From Eonycteris spelaea (taxonomy: Eukaryota; Chordata; Mammalia; Chiroptera; Pteropodidae), in NCBI GenBank assembly GCA_003508835.1, contig PUFA01000530.1, positions 62,001-126,000 on the forward strand: a stretch of DNA of 64,000 bases, in the 5' to 3' direction. Within the stretch, counting starts at the first letter, position 1. The number at the start of each line of letters is the position of its first letter. Below the pieces are notes generated by a model. That model was not told the origin of the DNA and made no database searches. It saw only the letters and a list, made by a program, of their open reading frames with translations. The translations under genes and the position numbers were made by a program. Below, piece by piece: positions 1 through 64,000 of the stretch.

Positions 1-194
1 GCAAGTTTTCATAGGATTACCTTACTTAATCTTTATAACAAACTTGCACAGTTGATATTATTATATTCATTATGAAGATAAAAAAGAGGCAAAAGGACTT
101 TTTTAAATCACAGGGCTGACTAATAATAGAATAAGTTACAAAATGAGTGCAGACTTCAAATTACATACTTGTCTCACCACAAACTTATGGACTG
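1..194. other. Intergenic, nothing identified
   Basis: AT-rich sequence at the left edge. I see no gene or clear repeat; it may continue the antisense L1 that follows. Confidence 0.4.
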
Positions 195-1262
195 ACCCCT
201 CAGAGAAGAATTTACTTTAGTGAGGCTCTGGTTCCAGCCGAGTCTGTTCTTTGGGTGTGTAGTTTGTGGAGGTGGTCAGGTGGTGCTCTGATGTGATTTG
301 AAACTGACTTAGGTGTCTTGTCCCTGGGGCGTTTGGAAGGTGCTTTGGTACAAACCAAGTTGGGGTTGCTTGGGAGAAGCTAAGCTGCAAACCAAAGCCA
401 GCCGCAGCCTGTGCTAGGCTTGGAGATGATTATCAAGAGATACAGAGCACACTGAGGCCAGATGCTGCTTGTCTGAGGATTGGGAACCTTTGAGAGATTT
501 TGGGAATTCTGTAGCATTAACCAGACAGGTTATTTGAATGGAAAAGCACTGGAAGTGGCTTGGGTGGGCCTGCAAGTAGGATGGGTCAGGATCTCAGTGA
601 ATCACCAGGACTAATAAATAATATGAGCTATGTTGTTGGAGATTCAGATATAGCACACATCTACAAGTATAGACTGGGTGGGGCAGGTCTCAACAAAGGA
701 ATGACAGCTTCTGCCAGCATTTCTGCTAGGAGAAAGCTAACCCTCAATCTTGCCCTTAAGCCAGATAACTCAGCTCCTTCCCATATTGCCCAGTGCCTTT
801 TGAGCTGCTGCTCAATACTGAGACTCAGAGTGAATAAATCTGCGAGTTCATGCATGGCCCTTTCAGAGGGACATCTGACAACTCCAGCCACCCTCATCTC
901 ACTTAGCAACAATCTCCACTGGTTTTCACAACAAGTTACAAGGACTTTCTTTCTTAGCACTGACATCCTGGCTGATATGCTTGGTGTGGGTCTGGGACCC
1001 CTCATTCTCAGGAGGGACCTCTGCAGAAGGAATATCCCTCCCAAGTTTTAACTGCCTCTTATGGGTGGAGGGCCAGCCTCTTTCATGTCTCTGTCCTCCT
1101 ACCATTCTTGATGTGGCTTCTTCTGCATATTCTTAGTTATAGGACTTCTGTTCAGGTAGACTTCAGGAAATTTTCAATGATGGTTGTTCTGTAGTTTAGC
1201 TGTCATTTTTCTGTGCTTGTGGCTGAGTCTAACATGATGTTTACCTACTGTGCCATCTTGAC
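195..1262 (-). mobile_element. L1 5'UTR fragment, antisense
   Basis: This GC-richer block matches by eye the block at about 43,140-44,285. Shared stretches include the 'gagagattttgggaa' region, 'ggaaaagc..aagtggcttg', and a common right end 'actgtgccatcttgac' against 'actctgccatcttaac'. On the minus strand that end reads 'aagatggca', a usual first motif of a full-length L1. The second copy continues into L1 ORF1, which identifies this block as the antisense 5'UTR. The left boundary is approximate. A 163-codon open frame inside it is not conserved in the other copy. Confidence 0.7.
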
Positions 1263-3306
1263 AAACCCACTTTGAATTCTATGTTTCTTCAAAATGTTGA
1301 TCATATAATGCTTAGAATTTATAAAATTCCTAGATATTACACTCCTAAACTCAGCATTTCTCCTCTTATTTACTAGTCTGACCTATACATTTGCATATCT
1401 TCATAGCCTGATACCATTAACACTTTTATCACTTTTCTTATAATATGAGAGTATGTTCCCAATTATAATTTTACCATCAGCCAAAAGGACTTTGAATTGT
1501 CTTTGTCTTGGACTTTTGAAGGAACTTGCTCTATATGCAAGAGAAACCTGAATGAAGTAGAAAAGGTACATATTTTGTAATTCTAAATAAAGCCTTACTT
1601 GCCAACTTGTCCCAATTACTGTTCTATGCATTACATATAAAACTATACCCCTAAAAGACAGAATTTATTTTCCTTATAGATGTTAGATAATACCTTAATA
1701 AAATATAATTACATATTTAAGAGAATAAGATGAGATAGGAAGAGAAAAACAGTAAGGTATGGTTAGGGAATAAGGACTTTGGGACTAGTGTGATTAATTT
1801 TGAATAGGGTAATTAAGTGTGGCATCCCTCACCAGGTAATATTTGAGTAATGGCCAGAACAAGTTCAGGAAAGGAATTTCTGGGCACATTTCAAGGAAGA
1901 ATATTCTAGTAGAGGAATGAAAGTACAACAGCTATGAGGTAAGGACATTCAGGTGGTATGTGCATAGAGTGATGGTAGTGGATATGAAGAACTAGACAAT
2001 GAAGTAAAAAACTCATTGTGGCACAGATTACACGAGAACTAAAAGAGCATTGGAGTGAAGTAAGATTTCTCTTATTTTGATGTTGAGAATAGATTGAAAG
2101 GGGACATTGGATGTTATTGCAAAAATCCAGGCAAAGGTTGATGGCTTAGACCAGGGTAGTAGTGCAAATGTTTTAATAAGTAGTTAGATTCTGCATATAT
2201 TGTGAAGGTATCACTGACTAATTTGCTTACTGATTGAATGTGAGGTGCTAGAGAGAGGAGACAGATTGATTTTAAGGAATTTAGCCTAAAGAACTGGAAA
2301 AAGGTTCTTCCATTAACTGGTATAAGGCATTTGTTTTATATATCTATTTATTTATTTATTCCCTACTTTGTTCTAAAATACATCAGAGATCAAGTAGTTA
2401 AGCATTTCCTCTAACTTCAATTTGTCTTTCTTTTCTCCTTGTTATTTACTTGCTCAATGTAGGATGTACCTACCTACCTTAAAAAAAAAAATTAAATGTA
2501 TTGCACTTATCCCAAGAAAAAGGGAGAAGACAAACTTTCCTTAGTTTTCAGAATTAAAGTCAAAGTTGCCATAGTTATGAATCTAAACTGCTCCACCATA
2601 AGCTTCTTATCTCTCTACTTTCAACAAAATTCATGTCCATCCATATTTACTGAGCACTTATTAGTGCAAAACATCATGTTAAAACAGAGTATACAAAGTA
2701 ATTAGAGAAGCAGATATGTTATCATAATATTAGCCATGATATAGAAAGTGAAAAATTAATTGCTGTGGTAGTATCAGTAGTATACCAGAGAGAGTAACTT
2801 AATCTAACTAAAATCATTCATGGAAGGCAGTATTTGAGCTGATCTCTGATTTTTTTTTTTTTTTTTTTTTTTTTTAGTCTGAGAGAGGCTATTTTAGAGG
2901 GGAAAAAAGTAAAGAATATAAAAATTTTTTTAAACAAAAGGAAAATGTAAAGGGAAAATTTTCTGCTAAGTATAAAAGTGTATTCTTGGGTTACAGAGGC
3001 AATCGACTATATAAGCAAATCTCATGATGTAGCTAACTAGGGAAAAATAAAGCAATTTACATATTTGAACATTGGTTCTTTCTTAGTTAACCCTCTCATA
3101 CAAACATATTGCAGAGCACATGGAACATAGAAATCTCTCACCAAATATTTGAATGAACAAATGAAAAAATATGGTAATGAATTAATTGATTATCCAATTA
3201 ATTCTCTAAACTAGTTGTCTAGTAACTCTCTCTCTCTCTCTCTCTCTCATAACTATCTTTTATTTATTATTTATTTGTTTGTTTGTTTGGCTCAACAGCT
3301 GAGAAG
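1263..3306. other. Intergenic, AT-rich
   Basis: No gene recognised. It contains a poly-T run (about 2851-2875), a (CT)n tract (3222-3248) and, near 2640-2680, wording typical of old MIR/L2 elements ('tttactgagcacttatt'). Short open frames here have no recognisable product. Confidence 0.5.
3222..3248. repeat. (CT)n microsatellite
   Basis: Uninterrupted CT dinucleotides directly before the olfactory receptor pseudogene. Confidence 0.9.
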
Positions 3307-4214
3307 ATGACAAATAAGAGCTAGACAGCAGTGATTGAACTTATATTTACTGGCTTTTCTTATCTGCACCAAGATGGACACTTATTTTTATACTCTTGCT
3401 TCTAATTTACCTATTCATCATCACTTGGGCCCTTAATGTCTTCTTTTCCATCAAACTGGATCTTTACCTCCACACCACATGCATTTCTTCATCAGTGGCT
3501 TCTTCTTCCTGGAGATCTGGTATACCGCAATCATCAACCCACAAATACTCTCCAATCTAGTCAGTGAGCAGAAGACCATTTCTCTGGCTGATCGTCTTTT
3601 GCCTATGTATTTCTTTGATTGCCTTGCATTTTCTGTGGTTTTCCTGCTTATTACCATGACTATGGATAGATACCTGGCCATCTGTAGCTCCTTCTCTTAC
3701 TCAACAAAAATGATACCTCAGCTCTACATTCAGCTAACTGTATGTTGTTACTTCTGTGGTTTCTTCACACTACTCCCTGACACTGCTTGGGTTTCATAGT
3801 CCAAATCGAATTAAGAGTATCATCTGCAACTTTGATCTCATCTTGATCTGACATGTATGGGCACAAATATAATTGTTTTAATCAAGGTTATCGACATCAT
3901 AGATGCTGTGCAAATATAATGCTGTGTTTTTGAGTTATGTTTGCATCATTGAGGTAATCCTATGTATCTGCTTTGTTGACTTAAACCAAAAGGCCTTTTC
4001 TATCTGTGCTTCCCACTTTGTTACTTTCTTAATAGTTTTAGGAAGTATGGCCTCAACATACCTGCATTTCTCTGCCAAGTACTCTTTCTTTCTGGTCATT
4101 AGCCTAGTGTTTGCAGTATTATCATTGTTCTCTAACCCAATTCTCTATAGCCTGAGGAGGAAAGAGATCAAGGAAGTATACATGTGCCAATCTACCTTAT
4201 TCAGACATATATAA
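3307..4214 (+). pseudogene. Olfactory receptor pseudogene, family 6 (OR6K-like)
   Basis: A class II odorant receptor (seven-helix GPCR) remnant. An ATG at 3307 is followed by TAG at the sixth codon, a second stop, and a frameshift before 3479. The next readable part (3479-3799) starts MHFFISGFFFLEIWYT and holds the TM3 end as MDRYLAICS (normally MAYDRYLAIC, so A-Y lost around the motif). A further break follows near 3800, and the last part (3903-4214) keeps KAFSICASH before TM6 and NPILYSLRRKEIKE of TM7. MHFFIS and the following wording resemble the OR6K subfamily, which lies next to the 5' end of SPTA1 in human. No function is expected; the exact subfamily member is unsure. Confidence 0.88.
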
Positions 4215-7200
4215 AATAATATAAAATACATACTCATTAAGTAATTATATTTATATCAATATCTATATTTATGGTTCCAGTGTGTTTGTTGCTGCTGTTT
4301 ATTTTTTTCTATGCATTGATGCTAAGTGGAATGTTTAGCCATTCTATCTCTGTGAACTTAGGAGATGTCCTCAGAGGTTGATTAGCCATAGAATCCAAAG
4401 AAAATAAGGTGAAGACTCACCCAGTTTCCTTCATTTATTCTTTGAATGCAAAGGGAGTCACGTAAAATTCTATCTCTGCAATGACAGCCCTGCCTTAACT
4501 ACTGAACAGAAATAAACATACCTTTTTCTGTGTCTCTATAAAACATTTCTTGAGCTTCTATTCAGTATAATTTGCATTCTTTCTTGCATCATGGTTTACA
4601 AGTTTTATATGGGCCCTCTAGTGTGTGAACTTGAAACTAGTATCGTATTTTATTCATCTTTATATTCCCAATGCCTATTAAAATTCTTTGCCCATAGAAA
4701 TGCTCAATAATGATTTGCTGAAAGAGAATAAATTAGAGGTAGTCTTTGTGTCTTGACAAAATAATAAGTTATATAATAAAAGCGATTATAAAAACAATTC
4801 AGATCATTTCCACATTCAACAAAGAATGGCAGAGGAGGAGTAGATAATGGGTAAAAGCAAGATTTGTGGTATATTTGGATATAAAACAATTTTTAGTGAT
4901 GAAATGAAGCCTTGTCACAGATAATCTACTCAAGTTTCTATGACTGAAATATATTTAGATGTTAAACAGGACTTTCATTGATATTCTTCTAATCTAGTTC
5001 CTGAAATATAAGAATTAAAGTTTATAGTTTAGTAATATATAGTACCATAAAGGAAATAATATGTTTAGTCTTAGCACTTGACTTCTAATCTCCTTTATTC
5101 TAATGGGAAAGGATATTTTTTAGTTAAACTCTTTTTACCCTAAGTAGGACCGTGTCACCAAACATGCTGTTTTTATAATATTAAGATTAAGCTTATACAG
5201 TTAGTTTCCTTCAGGGTTGCAGTGCTCAGAGATAATTATTAGTGGATGGAAACATCAAGCAATTTTTTTTTAAAGAGAAACAATTATCAAGTTTATTAAA
5301 TCTTGAACCATAGGTACATTTTTTCAATATCTTTTATACTGATACATAATGGCTGATTTGAAAAAAGCACTTATACAATTGTTTGAGTTGCACATGAGCC
5401 ATTTTTTTACATGAAATATCCTTTTTATTTCAAAGAAAGTTAAAAAAACTATAGATTTTTGAGTCTTAAAAATATCTTATTTAATAGACATGGTCTCAAA
5501 AATGATTAAAGTAACTCATTTGAAGAAAATCTGTTGCCAATGATTGCACTTGAACTTGCAAATGAAAATAAAAATTTTGGAAAACTTGTCTCCACTATAA
5601 AATTAACAACTTCTAAAATTTAAGTAAGATTTTCTAATGACTTATTGACAATTATTTTTTACATTCTTATTTTAAAAATTAATGATTCATAATAAAATTA
5701 TATCTTGAAGTAATTGGAATACATGAGGTTAGGATTATTCACATCAGTTAACAATAATTCTTTTTTGTTAAATTTAAATGCAAAGTGCTTTTTAAACAAC
5801 CATCTAAATTGAGTCATAAAACAATTCTCCAGAATAGATAGATTAGTCATTACTATCTCCCTTATATACTTAATAAAATGTAAATGATCACCTGATTAAT
5901 AAATGCTGGCATGAAGTCTTCAAATTAGACACTTCAGGTTCAAAAAAAATGTACCTTCCATTATCTCAAGCTTTCTTTCTATTTCAATTACATAGTTCAC
6001 TGTATAAAGGAAATATCATGGGTCGGGCTTTTATTTTCAATGTATTATACCAGTAAAACAGAAAAATAATAAAATAAAAATGATAGAGTGAGAGAAGGTA
6101 ATAGTATGGAAAATAGAGTTTAACTTTTTTATTATAGGTTTAAAAATTGTATAATACATAATTTTTCAGACTTAAAAGGCAAATAACTTTAGAGGATCTT
6201 AACTGATGAGTTTTTGTAAATATAATTAACTGCAAAAGTCTTTTTGTTTTTTGAATGTTATCTAATATTCTTTTCCATTTAGGAGGTAAATATTAGAGTC
6301 ATTTTAAAATAAGAACTAATTCTATAGAGACAATATAATTTTTAAAATAGTAAAATAATGATGTTTTCTATTCCATGAAAAAATTACTTTTACATTAAAA
6401 CTAAGATATTTTTCCTTGTTGGTAAATAAATTGAGAAAATTTGACTCCAAAAACCTATAGTAAACATGAATTTTAGTGATGCAAGTTGAAGAGACCTCAG
6501 AATTTTTGGCTATAAAACATCTCTTGGAGTTTCTGAACCTAGGAAAGGAAGATCTGATAACTGAGCAGAGGCTCAGGCAAGCTGTGCAGTGCTGATTAAA
6601 CTAGGTGTGAAGACATCTGCCCAGAGCTGATATCCATGACCAAATACAGCAGCCTTCCAAATCGCTCCCACTCTTGTCAAAGTGAATTAAGTTTTCTCTT
6701 TAATGAAGCTGTCCATGATTACTTAAAGCTTCCTCTATAGCCTCTCAGCACTCATTATGTACAGTTAAACATGTTATTTTAAAGATTGAACCTGATTCTA
6801 AACTCCTGTAGTATCTGTCGTACATTCTTTACCTGAGACTCCTCTAATCAGGATCTCCTTCATCAGAGCTAATAAACATACCTGAAAAACTATAAAAGTG
6901 GCTAGAAGTCAGAGACCAAGTATTAAGCCACCAGAGTTTAATATTTTCTCATTATGTTCTTCCATCAATCCAAAGAAGGTATCCTGATACTTGTGCTAGT
7001 AATGGTAAATGGTGCTCAGATACTGGAAAAACTTTGTCAGTCTAAAAAGACTGAGGAGATAAGATGAGACCAATTTAAAGAGTAACAGCCAGAGTGCTGT
7101 CAGAGAAACTCTTACCATGAGTCTCTCCTGGCAATAATGACAGAAAATTCAAAGAAAACTTTTGTTTTAATGTATCAAACCTCTTTTCTGACTGCCTCCT

Positions 7201-7244
7201 ATCTCTTCCACATTGCTAAGTGCTCTAAAGACTATTGTTCAACT
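4215..7244. other. Intergenic, AT-rich, mostly unassigned
   Basis: Apart from an L2 remnant at about 4560-4735 I recognise nothing. It is very AT-rich with short poly-A/T runs; no open frame has a recognisable product. Confidence 0.5.
4560..4735 (+). mobile_element. LINE2 3' end remnant
   Basis: The wording 'tattttattcatctttatattcccaatgcc' through 'gctcaataatgatttgctgaa' follows the L2 3' end pattern (strings like 'ttcatctttgtattcccagtgcc' and 'ctcaataaatgtttgctgaa'). Boundaries are approximate. Confidence 0.65.
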
Positions 7245-8913
7245 TATCCACTTTTTAAAATTAAATTAATTGAGTGACATTGGTTAATAAAATTATATAG
7301 GTTTCAAGTGCACAATTCAATAATATGTATATATATATTGCATTTTGTGTTCACCACCCAAACTTAAATTTCTTTTTGTCACTATATATTTTACTCCCTT
7401 TACCTTATACCTCCAACTTCCCCCCTTCCCTCATGGACCACTAGACTATTGCCCATTGCAATGAGTCACTGTTTGTCTTGTTCATTTGTTGCTTTTGGTT
7501 TTATATCCCACATATGAGTGAAATTATATAGTTCTCAACTTTTTCTGTCTGACTTATGTCACTTAGCATAATAATCTCAAGCTCCATCCATGTTGTCACA
7601 AATGGCAGTATTTCATTTTTCTTATAGCTAAGTAAAATTCCATTGTATATATGTACCACATTTTTTTACCCAGTCATCTATCGAAGGACACATTGTTTTC
7701 ATGGTTGGCCACTCTGAATAATACTGTAAGGAAAATGAGGGGCATATATCTTTACATATAAATATTTTCAAGTTTAATTGGTAGATATTTAGAAGAGAGA
7801 TTGCTGAGTCATAGGGTAATTCTATACTTAATTTTTAAGGAAACTCCATACTGTTTTCTACAGTGGCTATATTAATTTACATTCCCACCAGCAGTGTATG
7901 AGTTTCTTTTTCCCCACAACCTCTCCAACATTTGTCCTGTTGATGTTAGCCATTCTAACAGGTTTGAGGTAGTATCTCATTGTAGTTTTGATTTGCATAT
8001 CCCTAATAGCTAGTGCTGTTGAGCATCTTTTCGTATGTCTATTGGCCATTTGTATATCTTTTTGAGAGAGGTGTCTGTTCAGGTCCTTTGCCCATTTTTA
8101 AATTGGATTGTTTTGTTCTTGTTGTTGATGGGTTCTATGAGTTCTTTGTATATTTTGAATATTAGCCTCTTATCAGAGGCATTGTTTGCAAATACTTTCT
8201 CCCATTCAGCTGGTTGTTTTTTGTCTTGTTGATGGTTTCTTTTGCTGTGTAGAAGCTTTTTAGTTTGATATAGTCTCATTCATTTATTTTTCTTTTACTT
8301 CTCTTGCCTTTGAGGTCAAGTTCATATAATCCTCTCTAAAACCGAGGTCCATAATTTTAATAACTATATATATTTTTATGCAGTTCATTTTGGTGTTTGG
8401 TGACAGATACCGGTATAGTTTCATTCTTTTGCATGTGGCTCTCCAATTTTCTTAGTACCATTTATTGATGAGGTTGTCCTTTGTATATTGTATGTTTTTA
8501 GCTCCTTTGTCAAAAATTATTTACCCATATATATGTGGGCTTATTTCTTGGCTTTCAACGTGGTTCCATTGTTTTGTGTCTGTTTTTATTTTATTTTATT
8601 TTATTTTATTTTAATTTTTTATTTTGCCAATTCCTTGCATGTTCATGGATTGAAAGAATCAACATAGTTAAAATGGCCATATTACCCAAAGCAATATACA
8701 GATTTAATGTAATCCCCATCAAAATCCCAAAGGCATTTTTTAAAAGAAATAGAACAAAAAGCATCAGATGTATGGAATCACAAAAGATCCTGAATAGCCA
8801 AAGCCATCCCGTGGAAAAACAAACAAACAAACAAACAAACAAACAAGTTCAGAGGTATCACACTGCATGACTTCAAATTACACTACAAAGCAAACATAAT
8901 CCTATCCACTTTT
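7245..8913 (-). mobile_element. L1 insertion with inverted 5' segment (twin-primed) and TSDs
   Basis: From 7256 to about 8590 the sequence is the antisense 3' end of L1: 3'UTR, then the ORF2 C-terminus. On the minus strand 8079-8279 encodes an ORF2 tail with the EWEKVFANN and IYKELIE motifs. From about 8600 to 8900 the orientation flips: the + strand now reads L1 ORF2 in sense ('aatggccatattacccaaagcaat', 'aatccccatcaaaatccca'). The inner ends of the two parts are nearly adjacent in L1. The insertion is bounded by the direct repeat tatccactttt (7245-7255 and 8903-8913), a target-site duplication. A (TTTTA)n run marks the junction and an (AAAC)n run (8818-8846) sits in the flipped part. Stops throughout. 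Confidence 0.85.
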
Positions 8914-9849
8914 ATTTTATTTAATGATGACCTATCCATTGAATGAGCTCTTTTATATTCTTGTCCACAAGGTCATCACATAGTTGGCACTCTTGGTGAG
9001 AAGATCTTGGAATAGGACAACTAGAAATGTTGAGGGACTAAGAAAAAATTGACTAAAACAGATGAGGAGCACAGTGGCGTAATGGTCATACTCACATAAA
9101 TTTGACTCTGTATAAATACTTACAAACCAAAATATCCTTAAAAGAACTTGCTTCTCAGTGACTACTTCTGTTTTCTCATATAAAAATAGGAATGATAATA
9201 CTTGCTTTGCAGAATCTTCTAAAAAATTATAAATTAATGTAAACTAATCATGTTGATATATAAATTAAGATATGGTAAATTCTAATTGATGGTGGTTCTT
9301 AGCCCTCTTATTCTCATCTTCCAGTATTATTTATTTTTTCCCTAGAATCTGGATATAATTAATTGTAGTGAAACAGTGCTCAATATTATTTGTTTCATTT
9401 TATATTCTTTACAAACTGCCTCAGTATTTGTAAATGTGAGAATTCACAGTTCAGTAACTAAAAAAACAAAAAAAGTTGACATACCAACAAATTTGCTGAA
9501 TATTAATGTAGCTACACAAAATTTTATATGCAACACATGAACTTTACTGTTATAGAATTTAGCCTTTGTAAACTAGCTTACACAAAGTTAATCTTTGCTT
9601 ATCTGTCCTGACCAACGAAATATTGTACCAACAGACCCTCCCATAGCTTTTAACTATGTAAACGGATGATTTCTCCCCTTAAGACAAGGTGAAAAAAAAC
9701 ATAAATTCCTACTCAGAAAAAAAAAATGTTAACCCAGAATTTTCAAATTCTGGTTTTAGCAGATGTAACACCAGAAATATGTTATGGGCAGCTCTTTATT
9801 CTTTTACCTGAGTAGTACTATAGTTACAGTGTTGAACAAAAAACACACA
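8914..9849. other. Intergenic, nothing identified
   Basis: AT-rich unique-looking sequence between the L1 and the EEF1A1 pseudogene. No gene or repeat recognised. Confidence 0.45.
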
Positions 9850-11505
9850 GTTTCTCATTAAACTTTGTTTTAATGGATCTCAAAATTCTGTGACACATTT
9901 TTGGTCAAGGTGTTTCCATCAAAAAATATTTATTTTAAAAGCTAATAACTTAAAAACTGCTACACACACACACAACCCAAATGGTCCACAAAACATTTTT
10001 GTTTCCTTCTGAAGATTTTATAATGCATTGCAATCATTAACCAGTCTTTTACTATTAACTTAAATGGCATATTTCAAGGCAAACAATTCTGAGACTGTTC
10101 TTCCACCACTGATTAATACTGGGGGCAGGTATTGGAGATGATATTCATTTAGCCTTTTGAGCTTTCTGGACAGACTTGGTGACTTTGCCAGCTCCAGCTC
10201 CTTTCTTCTCCATTGCTTTGATGACACCCACAGCAATTGTCTCTTTCATGTCACAAATAGCAAAATGGCCTAGAGCAGGATAGTCAGAGAGGCTCTCAAC
10301 ACACATGAGCTTGACAGGAACCATATCAACAATGGCAGCATCACCAGATTTCAAAAACTTTGAGCTATCTTCCATTTTTTTCTCAAAACAATGACCAACC
10401 TTCTACTTCAGCTCAGGAAATTTGCAAGCTATGTGAGCCATGTGACAATCCCATACAGGTGCATAATTGACATTGATTTGGTCTGAGTGGTTCAGGATAA
10501 TCACCTGAGACATGGAGTCAGCTGCTTCCATTGGTGGTTCATTTTTGCTGTTGCCAGCCACATTGCCATAATAAACATCTTTGACACATATATTCTTGAC
10601 ATTGAAGCCTACACATTGTTACCAGGAAGAGTTTCACTCAAAGCTTCATGGTGTATTTGATTTCAACAGCATTTACTTTAATTGTAGCATTGACTGGACC
10701 AAAGGTAACCACCATGCTTGGTTTGAGAACACATGTCTCTACTCAGTCCACAGGGACAGTACCATTACCACCAATTTGTAGACATCCTGGAGTGGAAGAA
10801 GTAAAGGCTTGTCAGTTGGATGAGTTGGTGGCAGGATGTAATCCAGAGCTTCAAGCAGTGTGGTTCCACTGACATCACCAACTTTACAGGTGATTTTCCA
10901 TCTCTTGAACCAAGGTATGTTAGCACTTTGTTCCAGGATGTTGTCACCATTTTAAACAGAAATTAGCACAAATGCTGACTTTGTTAATGATTTCCTTGTA
11001 CCAATTCTGGCTGTAGGGTGGCTCAGTGTAACCATTTTCTTAACATCAACAGTTAGATGTTTCATATCAATGTGTAAGCAAGACGGTTACACTCACAGTT
11101 CTGCCCATTCTTGAAGATACATGCTTCAAATTCACCAACACCAGCAGCAACAATCAGGACATCATGGTCAGCCTGAAATGTACTTGTAATAATGTTTTTG
11201 ATAAAGTCTCTGTGTCTCAGGGCATAAATGACAGTCACATAATACTTGCTGGCCTCGAATGTTTACAGAGAGATATCAGTGGTGATACCATGCTCACATT
11301 CAGCTTTCAGTTTATCTAAGACTCAGTCATACTTGAAGGAGTCCTTCCCCATGTTAGCAGCCCCTTTCTCAACTTTTTCTATGGTTCTTTTGTCAATCCC
11401 ACCACATTTGTGGATCAGATGACCAGTCGAGGTAGATTTGCCAGAATTCACATATGTAATGATGATGACATTAATATGAGTCTTCCTTTCCCATTTTGGC
11501 AGTTA
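9850..11505 (-). pseudogene. EEF1A1P: EEF1A1 processed pseudogene
   Basis: An intron-free antisense copy of elongation factor 1-alpha mRNA. The start region (ATG complement at 11,492-11,494, preceded by CCAAA) and the stop (10,145-10,147) bound about 1,350 bases, against 1,389 for a full CDS, so deletions are present. The C-terminal 76 codons (10,145-10,375) are still open and carry [31 protein letters not shown] and the final [15 protein letters not shown]. Upstream parts have many stops and shifts. About 295 bases of the 3'UTR follow, ending near 9850 (minus strand 'gtttaatgagaaa'). No clear poly(A) or target duplication remains. The symbol only denotes 'EEF1A1 pseudogene'. Confidence 0.93.
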
Positions 11506-12600
11506 ATCTATTGTGGAAAAGGTTCTTTTTATATTTTAAGTAAAGATTAAAAATGTCACCTCCCCACTCCAACTCCAACCAGAGGTTCCTTGGTGCATGT
11601 AATAGAATGTATTCTTTAAAATTTGTCTTCTTGCCTTTCTTACCCAGATTTGATTTGAATATAATGAATCTATATGGAAACTATATGGAAAAGTAAAGTA
11701 GTACCAGAATTTCTAGAAGAGAATTTTAAAGTTCTTTGTTTATTTGTTTGTTTGTTTGTTTGTTTGTTTGTTTTGGTGGGGCGAGGGTGAGATGACCCAG
11801 AAATGAAGAAACCCAAAATGTAGAACCTTGATTACTCTAGTAGACCATGAAAGTTAGATTATTCTAAATGGATTTCCACTGGAATGATGTTTTGCATGGA
11901 TAGTCCCACTGCTTTATAGGAGGTTCTGAAACCATCCCACTACTTTTTCGTTTGTTTCATTTTTGTAAATTTGCCCCAAAGAATTATGCCGTTGGAAAAT
12001 AACTTTTGCTTCCCTTTCTCTACATTAAAAATAGTACATAAAAAAGGATGACTTTTTCCTCATATTTTATAACCCAATCTTGTTTTCCAATACTTTGTGA
12101 CCATTAGTTTGTCAAATGAGGTATTCTAATTTTTGCTTTATGAAATACAAATAGACACACATATCTTACTTCTTTTTTTCCTTCAATTTAAATTATTAAG
12201 GATACAGCTAAATCAGATTTTTAAAAAATTCAATAAAATTTTCCTCCTATTTAGGCAAAGGCTGTATAGCAAAAATTAGGGTATCTTATTGAGTTAAATG
12301 TTATTAAAAATCTATAGTTGGGTTTTGCTGAAGTTGTTGAGTTGTATTCCTAGAAACAGACTGGAACAAAACCTGTGTATGCCCTGAGTTTTTATAAGTC
12401 TGCACAGAGTCTGAAAAATGGACAATACAAAATTTCTTCCAGATATACATTTTTTAGGAATAAAATATAAAACTAATCAAAGAAACAAACACAGCCTTAA
12501 CACAGCCTCTTTATTTTACATTTATAACTGTTTTTTCTTTCTCATTTTTCATTTCAATATCTTGGTTCCTTTTTTTTTTTTTTTTATAAAGTCCTACTGA
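11506..12600. other. SPTA1 distal upstream region
   Basis: AT-rich sequence between the EEF1A1 pseudogene and the SPTA1 promoter cluster. It holds a (TTTG)n tract (11,742-11,774) and poly-T (about 12,571-12,587). Nothing else recognised. Confidence 0.45.
11742..11774. repeat. (TTTG)n microsatellite
   Basis: Eight tandem TTTG units, slightly imperfect at the left end. Confidence 0.85.
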
Positions 12601-15600
12601 GAAGCTTTGAGAATGAGCCATAGTCCCCACCTCCCCCAAACTGCTGAGTCATGCAGTATCTGTGAAAGTTAGCAGCTGCCTCAGCTAAATCTGTCTCCTA
12701 GAGATAAAGTAGGTTGTAGCTGGAGGGATTCTGGGTCCAAGCAAGAGGCCTTTTTTCCCCTCTGCCACATATGCAATGTTTCTTTAGTTACTATCTGAAT
12801 TAGACTAGATAATTCCATGTGAATGGTTTTTTATTCCCTCTCTTCTTCTTTGCCTCTTTCTTTTGGATACATTTTATCTTGCCAGGTTCTAGACCTTTGG
12901 GAAAAGTGGAACAATTTCCAAAGAAAACTGTGAGTATAAAATTCTTTACAGTGCAATTTGTTCCTAATATAATTAAGAAAGCTGTCTCCTTTGAATGTTC
13001 TGTACTATCTGTGACAGGTGGATTAAGAATAGTTCTTCACTCTTAAGAACAGAGAAGGTAAATGCTAATTATCTTTTTGTGTGTGTGTGAATGTCGCACT
13101 TTAAACAATGACTTTGAGCTTGAGACTATATACAGTACTAAAATTTATCATGACCTGTTCATATGAGTTCATAGAGAGAACAACTAAGTAACTTAAAACA
13201 AAATAATACATAATACTGATTTGAGTGTCCATAGAATGATTTAATTCTATAGCCAACCTAGTAAAGGTCACCCACAGAGTAGTAATTATATTTACAAAGG
13301 GTATTAAAATTTGAACTTTATATTGAATATTCCAGCTGAGAGAAGCTAGGGGAAATTGCCTATATCCAGATAAATGAAGGTAAACTCTATGGAGATTTTG
13401 CAGGATTTGTCACAAATCCATTGGATCCCATTATAGAAAAGGAGTATTTTTTGTTGTTTGCGAGTACAATGTTTTCTATTTCAAAGGCCAATTACTAAGA
13501 TACTAATAATTTGAAATTTTAGATTGGTTACACAATGATTTGTAGTGCTTGTGAATTAAGCAAGTAAAAAGAGTAAACTTTTGATTTGTAGTGCCTATGA
13601 ATTAAGCAAACAAAAAGAGTAGAGAATATATGAGCTACATTTTTAAGTAAGAAGAAAACATTGTTAAACGTTTGTATATATCATTGGACAAATAATTGCA
13701 GGCTATCTTTTTAAATCATTCATTAAATTGAGTTCAGAATGATTAGTACTTTTCAACACATTAGCCTTTGAAAGCTTTTTAAAATCATATTTTATCTACC
13801 TGAAACTCAGTGATTTCACTAATTTAGACCAACTTGCATCATTAATACTATTTATAAAAAGATAAATGTTGGTATAAGTTTATACCAAGAGTTGGAAAAG
13901 TGTTCTAATGATTCAAGAATTATTAGCCTAATGATAGTTGTATATGTTAAAATTGCATAAATATACTATAGCCCTTCTAACAATAATAGGTTTTTATAGG
14001 CTTAAATGTACCTAAACGTAAGTCCAACATGAGTATATGCCTTGGGACATGTAAAATGGACAGTATACTAGAAATTTGAGAACCAGAAATAGACAGAAGT
14101 TTTTTAACTTGCAGGATATGGAGAGTGGTGGGCCAAAGGTGCTGGAAACAGCAGAAGAGATCCAAGAGAGGCGGCAGGAGGTGTTGACTCGGTACCAGAG
14201 GTTCAAGGAGTTGGTTGCTGAGAGGGGCCAGAAACTTGAAGAGTCCTATCACTACCAGGTTTTCCGACGGGATGCAGATGACCTGGAGAAGTGGATCTTG
14301 GAGAAACTCAAGATTGCAGGAGATAAAAGCTATGAAGACCCAACTAACATACAGGTCATTCAGTTCCACTGAGTTCCCCAGAGCAGACCCTAAAATCTCT
14401 AGAAAGGGAAACATTTTTGTAATGTAAGTGTATATCTGTTTAACTGCAGGAAGATGATGTAATAGAAAGATTAGACTACATATTAGGGGCAGTAATTTTG
14501 CCTTTAAATAGCCCATAACTTCATCTTCTTAAGCCCACATATTATTAACAAAGGAAATTAATTCTAGGTAACATTCTATGACCATAATGTTCATCCAATA
14601 TTAAACTCTGGGCAAAAAAGTGACTGAGAATTCAAAGAATTTTTTCATATAATTTCAATATTTTGTGACATTAAGGATGGAATTGAGGTGAAGAGACATC
14701 AATGCTTCTGAAACAGTTGATTTTCACTCTCTTCAGAAACACATGAGTTAATTAGGATTTTACATTTTTTTCTCCAATGTTTAGTCATGCCCCTTGTTAA
14801 GTTCAAATGAGAGGTCCCAGGAGAACCTTGATGGAAGTTTCCACCCCTACCTGTACAATAGCATGTGGCATAGTCATGATCAGAAGAAAGGTTTACATGC
14901 AATTAGTACTGGAGAGGGAGCACTTGTAATAAGAACAAAGTGATATTTATTAAATGTATCAACATTTAATAACAATAATAACATAATCTGGCATGTAAAA
15001 ACTTAATTTTTCAAAAGGCATTATTATAATGCCCATCTATCTTCCTTATTGTTCTTAACTGCACATAATTTTTATTTTCTGAGAAGAAATTCTCTTTTTT
15101 GAAGAGGAAAACCTCCATTACATTCTTTCATTTCCACAGAAGACAACTAAGACTTTAAAATAATGAATTATTTATTAGAGATTTTTCAAGGCAGTAGGGA
15201 AAGGAAAAATATCTATCTCAATGGTCACTGACTTTGAGCCTGGGAGTCTTTGAAAACCTTTGTGCGATGGCTCTCTCTTAGAGTGACCATTTCTTTTAGG
15301 ACGTGACTCCTTCAGCTATGGTCATAGGTTATTATTTAATCCAGGCTGGGCAACAAGTAGTTCTTCCTCGAAAGTAAGAGGAACAGAAAGACCTCTATAA
15401 TCCAGAGAAATTAGGTTTCATTAGCTATAAACTTTTATTTCTAAACTTCAGGGAAAATATCAGAAACATGAATCCTTCGAAGCAGAGGTGCAAGCAAAAT
15501 CAAAGGTTATTCCTGAGCTGGAAAGAATCAGCAAAGTTCGATTTGCTGAGGGACATTTTGCGCATGAGGACCAAGGTATGGTTCTTGAAGACAAGTTTCT

Positions 15601-16732
15601 AATTGTTGATTATGTTATTGGGGTTTTAAGTGATTATACTTGGTATAAACCTTGATGTAGCTGACTTGGAATTAGGGCTCCTGACTCTTATCTTTTCCTA
15701 TGGCTGAGGCAAGAAAAATGATGAGATGTCCTTGTGTTTCTTGGGGTGGGGAGAAAAGTTATAATACAAAACCTGTCGTAGATGGCATCACATTCCTCCT
15801 TATGCCACTGCAGAATAAATTAACTCAAGATCAAGCCCACTTCAATCTGGTTCTACATTTCCCAGATGAATTGCTTTCCCAAATGTCCTAATTATATCTT
15901 CTAACCTCAGAATCCTTGTCCCTTAAACTCTTTAAATAAGGGTTGCTCTCCATGTGAATCTTCTCTGAAATCTTTCTCCCTTGGTCTAAAGTGCCTCTTT
16001 CTCTTCACAGCCCACATGCTATGACCACTATTGTAGATCTCCAAACCCTCTTGGACATTTTGAACGACTCTTAAAATTCCTCATCTTCAGAAAATCTTTC
16101 CTGAACACTAAACACTGAAGAGCACCACCGCTTGGAACTCACTGCTTAATGTATCTGCTCTTTTCTACCTTTATGTGCTCTTCCAACATATTTTTGTTGA
16201 TATAGTCAATTCAGAATCTTTTTGTATGATTTTTTTAATGTTTATATTTTTAATTATTAAAATTTTATATTACATATTTAAAATTGGGGCTAGTCTTTTC
16301 ATGTTTAGTAAATTCTATCTCATTTTACTCTCAACAAAATATAGTCAGGGAACACAGACATTTACCAGAATAGAATCTTATTAGAAAAAAGAATCCAAAC
16401 AAGAAAATCTCAAAACTTATTTATTGATATAAATTATAAATCATTTTTGTATTATTCATAGTTTTGCATGGTACATTAATTAAAATATTTGAGAAATGTT
16501 TGAAACAGCTTTATATGAGAGCTATGTCAGATTGTATTATGCAGTATTCAGAGAGAAATGTAGTCTACATGCTACCTTGAGCACTGGAGTAGTTGAAAGA
16601 CAAGATTTCTGAAAACATGAATAGGTAATAACTTCAATTTTACAAGATATTTACCACATGATCTTCAAGCTAACCTGGCTTCAAATCTTTAACTATATAG
16701 TCTCAGAATCCTCTTATTGCTTTAGTGCCACT

Positions 16733-16778
<46 letters not shown>

Positions 16779-18527
16779 ATAAGCCAGTAAAATTGTAGTT
16801 CTTGTATTTTCTGGCGAACAGTTCATGTTGTTTCTTCTATGACTTTGTCAGTGCTTACTACACCCTCTGATCATTAACTATCTGTCAAAATTCTACCAGT
16901 TTCTCAAGCTCCAGTTCAAATAAACACTCTTCCATGAATCCTTACTCCATCCTGTCTTAGTGTTTGTAATCACTTTATTTTCTAAAACCCCAAAGCATTT
17001 CTGAAAAATTTAATCTTATGGAAGATAATATCTGGCTTGATTTAATAGCTATTACCATAGATATTATATTTTCTCTTTTAAGTATTTGTTGAGCTATTAG
17101 TGTGCAAGTGAAAGGGAAGAGACATTTTTATCTAGGTCCCTCTACACGCAAGTCTCTGAGTCTACACCTACTCCACAACCTCTGTGAATGAGTGGTTTTG
17201 CCTCTCCTACCCTAAGATCCATCTGAAGGAATTGCGCCACCTGTGGGACCTGCTGATAGAGCTGACTCGGGAGAAGGGGACCTTGCTGCTGCAAGCCCTG
17301 AAGCTCCAGCAGTACTTACAGGAGTGTGCCGACATCTTGGAGTGGATTGAAGACAAGGTATAGACAAAACAATATGCATAAGACTTTGTACCTCTCTATC
17401 CCAGGCATAAAGAAGTCAGGATGTCTGTTCCTGAACTTTGATCCTTGAAAAAATGAGGAATTTTGGCAAAGATTTAGAGGTATTCTAGAAGTGGTTAACA
17501 CTGGGTGGGAGGAGGATAAATCCACATATATGAATATAAAGAAGGCAAGATTTACACCAAAACTGTGCATTGAAAAATGATCTAGGCTTGTTCCTTTTTT
17601 ACCTTTCATGATCCTCAACTCCCTCCTTCTAAATTTTTGCTCTTACTTCGGGTATAGGCTGAGATCATTGCTAGCTTTTTCCCTAGCCCCTTGTATCTCA
17701 ATGACTATAATTATGGAGATTCCTATTTTTCTACATACTTAAATAATACTATAGCTAAGGCTGAAGATTTACACAAGGAAGTGCTTAGCACAATGACTTT
17801 GTAGATTTTCAGTATGTTGAATTAAGTAGAACCAGGATGAATTTTTTTTATGTTCCAAATTTATGTTTTATGTTACAAAACATAAAGGCTGTTTCCATTG
17901 GTGCTGGCCAACAATGCCCCCTATTCTTTAACGGATTAATGATTACTCTTAAGGCACCATTCCCTGGGCCAGGGTACCACTTCAGAAAATACACTCTTGC
18001 TTCTGGCTCTTTTCAGAAATAGTTCCCCAGGCTTCACCTGTATTTCCTTCTGAGTTATCCTAGGAAGGCAGACAGCTATTTGAGACATTTTACCTGAAGA
18101 AATTTTTAAATCTTTGCTGGTGACTCAATAGACTATTCTGTGTCTACAGGAGGCCATAGTGACATCAGTAGAACTGGGTGAGGACTGGGAGCGCACAGAG
18201 GTTCTGCATAAGAAGTTTGAAGAGTTCCAAGTGGATCTGGCAGCTCGAAAGGGGAGAGTGGATAGAGTAAACCAATATGCCAATGAATGTGCTGAGGTGA
18301 GGAGGGGAGCAAAAGAGTTCATCCAGGGAAACTGTTCTGATCTTCAAGAAGAACTTCTAGCTATTAGTATGTGGGACATAAGGCATATAGGACATTGTAA
18401 AAACAGACAAACAAGCAAACGAACAAAAAGAGATGGATGCATGTTCCAGGAGTAACATGCCCAAAGCAGTTTCTTCTGCTTTCTGGATCCATTCTTTGCT
18501 AGTTCATGGAAATGCAGGTGTGAATAA

Positions 18528-18574
<47 letters not shown>

Positions 18575-19429
18575 TGCAAAGGAATTAAATACACAATGAA
18601 GTAACTCCTGCACTGTGCACTACACTAATTACTCATGTTTATACAGCACTCCTTCTTCGTGAAGAAGAATCAGAATAAAGTAGCAAAGAATGTAAAATAA
18701 TGGTGGGCTATCATAATATATATGGTATCATTATACATAATTTTTATGTGGGAGGAGGGGAAAGGAAGCAGATTAAACTTTAGTTTCTTAAGAAAATGCT
18801 TAAATAAAGTTTTTAATATCTGAAGAGACAAATACTCAGTGTGTGGATAAATAACCCGATTATATGCAAGAAAACTAGGAAATGAGTCTGATTTTATGTG
18901 TATATAAAAACACTAGAAACTCCTACAGTTGGCTCTTATGCTTTACCATTTATTGTTTCATTTTCACTACAATCTTATAATGGGAACTATTTTTCTGAGT
19001 TAATAGAACCAAGATTTCACAATGAATCGGTATCAATGTAGGGAAAATAATCTGTTTATTCATTTTTTTCCAGGCTATATTTCCAACAGTTTCAAAATTT
19101 ATTCTGTCTACTCTTTCAAATGTTGTAGAAATTTTTCAGTTATCTACTGCTATCTAACAAACTGCCACAAAACTTAAAACAACAAACATTTTTTTCATAA
19201 TTTAGTGAGTCAGATTCACTGATTCATCAATCAGTGATTCAGCTGCTCATTTGGGCAGTTCTCCTGATGATTTGGTAATCATTTCACCTGGTATTTTTAA
19301 GCATCTGTAGTTATTTGGTGGCTCAGTTGGGGTAGAGGACCTAAAATGGCCTTGCTCCCATGTCTGGGGCCTTGGCAAAGATAATGAAGGCTTAGTCCAC
19401 ATGGTCTCTTATATTTCAGTAGTCCATGA

Positions 19430-19470
<41 letters not shown>

Positions 19471-22400
19471 GTGTTTCACAAAGGCATTGAAAAGAAGCTG
19501 AAATGCCTCGTAAGGCCTAAGTGCTGGAGTTAATAGACTATTATTTCTGTCACATTTTATTGCTAAACCAGTCACAGTCCAACTTTTATCCAAAGCATGA
19601 GGAAATAGACTCCATCTTTTGGAAGGGGAATGCCATGGTAAAATAATGTGGCCATTTTTTTTTTTCTGTCAACCATAGGAAGGGTTAATTCAACACAGAG
19701 TTTATCTCTTGCTCTTTTGAAGTGGGGCTCACATAGCTATAATACAAAAAGTCATACCCTCAGAAAGAGGAAAATTCTCTCTGAAGAGGCTTTGGAATAC
19801 AAATGGAAATGGAAAGAAACAGGAACAGAAGGACTACGCAGTCTCGGACATATGGGAACTGCTCAAAATTTCCAAGTATCAAAATAGTCTGATGCTTCTA
19901 GGTTAATCTGGTATTCATAAATTTCATTGCTTCAGATAGCTTACAAAATTGTATTAAATTTTCTGCAAAGTTAAATGAGTGTGCATTTGTGTATAAGTCT
20001 GGGTGGAGGAAAATTGTTCTTATAGATTCTCAAAAGTATCAGGACCCCAAAAGAGTTAAGAATCACAGTATTTTGGAAAATTAATAAATATTTCACAAAG
20101 GGAAGTTCTTCTTCTTCTTCTTCTTCTTCTTTTCTTCTTCTTCTTCTTCTTCTTCTTCTCTTCTTCTTCTTCTTCTTCTTCTCTTCTTCTTCTTCTTCTT
20201 CTTCTTCTTCTTCCTTCCTCTCCTCCTCCTCTCTCCTCCTCCTCCTCCTCCTCCTCCTCCTCCTCCTCTCTCCTCTCCTCCTCTCTTCTCTTCTCCTCTC
20301 TTTCTCCTCCTCCTTATTCTTTGTTTCCAGGATTTTCAGGGAGTTTAGCAGGAATAAACAAGGTGTTCTGGAAAAAAAAATCATGTTTAGGCAATGTGTG
20401 TTAGTAGGCTAGACCAGTGTTGTGGAAAAAATATACAATATTATTTTTCAAGTTAGTTTTCTAGATTTTGATAACGTAGATCAGGTTAGAGCTATGGATC
20501 AGGGCAAAAGTGAATTTTAGTATCTGGCTGTCTGGCCATTTTTCACTTCTAACAATATATAACCAGTCTGTAATAAAGTGTTTAAATAATGGAATAATGT
20601 CCCATGCATAACTCCATAATGTGCTTCCTCTCAAAGGAGAACCACCCTGAGCTGCCTTTGATTAAGTTAAAGCAGGATGAGGTGAATGCCTCCTGGGAGC
20701 GTCTCCATGGTCTGGCTCTTCAGAGACAGAGGATATTGTCCAATACTGCAGACCTCCAGAGATTCAAAAGGTATGAATCTGGGCACTGCATTATAGGAAG
20801 CTCTTCCATAGCATTGTTTTAATTTGTGTTAGCATCTGTCTACTATTAGCAATTAGTGGCCAATACCTCAAACCAAAGAAAATTGTGTACTTGCCTTTAA
20901 GATATAGAAAAGGGTAGTTAAAAACAAACAAATAAACTGTAACCCACCTTATATCCAAGTTGTGGTGACTGGAGCCCAAAGCAGTAAAAATAGCACTGGT
21001 GAATTAGTGGTGGAAGCTCTGGAGAGGCAAAAAAAAAAAAAAGCAGATTAAGAATTGAAAGGTGGAGTTGGGAAAAAGAAATTCGCTAAGAGTTGGCCTG
21101 GATGTGGGAAGTATATCTGGAGGCTGAATTGTAAGGGTGTCTAGGTCTCTATATCTCAATGGAAAACATTAAAAGCAAGAACTTTTTACATTACTTTTTG
21201 CTATAGCGTAGGAAGACAGGGAAATTTCTAACTGATGAACTAAGTTGGGTCTTCCTGTGGGCTCTGTTTGCCCTGGAATACCTGCCATCTTCTTTTGCTG
21301 GAGCTCATGTAAATGTCTGGCAGGGATGTGACTGAAGCTATTCAGTGGATCAAGGAGAAAGAGCCTCAACTAACCTCTGAGGACTATGGAAAAGACCTTG
21401 TTAGCTCTGAGGCACTGTTTCACATTCACAAGGGACTTGAGAGAAATCTTGCAGTCATGGATGACAAGGTAAGCCACTTTTAGAGGAATGTCTGGAAGAG
21501 ATATTTGGTGATAACCTTGCCTCCAAATTTACTATTTCAATAAAGTAGAAATTCTGTGGCTCTTGAACATAACTCTTCATTTTGGTTCATAACTTATATG
21601 TGAATATTAGGTAATTTTTATTTTTTAAAATTATTTATATCTAAGTATACATCTATGTTTTTTAATATGTTTTTTGTACTACTGAGTTGACTCCTTCTCC
21701 TGGAGACCCAGTGAATAAATGAGTGTTTTCCACAATAGCATGTCCTCAACAACTCTGATAAGCTCCTGTAGACTCATGCTTATGGTTTCTTTTATGGAAT
21801 CAATATATCTCATATTTGGTCTTCCTCTTTTCCTGCTGCCTTCTACTTTCTCAGAAATGTTGTATTTTTCAAAGAATCCTGTCTTCTAATGATGTGCCCA
21901 AAGTAAGATACCTCCAGTTTTGTCATTTTTGCCTCCAGTGAAGCTTTAAGCTCAGTTTACTCTAGGATTCACTTATTCATCTTTCTGGCAACCAGGGTAC
22001 CTGTACAGCTCTTCTCCAATACCACAATTCAAATGAGCCATTTTTTTTTTTATCAGCTTCTTCAATGTCGAGCTTTCACAGCTGTACATAGTTATCAGGA
22101 ATACAGGGGTGTGGATGATCTTAGTGTGGTCTCTAATGACATATCTTTACTCTTGGTGATCTTTTCTAATTGTTGGCCCTCCTAATCTCAGCCTACTCTT
22201 GATTTTTAGGTTGCAATCTCCATTTGAATTGATGACCAAACCTATAGAAGAAAAATATTTAACAATTTCAATGTCTTCTTTGTCTACATTAAAGTTGTGT
22301 ATTTCCTTTGTAGTTTGAATTTTTTTCTCTTTTTGAATTCAAATGCAGTCCCACTTCAGTGCTTTCTTCTTTCACTTTCATCAGAAGTCATTTCAAATTA

Positions 22401-25400
22401 TTGCTACTTTTTGCCTGTAGGATGGCATCATCTGCATATCTTGTTATTGATATTCCACTAATTTTCACACCTCCCTTCTTTGAGTCTAGCTCAGTTTTTC
22501 ATATATCTTTTGCACATAAGTCACATAAATATGGAGAAAAAGTGAACCCTTGCCTGACATCTTAGCCTATAAGAAATTATTCTGCCTCTTCATATTCTGT
22601 CCTGACAGTGGCTTCTTGTCCACAATTCAGGTGATGCATTAGGACAATCAAGCACTGAGGCACACCCATTTCTTTCAGAGAAACCCATAACTTTTCATAG
22701 CCCTTGCAGTCAAATAAAATAAATCAAATTTTAAAATTGTTTTTCATGATTAAAACACAATAACAAAAACATACCTCCTAGAATGGTTTCCTAATTTCAC
22801 TAAGTGCCCTGTGGTCAGAGGGCCTTTCCTTCCAGTTTCTTCTTTTGCAGTTGAATTCTGCTTCTTTTTATTCATCACTCAGTAGATAAAGGAATAAATT
22901 CCTTGTTCCCCTTCTATAACAAATTCAGAGACATTTGAGCATGTTACTAAATCTACCTTGGGTTTCTCTTTTGAAAGTGGGAAAATTTCAGTTTCTATGT
23001 CACAATTCTACTTCTTTTATTCTTGCTTATTTAAGTCTTTGGTTTTTCTTCTTAATGATGAATAATAAAATCCAATGATTTAATGAATAATGGTGATGAA
23101 ATCCCAAACACTAGATAATACCTGATTTTAGTTGGGTTTAATTAGAGAACAAATGGTAACATATGGAAACTCACCATGTTCATAGTTTTACCCTTGCATC
23201 CCTTCTACTCAGGAATTGCGCTCAAAATGGTTATCCTTATTGGTATTACTTGTCCTCCTAGGCAGAAGGATTTTTCTGATTACCACAGTGATATTTATGG
23301 AAACAGTATAGAGGAAGTAAAGGACAGACTTAGATCTAAACTTTGCTTCTGACATTTGCTAGCTGAGTGATCCTGAGCAAATAAAATACTTCTCAGTTTT
23401 TACATAAAAGGGGACTAAGAATAGTTTATACTTTATAGTATTATTAAGGGAAGTCTATAAAACAAGAAAATGCATATGAAGTGTTTAGTACAATGACAGA
23501 CAAAAAGCGCTCAGTAAATTATTATTATTATTATTATTATTATTATTGTATATGAACATAAATATATTGATTTAAATATATTACTAAGTATTATTGTTTA
23601 TGAGATTATTTTGTAGCATCTCCCCAATAAAACTTTGCCAGGAATCAGAGTGCTTGGATTTCCTGCTGTTTCTTTTTCATCCTAAAGGTGAAGGAGTTAT
23701 ATGCCAAAGCAGACAAGCTGAGCCTTTCCCATCCTTCAGATGCACCTCAGATCTTGCAGATGAAAGAGAATCTGGTCTCCAACTGGGAGCACATTCGTGC
23801 CTTGGCTACCAGCAGATATGCAAAGCTGCAGGCTTCTTATTGGTGAAGAGTCCCGCTTCTCTATTTTTCTGTCTATCTCAACAAGGTCCAGGCATAATAC
23901 CAAAAACAAAAGAATGAAAGTAGTAAAACAATGAGGGAACCAGACTTTCTGCCTGCTTAACAAATGCAAAAAAAAAAAAAAAAATTTAACTTGCCAAAAG
24001 AAGTCTTTTATAGGCGATATAATACTTCGCATGACACCCCCCACGTGCCCTCCTTTTGTCTTCTTCAATTTGTATAGTTGTAGAATGCTATGAAATGGCC
24101 CATGGAGCTGGAAAAGCAGCTAAAGAAACATCAAACTCCTGGCCCTACTTAAGGAACTGCAAGAAATTTCCAAGCATACAAATAAATCTAGAATTATTTC
24201 TTGAATGTGGGTTGGCTTGCCAAAAAAGCTGGGAAACTAATTTTATGGTTAGTTGTTAAATCACCAGAAAATAGTGTTTATCTTACTGTTATGATTTAAA
24301 CTCAAATGGTGATCATTTAATTTTTTTGAATTTTTTTTGTTGTTTTTTATTAATAGGGTTAAGGGTGAACTAAGATACAAGAGGGCTCCTAACCCTAACA
24401 ATTGTCCCTAACTCTTTTAGCAAGGTGCTCCCTGTCCTTTATGTTATGTGATTATTTATAGGCTTCATTGGGAGTGCTCTATTTCACTTCAAGTGCCTCT
24501 GGAATAGGTGTGAACTTATGATGATGGAGATGTAATGACAATGTGCCTCAGCATGCAATGGCGCACGTACTCAAGGAATACACAACCCAGAGAAAAGGAT
24601 TTAAACCTGCACCAATAAAGGAATAGACACAAATCAGGGAAAGGGGAGGAGTAGGATTAGGGTGAGGAACATATCTCACATTTTAGCTCAAACCAACCCT
24701 AACTCTCCATCCAAAGTCCATTTACATTTAGTCTCTCCTCCCTGGACTTCTTTACCTTACCTTTCCCACAGGTACCAACGATTCTTATCTGACTATAATG
24801 AGCTCTCAGGCTGGATAAAGGAGAAGACTGCTCTGATCAATGCTGATGAGCTGCCCCCAGATGTGGCTGGTGGGGAAGCCTTACTGGACAGGCATCAGCA
24901 GCATAAGGTAGAGAGAAAAGTCCTCCCAATTAAGAGGAAAAGGGAGAATACTAGAATGTTTCTTGCTGAATGTCAAGACATTTTGTCTTATCACCACAGC
25001 ATGAGATTGACTCATATGATGACCGCTTTCAATCTGCTGATGAGACTGGTCAAGCTCTGCTGGATGCCAATCATGAAGCCTCTGATGAAGTTTTGGAAAA
25101 GGTAATTAGTTTAACCAAATTTGTAAAATTTTGATATATATTTAAGCCCTCATTTAATTTCATAATAATGTAATAATCTCTGAATGGGAAGAAGAAAGAA
25201 GTTATATTAACATATTAGTAATATGAACCCAACTTTCACACTCCTTTCTTCACGTACAGCTTTAGCCAATTTAGTCATTGAAATTCTTAGGACATGATGT
25301 GCGCTTCCTTACCTCTGAATCCTTGTTTTATCAACCTACCTAGTTTCATCAACATAACGTCTACCTAATTTGAAACCTCCATACCATCTTGTCTTGTCAC

Positions 25401-28400
25401 ATATGCTCTGTTTTATCACTTTTGCATGCTCATCCTCAGATTGTGAATTCTGTGAGAACTGTACCTTATTCATCTTTGGGTTCCCTAAGGTTCTTGGCAC
25501 AGTGTCTGGCACATGACTGGCAAATTGTATCTTTTTCTCTTTCCTTTATATCAGCTGTTCCCAACCATTTTGACACCAGGGACTGTTGCTCCTAATGACT
25601 GATGATCTGAGGTGGAGCTGAGGAAGGGATGCTAGCACTGGGGAGTAGCTGGAAATATAAGTTTCACTCACTTACTTACTACTTACCTCCTGCTGTGTGG
25701 CCTGGTTTCTAACAGACCCTGGACTAGTATTGGTCCACAGCCCAGTGATTGGGGACCACTGCTCTGTACTATCTCAAATCAAACTGATCCTCCTCTTTCT
25801 ATGTTTATTTTTTTTTCAAGTTCACATTAAATAACAGGAAACCTTTGAACACTCAGAATTCCACTGAATGAACAATCAGATTTGCCAGCACCCTAACCTC
25901 CTGAATCACAGAGACTCACCTGAACTCCCTCACCCCGATGGAGATTTTTGCTCCAGTCACAGAATCACAAGAACTCGGGATGATAATTAAAATTTGCAGG
26001 TTTCTTTGCATTTCATTGAATTTCAAGCACAGCCTCCAATGTTGTGTGATGAATGAGGTTGAGATAGCCATAATTTGAATTCCCTCCGTACTCTATGGAG
26101 TGATTATAATATGGATTTTATTATTAATGATTATCTGCCAAAGGAATAGTAGGATCCTAAGTTCTTTAAAACCCGCCTATTATTCTGGAATTCTCAGAAT
26201 TTGTGCTGCCGTTTTAATGGACTTAACACAGAAGTTATGATAACAAGTTGGAATTTCTTGGGTAGATGCTTGGTCAGAAACAGAGGCTTTTTGTGGGTTC
26301 GATAATGTCATTTTTCTCTTTCCTCAATGGTTCTTATTTGCTTTCAGAGTAAAATACAAACTTCTGAGTCCAATAATTAAAATGCTCTATGAACTTGGAA
26401 ATTTATCAAGTGTCTACTTCTTTTAGGTTCTGCACTTTTCTCTGGACCGCCTTGCACAATCTAACAATTACTTGCAGTAATTACTTGCTTGCAATATTAT
26501 GTTCTCCTACAATCCTAACCCTTCTTCCTCACCCTTTTTATCTCTGTTGGGTATATATACTTTCCATGCTTCTACTCCCTGGCTCTTCTAGTCAAAATTA
26601 ATCTTTTTGTTTGTTTGTTTTTTGTTTGTTTATACATATAAAATGTGCTGCACCTCTTTTATGGTATTATCCTATTTTTTTATTACAGTTATTTGCTTAG
26701 ATATTGGAGCCTTAAGAGAAAAGCCCATTTCCTGTTCAATTTTGTAGCCTTCAAAAGACCCTACATTTGTTAAGTGCTCAGTAATGTAAAATAAAATTAA
26801 TTAATTAAATATCTCCTATGTACATTATCTCTTCCTTTCCAAAGATGGCAATTCTTGATAACGACTGGGCTGCCCTGAAGGAACTGTGGGTCAGGTGTCA
26901 TCATCAGTACGAGCAGTGCTTGAACTTGCACCTCTTCTACCGTGATAGTGAGCAAGTGGACAATTGGATGAGTAGACAAGAGGTAACGGGAGGGGTTCAG
27001 CAAGTGTCAGAAATCATTTCTTTACTCCTCATTTATTACCATTTTTTTACTCCCCATCTATCACCATTTCTTTACTCTTCATTTATGACTACTACCAACA
27101 CCCTCACAAACACTTCTGAGGTCCTAAGCTTGTCCTAGGAACTGGATAGTGAACCACAAAGAGAAGAAAACTCCTACAATTCTTTCATGGACAAATTCAT
27201 AGAAAAAATACCTAAATACATAGAAGAGAGATTTTAACCTCAAATGAACATAAGGAAAAATTAATATCAAATTGATAAGGGATCAAGAAGAGAAAATTGT
27301 GATGAGTTAGGCAGGGTTAACCAGAGATTTTCTGGAGGATGTGAGTGGTCTTCTTGAAGCAGCTTTGACTGCTCAGAATAGTGCCTAATTTGGCTGGGAG
27401 AATTCAATGTGAATAACCTAGAGACAAAGATGATAAAGTTGTGTGAGAGGATTGGAAAAAAACTCTAAAGCTCTACCTTCTATACTGTTTTGTGGAAAAA
27501 AAACTTTGTTCCACAGCTCCCTCACCTCCTTCTTTAGTCCTTGTCTCAGAAATATTCCAATTGGAATGTGTCTCTCCAGTGAGGCACAACTGAGTTATGT
27601 CTTTCTGTCTACAGGCATTTCTGGAAAATGAGGACCTGGGGAACTCCCTGGGCAGTGTAAAAGCCCTTCTTCAGAAGCATGATGACTTTAAAGAAGCCTT
27701 CACTGCCCAGGAGGAGAAGATCACAGTAAGAAATGGGCCCTGGTCTGGGCTTTGGCTTCATTTCAATGAAGCCAATATCGTTTGTATATCATTTCAATTA
27801 ACACTTATCTTTAGAATCACTCTTGTAACTATCAGACATTATGTAAGGATTATTTTTAAGAGAAAACATCCAGAAAAAACAATAATACTTATTTTTATCA
27901 GCACATATCTTTTTCCATGAAGCATCTTTAGAAAGTCTTTCAAGATTTCATGACATTTATATTTTGATGAAGCTCATGATTGTCTTTTTTTTTCATTCTA
28001 AATAGAAACTATTGGATACATATTTAATATAGCATTATTTCTTTAAAAAGTTTGAAATGTATTTTTTTAAGTTTTTTCTTCTCTTGTATTATCTCTATTA
28101 GTTTTCTCTAATAATATTAGGATATCAAAGTAATATTTATTCTTCTCTTTTATTAGCATATCTTCATTTTTGTTCTCCTCATCTAATGCTACTACAATTT
28201 TCCTGTGAACCTTAAGTTACACTGTCCCAGAAAAACTGGACAACATATAAACAGAGCTCAGAGAAGTACAAGAAAAACTGTGGGTCAATATATTATATGC
28301 CTTTGCCTGTCTCCTAAGATATGATTGATTTAAATTCACATATATGCATACATACCACCACCAGCACAACAACAAAAATAACAATCAAATTCTAAGTCTT

Positions 28401-28860
28401 TTCAGTTAATGTTCAGTCAATACGGAGCTTAATATCATCCCTTATTGTTACATATACTTATTCTGCAGATTCTTATTGATAAAAGCTAAAGGTGTAAAAT
28501 AATTTTATTGTTTATAAAGTGTTATCATTCATTTTAGATTATTTTCTTAGTCCTATTTAATTATCAATCTTTACCTCTAGTAATTTTTTTGAGGGGGGAA
28601 GAAGCTAGGTTCAAGAATAAATATGAGTACAAATTTACCTCTACAATATTTGACTTCTTTCTTTATGTAGCTGGAGATATAGATATAGGTATAAATATAA
28701 GTACATGTAATAGATGATAGTTAAATAATAGAGGTAGATATATACATACATAATGTATACATACATACATACATACATGATGATAGATACATGATAGACA
28801 GATAGATGATAGATAGTTGATAGATAAATAGATGATAGATAGAAATATAGATAGATAGAT

Positions 28861-28903
<43 letters not shown>

Positions 28904-31900
28904 GATAGATCAACTGGGTACTGGACATGGTTATGTCATTATAGTGCTTGTTCGTGAAGATTTAAGAAGAGATCAATATTCACCTTGCAGTGACATCAGA
29001 ATTCATTTACTATAACCAAGATTTTAAAAATATTGTATCATGCCTGAAATGCTCTGAGCCTTTTGAATAACCCCAGGCTTAGCACTGGTGCCAAGTCTAA
29101 ATCTGCAATAACCTGGTGACTTTGTAAGAACTCCCAGCCCCAACTCATGCACAGTTAGAAGCTTTACCTGTGGCTGGCAGGCAGCCAGTACTGGCCCATG
29201 CTACAATGTTTCTTGGACAGGACACAGGGGGCTGCAGGCCCCAAGTGAGCAAGTGCTTGTCTCAGTGTGACTTGAAACTTTTGCTAAGTAAATCAAAACT
29301 TGCATTAACCTGGTGAACACAACTTACCCTCCCTGGTGACTCCCTGAGACTCTACCTCATTCAACTTGAGTGCCACTCAAGGCACTTCCAGCAAGTGAGA
29401 ATTACAAGCAACTGGCAGATGGCACTAGGCCTCAGAGTGCCCGACCCTTTTGATTAGATACCCCAGGCTCAGTATTGATGGCAACCAGCCATGTTTTGCA
29501 GTATGATCCCTCCCACACAGCTCCAGATCCATCACAGGCAGTGACCAACCTGAAATCTCCTTATAGCTCCTACCAAGTAGCTCCAGGCCCATCACAGGCA
29601 ACAGCTGACCTTGGCCTATATGGGAGCCCCTCTAAGAAGTCCCAAACTAACACACCCAATGGCCATTTTCGGATCACAACAGGGCACCACCCAATTAGCC
29701 CCACAAGTGGCACAATCAAAGGATGCTCTTGGCAGGTAATAGAACCCCCTGGGGCAAATCCCTCTCTATGAGGATTTGAAAGTCAAATTTAATTGAAAAG
29801 TATAAATTAAAAAAAGAAAATTAGCTACAATGTAATTTTAGGCTGAAGTTTATCTTCCAAACTGGACAAGAGGAAGAATCCAGAAGTTGTACACTTGAAA
29901 CTAATATATTAAATGTGAACTGTAATTAAAAATGTAAAATAATAAATACAAATAAAAGTATGCAAATAGATGATAAATTGCTGTTAATTTCATACACACA
30001 CACATAGTGGCATGGAGAGGATAATTGACTAAGGTCTATATTTTGAAATATAATTTATAACAAATCAGAGGTAAACACTTTCCCATGTTACCATGCTTAT
30101 TTCTTTGAACAGCTATTCAAAATGTGAGCAATACTCAGTTGCTACTGAGGGGAAACAACTCTGTTTGACTTATTTATTTTTTTTAGACAGTAGACAAGAC
30201 TGCAACCAATTTGATTGACAATGATCATTATGATTCAGAGAACATTGCTGACATCCGGGATGGGGTATGTTCAAGGCTCAGATGTGTGTCTGCCTGTCTA
30301 TGCACCAAGAGTCAGGGGAATTGTTGGGGCATGGTGACTAATATGGGCAATGACTCTCATGTGTCCTCATTGAGTTTTGCTGACAATGAGTTTGCTCATG
30401 GTTTGGCAGCTGTTGGCCAGGAGAGATGTTTTACGTGAAAGGGCTGCCACACGACGCAGATTGTTGGAGGATTCGTTGCTTCTGCAGCAATTGTATCAGG
30501 ACTCAGATGACCTGAAGAACTGGATCAACAAGAAGAAAAAGTTGGCAGATGATGAAGATTACAAGGTAGGCAGGGTTTTCCAGTCTAGGCAATATTCATC
30601 AGGACTTAGTTTCATGGAGCTAGAGTCTTAGAGCTGAAAGGATTGTAGCTGATAAGCCCCATTTCATAGATGAGGAGACAGAATCTCAGAGAAGGGCAAT
30701 GACTCCTTTAAGGCTATATATCTAGTTACGAGCCAAGAATTTTACTTTCATATTGCCTGCTCCCCATCACCCCTTTTCTCTGACACAATTTCCAATGGTG
30801 CTTAATAGAATGAGGTAAGGGAGGGTCTGCTCTTTATTTAGCTGCTTCTTCTCCCTTTATCACCTATTCTGCTCCACTCTGCACCCTTATAGTAGAAACA
30901 CATTGTATCTAATCATAACGTACGTTCAAATTTACTGAAAGTTACTTGGAACTCGAAAGTAACCTGTATTGGTATAATACAGACTTACACAGTTTTACAG
31001 CTAGAAGGGAAGAGATCCTACTTTTACAGATGTGAAAACCAAGAAAATGAATTGTGAAGTCAATTGCCTTAAGTTATCCCATTATGAGAACTATGAGAAC
31101 TACTACCTTATCTATAACTTTTATTCTATAAAACTCAGCACTATGTGCTTGTATTCTTTAGAAGAGTTATGGTTCCAGTGAACTTAGAGTAAACACACCT
31201 TTTCTATATGAGACAAAAGGTTGGAGGGTACACATACTAAGACAGATAAAAAGTTTTTATCCTTTCATGACAACTCTGATTGCTATTTCTTTCATGGAGT
31301 GTCATATTCAAATGATCTTCATTTTATTTTGTTCTTTAGATTCCATGTATAAGTGGATTGGGGGACTGGGTTTCCTAAGCATTCTCTGGCTCTGTACTTG
31401 GACAAGGACAGTTTCTCCCTTCAATCTTTTTATTGAACTTAAATTTATAGTGAGAAGTAACCCTTGTCCTCAACATGTTTGCTTCTCATTCTTCAAGTAA
31501 TGGTTTCCTTTTATTTTTTCATCTTGTGTCAGGACACACAGAACTTGAAAAGCCGGGTTCAAAAGCAGCAAGTCTTTGAAAAAGAATTGGCAGCTAATAA
31601 GATCCTACTCAATAACCTAGAGAAAACTGGCCAGGAGATGACTGAGAGAGGTCACTATGCTTCTGACAGTGTGGCGGCTCGTGTAAGTGAAGTTGCGAGC
31701 CTCTGGAAGGAATTACTGGAGGCTACAGCACAGAAAGGTTAGAAAAAGAGGTTTTATTGAAAGGTAATGCCTAAATTCTGAAACCTAACATTTTCATCTT
31801 TACCACTTTGAATTTTCCTGGTGACCTCTATGAGAAGAGATGTTATTCATTTTCTTCTCTGCCTTTTTTCTTTATTGGTCAAGAAGTTTTAAATTCATCA

Positions 31901-34900
31901 CACCATATATTTATGAAATTTTATGTTTTATTCATGTATGTAGATTTTTAAAACTAAAACTACTTTTTTTTCCAATTTTTTCCACTTAAATTTTTTTTTT
32001 TCAAAAAAACTTTAGGAACCATGAGTTCTGTATTATCTATGCACCTTAAACTACTGTCCTTAAATTCAGTTTTACATATTTTTGTTCTCTAGACATGACG
32101 AGATATTATAAACCCAGGTTAGTAAATTGAACATTAAAAGACTGTCAGTACCACACGTAATGTTCCTATAATATTTTGTTTTTATAAATAGGGCTTAATG
32201 ACTTGTTGCTTTTTTCATCTATCTTAAAGTTTTCAGGCTATGCTGTAGCTCTTTAAAAATGTTCTATGTATCTACTTAATATCTACATACATTTAACCTT
32301 AACTCTTACTGTAGACAATCAATTACCATTATTCACAAATCATGAGGTTCTCTTGTTAATATTTTCCCAATATTCTTTACAGATGATAAACATTACCTGT
32401 AGATATAATTCTGCCCTGGTTATAGAAGAGATACTGATTTTATTGGACATCATTTTGATTTTTTGTTTAGGAAAAAAAAAATTCAACTTGACTGTAACAA
32501 TAAGAAATCACTAGTACTCCCTACTGTTAGGAGATACAGTAATTGCTTTGCAGAAATAATAAAAATAATTGCTATAAAGTCATAGAATAAAGTTTGTCTG
32601 AGAACAGTGTGCGCAAACAAAGATATTTTCTGGAAAAGAAAATTCTGAGGCATGTCTTGTGATGAAGGCCAGGCACTAAGAGGGGCTAGCGAAGTTCTGA
32701 GAAAGACATTTATAAAACACACTTCAGAATTTTAAACTGAGCCAACCCCAAGTTTTATATTCTCTGAGAAAGTGAGGAGTTTGGATTCGAATCTCTTTGA
32801 AAAAGAAGTCTTAATAGAGTGCAAGAAATCACATATGAAAATACCCAAGCTGTTTATAATTTAACACATTCCCTAGGGAATGAACTTATTGTTTATATTT
32901 GTTTTGAGAATCATACTATGTTAAAAAGCAAATACTATCAAAATCCACAAATTTAAAGTAATTTTTATATAATCACACATATTACAGTTATATTTTCCCC
33001 ACTGGAATATCAAATTATTATATTGATCCTTAAGTTGATGGAAGTTTTGTTATTATATAATGAGGAGCAATTATAGTACCTATCTATACTTAATATCTCC
33101 TCCCAGGGACCCAGTTGTATGAAGCTAATCAACAGCTGCAATTTGAAAATAATGCAGAAGATCTGAAGTGCTGGCTAGAGGAGGTGAAGTGGCAGGCTAC
33201 CTCTGAAGATTATGGAAAGGCCTAGCTGATGTACAGAATCTACTCAGGAAGCACAGCCTCTTGGAGTCTGGTGTGGCTGCTCGTCAGGTTTGTTGCTAGC
33301 TCTTTGACCAGTTGTAGGCCAAAACACCTGTGTATGCTCTAAGCAAACTCATAATAATAAGTAATTATTATTCAAGAGAAGATCTAGAAACTAAACATAA
33401 AAATTCAAAAATTTTAGCTGGTGAAAAACTTCTTCCCAATATTACCTCCAATCCAGCCATTCTCCTTGTTGCCTGGTGTCTCTTGTAAGAACCCCATGGC
33501 TGTAGTTCTGGTTTCTCCAATTTCCTTGGCACACTCTATAAGTAGATTATCATTTCTGAAATATGACTTTAAAACTACTTTCCTATAAATAGTTCTCTTA
33601 GCTTGATGAAATGATCCTCAATGAGGCAACTCCTCATATCATTGATTTAATTCGATGTCCTAACACAGTAGATATGGGAACTGATTCTCTCCATGGTCTC
33701 CCTCAGGATCAGGTAGACACCCTCACAGACCTGGCGACTTATTTTGAAGAAACAGGCCATCCTGATGCTGGCAATATACGAGCAAGGCAAGAGAACCTAG
33801 TGTCCCAGTTTGAAGCCCTAAAGAGCCACTGGCTACCCGGAAGAAGAAGCTCATTGACCTTCTCCATCTACAACAGATTTGCAGAGACACAGAGGATGAG
33901 GAGGCCTGGATCCAAGAAACAGAACCTTCAGCAGCTTCCACCTCCCTTGGTTAGTGTGGCCTGAGAAAGTTGAGTCATAAGGAACATCCAAGGTTTGCAG
34001 ATTGTTTGAGTTTGCATTCAGATTTCTCCCTACACTCATAAAATGTTTTCAATCTTTCGTAAGAAGATTAAAAAAAAAAAACCTCATAATTAAAAGTTTA
34101 CCTTCTAAACCCAGAAATGGACAAGGCTATGAAATTTAGGCCTCTGGGAAGAGATAGAGTGCTCAGATTTTTTGCTACTTGCTCTAACGTAAATTATTGC
34201 CAAGGTCCTTGGCTGAGCAGCCATGGTTAGTGTCTGAGGTACCAAGAGTTTCTGTCTATATTGTCAGGGGCTCCTTTTTTTTTTTTCTAATTTCCTTCTG
34301 TCCTAAATATTTGACTCCCTTTACTCCTACTTACCTCTGGCTTTCCCTCCCTCTGGTAACTACTAATCCACAGTGTTCATGAGTCTACGTTTGTTATGTT
34401 TACTTGTGGTTTTCAGTTTTATATCCCACATATAAGTGAAATCATGTGTTTCAACTTTTTCTGTCTGGCTTATTTAGCTTAGCATGGTAATCTCAAGATC
34501 CATCCTTATTATTGCAAATAGAATTATTTCATTTTCTCTTTGGACTGAGTAATATTCCATTTTATATATGTACCACCTCTTCTTTATCCAATCATCTACG
34601 AAAGGACACTTTGGTTGCTTTCATGTCTTAGCCACTATGAATAATTCTGCATTGAACATCAGGATGCATATATCTTTGCAGATAAATGTTTTCAGTTTTG
34701 GGGAGTAAATGCTCAGAAGAGGATGCTGGTTCATATGGCAATTCTATTCTTATTATTTGAGAAACCTTCATACTGTTCTCCATAGTGGCTGTACCAATTT
34801 GCATTTCCACCAGCAGCATATGAGAGTTCCTGTTTCCCCACAACCTCTCCAACACTTATTATTTGTCCTTTTGATGATAGCCATTCTAACAGTTGTGAGT

Positions 34901-35580
34901 GGTATCTCACTGTGGTTTTGATTTGCATTTCCCTAATAAGTAGTGAAATTGAGCATCCTTTCATGTATCTGTGGACCAATTGTATGTCTTCTTGAGAGAA
35001 TTGTCTATTCAGGTCCTCTGACCATTTTTAATTAAATTTGTTGTTGTTGTTGTTGTTAAGTTGTATGAGTTCTTTATATATTTTGGATATTAGACCCTTG
35101 TCAGAGACATTGTTCACAGTTATAGTATCCCATTTGGATGGTTGTCTTTTTGTCTTGTTGATGATTTTATTTACTGTACAGAAGGATTTTAGTTTGACAA
35201 AGTCCCATTCATTATTTTTGCTTTTAATTCCCTTGCCTTTGAGGTCAAGTTTATAAAATCTTCTCTAAGTCCAAGGTCCATGAGTTAAGTATCTAGATTT
35301 TCTTCTAATAAAATATTATTTCAGGTCTTATATTCAGGTCCTTGATGCATTTGTGTTCATTTTGGTGTATGGTGATAGACAGCAGTCTAGTTTTATTTTT
35401 TCTCATGTGGCTTTCTTTCCTTCCTTCCTTCCTTTCCTTCCTTCCTTCCTTCCTTCCTTCCTTCCTTCCTTTCCTTCCTTCCTTCCTTCCTTCCTTCCTT
35501 CCTTTTCCTTCTTCCTTCCTTCCTTCCTTCCTTCTTTCTTTCTTTCTTTCTTTCTTCTTTCTTTCTTTCTCTTCTCTCTC

Positions 35581-35611
<31 letters not shown>

Positions 35612-35621
35612 TCTCTCTCGT

Positions 35622-35657
<36 letters not shown>

Positions 35658-38600
35658 TTTTTCTTTTCTTTTTTTCTTTTTTTTTTTTTTAGGAGAGGCA
35701 ACCTTTGGTAGACCTCACAGATCGCAAGGAACTTGTCTGCTTACAATCTTTATTTTTTATTTACTCATTTATTATTTTTTTGCCTACAGCACCTGGCCTT
35801 CCTAGGTGGTCTCCCATCAAAATATTAACCAGGCCTGACTCTGCTTAGCTTCCAAGATCAGAAAGGATTGGGCTTGTTCAGGGCATGGCGATAGACAGTT
35901 TTCCAATTTTCTTAGCACCGTTTTTTAAAGAGGTTTCTTTTTCCATTGTATGTTTTGGCTTCTTTGTTGAAAATAACTTGCCTGTATATTGGGGTTTATT
36001 TCTAAACTTTCAATTCCACTTCATTGATCTGTGTGTCTGTTTTTCTGCCAATACCATACTTTGGTATTATTGTCCTTTGTAGTATAATTTGAACTCAGGC
36101 AGAGTGATACCTCTGCCTTGCTTTTTTCCTCAGGATTGCTTTGGCTATTTGGGTTCTTTTATGCTTTCATGCAAATCTGAAGATATTTTATTTCTTTAAA
36201 AAATTCCATTGAAATTTTTATTAGAATTCAAATAAATCTACATAATGCTTTAGGTAATATGTCATTTTAACTATTTTGATTCTTCCAATCCATGAACCCA
36301 AATATCTTTCCACTACTTTGTGTCTTCTTTAATTTATTTTAATGATATCTCAGTTTGAGTGTATAGTTGTTGTTTTTTTTTTTCACATACTTTGTTAAGT
36401 TTATTTTTAGGTATTTTATTCTTTTTGTTGCAATTGTAAAAGGAATTTTTTTTTCTGAAAATTCATTGTTAGAGTATAGAATCACTATGGATTTATGAAC
36501 TTTTATTTTGTATTCTGAGACTATTATTGTATTTGTTTATTATTTTAAATAAATTTTAAGTGGGTATTTAGGGTTTTCTATATAGAGAATCATGTCACCT
36601 GCAAAAAAATGACATTTGATTTCTTCATTCTCTATTTTAATGTTTTTTCCCTCTCTTTTTCTCTCTTTTTTGGGTGGGGGGGCCTGATTGCTCTAGCTAG
36701 GCCTTCTAATACTATATTGAATAACAGTGGTGACAGAGGACAGCCTTGTCTTGTTCCTGATCTTAGATAGAAGGTTTTTAGTTTTCACCATTAAGCATGA
36801 CATTAGCTGAGGGTTTGTCGTATATGGCCTTTATTATGTTAAGGTACTTTCCTTCTATACCAATTTTGTTACATGTTTTAACAAATAAATAGGTTTCGTA
36901 TCTTGTTGAATTCATTTTCTGCATCTAATATGATCACATAATTTTTTATTTTTATTTTGTTTATGTCATGTATCACATTCATGAATTTGCCTATGTTAAA
37001 CCATCCCTGTGCCTCTGGAGTGAAGCCCACTTGATCATGATATATAATGTTTTTAATGTGTTGTTATATTCAGTTTGCTAGTATTTTGTTCAGGATTTTT
37101 ACATCTGTGTTTATAAGAAATATTGGTCTATAGATTTCTTATTGTGTGTGTTGTCTTTACCAGGTTTTTGTATCAGGGTAATGACCAGAGGGCTTCCTTT
37201 TTTAACTATATGGGCTATAGTAGAAGATAAAGCACATATTTTCTTCATTGGAAGCTATTAGTTCACTATTGTCAGTACCAGGACACTAGTATTAAAATAT
37301 AAATACAATGCGTATTTACTATGCATTTACTGGAAACAACTATGAGAGGATAGACAATGGTGACAATGGAGGACTAGTTTGGGAAAACTTTCTAGAGAGA
37401 AAAGATCTTTTGAAGAGTGGATTGGCATAGAAATTTTCTAGAAAGGCATTTAGTGTGAAGTATAGAGAAGGAAATTTTGGAGAGAAGAGAGGTGAAGTGT
37501 GGTAGTAACAGGGAAGATAAACTGGGGATCTTAGAAAATGGAAGAAATAAATATGTATTTATTTTGTGTATGTTAATGTTAAGTAATGAGTGAGGCACTT
37601 TTTATAAGTAATTTTTTTCCTTACCAACAAAACTTCAAAACAGGTAACATTGTACCATTTTATGGTGGAAAAATCCTAAGTTTAGAGAATTAATAACTTC
37701 CTGAGATGTGGAAATGAGAAGTGGAAGATACTGATTCTTATACCACAATATTCTGAAAGAAAATTGGTTGCACAATATTGGAAGTTTCAGTTGCAGAGTT
37801 ACTTGCCTTTCTATCTGTCTTCCAAAGAGAATAATAATTTATTTATTATCTCTTGTGAAATAATGAAGTGAATTTTCTTAGTATAAAGAGGCAAGGAGAA
37901 GAACAAAGCTGAGCAGAGTAAAATCAGACAAATGCTAAAAATTTCAGCAAACTCATATATAATGATTAAAATTTCAAAGGAAAGAACTTGTAGCTCCAAG
38001 AGTTACAGGAGTAGAGTTACCTTACATTAGAAAAATACCAGACCTTGAAATTATTTTTCTCTGTAGGCAAAGACCTGATTACCTCCAAGAATCTTCTGAA
38101 TAGACATGAAGTCATCCAGGCTGACATTGCCAGCCATGAGCCACACATACAAGTGATAACAGAGAGGGAAACAAAATGGTAGAAGAAGGTATGTATGACT
38201 CGGATCAGATTGAACAATAATCATTTTGCCAAATTTATAAGGAAAGTCTGTTCAACTTTAGGGCCTCAAGGGAATTTAAAGATATCTGGTTCACCTTCTT
38301 GTCCAATGCAGAAATTTCCCTTGGGCATTTCTGATAGATACAATGTTTGTATATTCCAAAAAAAAAAAAAAAAGCTACCTATCTCATTAGCCGGTCATTT
38401 CTATTTTCCGTAGAGTCAAAATTATTAAAATAATTTTCCTATTAATCACTATGATTTTCTGTAGAAGTTACAGAATTCAGAATTTAAGTTACAAAACTCA
38501 ATAAAATAGATGGATGTTTTTCTCATGTGGGAACTTGAAAGAAAAGACATATCTTAGATTCCTAATGTCTTACAGTCTTTATTGTTAATAGCACAATTTC

Positions 38601-41600
38601 TTTATATAATATCAATGTCTCTCTTCCTCCTGGTCTCCCATCTTCAGAAACCCCTACTGCTTAAATATAATGTTCAGAATCAAACATCATATACAAGGTG
38701 TGGTATAAGCAATATAGATTTCATTGGAATATTCTCTCCATTGATTTAAAAGTAAATTACTGCTAGCCAGTATCAAACTATCAAAAGTATAGTTTAAAAT
38801 TCAGATTGCTGAACAAACATTCAGATCTTAATTGAATGATTCAAACCTAAATATGTTGATTTGGGATTCCTATTTTACTATAGAGACTCTTTTTTTTCTT
38901 CAAATCTCCAGCTGTAATTGTGGGTTTTATCTATTGCTCTTTTCAGTTCTATCACTTTTGTTTTATGTGTTTTGATGCCCTATTACTGCATGCATACATA
39001 TTTAGGCTTGTTATGTCTTCTTGATGAATTTAAATCTTTAGCATGGTTTAGTTCTCTTTTAACATGATATAGTCCTCTTTACCCATGGTGATACCCTGAA
39101 TGTTACATTGTGCAACTTTAACATAGCCATTCTGTCTTTGATTCATATTTGTGCAATATGTATTTCTTCATCTTTTTGCTTGTATTCTGGTTTTTTTTTT
39201 ACTTGAAGAAGATTTCTTTAGAAAGCATATAGTTAGACTTAGTTTTTATTTATGCATATAGTTAGACTTAGTTTTTATTTATTTATGCAATAGTAATCTC
39301 TTCCTTTTAATTAGAACATTTAGATAATTTACATTTAAAACAATTATCAATATGGGTAAGTTTAAATCTAACATTTTGCTATTTGTTTTCTCTTTGTCCA
39401 TCAGTTTCTGCCTTCTTTGGATTAATTGTGTATTATAATTTCATTTTATTTCCGTATTTGTTTATCAGCTATAGTTCTGTGGTGTGTGTCTGTATATGCA
39501 TGCATACATATGTTTATTCTATGATAGTGATTCTCTAATTTTTGTTTTGTGGTTTTCATAATGCTGTTAAGATGTAATTTGCCTATTTCACACTCACTCT
39601 TTTATAAGTGTACAGCAAAGTTTTCTGGAGTCTACATGATGTGTGATAAGGCCATTGCTCTAATGGTTATGAAATATATACATGTGTATTCATTTAAAAT
39701 TTTTCTGTTTTGACTCTCAGTATGATAATTATCCATAGATATTACCATGTAAGCAAAGCTTAAAGGGGTTCCCAATAACTTATAAAATTATAAAGGTATT
39801 TTTGGAGGGAAAATTTAAGAGTAATCAGTCCAACACTCTAGGGAACCTTACTACATAGCTTTGAAGCTCTATCTCTGTGTAGTACCTTTCTCTTCAGTAT
39901 TCTGTTCCACAAACTGTAGCTGTATTGTCTTCTCCCAACTTTAATATCTGCCTTCTCACCTCAGTATGACTGCTAGTTCTGCATTTCTTAGCACTATAGC
40001 CTAGAAACTTCATCAGGCATAAACTGTGACTATCATAGGACATACCTCATTTTTTCCCCTTTTCTCAAAAGTCACAATTCCCTGCCTATTGTCTGAAAAT
40101 CATTGCACCTTACAATTCTGTTATCTAGTTGCTTAGGGGTGGAGAACAATTTCTATAGTATTGAGAACTTTATGGGCAGAAATGAAAATCTGCCAAATTT
40201 TCTTTTTAGTCTAGAGAATACATGTTTTTGGAATTTTGAGCAGTACCTACTCATAGGTATTTTGTTTTCATGTCTGTATAATGTAGAATGTAACACCCAA
40301 TTAAATACTATATAGACACACCTACACCACCAGATATACACCCCCTATCCACACTTATCCATACTGATGCTTAATCTCACCTATGGCATTCCAATTCCCT
40401 CATGAAACTGAGGTAAAATGTCATACTGAGTACATGCAACATCATCTCATGCCTCTCTTTCTCTCTTCCAGGTCTTCAAAAGAATTGAAGTGTAGTAAAC
40501 ATTAATGAGGGTAACACTCACCTTCTCTATAACTACTCCATAGGACACTTTGCTGCAAAAGATGTGGCCTCTAGGGTCAAGAGTTTGAATGAGAATATGG
40601 AGTCTCTTCAGGCTCGAGCTGCTAGACGGCAAAATGATCTTGAGGCTAATGTCCAGTTCCAGCAGTACCTGGCTGATTTGCATGAAGCAGAAGCATGGAT
40701 TAGAGAGAAAGAACCTATTGTAGAAAACACTAACTATGGGGCTGATGAAGAAGCAGCTGGGGTAAGGCAAACATGATGATAGAAATTATCTAGTATTTAC
40801 CAAATAGTACCAAATTAGATTGTGGGACAGTTACAGGTTCTGCTAGATTATTTGGAGGTTCCAGAATGATAACCTTTGGACTTCACTTGCTAGAATACCT
40901 TCAGTGTTGGCAGAGATCCAAAAATACATTTTCCTAATCCCACAGAAACCCATAGATTCCCTAGAGATTATCTAAACTCAGAAAGGCATGATCAGAGATC
41001 CATACCTGTCTTGGTCCCAAACCAGTCATGGTTTTAAGATACAGTCATCTTAAATACTTTATTAAAATAAAATCAGGCAGACATATGGGAGCAAGGAGAA
41101 AATCAAAGGTTATATTATCTTTTATATCTATTTCTTTGTTTTATTTATTCTCCTGTGGGAATACAGTATAGTATTTCACAAACTTTCAGGACTAGAAATA
41201 ATTGAGATGAGCATCTAAAGTTGTGCTGTTTCATCCTACAAAGTAACACTATCAGCAGCACCCTCTTTCAGCTGCAATGTGTGTTCCTAAAATGCTCATG
41301 CCCTTTTCACTTCATGTTGAGTGAAACAAATATACTGAAACTGTTATTAATTTTTTAACTTCTATTTTCTTAATACTTAAAATTTAGGGTTAAGTCTACA
41401 TTAAATAGAAAGTGTATTTTTTCCCCCCAGGAATTAAGATAGACAGAAAACCTTAAAATTATGCTTGAAACATTCCCTCCAGGATGCTTACTGTTCTTCC
41501 TGTTTTGCTTCCAATAATCTTTCCATCAACAAATCCAGGCTCTTCTAAAGAAGCATGAGGCCTTCCTAGTGGATCTTAATGCATTTGGAAAGAGTATGCA

Positions 41601-44600
41601 AGCTCTACGAGATCAGGCAGAAGTCTGCCAGGTAAGAATAACTTAGATGACAAGAATCATGATTTTCACAACAGAGCAAAATAAATTCTCTTTATTACTG
41701 TTTTTCTTTTTCTATAACACAGGAAACAATTACAAAGAAAATAATAAGTTCTATGATTCTTATATGCAAGATTGTAGCATCTTTGTAACATCTACAGAAG
41801 TTTAGTCCACAAGAATTTCTAGATAAGTGTTGTTTTTTGGTTTCCTCTTTTCTTCCTTTTATACTTTTAATCTTCTTTAACATTTCATTTAATTGCATTT
41901 CTCCTTCTTGATAGATATGTAGTTATTGCTATATTATTCTTTACATTTTTTCGTCTTCTTCCTCCTTCTCCTCCTCCTTCCTCTTCTTCTTCTAGAAATC
42001 TCTTTAACGTTTCTTGTTATACTGTTTTGGTGGTAATAAACTCCTTTAGCTTTGTCGTATCCGGAAAGCTCTTTATCTGTCCTTCATTTTTAAATGATAA
42101 CTTTACTGGGAAGAGTAATCTTGGTTGTAGGTCCTTGCTTTTCATCTCTTTGAATATGTTGTGCTAATCCCTCTGGCCTTAAAATTTCTGTTGATAAATC
42201 AGCTGACAGTTTTATGGGAGTTCATTGTAGGTAACTGCTTTTCTCTTGCTGCTTTTAACATTATTTGCCATTATTAACCTTTGGAATTTTAATTATGATG
42301 TGTCTTGGTGGGGTCCTGGGTTAATTTTATTTATGACTCTCTGTACGTCTTGGTTTTTTATGATTATTTTCTTTCAGGTTAGGAAAGTTTTCCATCCTTA
42401 TTTCTTGAAATAGGTTTTCAGTCCTGTGATTTCTTTCTTTTCTCCTTCTGGTTCACCTATAACATGAATATTGTTACACTTGATTTTGCCCCAGAGGTCT
42501 CTTAAACTTTCCTTTTTTAATTCCTTTTTTTCTATTTTGCTGTTTTAATTGAGTGTTTTCTGCCACTTTATCTTCCAAGTAGCTGATTCAATTGTATCCT
42601 CTGTTTTATCTAATCTACTTTTGATTCCTCTAATATATTTTTATTTCAATTTAGTATTATTCATTTCTGACTAGTTCTTTTTTATATTTTCTATTTCCAT
42701 GTTTATGTTTTTATCTCTTTCTTGAAGTTCTCACTGACATCAATGAGCATCCTTATTACCAGTGTTTCGAACTCTGCATCTGGTTTAGTTCCATTTTGTT
42801 TAGTTCTTTTTCTGGAACTTTATTCTGTTTTTCAATTTAGGACATGTTTTTATCTCTCCCCATTTTGGCTGCCTGCCTGTGTTTGTTTCTGTGTAATAGG
42901 TAGGGCTGCTATGTCTCCCAGTCTTATGTAGTGTGGCCTTATGTAGTAGGTGTTCTGTAGGGCCCAGTGGTGCAATCTCCTTGGTCAACTGGGCCAGGTG
43001 TTCTAGGCGTGTCCCTTCTGTGGGGTGTGTGTGTCCTCCCATTGTAGTTGAGTCTTGGTTTCTATTTGCACACCAATGGGAGGGACTGACCCTGAGGCTG
43101 AATGATTGTTAGGACTGAACACAGTGGGGGACTTGCTGTGCAGGTGCTGATCCTAAAGAATTGGATTTACTTTAGCAACACTTGGGTGCCTGACCAGTGT
43201 GCCCTCTGGGGTATGTCATTTGTCAAGGTGGTTGTGGGTACTCTGATGTGGTCCAAAGCTGACCACCAGGTATATTGGTTCTGGGGCTTTTGGGAGGGGC
43301 TCTGGTGCAGGCCAAGTTCTGCCACTGCCTGAACCCTACCTGAGAGCACTTAGTATAAGCTACAAAGTTATCTGCAGATGGTTCAGGCAGTGGCAGAACT
43401 TGGCGTGCATCAGGTTTGGAGCTGCTTAGCAAGAGGTAAGGGGCATGCTGAGATCAGATGCTGCTTGTTTGAGGCTTGTGAACATTTGAGAGATTTTAGG
43501 AACGTCTTTAGATGAGACAAGAGCAGGCTTTGTATGGAAAAGCCAATGTAAGTGGCTTGAGTTGGCCTGCAGGTTGTGTAAAGTGGGGTCTCAGGGAATC
43601 GCTAGGGAAGGGTGAATGGGGTAAACAGTGTTAGCCAGATTATTGGGATCTCAGATACGGTGCCTGCTTATGTGGGAAGGCTGGGTCATGAGAGGGCTTA
43701 ACAAAAAAACAATGGATTCAGCCTTCATTTCTGTCTGGGATGAAGCTGCTCCTCTAACCCTTCCCCTGAAGCTAAACAATTTAGATCCTCCTGTATGTTT
43801 GTAGCACTTTTTCAGCTGTTCCCTCAGTGCTGGAGATTAGAGCAAGAGAGTCCTTCAGTGAGTAAGTTTGTGTGTGGGTTCTTTAAGAGGAATGCCTGAG
43901 ACACCAGCAACCTTTGGTCTCACTTGGCAACATCTCTGCTGGTTTCACCAGAAGTTATGGGGACTTCTTTCCCTGGCACTGGAATCCCAGGCTGGGGAGC
44001 CTTGTGTGGGGATGGGACTCTTCACTCCTCAGAGGGTTACCTCTGCACACAAGATATCCTTCCCAATTTTTAACTGCCACACGTGGGTTTGGGACCAGCC
44101 TGTGCTACATTCTCCTCTCCTACCAGTCTCATTTTGGCTTCTTTTGCATGTCCTTAGTTGTAAAATTTCTGTTCAGCTAGACTTCAGGTACTTCTTCATG
44201 ATGGTTGTTATGTAGTTTAGTTGTAATTTTGAGGTGGGAGGAGGTGAGCATAGTCTTGCCTACTCTGCCATCTTAACTGGAAACCCTTATTTTTCTTCTT
44301 GCTTTCTTTCCTTCCTTCCATCTTTAGTTTTTAAACCAACATATATTCAATGTTTACCATGTGAAAACATGAATAAAAGTTAATCTTGATTTGTAGGAAA
44401 ATTATGGTGTGTCAGGGGTTCAGATATTTAAACAAGTAAGTGCATATAATAGATAATGAACAGGAAAGTGATTTCAAAAGGAGTATACTATTTTCTTGAA
44501 ATAAGAGCATTGAAATATTTAAAACTGACCTTGTTAACAAAAAAGGGGTTTACTGTGCAAACAAGGAGGAGAAGAACCTATCTAGTCAATAAGCTATGAG

Positions 44601-47600
44601 AGCAAATAAACCAGAGCACAAAATAATCAAGTGTATTTGAAAGATGAGAAATGTAAATGGTTGAGAATGTGAGAACAGTTAGGATGGAAGAAAAAGGAGT
44701 GCTCTGAAAAATGATGAAGCTGGAAACAACTAAATGATATAAGTATATCCTGTGTGAAGTAGAAGGGGAGGAAAAGAAAAAAAAATTACATTCATGGAAT
44801 TCCTTCTACTGAGAATCTCTGAATTCATATATTGGAGTATACAAAAGATATAGACTCATCATGTCAAATCAATATATATTGGCAAAGCTTCAGTATTGTG
44901 ACTTCACCAAGCTGTGAGCAGTGGCTGCCTAAACAATATCAGATGGATTTATACATTGTGTGTTATGAGGAAACATAGTACTTGAAGAATATAAAATCAG
45001 AGAAATCTGTAAGGGGAGGTACATCTTCAGCTCCAGTCTGAAGGTATAGGTCATTATGCATGGAGGGGTTGGTGTTCTATTTTGTTAATTCTCTCAGAGC
45101 TATGATATTTGCTGAAAGTAAAATTGAGAGGCTACCTTAAAAACAAGTTGCCTTCTAAAGAGAGATACAAGATATTTCATCTAAGTTCATGATCTCAATT
45201 TTTAAAATTCTGTGTCCCTTTTTTGTGTTTTAGATAATCCATGTCTAAAAAGAAAATTCACTGTTTCTTTATACAATAATTTACAGGTCAAGGAGTTGGA
45301 AGGATTATTAGTGGAGGCGTAGGTAATGAAGAAAGTGATGAAAGATAGTGGGTCTTTAACTTTCTTAAACAATATTCTGACATGTTGACTTGTATAATCC
45401 TTTATTACCTGCTTTGAGAACTGATGGCTTAGAGACTTTAATATTTTTCCAACGAACTACATACTCATTTGCTCACTCTGTGTTCATATTGCCCAAGCTG
45501 CCTATCTTCTGAGAAGTGTTAGGGTGCAGCAATATCTCTGAAAGTGGCATGTGATGATTTCTCAGTTATTGGCAACCATGCAAGTGGCTCTAGCCAGAGT
45601 CTCCTCTCATCTCTCAGGCCCAAGGACAGCCTCCCACTGTTAGGTTCTACAGAAAGATATTTCCAATAAGTGTCTTAATAGTCTGCTTCCTGTTTTTGTT
45701 TAGCAACAACAGGCTGCACCAGTGGAGAGAGTGGCTCGAGAAGAGAGGGTTGTGGCTTTATATGACTTCCAGGCCCGCAGCCCTCGAGAAGTCACATTGA
45801 AGAAAGATGATGTCTTAATTCTGCTCAGTTCCATCAACAAGGTGAATGTTCCTTCAAATCGTTTCCCCATCAACAAAATGGTTCTTCCAAAGTCATTTCC
45901 CAGACTAGCCAGATATCCAACATTTTCTGTTGTCTCTCTTAAATAACCATAATTTGTTGAAAGTACCTTTCCTCCAGATATTGTCTAGGATGTTGTACAT
46001 ATTTGAATTATAATATTAATTACAGTTAACAAAATGAAGACTCAAAGATCTTAAGTAATTAGCCCCATAACATTCAAGCTATGAATGGCAGTTCTATAAC
46101 ATATACATATATTACAGGATTAAATTGTCCCTTTCTTTGATCTCTTTACTTGTTTCTCTTCTGTGCCAATATTCCTAGTGATGAAACAATTGTAGCTGAA
46201 GTTAGGAGGAGGGCGATTGAAGAGAAGTCTTTGTCAATCTGCTTATCTTTGGATCTTATTCTTGTGAGGATGGTGACAAAATATTGAGTGCAATTTTAAA
46301 TATGTATTTTTATAAAAGCTCAAGTATTTTTTTTCTATTCTAATACTTAATCTTCTAAATAATTAGGAAGGGAAGGATATAGTTTGAAATATTGTTACTC
46401 TGAGGGAAAGGAAAATTTTAGAGAGGCAAGATGTTTCATTATTAAGGAAATTGTGTACCAATCCCTCTTTCTCTTTGCTTAATCTTCATTTCACCGCATT
46501 ATTCTCTGAAGAGATTAAATCCAAAGTACTTATCACAGCTCCATACCCAAAACACTTTTTGGGGATAAAGGTGACAATTAAGTATATAGCATTCACATAA
46601 GTGAATTTCAGGGCAATACAATTCTTAGGCATTCTGGGAGAAGGATAAGGTGAAAGTTCTTGTACAATATTGTCATATACAAGCGCTCTACTACTAACGA
46701 GCCAAGTTTGATTCTGCTTTTGTAGTTTTTTTTTTTTTTTGCTTGCTTGTTTGTTTTGTTTTGTTTTCTTTTTATTCCTTGTGGACAAAATGCCCCTAAT
46801 TAGGAGAACTATTTTTAGTTTTTGCAAATCTTGTCAAAGTTAAAGGCCTAACATCAACTATGTCAGATTCCTTGATTTCAGAGGCTTATCTATGAAATTC
46901 TTGCAACTCCATATTTATGTTCTTCATAATACCTGAAAATTATATGTCTCCAAAAAATGATGGGTTTGCTTTTTTTGGCTATCAGCCTGTGCTTATGCTT
47001 AGAGATTTAGGAGAGTTGAAGTCTCTCTTATTTGTGGTTTTTCCAAGAACTAAAGAAAGAGTTGGGATCTGTTCTCTCTTAGGACTGGTGGAAAGTGGAA
47101 GCTGACGATCACCAGGGTTTTGTGCCTGCTGTATACATCAGGAAACTGGCCCATGATGAGTTTCCTATGCTTCCACAGCAGCGGCAAGAAGAACCAGTCA
47201 ACATCACTGAGTGCCAGGAACAGATTGAGAACCAGTAAGTTCTTGAGCCTGGAGAACTAGATAGGTGTTTGGCCAAACATTTCCTATTAGCCAGAGTCAC
47301 TTCTGTTAGTTTAAAGATGCCTTGAAAAGTCACAAATGTTAAGAGTTGCAAGTAAACTTAGAGTCCTTCAAATATTTTACTTTTTATTTAAGGAAAGGGA
47401 GGCCCAGTGCCGTTAAGTCAATCACCCAAAGTTGACACTTAATAGAGTCATGTCTTCTGACTCCCTGCCCAGCGTTCTTTCAAGGTTATCTAAAGATCTT
47501 CTGACTTTCGTATGCATTTTGTTTACTATTCCAGGCTGCTTCATATCCAGTTGTCAGCAGGCATGCCAAAATTTCTGTAGAAATTTTGTAGGATGTTGCC

Positions 47601-48582
47601 AGTAACACTATTGGAACTTTGACATTTTTATTATTTTTAAATGGAACATTCTGAGTTTATCTCTCTGTTCTCAATGCTATTTTTCTTATATTTTTATTTC
47701 CTCCTCTCCTTTCCTGTTCTTCTTTTGATTTCTCTCTCTTTTTTTTTGTTTCTTTCATTCTCTTTCTCACCTGACCTCTACTCTTTTTTGTTTTCTCCAT
47801 CTGTTATTCCACATTTCCCATTCTCTTCATTTATCCACTTAGGTACCACTTCCCTCCTTGATCGAGCAGAAGAACGCAGGCGTCGTCTATTGCAATGTTA
47901 CAATGAGTTTCTGTTGGCCTATGAGGCAGAGGACATGCTGGACTGGATCCGAGATAAAAAAGCAGAAAACACTGGGGTAGATCTAGATGATGTTTGGGAG
48001 CTGCAAAAAAAGTTTGATGAGTTCCAAACGGTGAGAAAGAGGGACCACTTTCTTTAGACAGTTTTTTTTTTTGAGGGTTATCATTGTTTTCTTTTATCTC
48101 ACATCTCCTAAGTAAGTCTTTAATTTCACATTTGTTAAATATTCTCCCCAAAGCCACTGAGGTTCCAAATTTTACAACTTTCTTTGGTATTGTAGGTGCA
48201 AGGAAAATTCAGAGGGAAGTAACTACCTTAATTTTATAGCCTGCAGTTTCTGCTACCTCCAAGTACTGCAGGGAGTGCTGATCTTTCTGAATTTTTCAAA
48301 ACTTGCTCTATATTATACTGTGTTCCTGATGCCCAGGTTGAGATGTGGTGTTTTTGGACTCTATGGAAAGTCTAATTATGGGGTAGAGTTGGATGGGAAG
48401 ATGGGAAGGACAACCTGAATTTACAGCTAGAAAGTTTCTAAGTTTCTGCCTACATAAAACCCTTCCATTCTCCTTTATTCTCTAACTCATATTATCATTT
48501 TAATTGAGTGAGAATAACCTCTCCTTTTTTTCTACTTGTAGTTTCCATATGGAATTCAAAGTGATGTAAACAGATTAGATAA

Positions 48583-48647
<65 letters not shown>

Positions 48648-51600
48648 AGATTATGTTTTATTTGGGGGACTATATAAAGAGAAAAGTGAAAGAAAGGGAA
48701 ATAAGTACAACTATAAAAGAATACCAGGAATGACATTTTCATGGGAAAACTTATTGATAGGTTATTGTATAATATAATGAACAATGTCATCACTGTAGAC
48801 ATTGTGATGAGCTTCCTAGAGTTGTTTCTTACAGCATACTTTAATATAAGCAGGTTGCAACTCGGTCAAGGAAATTCTGTAAAAGGTGGAGAAGTTTATA
48901 TCAGTAGGAAGAATATTATATGTTTCAAATATAGATTGCTTTGTTGGTGTTATTTAATTTAGGAAAAACATTCTTAAAAATCTAAGAAAGAGAAATTTAC
49001 CTTATCTTCTCCCAATAGTTATATAGATTTGGTTTACATTTAGATCAAGATCATTTGAAGTTTATTATTAAATATGGTGTGAAATACAGCTCAATCTTAT
49101 TTTTTCCCAAATGGCTAACCAATTGTTCTAGCATCCTTTAGTATAAAGTCCATTTTGCCCAGTGATTTAAGTTGTTAACTTTATCATATAATAAACTTCC
49201 ATATGTTTAAAATTATTTGTTTTTCCTATGATAGACTTGATAGACTATGAAAGACTTGCCTGTCTGTTTATGTGTTAGCACCACACTGTTCTAATAATAG
49301 AAGTTTCATAGTATGTTTTAAATGTCTTATAGGGAACAGCTTTCTAACTATGAATTCAAATTCAAGTTCACTAAATGCACTAAAAGAAAAGATTGATATA
49401 TCTAATTAAAACAAAATTGTGGTTTTTGCATGACAAATATCACTATAAACAAAGTCATGAGACAATCAACACATTAGGAGGAAATATTTGCAAGACATTA
49501 CAGATAAAGAGCTAATATGCCAGTATGTAAGTAATTTGAAATTTAAGGAAAGATATAACAAAGAAAAACTGACAAAAAGTAATAACAGAGACATTTATCG
49601 TATAAATCTAAGCAAATGGTTGTACTCCATGCTTCAGATACACACTAGCTCCCTTGTCAATTATTGACAGTCACGGGTATCAGGGAATATTAAAGATATT
49701 CTTCTTAGTGACAGATTGGAGGAAGGCAGCTCATTGTACATTGAAGAGAAGGTTAGAAATATGTTTTAATACTTAGCCAAGTTAAGGCAAAGATGCGCAG
49801 GCAAGTATGGAAGATTCTCAAAAAGGTGATTTACACAGCTTTGGGAAAATTTTCTCAACTAGGATTTGAAAACCAATGAACCTCGACTGAGGGATATCAA
49901 CAAGGTGGCTGATGATCTTCTATTCGAAGAGCTTTTAACACCAGAAGGAGCTCAGATACAGCAGGTAACTAAGGTTCCTTTTATTTCTCTTCACTACCAG
50001 GTTGAGCTTTAGGAGTCATTATTTCACTTAAATATACTCGACTTTATATTACACAGATCAGCTAAGACAAGCGGAAAGTAATGAAAGTATAGAGCTGACT
50101 ATAGAAAAGATCAAAGATAATAGTTCAAATAGTCTAGCCATTTGAACTGATCTGAAATCTTTAAATTGCAACACATACTCACCTCTCTCTAGTCAATACA
50201 GATATAAGAATTTCAATGCTCAAATACATGAATACAAAGAAAATGCAGATAAAAGAGCTATAATAGTAGAAGGTAAATCAAGGAAACTGACTGGAAAAGA
50301 TAAGCCCTGATAAAGTCCAATGAAAAAAGGAAAATAATATTGTCAGTAGAGACCTGATTCAGATTCGGTCCTATGGTTCTGTAAAATATCTAATCAATAT
50401 TAATGGAATATCTAATCCAGCTCTCTGGGTTGTCATAAACCAGTGAATATGAGTTCTCTGTTGCTTTTTGTGGTGGTGTATAAGAAGTTAAAATGAAAAA
50501 AAAAAGATTGTTCATAAGAACAATTTACTTATGCTCTATATAAAATAGGACTCTAAGAGTCTACTTTGTTTCATCAATTCAGGATGCTGAAAGATATTCT
50601 ATTTTTCCTAGAGAAATATAGTAACTTCAAACTACCAATTCAATATTTTCCACTTATTTTTCAGAGATTGTCATATAATCTCTGTGGCAACAAACATCAA
50701 TTACCACTCTAGGGTCAATAGTTCCATCTGGAAACATCAGTTTGGGAAGAAAAGTGGTTCTTTTCTTAATTGCACTGATATCAATGAGGCCAAAACTCAA
50801 GCTACCTAAGAAAGAAAGAAACCTATGCAATTTCTAAGGGGGATAATATAAAATCAACCATGATTTAAACCCTATCTAGTCTTCAGACACCACTAAGTAA
50901 TCTAAGTCAGCTTCCTAGTTAAAGTCTAGTATATCTGCCTCTTTTAGGAGCTGAATGCTCGCTGGAGCTCCTTGCAGAAGCTTGCAGAAGAACAGCGTCA
51001 GCTGCTGGGCAGTGCCCACGCTGTTCAAATGTTTCACAGGTGAGAATTTTAACCTTAAAATGTACTGCTGTTCTAGAACCCACTCAAAAAATTCCAAGTC
51101 TAGTTACTATAATAGAACCATAGCTATTACTATAACCCTTCTTTCTGAGACAAGGATAATAGAAGGTGAGGTGTTTCAGTAGTAGACTCCTCATTTGTAG
51201 CATAGAATACTCCCAGACAGCAAATTTCAATTTTTTAGTGACTAAGTTGGGCCCTGGTACACAATTAGCTATATATATGATAGTAAACAAAACAAAGTAG
51301 AAACAAGTGGTTTAAGCAACTATATTTTTGGAACTAAAAGTAGATAATAGAGAATCACAGATATCACAGTTACTTTAACTATTGATTCAACCATTTGTTA
51401 TGTCTGATTTCCAAATCTGTCTACACACATGCAACTAACTGAATAAACAAATAAATGAACAAAAATAGGAAACAAAACACCTTTACTGTGTATAAATGTA
51501 GTTTTAAACATATGGAGAAGGGAAAACTGAAATGCAGATGGTTCTGGTTGTTTAGAATGGCTTTAGATGGAATGTCATGAAATATGATAGTTAAGCGTGT

Positions 51601-54600
51601 AGCTCTGCAGTCAGGCTTCCTGGTTCAGACTTAGACTCTTCCATTTAGCAGTAGTAAAGCCTTAAGAAAAATATACTTAGCAACTTTAAGTTTCAGTTTT
51701 CTTATACGTAAAATGGCAATGATAATGGTAGCTATGCCTCAAGTAGCTTTTGGGAAGATTAAGTGAGCATAAGTTCTAGCATATTAAAAAGAATGATGGC
51801 AATAACGATAATGATAGTGGTGGCGATAGTGAGGACTTTCTTATGAGTCTGCCTTTGGTACATATTAGTACTCCTAAACTCTTTACTCTCATGTACCAGA
51901 GAAGCAGATGACATGAAGGAGCAGATTAAGAAGAAGTGCCAGGCCCTCAGTGCTGCTGATCCTGGCTCAGACCTGTTCAGTGTTCAGGCCCTTCAGCGAC
52001 AGCATGAGGGCTTTGAAAGAGATCTCATACCCCTCAGAGAAAAGGTGAGACATGAACTTCCAAGCTTTTCTAACATTTTCCTCTTCATGTTTTTACCTAC
52101 CAATGCTCTCTTCTGTGCTTTTATTTCCCAGTGCCTATTCTTACATTTCTCTTTATATTACTAGTAACCTGTCCCTAAAGAAAGGCCACTAAAAGAACCA
52201 ACTCTAGGACCGTTACATGGAGGAAAACATATTGGAAACATATTAACCATATTAACATATTATGTTAACTTCCTACTGGCCCATGTCTCTTTAATGGGTT
52301 ACAAGTGAACAGAACTTACAGAAGGTAGTTGGAGGTCAGCAGCCTAAGATAAATAAGAAATGATCATACTCAAGATAGCCAGACCTATGTCTGAGCATGA
52401 TGCAGTTACCTGCACAAGTAATTGCATGAGCTTAGTTTTACTCCTACCAAAAAGTGAACTCTGGAATTTGATGGATAAACTCTGGGAATAATAAGAATCA
52501 TCACATAGCATGTATTGTTATGTAGAACAAAAAGAAGCACATAAATGTCTATATTGGAAAGATCTTTACATGCTGCCACTAACCAGCATTCACTTAAACA
52601 AACTTCCCAGAAATCTTCTTTTCTTAAAATTTACAGTTGTTTCAGTGTTGACTGCTTCGAGGAGTTAACGTGTATACCAACAGAGTTGACCTTTTAATTA
52701 ATAAAGTAGTAAGATGTTCTTGTACCACACTGATGTCTGTTTGAAGAGCCAGCATCCCCCAGGGCTCAGGACTTTTTTTTTTTTGCTGAGGATCAGTTGT
52801 GACTTTTGACTAATTATTCGAGCTTTATACTTCCCCAGGTGATCATATTAGGAGAAACAGCAGAGCGGCTCAATGAATCCCACCCAGATGCCACTAATGA
52901 CCTGCAGAGACAGCGAATAGAGCTGAATGAGGCCTGGGACGACCTGCGGGAGCGTACAGAGGATCGTAAGGAGAACCTAATTGAAGCCAAGAAATTCTAC
53001 CTGTTCCTCAGCAAGACCAGGTAAAGCTCAAAAGACTATGTGGGTTGGCAATTTCTTGTTTGGACCTTGAGTAGAGACTCTAGGAACAGTCTGGATATAG
53101 ATGCTCTTCACAATTGGATTTGGAGTATATCTCTATGTCTAGATAGTACCTCCAGTAAAGCACATAAATCTCAAGTTCAATACTTCAAGCCATAAAATAT
53201 TGAAGTTGAAGAAATGTGAGGCCACCTAAGCCAATTAAGTAAGCTTCTATAGAGTGTGTACTATATACACTCTGTCAAAGTGCTCTGTCAGGAGTTGTAG
53301 GATATGGAAATTTTCATTCTGCTGCAAAGAAAAGAATACCGATAACCATGGTTGAACATAATATAGCCTAAATCATGCACCCTAACAAATAGATGGTGCT
53401 ATATACAAACAAAAGCACAAGATTAAGAAAGATATGGCATATTCACAAAGTGTGCATAAGATAGCTAGAGCACAAAACCTGGATGTCATAAGGATAAGGA
53501 GAAGTAGCAAGAGATAACCTCAGAAATGTTAAGATCAAATTCTAGATAATTATTATTGTCTTGATGAAGAGTCTACATATCACAATTTAGCAAATATACA
53601 CTTTGTAAACAATTCCCACTTTCTTCCCCATTGTATAGGTCTGCTGGGAGGAGCATTTAGAACGGAGAGTCCAGAAAGTAGTAGCTCACAATGTAATACT
53701 TTTGAAGAAAAAAGGAGAAAACTTTTGGCAAATGCTCTTGACATCCTCCATCTCAATTCAGAAAGCTGTAGTTTTTTATTTTTTATTTTTTAAATTATAG
53801 TTGACACACAATATTGTATTAATTTCAGGTGTACAACATAGTGGTTAGACATTTATATAACTTATGAAGTGATCGCCCTGAAAAAATCCAATACCTATCA
53901 GATACCATAAATAGTTATTGCAATACTATTGACTATATCCCCCATGCTATACTCTACAACCCCATGACTATTTTGTAACTACCAATTTGTACTTCTCAAT
54001 CCTCTTCCCCTTCACACATCCTCTCACTATCTAATCTGATAACCATTAAAATGCTCTGTATCTATAAGCTTGTTTCTGTTGTTTGTTTGTTTATCCTGTT
54101 CTCTAAATTGCACATAGATATTTGCTTTTCTCTATATGACTTACTCCATTTAGCAAAATACTCCCTAGGTCAATCCATGTCGTTGTAGATGGCAAGATTA
54201 TATTCTTTTTATGACTGGATAATATTCCGTTTATCCATTGATAGATGCCCAGTATGCCTCCATATCTTAGCTACTGTAAATAATGCTGCAAAGAACATAT
54301 GGATTCACAGTCTCTTCGAAGTAGTGTTTTGGGGTTCTTAAGAGAGATTTCCAGAAGTGAGATAACTGGGTCCTTCTTTGTCTCTTGTTATAGCCTTTGT
54401 TTTAAAGTCTTTTTTTGTTTTTTTGGTCTGGTATAAGTATTTCTACCCCAGCTTTTTGTTTGTTTCCATTTTCATGAATCATCTTTTTTTAATCCTTTTA
54501 CTTTCAGTCTATGTCTTTTGATCTGAAGTGAGTTTCTTATGTTCTTATCCATTTGTCCACCCCATCTTTTTAATTTTGAGTGTGAGCCTGCACGATTTAT

Positions 54601-57600
54601 TTAATTCCATTTTTTTTAAATCATCATAATAACTACTTTCTTCTTTTTTATTATAGAATAGTTGAAGCAGGTCTGTAGCTGCTAAATTAGTAGGTTTGAG
54701 GAAGGATCTACATTTCATTAGAGCTTTGTAATCTCTATCACATGAGCAATAGCGGTGGTGAGCAATGGGTGAAGGTAGTGGAAGTGATGAATAGTGTGAT
54801 TTTTGTATCATATGACACACTAGTTGTACTTTTGGAAGTACAACTTGCTTTTAAATTCTTTCTGCAGAATGCATCACTTGACACTTGAATATTTAATAAA
54901 TTGATCTGTTACTTTCCTTGCTTTAAAACGATATGGATTTTAACAGATGTTAATAATAGTGTAGTACTAGTTTATGATGTAGAGAACTGATAAACATTTT
55001 AAACTACATTTTAAACTACATGAAACAGAATTAAACATACATGTATAACTCAGCCATAATTGTGGTAACTATCTTCAGTTCTCATTTTATTTACCTTGGT
55101 GCCCTTGTAAGTGAGAATTACTTCCTGCCCCCTCCAATTTTTTTCTTTTTCAGACACTTCTCACAAAATTATTTTTCTGCCCTCCAGGTCTAGGTGCACT
55201 CTCTAATCTATTAATCCTTAGCCACCTCATTTTTTAGTCACAGACATTATAACACTTGGTTTCTATTCCTTTCAAATAAGTATTATATTCTTAAACCAAG
55301 AAACAACATTTTTTAAAAACATGATAAAGGAGAGAATAAATATCCTTTATATGTAAATAAACCATAGCTAGTATAAAAGGATATACCGGGTGATTATATT
55401 GACTTCTATGAAAGAAAAATCAACTTTTTTATTATGATGATGACGACATTGGTTATATATATCACAAAATATATTGCATTGTGTTCACTACCCATAGCTA
55501 GAACCCTTTTACCTCATTTACATCCCATCCCTCTACCCTCTGGTAACCACTAGTCTACTGTCCATGTCCATGAGCCTCTGTTTTTTCATGTTTCTTGCTT
55601 TTAAATTTATGTCCCACATATAAGCAAAATCATATGGTTTTTAACTTTTTCTATCCGGCTTATTTCACTCATAAGGACATGATTATCTCAAGATTCATCC
55701 ATGATGTCACAAATGGAAGTATTTAATCTCTTCTTATAGCTGAATAATATTCCATTGTATGCATGTACCACATCTTTATCCAACCATCTATAGTAGGACA
55801 CTTTGGTTGCTTCCATGCCCTGGCCATCATGAATAATGTTGCTGTGAACATCTGGGTACATATTCTTTTCAGATAAGTGTTTTCAAGTCTTTTGGGTAAA
55901 TATCCAGTAGAGGGATTGCTGGGTCATATATAATAGATCAATTCTTAGTTTTTCTGAGAAACTCCGTACTGTTTTCCATAGTGGTTGTACCAATTTGCAG
56001 TTCCACCAACAGTGTTTGAGGGTTCGTTTTTCTCCACATCTTCTCTGACACTTGTCCTGTTGATAATAACCATTGTGATTTTGATTTGCATTTCCCTAAG
56101 AGTTAGTTAAGTTGAGCATCTTTTCATATGTTTGTTGGTCATTTGAATATCTTCTTGGGAGAAGTGACAGTTCAGGTGCTCTGCCATTTTTTAATTGGAC
56201 AGTTTGTTTTTTTTGTTGTTATTGAGTTATATGAGTTCTTTGTATATTTTGGATATTAGGCCCTTATGAGAGACATTGCTTGCAAAAATATTCTCCCATT
56301 CAGATGGTTCTGTCATTTCCTTGTTGAAGATTTCTTTTGCTGTGCAGAAGCTTTTTAGTTTAATGTAGTCCCATTCATTTATTTTTGCTTTTACTTCCCT
56401 TACATCTTCAAATCCAAGGTCCATGGGTTTAGTTCTTATGTTTTCTATGCAATTTATTGTTTCAGGTGTTATATGCAGGTTCTTAATCCATATTGAGTTA
56501 ATTTTGGTGTGTGGTGACAGAATAGTCTAGTTTCATTCTTTGCAAATGGCTTTCCAGTATCCTCAGCACCATTTATTGAAGAGACTCTCCTTTATTGTAC
56601 ATTTTTAGCTACTTTGCCAAAAATGATTTGCCCATGTAAATATGGGTTTACTTCTGGACTCTCAATTCTGTTCCACTGGTCTGTGAGTCTGTTTTTCTAC
56701 CAATACCATGCATTTTGATTATTGTCACTCTGTAGTGTAATTTGAAATCAGGCACAGTGTACCTCCAGCTTGTTCATTTCTCTCAGGATGGCTTTGGTAA
56801 TTCAGGCTCCTTTGTTCTTCCATATAAATTTGATAATTTTGTGTTCAATTTCTTTAAAAATTGCCAATGGGATTTTTGATGGGAATTGAATTAAATTTGT
56901 GTAATGCTTTAGGTAATAAGTTAGTTTTAACTCTTGATTTTTCCAATCCCAGAGCATGAAATATCTTTCCATTTATTTGTCTCCTTCAGTTTCTCTTAAC
57001 AGGATTTTATAGTTTTCATTATATATATCCCTCACATGTTTCATTAAGTTTATTCCTAGAAAATTTATTATTCTTGTTGCAATTGCAAAAGGAATTGTTT
57101 TTATTTTTATTTTTATTTCTTTTTCTGACAATTCATCATTATAGTATAGGAATGCTATGGATTTTTGAACATTGACTTAGTATCCTGAAACTTTACTGTA
57201 TCTGCATATTTTTCTAGTAGTGTACTTGTGGAGTCTTTAGGGTATTCTATATAGGGAATCATGTCATCTGTAAGTAGTGACAGTTTGACTTCTTCATTTT
57301 CTATTTGGATACCTTTTATATCTTTCTCTTGCCTGATTGCACTTGCTAGGACCTCCAATGTTATATTGGATAACAGTGGCCATTGTGGACAGTGTTGCCA
57401 TATTTCTTATCTTAGAAGAAAGGTTTTACATTTTTATCATTAGCTATAATGTTAGCTGAGAGTTTGTCCAATATGGCCATTATTATATTAAGCTATTTTC
57501 CTTCTATACTATTTTAAGTGCTTTGATTGTAAATAGATGCTATATATTTTCAAAGGCTTTTTCTACATTTATTGATTTGATCACATTATTCTTTATTTTG

Positions 57601-57769
57601 TTTACGAGGTATGTCACATTAACCGATTTGCATATGTTAAACAATCCCTGTGCCCCTGGGATAAAGCCCACTTGATCATTATGTATAATCTTTTTGATAT
57701 GTTGTTGTATTTGGTTTACTGGCATATTATTAAGATTTTTGCATCTGTGTTTATATGAGATATTGTTCT

Positions 57770-57813
<44 letters not shown>

Positions 57814-60800
57814 TTATCTTCACCAGGTTTTGATATCAGAGTAATATTGGCCTCATAATGTGAATTAGGAAGTATTGATTCTTCTTCAATTTTTTTTGGA
57901 AGAGTTTGAGGAAAATAGGTGTTAAATCTTCTTTTAATATGATTGATAGAATTCACTGGTGAAACCATCTGGTTTTGGTCTTTTATTTTTTTGGTGAGTG
58001 TTTGATGATTGATTCATTTTCCATACTGCTGATAAGTCTATTTAGATTTTCCAGACTTCCATATTCAGTCGAGGAAGGTTCTATATTTCTAAGAAATTTT
58101 CTATTTCTTCTAGTTTATTAAATTTGGTGTTACAGACTTTTTCATAGGATTCTAGTATGATCCTTTGCTGTGTCTGTCATACTTGCTGCTTTAAACACTG
58201 ATTTTGTTTATTTGTGTCTTCTTTTTTTTCTTTAGTGAATCTATCCAGGGATTTGTTAACATTATTAAACTTTTCAAAGAACCAGCTCTTTGGGGCATTT
58301 ATTTTTTCACCTTATTTTTTTTGTCCTCGATTTCATTCAGTTCTGCTCTAATTTATCTCTTTCTTTTTGCTGACTTTAGGTTTCATTTGTTTTTCCTTTT
58401 CTAGGTGTTTTTTTTTTTTTTTTTAAGATGAAGCATTAGGTTGTTTATTTGGGCTCATTCTTGTTTTTGGAGATAGGCCTGCAATTATATGAACTTTCCT
58501 TTTATGACTGCTTTTGTCATGTCCAAAAGTTTTGATATGTTGTATTATCTTTGTCATTCGTTTCTATGTATCTCTTGATCTCTCTTTTTATTTCTTCTCT
58601 GACCCAGTCATTGTTTAGTAACATGAGATTTAATCTCTATGCATTTGTGGTTCTTCTCGATTTCTTTTTATAGTTGATCTCCGACTTCAAACATTATGAT
58701 CAGAGAATATGGTTGATACGATTTCAACCCTCTTATATTGAAGTTATCTCTGTGTCCCAGTATGTGGTCCATCCTTGAGAAGTTTCCATGTGTACTAAGA
58801 GGAATGTATAAGCAGCTGATCTGGGATGAAAAGCTCTATAAATCTCTATTATGTCCAGTTGGTCTAATGTGCCATTTAAGAATGGTATTCCCTTATTGAT
58901 TTTCTATTTGGATGATCTGTCCATATCCGACAGTGGAGTATTTAGGTCCCCTACTATGATAGTGTTTTGGTCTGTTTCTTCCTTTAGTTCTGTTAGTAAT
59001 TGCTTTATATATTTCGGGGCTCCCTGATTGAGAACATAGATATTAATAAGTGTTATGTCTTCTTGGTGAATGATTCCCTGTATCATTATGAAGTATCCCT
59101 CAGTATCCTTGTTTACCTTTTTTATTTTGAAGTCTACTTGATCTGATATTAGTACCTATACTCCCACTTTTCTCTGAATACCATTTGCTTGAAATATCAT
59201 TTTCCACCCTTCATTTTGAGTCTATATTTGTCTTTGGAGCTGAGATGTTGTTTCCTGGAGGCAGCATATGGTGGGCTTCTGTTTTGTGATTCATTCTGCA
59301 ACTCTGTGCCTCTTTATTGGTTCAGTCCATTTACATTTAGGGTGATTATTGAAATACAAGGTCTTCTTATAGCTATTTTATCTTTTGCTATCTGGTACCT
59401 TGGTTTTTCCACTTCTTCTTTGTCCTTGTGTTTCTATTTTCTTTATTTTGGTGGCTTTTGTGCATTTTCCCTCTGGTTCTTCTTGTTTCATGTTATATAT
59501 TTCAGTTCTGAATCTTTGGTGTGTGGTTACCATTAGGAATATGTAAAGGATAATTATATATATACAGTCATCCATTTTCTTCTGCGTGTGCCTTATATCC
59601 ATTCCACTTTGTGAACTTTGATCTTTGAATCCTCTCCTTTTCAGTCATTTTGTCTTAATTTGTCTTTATGTATGCTGAACGTTCATTACCATCTTGCTAT
59701 AGCAAATCTCTTCTTATTGTTTAAACTTATAATGTCCTTTTTTTTAGTACGTGTCGCACTCCTATGCTTCTGCCTGCTTTCTAGTTGCCTTACTCATATA
59801 TATGTGTGTGTGTGTATATATATATATATACATATAATATATATATATGTAATATATATATATATGTATAATATATAGTCATTATTGTGTTTTAGATGAG
59901 CTGATGCCTTTCAATATTTCATGTTGTGCAGGCCTCATAGTGGAGAATTCCCGCAATTTCTGTATGTCTGAAAAGGTCTTAATCTCTCCTTCACAGGTAA
60001 AGGAGAGCTTAGCTGGATACACTATTCTATGCTGGTAGTTCCTCTCACTTAATAGTTTAAATATTTGATTCTATTCCTTTCTGCTTGTAAGGTCTGCACT
60101 GAGTAGTCTGATGATAATCTAATGGGGGTTTATTTATAAATTACTATTTTGTTATCCCTGGTTGCCCTGAGAATTCTATCTTTGCTTTTGATTTTTGATA
60201 ACGTTAATAAAATGAGTCTTGGATTGAGATAATTAGGTGTTCTGTTGACTTCTTGAATTTCAGGTTTCAGTTCATTCTTTAGTTTTGGGAAATTCTCATC
60301 CACTATTTGTCTGAAAATACTTTCTAGTCCTTGCTCCTTTTCCTCACCTTCGATAATGTCCATTATTCTTATTTTACCTCTCCTGACAGTATCAGCTAGT
60401 TTTTGTATTTCTCTTTCATTATTTTTCATTCTTTGGTTTCTCTTTTCTTTCTGATTTATTTCTATATTTCTGTCTTTGATATCAATGATCCTTTCCTCCA
60501 TTTGGTTAACTCTATTTCCCAAGATTGCTATTTCATTTTTCAACTCTTGTGATGTGTTTTTCTTTTTTTCTCCAGAAGATCTATTCTGTTCTTTTTGAGG
60601 GTTTCAATATTTGCTCTGATCATCTTGTTGTTTTCTCAATTCCTGAAATTGCTGACATGACTCGTGGTTGTGGGATGGGCCATTTCATGTCTTCACCCTC
60701 CCAAATGTTTTGAGGTGAACTGTTGTTCGAGGTGACCTAGTTGTGAGGCTTCTGTTCAGCCAGACCTTTGACAATTTTTCATACTGGTCACTCAGTAGTT

Positions 60801-60893
60801 TTGTTATGATTTTGGCATAGTCACTAGAGGAAGTGTGTATATCCTTTACCCTTTACCTTCTACATCATCTTGAATCTCTCTATGAGCTATAGT

Positions 60894-60926
<33 letters not shown>

Positions 60927-61157
60927 TACACACACACACATATATATACATATATATATGTATATAATATACAACATATTATATACAACTATATATAGTT
61001 ATATATATAGTTATATATAAATAGTTATGTATATATTTATATATATAGTTATATATATAGCAATATATATAGTAATATATATATAGTTATTTATACATAT
61101 ATAAAGAATAAATAGCAACTATAACAATTTCCTGCAAATAATATTGTGCTCATATAC

Positions 61158-61203
<46 letters not shown>

Positions 61204-62396
61204 TCTATCTGGACTTTCATGTTCCAAATCAAATCTTGCCTTATTCCCTTTAATGTACAGAGGCAATATTCTCACACTCAGAGGAAGTCTAACACTTTAT
61301 TTTACCTCTTTATGACATTTTTGCTTTTTCGGTTGTTTTATATTTTTAAAAATAAGTGACCTACCAGAAGGCACAAAAATGCTTTTTTCAACAATGTTTT
61401 GTAATTAGTAAGCATCCAACAAATTTAGTTTTTTGTATAAGAGAATAAATGAGTTTGCAAAAGAGACTGTTCTGCCCTAGACATGCCTTATTTGAGATTC
61501 CATATTAACATAGATCTTTAAACCTAAGAATCTACTTTAAAGGATCAAGAATCATTAGGATTAATGGAATATAGACAGGTCCAGGATTCCAGGGTGTGGG
61601 TTCTAGTCCAGATGCCTGTTTTTAATTATATCACATGCGCAAATCACTTATTATTCTCTAAGCTGACTTCCTCATGTCTAAAATAAAAATTAAACAAACA
61701 AACAAACAAACAAACAAACAAATAATAAAAAGAATTTCCAGAGCTCTATAGAGGACTAGTACAAGAATCGAGAGAAATAATATGTGAAGAGATTTTCAAA
61801 TGCAAAGAATTGCTGTTATTGTCATGCAGTGAAAATGTCAAACCTATGATCTATGAAGAATATAAAGCTAGAGAGAAAGTGTTAATCTGGAAATATTTTC
61901 TAGAAAGGAATGAGTCCAAAGACAGACAGCCCTGTAGCAAGTTGCAAGTTTTTCTAGTCAATTTCAATATGCCTGTTTTCCCAGAGACCTACAGAATTGG
62001 ATCAGTGGCCTCAGTGACATTGTATCCTCACAGGAGCTAGCTGAGGACTTAACTGGTACTGAGATCTTAATTGAACGACACCAGGTATGGGTACAAAAGA
62101 CATAGCTACTGGTCACATGATTTCAGAACCTTCCCTCATGTTACAACTTTGATAGGATGTCATTGGCCTCACCGGTCTCTTCCCCCTTTTCCCCACAGGA
62201 ACATCATGCTGACATGGAGGCTGAGGCTCCTACTTTTCAAGCCTTAGAAGACTTTGGTGCAGAACTTATAGGTAGTGGGCACTATGGCAGCCCTGAAATC
62301 AAAGAAAAGCTTCATGCTATTAGACTAGAGAGAAACAATTTGGACAAAGCTTGGGAACGACGCAAGAAGATATTAGATCAGTGTCTGCAGTTGCAG
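12600..62396 (+). CDS. SPTA1: SPTA1 locus, exons 1-29 (gene continues right); disabled as given
   Basis: Alpha-I spectrin pairs with beta-I spectrin under the red-cell membrane; tetramers cross-link short actin filaments and give the cell its shape and elasticity. This window carries the N-terminal 58% or so: the partial repeat that binds beta-spectrin head-to-head, about a dozen 106-residue triple-helical spectrin repeats, and the SH3 domain. The beta-nucleation site and EF hands lie beyond the right edge. All 28 introns in view are GT-AG and exon phases agree throughout except at five exons that carry indels (exons 3, 16, 17, 18, 23); the start codon is GTG. Identity is secure from strong exon-by-exon similarity to the recalled human protein. 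Whether it is a functional gene, a pseudogene or a gene with assembly errors is open. Confidence 0.95.
12625..12707 (+). promoter_or_regulatory. SPTA1: Putative erythroid promoter of SPTA1
   Basis: Three erythroid motif types lie within 85 bases, about 200-280 bases before the expected start codon. They are a CACC/KLF-like C-rich box (ccccacctccccc, 12,625-12,637), a MARE/NF-E2 site (tgctgagtcatgc, 12,642-12,654) and a GATA site (agataa, 12,702-12,707). No TATA box is evident. GATA1, NF-E2 and CACC factors are the usual drivers of erythroid membrane-skeleton genes, and the position fits the SPTA1 core promoter. Function is inferred from motifs and position only. Confidence 0.6.
12906..12929 (+). 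CDS. SPTA1: SPTA1 exon 1, coding part, start codon GTG
   Basis: Eight codons, VEQFPKKT, match the family's MEQFPKET start. The first codon is GTG (12,906-12,908) instead of ATG. The donor gtgagt follows, phase 0. The frame is open upstream to an ATG at 12,819, which would add a 29-residue, mostly hydrophobic lead ([14 protein letters not shown]...) before VEQFP. It probably lies in the 5'UTR and has no counterpart in the family. The transcription start was not determined. Confidence 0.85.
12930..14114 (+). other. SPTA1: SPTA1 intron 1
   Basis: gtgagt...gcag. AT-rich; contains a 46-base tandem duplication (13,537-13,628) and no recognised mobile element. Confidence 0.8.
13537..13628. repeat. 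46-bp tandem duplication
   Basis: Two adjacent copies start at 13,537 and 13,583 with gatttgtagtgc and share attaagcaa..aaaaagagta, with a few differences. Confidence 0.85.
14115..14354 (+). CDS. SPTA1: SPTA1 exon 2: beta-binding helix and repeat 1 start
   Basis: 80 codons, phase 0-0, about residues 9-88. It starts [20 protein letters not shown]. The lone helix that completes a triple-helical repeat with the beta-spectrin C-terminus is here: the equivalents of Arg28, Arg34, Arg45 and Leu49 are kept, but the Arg41 equivalent is Leu (FKELVAER). The second codon is ATG (14,118-14,120), an in-frame candidate alternative start. The donor cag|gtcatt is GT but weak at +3 to +6. Confidence 0.95.
14355..15451 (+). 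other. SPTA1: SPTA1 intron 2
   Basis: gtcatt...ttcag. No mobile element recognised. Confidence 0.8.
15452..15575 (+). CDS. SPTA1: SPTA1 exon 3, 2-base deletion
   Basis: Starts [14 protein letters not shown], about residues 89-130. The exon is 124 bases; the next exon needs phase 0, so 126 are expected. Comparison with the family's HEETK end places a 2-base loss (one AG or GA unit) near 15,565-15,570. Spliced as shown, exon 4 is read out of frame and meets TGA at 17,348-17,350. Confidence 0.93.
15890..16170 (+). mobile_element. LINE2-like remnant
   Basis: CT-rich wording such as 'cagaaaatctttcctgaacact' and 'ggaactcactgctt' resembles the L2 3' region. Weak call made by eye. Confidence 0.4.
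16736..16777. repeat. (TG)n microsatellite
   Basis: 21 TG units, uninterrupted. Confidence 0.95.
16870..17010 (+). mobile_element. LINE2-like remnant
   Basis: 'tctcaagctccagttcaaataaacactcttccatgaatccttactcc' follows the L2 pattern 'ctcaagccccacctcctccaggaagccttcc'. Approximate limits. Confidence 0.5.
17217..17357 (+). CDS. SPTA1: SPTA1 exon 4, repeat 1
   Basis: 47 codons starting [17 protein letters not shown] and ending LEWIEDK, phase 0-0, about residues 131-177; length equals that of the family. Its own frame is intact. Because exon 3 is 2 bases short, the joined transcript reads it shifted and stops at 17,348-17,350. Confidence 0.94.
17358..18149 (+). other. SPTA1: SPTA1 intron 4
   Basis: gtatag...tacag. 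No repeat recognised. Confidence 0.8.
18150..18296 (+). CDS. SPTA1: SPTA1 exon 5, repeat 2 start
   Basis: 49 codons, [20 protein letters not shown] at the start and NQYANECAE at the end, about residues 178-226; intact, phase 0-0, very close to the human exon. Confidence 0.96.
18530..18573. repeat. (TG)n microsatellite
   Basis: 22 TG units. Confidence 0.95.
19135..19680 (+). mobile_element. Old mammalian interspersed repeat, family not named
   Basis: Wording such as 'tatctaacaaactgccacaaaacttaaaacaacaa', 'gtcagattcactga', 'tgtctggggcct' and the end 'atgtggccattttt' belongs to a common, diverged mammalian repeat whose name I cannot give with confidence. It is interrupted by a (TG)n tract at 19,432-19,468. 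Confidence 0.55.
19432..19468. repeat. (TG)n microsatellite
   Basis: About 18 TG units inside the old interspersed repeat. Confidence 0.95.
20109..20323. repeat. (TTC)n/(TCC)n polypyrimidine tract
   Basis: About 215 bases of nearly pure pyrimidine on the sense strand: TTC units to about 20,210, then TCC/TCTCC units. Long GAA/TTC tracts can form triplex DNA. Confidence 0.95.
20637..20770 (+). CDS. SPTA1: SPTA1 exon 6, repeat 2
   Basis: 134 bases, phase 0 to 2; [20 protein letters not shown] at the start and LQRFK at the end, about residues 227-271. Intact. The acceptor is an unusual caaag. Confidence 0.95.
20771..21323 (+). other. SPTA1: SPTA1 intron 6
   Basis: gtatga...ggcag. Only a short poly-A run (about 21,030-21,042) is notable. 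Confidence 0.8.
21324..21468 (+). CDS. SPTA1: SPTA1 exon 7, repeat 3 start
   Basis: 145 bases, phase 2 to 0; [20 protein letters not shown] then [13 protein letters not shown], about residues 271-319. Intact. Confidence 0.96.
21625..22720 (-). mobile_element. RTE-clade LINE fragment, antisense (MamRTE1-like)
   Basis: The minus strand, though broken by stops and shifts, encodes RTE-type reverse transcriptase wording. In order it reads [25 protein letters not shown], a broken VRQG..SPYL block, the catalytic RYADD, and the C-terminal [18 protein letters not shown]. These are distinct from L1 wording. The 5' end is lost; the limits are approximate. RTE elements are rarer than L1 in placental mammals. 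Confidence 0.8.
23290..23548 (+). mobile_element. MIR SINE
   Basis: A MIR core pattern: 'gacatttgctagctgagtgatcctgagcaa', 'tcagtttttacataaaaggggactaag', then 'gcgctcagtaaattattatt'. It ends in a (TTA)n tail (23,520-23,548). Confidence 0.75.
23688..23842 (+). CDS. SPTA1: SPTA1 exon 8, repeat 3
   Basis: 155 bases, phase 0 to 2; [20 protein letters not shown] then [18 protein letters not shown], about residues 320-371. Intact. Confidence 0.96.
23843..24771 (+). other. SPTA1: SPTA1 intron 8
   Basis: gtgaag...cacag. A poly-A run at about 23,969-23,984; otherwise nothing recognised. Confidence 0.8.
24772..24907 (+). CDS. SPTA1: SPTA1 exon 9, repeat 4 start
   Basis: 136 bases, phase 2 to 0; [20 protein letters not shown] then LLDRHQQHK, about residues 371-416. 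Intact. The following intron is only 92 bases. Confidence 0.96.
25000..25101 (+). CDS. SPTA1: SPTA1 exon 10, repeat 4
   Basis: 34 codons, phase 0-0; [20 protein letters not shown] then EASDEVLEK, about residues 417-450. Intact. Confidence 0.96.
25300..25551 (+). mobile_element. LINE2 3' end remnant
   Basis: 'attgtgaattctgtgagaactgtaccttattcatctttgggttcccta' and 'ggcacagtgtctggcacatgactgg' follow the L2 3' end. Confidence 0.65.
25552..25761. mobile_element. Short hAT (Charlie-type) DNA transposon
   Basis: Terminal inverted repeats: the left end cagctgttcccaaccatttt pairs with the reverse complement of the right end (cagtggtccccaatcactgg). The inside ('caccagggactgttgctcc', 'cacctcctgctgtgtggcc' like) matches a widespread non-autonomous mammalian hAT. 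The 8-base flanks ctttatat and ctctgtac agree at five positions, as for an old 8-bp target duplication. Confidence 0.75.
26335..26790 (+). mobile_element. LINE2 remnant
   Basis: 'gagtaaaatacaaacttctgagtcc' through 'atttgttaagtgctcagtaatg' follows the L2 3' region; diverged. Confidence 0.55.
26845..26982 (+). CDS. SPTA1: SPTA1 exon 11, repeats 4-5
   Basis: 46 codons, phase 0-0; [20 protein letters not shown] then DNWMSRQE, about residues 451-496. Intact. Confidence 0.96.
26983..27614 (+). other. SPTA1: SPTA1 intron 11
   Basis: gtaacg...tacag. Nothing recognised. Confidence 0.8.
27615..27725 (+). CDS. SPTA1: SPTA1 exon 12, repeat 5
   Basis: 37 codons, phase 0-0; [20 protein letters not shown] then FTAQEEKIT, about residues 497-533. 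Intact. Confidence 0.96.
28675..28913. repeat. (GATA)n/(TACA)n compound microsatellite
   Basis: TATA/GATA and TACA units at the left, then a long imperfect GATA run with a pure stretch at about 28,860-28,905. Probably length-variable. Confidence 0.93.
29045..29945 (+). mobile_element. Unclassified repeat with L1-like 3' end
   Basis: The last 60 bases or so (about 29,885-29,945: 'gttgtacacttgaaactaat', 'gaactgtaattaaaaat') match the 3' end of L1 copies here (reverse complement of about 53,785-53,835). The GC-rich upstream part is not L1 coding. It has internal repeats: 'ccttttga..ccccaggct.ag' at about 29,059 and 29,446, and 'agctcca..cccatcacaggca' at 29,520 and 29,580. It could be a non-autonomous element copied by L1, or an L1 3'UTR variant unknown to me. 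Confidence 0.5.
30187..30264 (+). CDS. SPTA1: SPTA1 exon 13, repeat 5
   Basis: 26 codons, phase 0-0; [20 protein letters not shown] then ADIRDG, about residues 534-559. Intact. The next intron is 145 bases. Confidence 0.96.
30410..30565 (+). CDS. SPTA1: SPTA1 exon 14, repeats 5-6
   Basis: 52 codons, phase 0-0; [20 protein letters not shown] then [13 protein letters not shown], about residues 560-611. Intact. Confidence 0.96.
30566..31532 (+). other. SPTA1: SPTA1 intron 14
   Basis: gtaggc...gtcag. About 30,630-30,790 and 30,985-31,110 carry MIR-like wording ('tagatgaggagacagaatctcagagaa'); otherwise nothing. Confidence 0.75.
31533..31737 (+). CDS. SPTA1: SPTA1 exon 15, repeat 6
   Basis: 205 bases, phase 0 to 1; [20 protein letters not shown] then LLEATAQK, about residues 612-680. 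Intact; donor gttaga is a weaker match. Confidence 0.96.
31738..33106 (+). other. SPTA1: SPTA1 intron 15
   Basis: gttaga...cccag. AT-rich; no repeat named. Confidence 0.8.
33107..33287 (+). CDS. SPTA1: SPTA1 exon 16, 1-base deletion and TAG
   Basis: 181 bases; phases of the neighbours (1 in, 0 out) require 182. It reads [20 protein letters not shown] to SEDYGK, then GCC TAG (stop at 33,223-33,225). One G is missing in the run at 33,219-33,220. The rest ([17 protein letters not shown]) is open in the original frame. About residues 680-740, repeats 6-7. Confidence 0.94.
33288..33706 (+). other. SPTA1: SPTA1 intron 16
   Basis: gtttgt...ctcag. Nothing recognised; an ATG-led frame here runs into exon 17 by chance. 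Confidence 0.8.
33707..33949 (+). CDS. SPTA1: SPTA1 exon 17, 1-base deletion
   Basis: 243 bases where 244 are needed (phase 0 in, 1 out). [20 protein letters not shown] is in frame up to FEALK, then a G is missing at about 33,823. The rest, [20 protein letters not shown] to [12 protein letters not shown], is open in the shifted frame. About residues 741-822, repeats 7-8. Donor gttagt. Confidence 0.94.
35411..35691. repeat. Polypyrimidine (TTCC)n/(TTTC)n/(TC)n tract
   Basis: About 280 bases of pure pyrimidine apart from one G (near 35,620). On the minus strand it directly follows the SINE body as its A-rich tail, so it probably grew from that poly(A). Confidence 0.95.
35692..35896 (-). mobile_element. 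5S-rRNA-derived SINE (MEG-R-like)
   Basis: The minus strand from 35,896 to 35,782 is clearly 5S rRNA. It begins gtctatcgccatgccctgaac, keeps the internal pol III promoter parts ggaagctaagcag (box A) and gatgggagacc (box C), and ends aggtgctgtaggc. About 90 unrelated bases follow, rich in AATAAA-like wording, then the A-rich tail. 5S-derived SINEs (MEG-RS/MEG-RL) are described from fruit bats; others exist in a few rodents. It sits inside an antisense L1. Confidence 0.88.
38067..38188 (+). CDS. SPTA1: SPTA1 exon 18, 1-base deletion and TAG
   Basis: 122 bases where 123 are needed (phase 1 in, 1 out). [20 protein letters not shown] to ITER is in frame; one G is missing from the run at 38,166-38,168, giving TAG at 38,180-38,182. 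The original frame would continue NKMVEE. About residues 822-862, repeat 8. Confidence 0.94.
38870..39700 (-). mobile_element. L1 ORF2 endonuclease-region fragment, antisense
   Basis: 'gcatacatatttaggcttgttatgtcttcttgatgaatttaaatc' and the following text are the antisense of the L1 ORF2 endonuclease region, seen in every long L1 (compare about 58,990-59,200). Diverged; limits approximate. Confidence 0.65.
39225..39282. repeat. 29-bp tandem duplication
   Basis: gcatatagttagacttag plus ttttatttat occurs at 39,225 and 39,254, without change. Confidence 0.9.
40544..40761 (+). CDS. SPTA1: SPTA1 exon 19, repeats 8-9
   Basis: 218 bases, phase 1 to 0; [20 protein letters not shown] then [12 protein letters not shown], about residues 863-935. 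Intact and nearly identical to the human exon. Confidence 0.97.
40762..41538 (+). other. SPTA1: SPTA1 intron 19
   Basis: gtaagg...ccag. Nothing recognised. Confidence 0.8.
41539..41631 (+). CDS. SPTA1: SPTA1 exon 20, repeat 9
   Basis: 31 codons, phase 0-0; [20 protein letters not shown] then RDQAEVCQ, about residues 936-966. Intact. Confidence 0.96.
41632..45703 (+). other. SPTA1: SPTA1 intron 20
   Basis: gtaaga...ttag. Contains an antisense L1 5' half (about 42,000-44,285) preceded by a TTC/TCC-rich patch (41,950-41,995). 44,286-45,703 has nothing I recognise. Confidence 0.8.
42000..44285 (-). mobile_element. L1 5' half (5'UTR and ORF1), antisense
   Basis: Antisense ORF1 wording ('cagctgacagttttatgggagtt', 'ttgatttatg..gtcttgg', 'aacatgaatattgtta') occupies about 42,000-42,720. 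GC-rich 5'UTR sequence homologous to 195-1262 follows and ends at 'actctgccatcttaac', the L1 5' terminus. ORF2 is absent. Disabled. Confidence 0.8.
45704..45841 (+). CDS. SPTA1: SPTA1 exon 21, SH3 domain first part
   Basis: 46 codons, phase 0-0. [16 protein letters not shown] leads into the SH3 start: [20 protein letters not shown] (ALYDF motif), then LLSSINK. About residues 967-1012; the SH3 domain is inserted within a spectrin repeat. Intact. Confidence 0.97.
45842..47082 (+). other. SPTA1: SPTA1 intron 21
   Basis: gtgaat...cttag. A poly-T/(TTTG) patch at about 46,727-46,770; a MIR-like patch at about 46,020-46,090. Nothing else. Confidence 0.75.
47083..47234 (+). CDS. SPTA1: SPTA1 exon 22, SH3 domain second part
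   Basis: 152 bases, phase 0 to 2; [20 protein letters not shown] carries the SH3 WW, the Pro in the FVP strand and the final Tyr of the ligand groove. [15 protein letters not shown] follows, returning to the spectrin repeat. About residues 1013-1063. Intact; donor gtaagt. Confidence 0.97.
47235..47842 (+). other. SPTA1: SPTA1 intron 22
   Basis: gtaagt...cttag. A MIR-like patch at about 47,320-47,490 ('aaagggaggcccagtgccgttaagtc') and a pyrimidine-rich 3' part. Confidence 0.75.
47843..48030 (+). CDS. SPTA1: SPTA1 exon 23, 1-base insertion
   Basis: 188 bases where 187 are needed (phase 2 in, 0 out). After GTACCAC an extra T (at 47,850-47,851) shifts the frame, so the spliced reading is YHFPP then TGA (47,859-47,861). 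The remainder is well kept in the original frame: [20 protein letters not shown], then [15 protein letters not shown]. About residues 1063-1125. Confidence 0.94.
48587..48641. repeat. (GA)n microsatellite
   Basis: About 27 GA units. Confidence 0.95.
48890..49640 (+). mobile_element. Old L1 with inverted 5' segment
   Basis: About 48,960-49,320 is antisense L1 ORF2 (minus strand 'gctagaacaattggttagccatttggg', 'gagctgtatttcacacca'). About 49,365-49,640 is sense ORF2 just downstream of that part ('gcatgacaaatatcactataaacaaagtc', 'aggaggaaatatttgcaagacat'). Together they form one L1 stretch with its 5' part flipped. Diverged; no target duplication was recognised. Confidence 0.6.
49863..49964 (+). 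CDS. SPTA1: SPTA1 exon 24
   Basis: 34 codons, phase 0-0; [20 protein letters not shown] then TPEGAQIQQ, about residues 1126-1159. Intact. Confidence 0.96.
49965..50947 (+). other. SPTA1: SPTA1 intron 24
   Basis: gtaact...tttag. Nothing recognised. Confidence 0.8.
50948..51039 (+). CDS. SPTA1: SPTA1 exon 25
   Basis: 92 bases, phase 0 to 2; [20 protein letters not shown] then AHAVQMFH, about residues 1160-1190. Intact. Confidence 0.96.
51040..51899 (+). other. SPTA1: SPTA1 intron 25
   Basis: gtgaga...accag. Carries a MIR; otherwise nothing. Confidence 0.8.
51583..51835 (+). mobile_element. MIR SINE
   Basis: A full MIR pattern: 'gttaagcgtgtagctctgcagtcaggcttcctggttc', 'agtttcagttttcttatacgtaaaatggcaatgataat', 'gggaagattaagtgagcataa'. 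Confidence 0.85.
51900..52044 (+). CDS. SPTA1: SPTA1 exon 26
   Basis: 145 bases, phase 2 to 0; [20 protein letters not shown] then [14 protein letters not shown], about residues 1190-1238. Intact. Confidence 0.96.
52045..52838 (+). other. SPTA1: SPTA1 intron 26
   Basis: gtgaga...cccag. Nothing recognised. Confidence 0.8.
52839..53020 (+). CDS. SPTA1: SPTA1 exon 27
   Basis: 182 bases, phase 0 to 2; [20 protein letters not shown] then [11 protein letters not shown], about residues 1239-1299. Intact. Confidence 0.96.
53775..54560 (-). mobile_element. L1 3' end, antisense
   Basis: Starts at a T/A-rich stretch and 'ttaaattatagttgacacacaatattg', the reverse of the local L1 3' terminus. It runs through the 3'UTR ('agcaaaatactccctaggtcaatccatg'). 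From about 54,380 it jumps to an ORF2 endonuclease-like piece, so it is internally deleted. Confidence 0.75.
55400..60870 (-). mobile_element. Near-complete antisense L1, dead
   Basis: From the 3'UTR (55,400 on) through ORF2 (about 56,000-59,700) to ORF1 (about 59,900-60,720). The ORF2 piece at 57,155-57,358 holds [20 protein letters not shown] then LTDDM, so the catalytic FADD box is LTDD. The ORF1 piece at 60,130-60,543 (137 codons) includes the coiled-coil end and NRTPNYLN. The 5'UTR seems absent. Stops, shifts and a (TG)n tract (57,775-57,812) break it. Confidence 0.88.
57775..57812. repeat. (TG)n microsatellite
   Basis: About 19 units inside the L1 ORF2 region. Confidence 0.95.
60890..61110. 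repeat. (TA)n-rich imperfect repeat
   Basis: About 220 bases of TATA, CACA and 'tatatagttatatata' units at the 5' edge of the L1; self-complementary and able to form hairpins. Confidence 0.9.
61161..61201. repeat. (TG)n microsatellite
   Basis: About 20 TG units. Confidence 0.95.
61560..61820 (+). mobile_element. MIR-like SINE with (AAAC)n insert
   Basis: 'tccagggtgtgggttctagtccagatgcctg' and 'gcgcaaatcacttattattctctaagctgacttcctcatgtctaaaataaaaat' follow the MIR pattern; an (AAAC)n run (61,694-61,722) sits inside. Confidence 0.65.
61985..62084 (+). CDS. SPTA1: SPTA1 exon 28
   Basis: 100 bases, phase 2 to 0; [20 protein letters not shown] then TEILIERHQ, about residues 1299-1332. Intact. 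The next intron is 114 bases. Confidence 0.96.
62199..62396 (+). CDS. SPTA1: SPTA1 exon 29, last in window
   Basis: 66 codons, phase 0-0; [20 protein letters not shown] then [11 protein letters not shown], about residues 1333-1398. Intact; donor gtacag. The family's next exon (starting MFQGNC) was not found before the right edge. Confidence 0.96.
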
Positions 62397-63409
62397 GTAC
62401 AGCAAATCCCTTTCATTGAGTGGGATTAACAGTCTGTTTTTCCAATGCAATTTTACATGGTTAGTATAGGCAATTATTTTACTGGACCTCCCATGCTGTA
62501 AGTAAAGGGCATCTCTTAATTATCTCACATCATAGTCTGTGCTTTGTAGATTGCTTATTGTGGCATTCTTTGCCCCAATGCCTGTTAAAAGAGCCAAACA
62601 AAATGGAGTCAGTCAGGGCGATGAAGTCCAGTGATTATAATTTATTAATCGATTGAGCTTTTGATTGATTTTTTTGGGAACCTACTTCGTGCTGGGCTTA
62701 GAAGCACAAAGATTAATAAGATAATGTTCCTTTTCTTAAGTAGTGAAATTAGACATGTGGACAGATATTTCTGGTACAGTAAGATAGTTATTAATGAAAC
62801 AAAATGTATGAAAGTTTTAAAGCTAAAGAAGGGGGAGTGATTAATACTTTTAAGGGAAATGATTGAGTGTCAAGAATAGTATTCACCAGTCTCAAAGAAA
62901 TAACCAGACAGTATTCATCAGGTTTAGGATATGTGAAATAGCACCCAGGAATGAACTAAAGTTTATATAAAAGCATAAAATGTGTTTTCATGGAAGTGTA
63001 AAAATCCACTATAGTCACCTCCCACTTCTTTTGTGAGAGATATGTTTCAGGGGCCCCTGTGAATGCCTATAACCACAGTTAGTATTGAATTCTATATATA
63101 CTATGTTTTTTCTTATACATATATAGTTATTGTAAAGTGTAATTTATAAATTAGCCACGGTAAGATATTAATAATAACAACTAATAATAAAATAGAACAA
63201 TTATAAGAATAACTGTAATAAAAGTTATGCAAATGGCTTTGGGACAATATTTTTCTTCTTATAAGTACTTTATTCCACTGCCTAGTTGTTTTGTGTGTTT
63301 GTTTTTAACCTCATAATAATTTGTTCCATTGCCTTGCATTTTCAGTAACATAGATTAATTTCTTTTTTCTTTTATTCTTTTGTTTTTTTATTTTTTTGTC
63401 ACCATATTT
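62397..63409 (+). other. SPTA1: SPTA1 intron 29, first part
   Basis: AT-rich; about 62,600-62,720 resembles an old MIR-like element. Nothing else recognised. Confidence 0.7.
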
Positions 63410-64000
63410 TTCTTTTTGTATATATATATATATTTATTTATTTTTCAATTACAGTTGGCAGATGATATTTATGTTAGTTTCAGGTGTACAACATAGTGAT
63501 TAAATATTTATATAACTTATGAAGTGATCACCCCAATAAATAGTACCTAACACCATGCTTATTTATTACAATTTTATTAACTATATTCTTTATGCTACTT
63601 TTATCCTCATGACTGATTTGTAACTATCAATTTGTACTTCTTAATCCTTTCCCCTTTTTCACACATCTGAAAACCATCAAAAGTTATCTTATCTATGAGT
63701 TTGTTTCTGTATTTTTGTTCACTTATTTTGTTCTTTAGAGTCCACATTTAAGTGAAATCATGTAGTATTTGTATTTCTCTGTCTTGTTGATTTCATTCAG
63801 CATAATATTTCCCTGGTCCACTCAGTTGTTGCAGATGGCAAAATTTCATTTTTATGACTGAGTAATGTTCAATTGTATATATGCTCCACTTTTTTATCCA
63901 TTCATCTATTGATGAACACTTAGGTTGCTTTCATATTGGCTACTGTAAATAATACTTCAATGAACATAGAAGCATATGTTTTTTTGAATTAGTATCTTCA
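63410..64000 (-). mobile_element. L1 3' end, antisense, cut by window edge
   Basis: 'acagttggcagatgatatttatgttagtttcaggtgtacaac' and the following text match the L1 3' end at 53,790 on; continues beyond the window. Confidence 0.8.

Follow-up and report, generated by a model that had tools for sequence, protein, structure and literature searches.

The window, meaning the whole stretch of 64,000 nucleotides analysed here, carries the first 29 exons of a fruit bat (pteropodid) SPTA1, the gene encoding alpha-I spectrin, and the reading frame of these exons is broken by five small indels. The reading that best fits the evidence, with a probability of roughly four in five, is that this is a functional SPTA1 in which the five indels are consensus errors of the assembly, and that full-length alpha-I spectrin is encoded. 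We infer that the indels are errors and, likewise, that the protein is made in this species. A preliminary description of this DNA had left the choice between a very recent loss, a young extra copy and an assembly with indel errors. The last of these is the best supported. Of the two points that had been raised against it, the GTG in place of the initial ATG does not hold as an argument, and the 2-base loss looks like a missing repeat unit.

Gene identity

The exons in the window span positions 12906-62396 on the forward strand, comprise 4190 coding bases and correspond to SPTA1 exons 1-29; the gene, which has 52 exons in total, extends beyond the window end. A tblastn search with human SPTA1 gave colinear exons from 14118 to 62405. 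The matches listed (at least 55% identity) did not include exons 1, 3 and 5, and those three were located by reading the sequence. Exon 2 searched separately matched a chain of 8iah named spectrin alpha, erythrocytic 1, and 1owa; we take 8iah to be a pig structure.

With the five broken codons written as X, the 29 exons translate into 1398 residues uninterrupted by stops. When this translation was compared with about 5.8 billion proteins, the closest among the matches listed was the SPTA1 model of Pteropus medius (P0001), with 95% identity over 99% of the query. The remaining bats are at 80-89% identity. Names such as erythrocytic alpha spectrin or spectrin alpha 1 are carried by 105 of the best 111 rows (61-95% identity), and non-erythrocytic names first appear below the SPTA1 rows, at 57-58%. 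The colinear exons are thus closer to SPTA1 than to SPTAN1, and their reading frame, as the sequence stands, is broken by the five indels. SH3 is present in the Pfam lists of the relatives of this gene, and presumably the domain lies in exons 21-22.

Long parts of the gene are undisturbed. Exons 4-15 (17217..31737), 19-22 (40544..47234) and 24-29 (49863..62396), all on the forward strand, are open, those of the first group being explicitly in frame. As the preliminary description had said, stops are confined to the shifted frames, and each of the 28 introns has GT-AG ends. The Pteropus model is colinear with exons 2-29 of the window and starts at the same methionine in exon 2, but it differs at 70 amino acids among 1384 compared sites and is whole at all five sites that are broken in the window.

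The start codon

The coding remnant of exon 1 (12906..12929, forward strand) reads GTG GAA CAA TTT CCA AAG AAA ACT, and its human counterpart is, we assume, MEQFPKET. The GTG at the position of the human-type ATG, at 12906, is therefore present as first described, although it is probably not used as a start. Exon 2 (14115..14354, forward strand) begins GAT ATG GAG AGT, and the ATG kept at 14118, from which the protein would begin MESGGPKV, is the likely true start.

Models of related proteins agree with this. P0001 begins MESGGPKV exactly at the exon-2 methionine, and the same start is seen in the models of Hipposideros, Rhinolophus, Pipistrellus, Molossus, Condylura, Phocoena, Zalophus, Hippopotamus, Bubalus and Loxodonta. 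Those of Phyllostomus, Glossophaga, Saccopteryx, Sturnira and Artibeus start two residues earlier (MAM), and those of Lemur, Cynocephalus, Tupaia, Dasypus and Orycteropus have the human-type start. Two uniref models, of mink (P0077) and polar bear (P0085), extend across exon 1 and have valine at the old start (VKHFPKETAMES). All of these starts are predictions rather than measured protein ends.

A script that went through the best 111 rows of the protein search found the exact length of an exon-2 start in 42, and fourteen residues ahead of a marker P, the human-type length, in 28, some of which have no initial methionine. In 15 rows the start lay elsewhere, and the pattern was unmatched in the other 26, among them several with a visible METSGPK or MESSGPK start. 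The human-type start is thus missing from many mammals' models, which begin nine codons later in exon 2.

Translation of the fruit bat gene likely starts at the exon-2 methionine, judging from these comparisons, and the GTG is very likely not disabling. The earlier view of the GTG as a disabling change is rejected: the methionine at 14118 is kept, it is the annotated start in Pteropus and in the predicted models of many other mammals, and mink and polar bear have valine at the old position. The GTG looks like a tolerated state, found in other orders too.

Five indels in the reading frame

All five indels first described, -2 in exon 3, -1 in each of exons 16, 17 and 18 and +1 in exon 23, are present in the sequence. 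Exon 3 (15452..15575, forward strand, 124 nt) is two bases short at its 3' end, where GACCAAG stands against D-T-K in Pteropus. The threonine at residue 129, which adjoins this break, is found in 21 of 21 other mammals. Judging from this threonine and from the D-T-K of Pteropus, and so from protein, the loss has the look of a single AC unit missing from an ACAC stretch.

The three single-base losses had been ascribed to Gs in G runs. Exon 18 (38067..38188, forward strand) is one base short in a G run near 38168. Exon 16 (33107..33287, forward strand) is one base short near 33220, beside Gs, with a TAG immediately after the loss, and exon 17 (33707..33949, forward strand) lacks one near 33824, beside a G. 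Exon 23 (47843..48030, forward strand) has one extra base near 47850. The five indels thus lie at short runs of G, in what is likely an AC repeat and in a stretch of T and C, with the ancestral bases deduced from protein. Slips at such short runs and repeats arise in sequencing and in replication alike.

The net sum of the five indels is -4, and they do not compensate for each other. Rescue by a compensating frame was considered and rejected: the three -1 losses add up to -3, yet the TAG follows directly upon the first of them. By arithmetic on the lengths without indels, the frame would be kept if exons 16-18 together, exon 3, or exons 22-23 were skipped; no support for such skipping was seen in the analysis of the window.

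Exon 3 also encodes an unusual residue, R at 113 (AGA, 15524-15526), where 21 of 21 other mammals have E. Two or more base substitutions are needed for this, and it is perhaps one more small error.

Probable assembly errors

In the proposed explanation, the five indels of one or two bases would be consensus errors, most likely of the long-read type, and the true genome would encode full-length alpha-I spectrin. The comparison with a related species that the preliminary description had called for is consistent with this, since the Pteropus medius model has a residue at every broken site.

If the indels are errors, their rate is 5 in 4190 bases, or Q29.2. The number of errors expected in 4190 bases is 4.2 at Q30, 1.3 at Q35 and 0.4 at Q40, and the probability of at least five is 0.41, 0.012 and 0.0001, respectively. 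From the chances at Q35 and Q40, a well-polished assembly would speak against the error reading.

Contigs before polishing are placed at Q30-35 in an excerpt of PMC8081667, which gives short frameshifting indels from the CLR consensus as the commonest error, and indel errors are likewise mentioned among those of PacBio-based assemblies in a portion of PMC5632298. An assembly of the fruit bat Eonycteris spelaea is described in a passage of PMC6177735 as made from PacBio reads only and polished with Quiver; it serves here as an example of a fruit bat assembly that had no short-read polishing. The window resembles unpolished long-read (CLR) contigs in having short frameshifting indels at about one per kb or fewer, as given in the same excerpt of PMC8081667.

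A second intact gene that could serve as a control for indel errors was not found in the window among the 9 of 41 listed ORFs that were scanned. The olfactory receptor stretch upstream of SPTA1 was considered for this purpose and rejected, as it is itself decayed.

Possible decay and loss of alpha-I spectrin

A very recent true loss of alpha-I spectrin, or a null allele segregating in the species, with alpha-II spectrin or some other change keeping the red cells stable, would account directly for the five frame-breaking changes, all of which would then have arisen in a short time with little other decay. Decay should be visible in other kinds of changes as well, and amino-acid changes were counted in an alignment of the window, P0001 and 21 other mammals at 1384 sites.

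No nonsense changes outside the shifted frames and no splice-site changes were found in the 29 exons, so that the nonsense and splice losses that would be expected of a pseudogene besides indels are absent. The evidence from substitution rates is mixed. The amino-acid differences are derived in the window at 37 sites, one of them (residue 129) adjoining the exon-3 break, and in Pteropus at 32, with 1 unclear. However, the branch of the maximum-likelihood tree is longer for the window (0.0325) than for Pteropus (0.0222), and at sites where at least 20 of the 21 other mammals agree, the window has 11 changes (10 without residue 129) against 5 in Pteropus, and both of these are in keeping with a loss. 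In exon 16 of P0001, four derived changes are clustered at window residues 704, 705, 706 and 708.

Under a model of neutral decay that uses assumed indel/substitution ratios of 0.06-0.15, five indels would be accompanied by a mean of 33-83 substitutions (at ratios of 0.15-0.06), and the probability that these produce neither a stop nor a splice-site hit is 0.019-0.145 at ratios of 0.06-0.15. The Bayes factor for no decay is 11-217 over the same ratios. With the tree-based 45 versus 31 changes, it is 28, 6.0, 2.5 and 1.2 at ratios of 0.06, 0.10, 0.15 and 0.25, respectively. From sequence comparison, the decay test favours no decay, but is not decisive.

Five indels with no stop, no splice loss and no clear excess of substitutions are thus improbable if the gene is decaying. 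The state of the gene in other bats also argues against a loss: the SPTA1 model is whole in Pteropus, and eight other bats have listed models 2404-2413 residues long. An excerpt of a human disease review (PMC11850534) describes homozygous mutations of SPTA1 as lethal. The gene is reported to persist in every mammal examined, according to a passage of PMC13253634, and to be present in all ten bats examined, according to part of PMC4764838. No report of SPTA1 loss in a bat was among the matches listed in full-text literature searches for loss of the gene or for bat spectrin. Gene loss is therefore an unlikely inference, and a fruit bat that keeps stable red cells by other means, after a very recent loss of functional alpha-I spectrin or with a null allele of it, is very improbable.

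Possible extra copies of SPTA1

The window could also hold a young duplicate of SPTA1 in the first stages of decay, with the intact gene at another place in the genome. Extra pieces of SPTA1 may indeed exist in the Pteropodidae, as a second, partial and decayed SPTA1-like model (P0155) is annotated in Pteropus medius. It lies on a 26 kb contig and corresponds to exons 17 and 21-27 of SPTA1. It is heavily changed in exons 17, 21, 22 and at the beginning of 23 and lacks exons 18-20, while the part from the middle of exon 23 to exon 27 is identical to P0001. P0155 also has states that are common to the window and P0001 and absent from 14 other mammals. Its sequence would fit a genuine partial duplicate that underwent recent gene conversion, but also an artefact of assembly. 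For Pteropus medius, a hybrid assembly combining Illumina and nanopore data is described in an excerpt of PMC7403528.

No link between the window and P0155 was found, however. None of the changes specific to P0155 in exons 17 and 21-23 is common to the window, and P0155 is unbroken in exon 17 at the place where the window is broken. The window was considered as the ortholog of this decayed copy and rejected for want of shared changes. It has 12.9 kb of upstream flank, exons 1-29 and every splice site. A decaying copy should show an excess of substitutions, and none is clear, though the tree branch is longer.

The searches with pieces of the gene, which scored about 8000 candidates each, took in only proteins of 0.55-1.75 times the query length and returned many unnamed rows, gave P0155 as the only row named as a fruit bat among the 113 listed. 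No row so named was among the 52 listed in the search with the 5' half, where none exceeded 86% identity. An extra copy is thus possible in the family, on these comparisons, and as an account of the window it is unlikely.

A related idea is a hybrid consensus, in which reads from the true gene and from a decayed partial copy were assembled together. Four of the five indels are in exons 16-23, which is much the stretch that is changed in P0155. Against this, the sequence around the indel in exon 17 of the window lacks every P0155-specific change, and P0155 itself keeps the residue that is broken there. Such mixing is highly improbable, even more so than a true loss.

Other features of the window

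Upstream of SPTA1 is the decayed olfactory receptor mentioned above (3437-4214, forward strand), with frame changes and stops. At about 11050-11510 on the reverse strand, a stretch that resembles what we take to be elongation factor 1-alpha is followed by a stop and is likely a processed pseudogene. A 5S rRNA-like element (35781-35896, reverse strand, 63.8 bits) fits the fruit bat MEG SINEs of PMC7547651, an excerpt of which gives 5S rRNA-derived elements as the only known active megabat SINEs. Together with the protein match, this element indicates that the DNA probably comes from a fruit bat other than Pteropus medius. An L1 ORF1-like stretch (Transposase_22) is found at 60130-60603 on the reverse strand, and more long repeats, near 7.5-8.6, 34.4-37.1 and 54.1-57.7 kb, have an L1-like appearance, from which the name is taken. 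ARAGORN called a tRNA-Trp at 44999-45095, which is probably a chance match.

Implications

The shifted SPTA1 start, nine codons downstream in predicted models, is worth knowing for gene-loss screens and for the annotation of SPTA1. An error rate near one per kb can make a healthy 52-exon gene seem dead. A true loss of alpha-I spectrin from a mammal, should it exist, would put an end to the view of this protein as essential for red cells.
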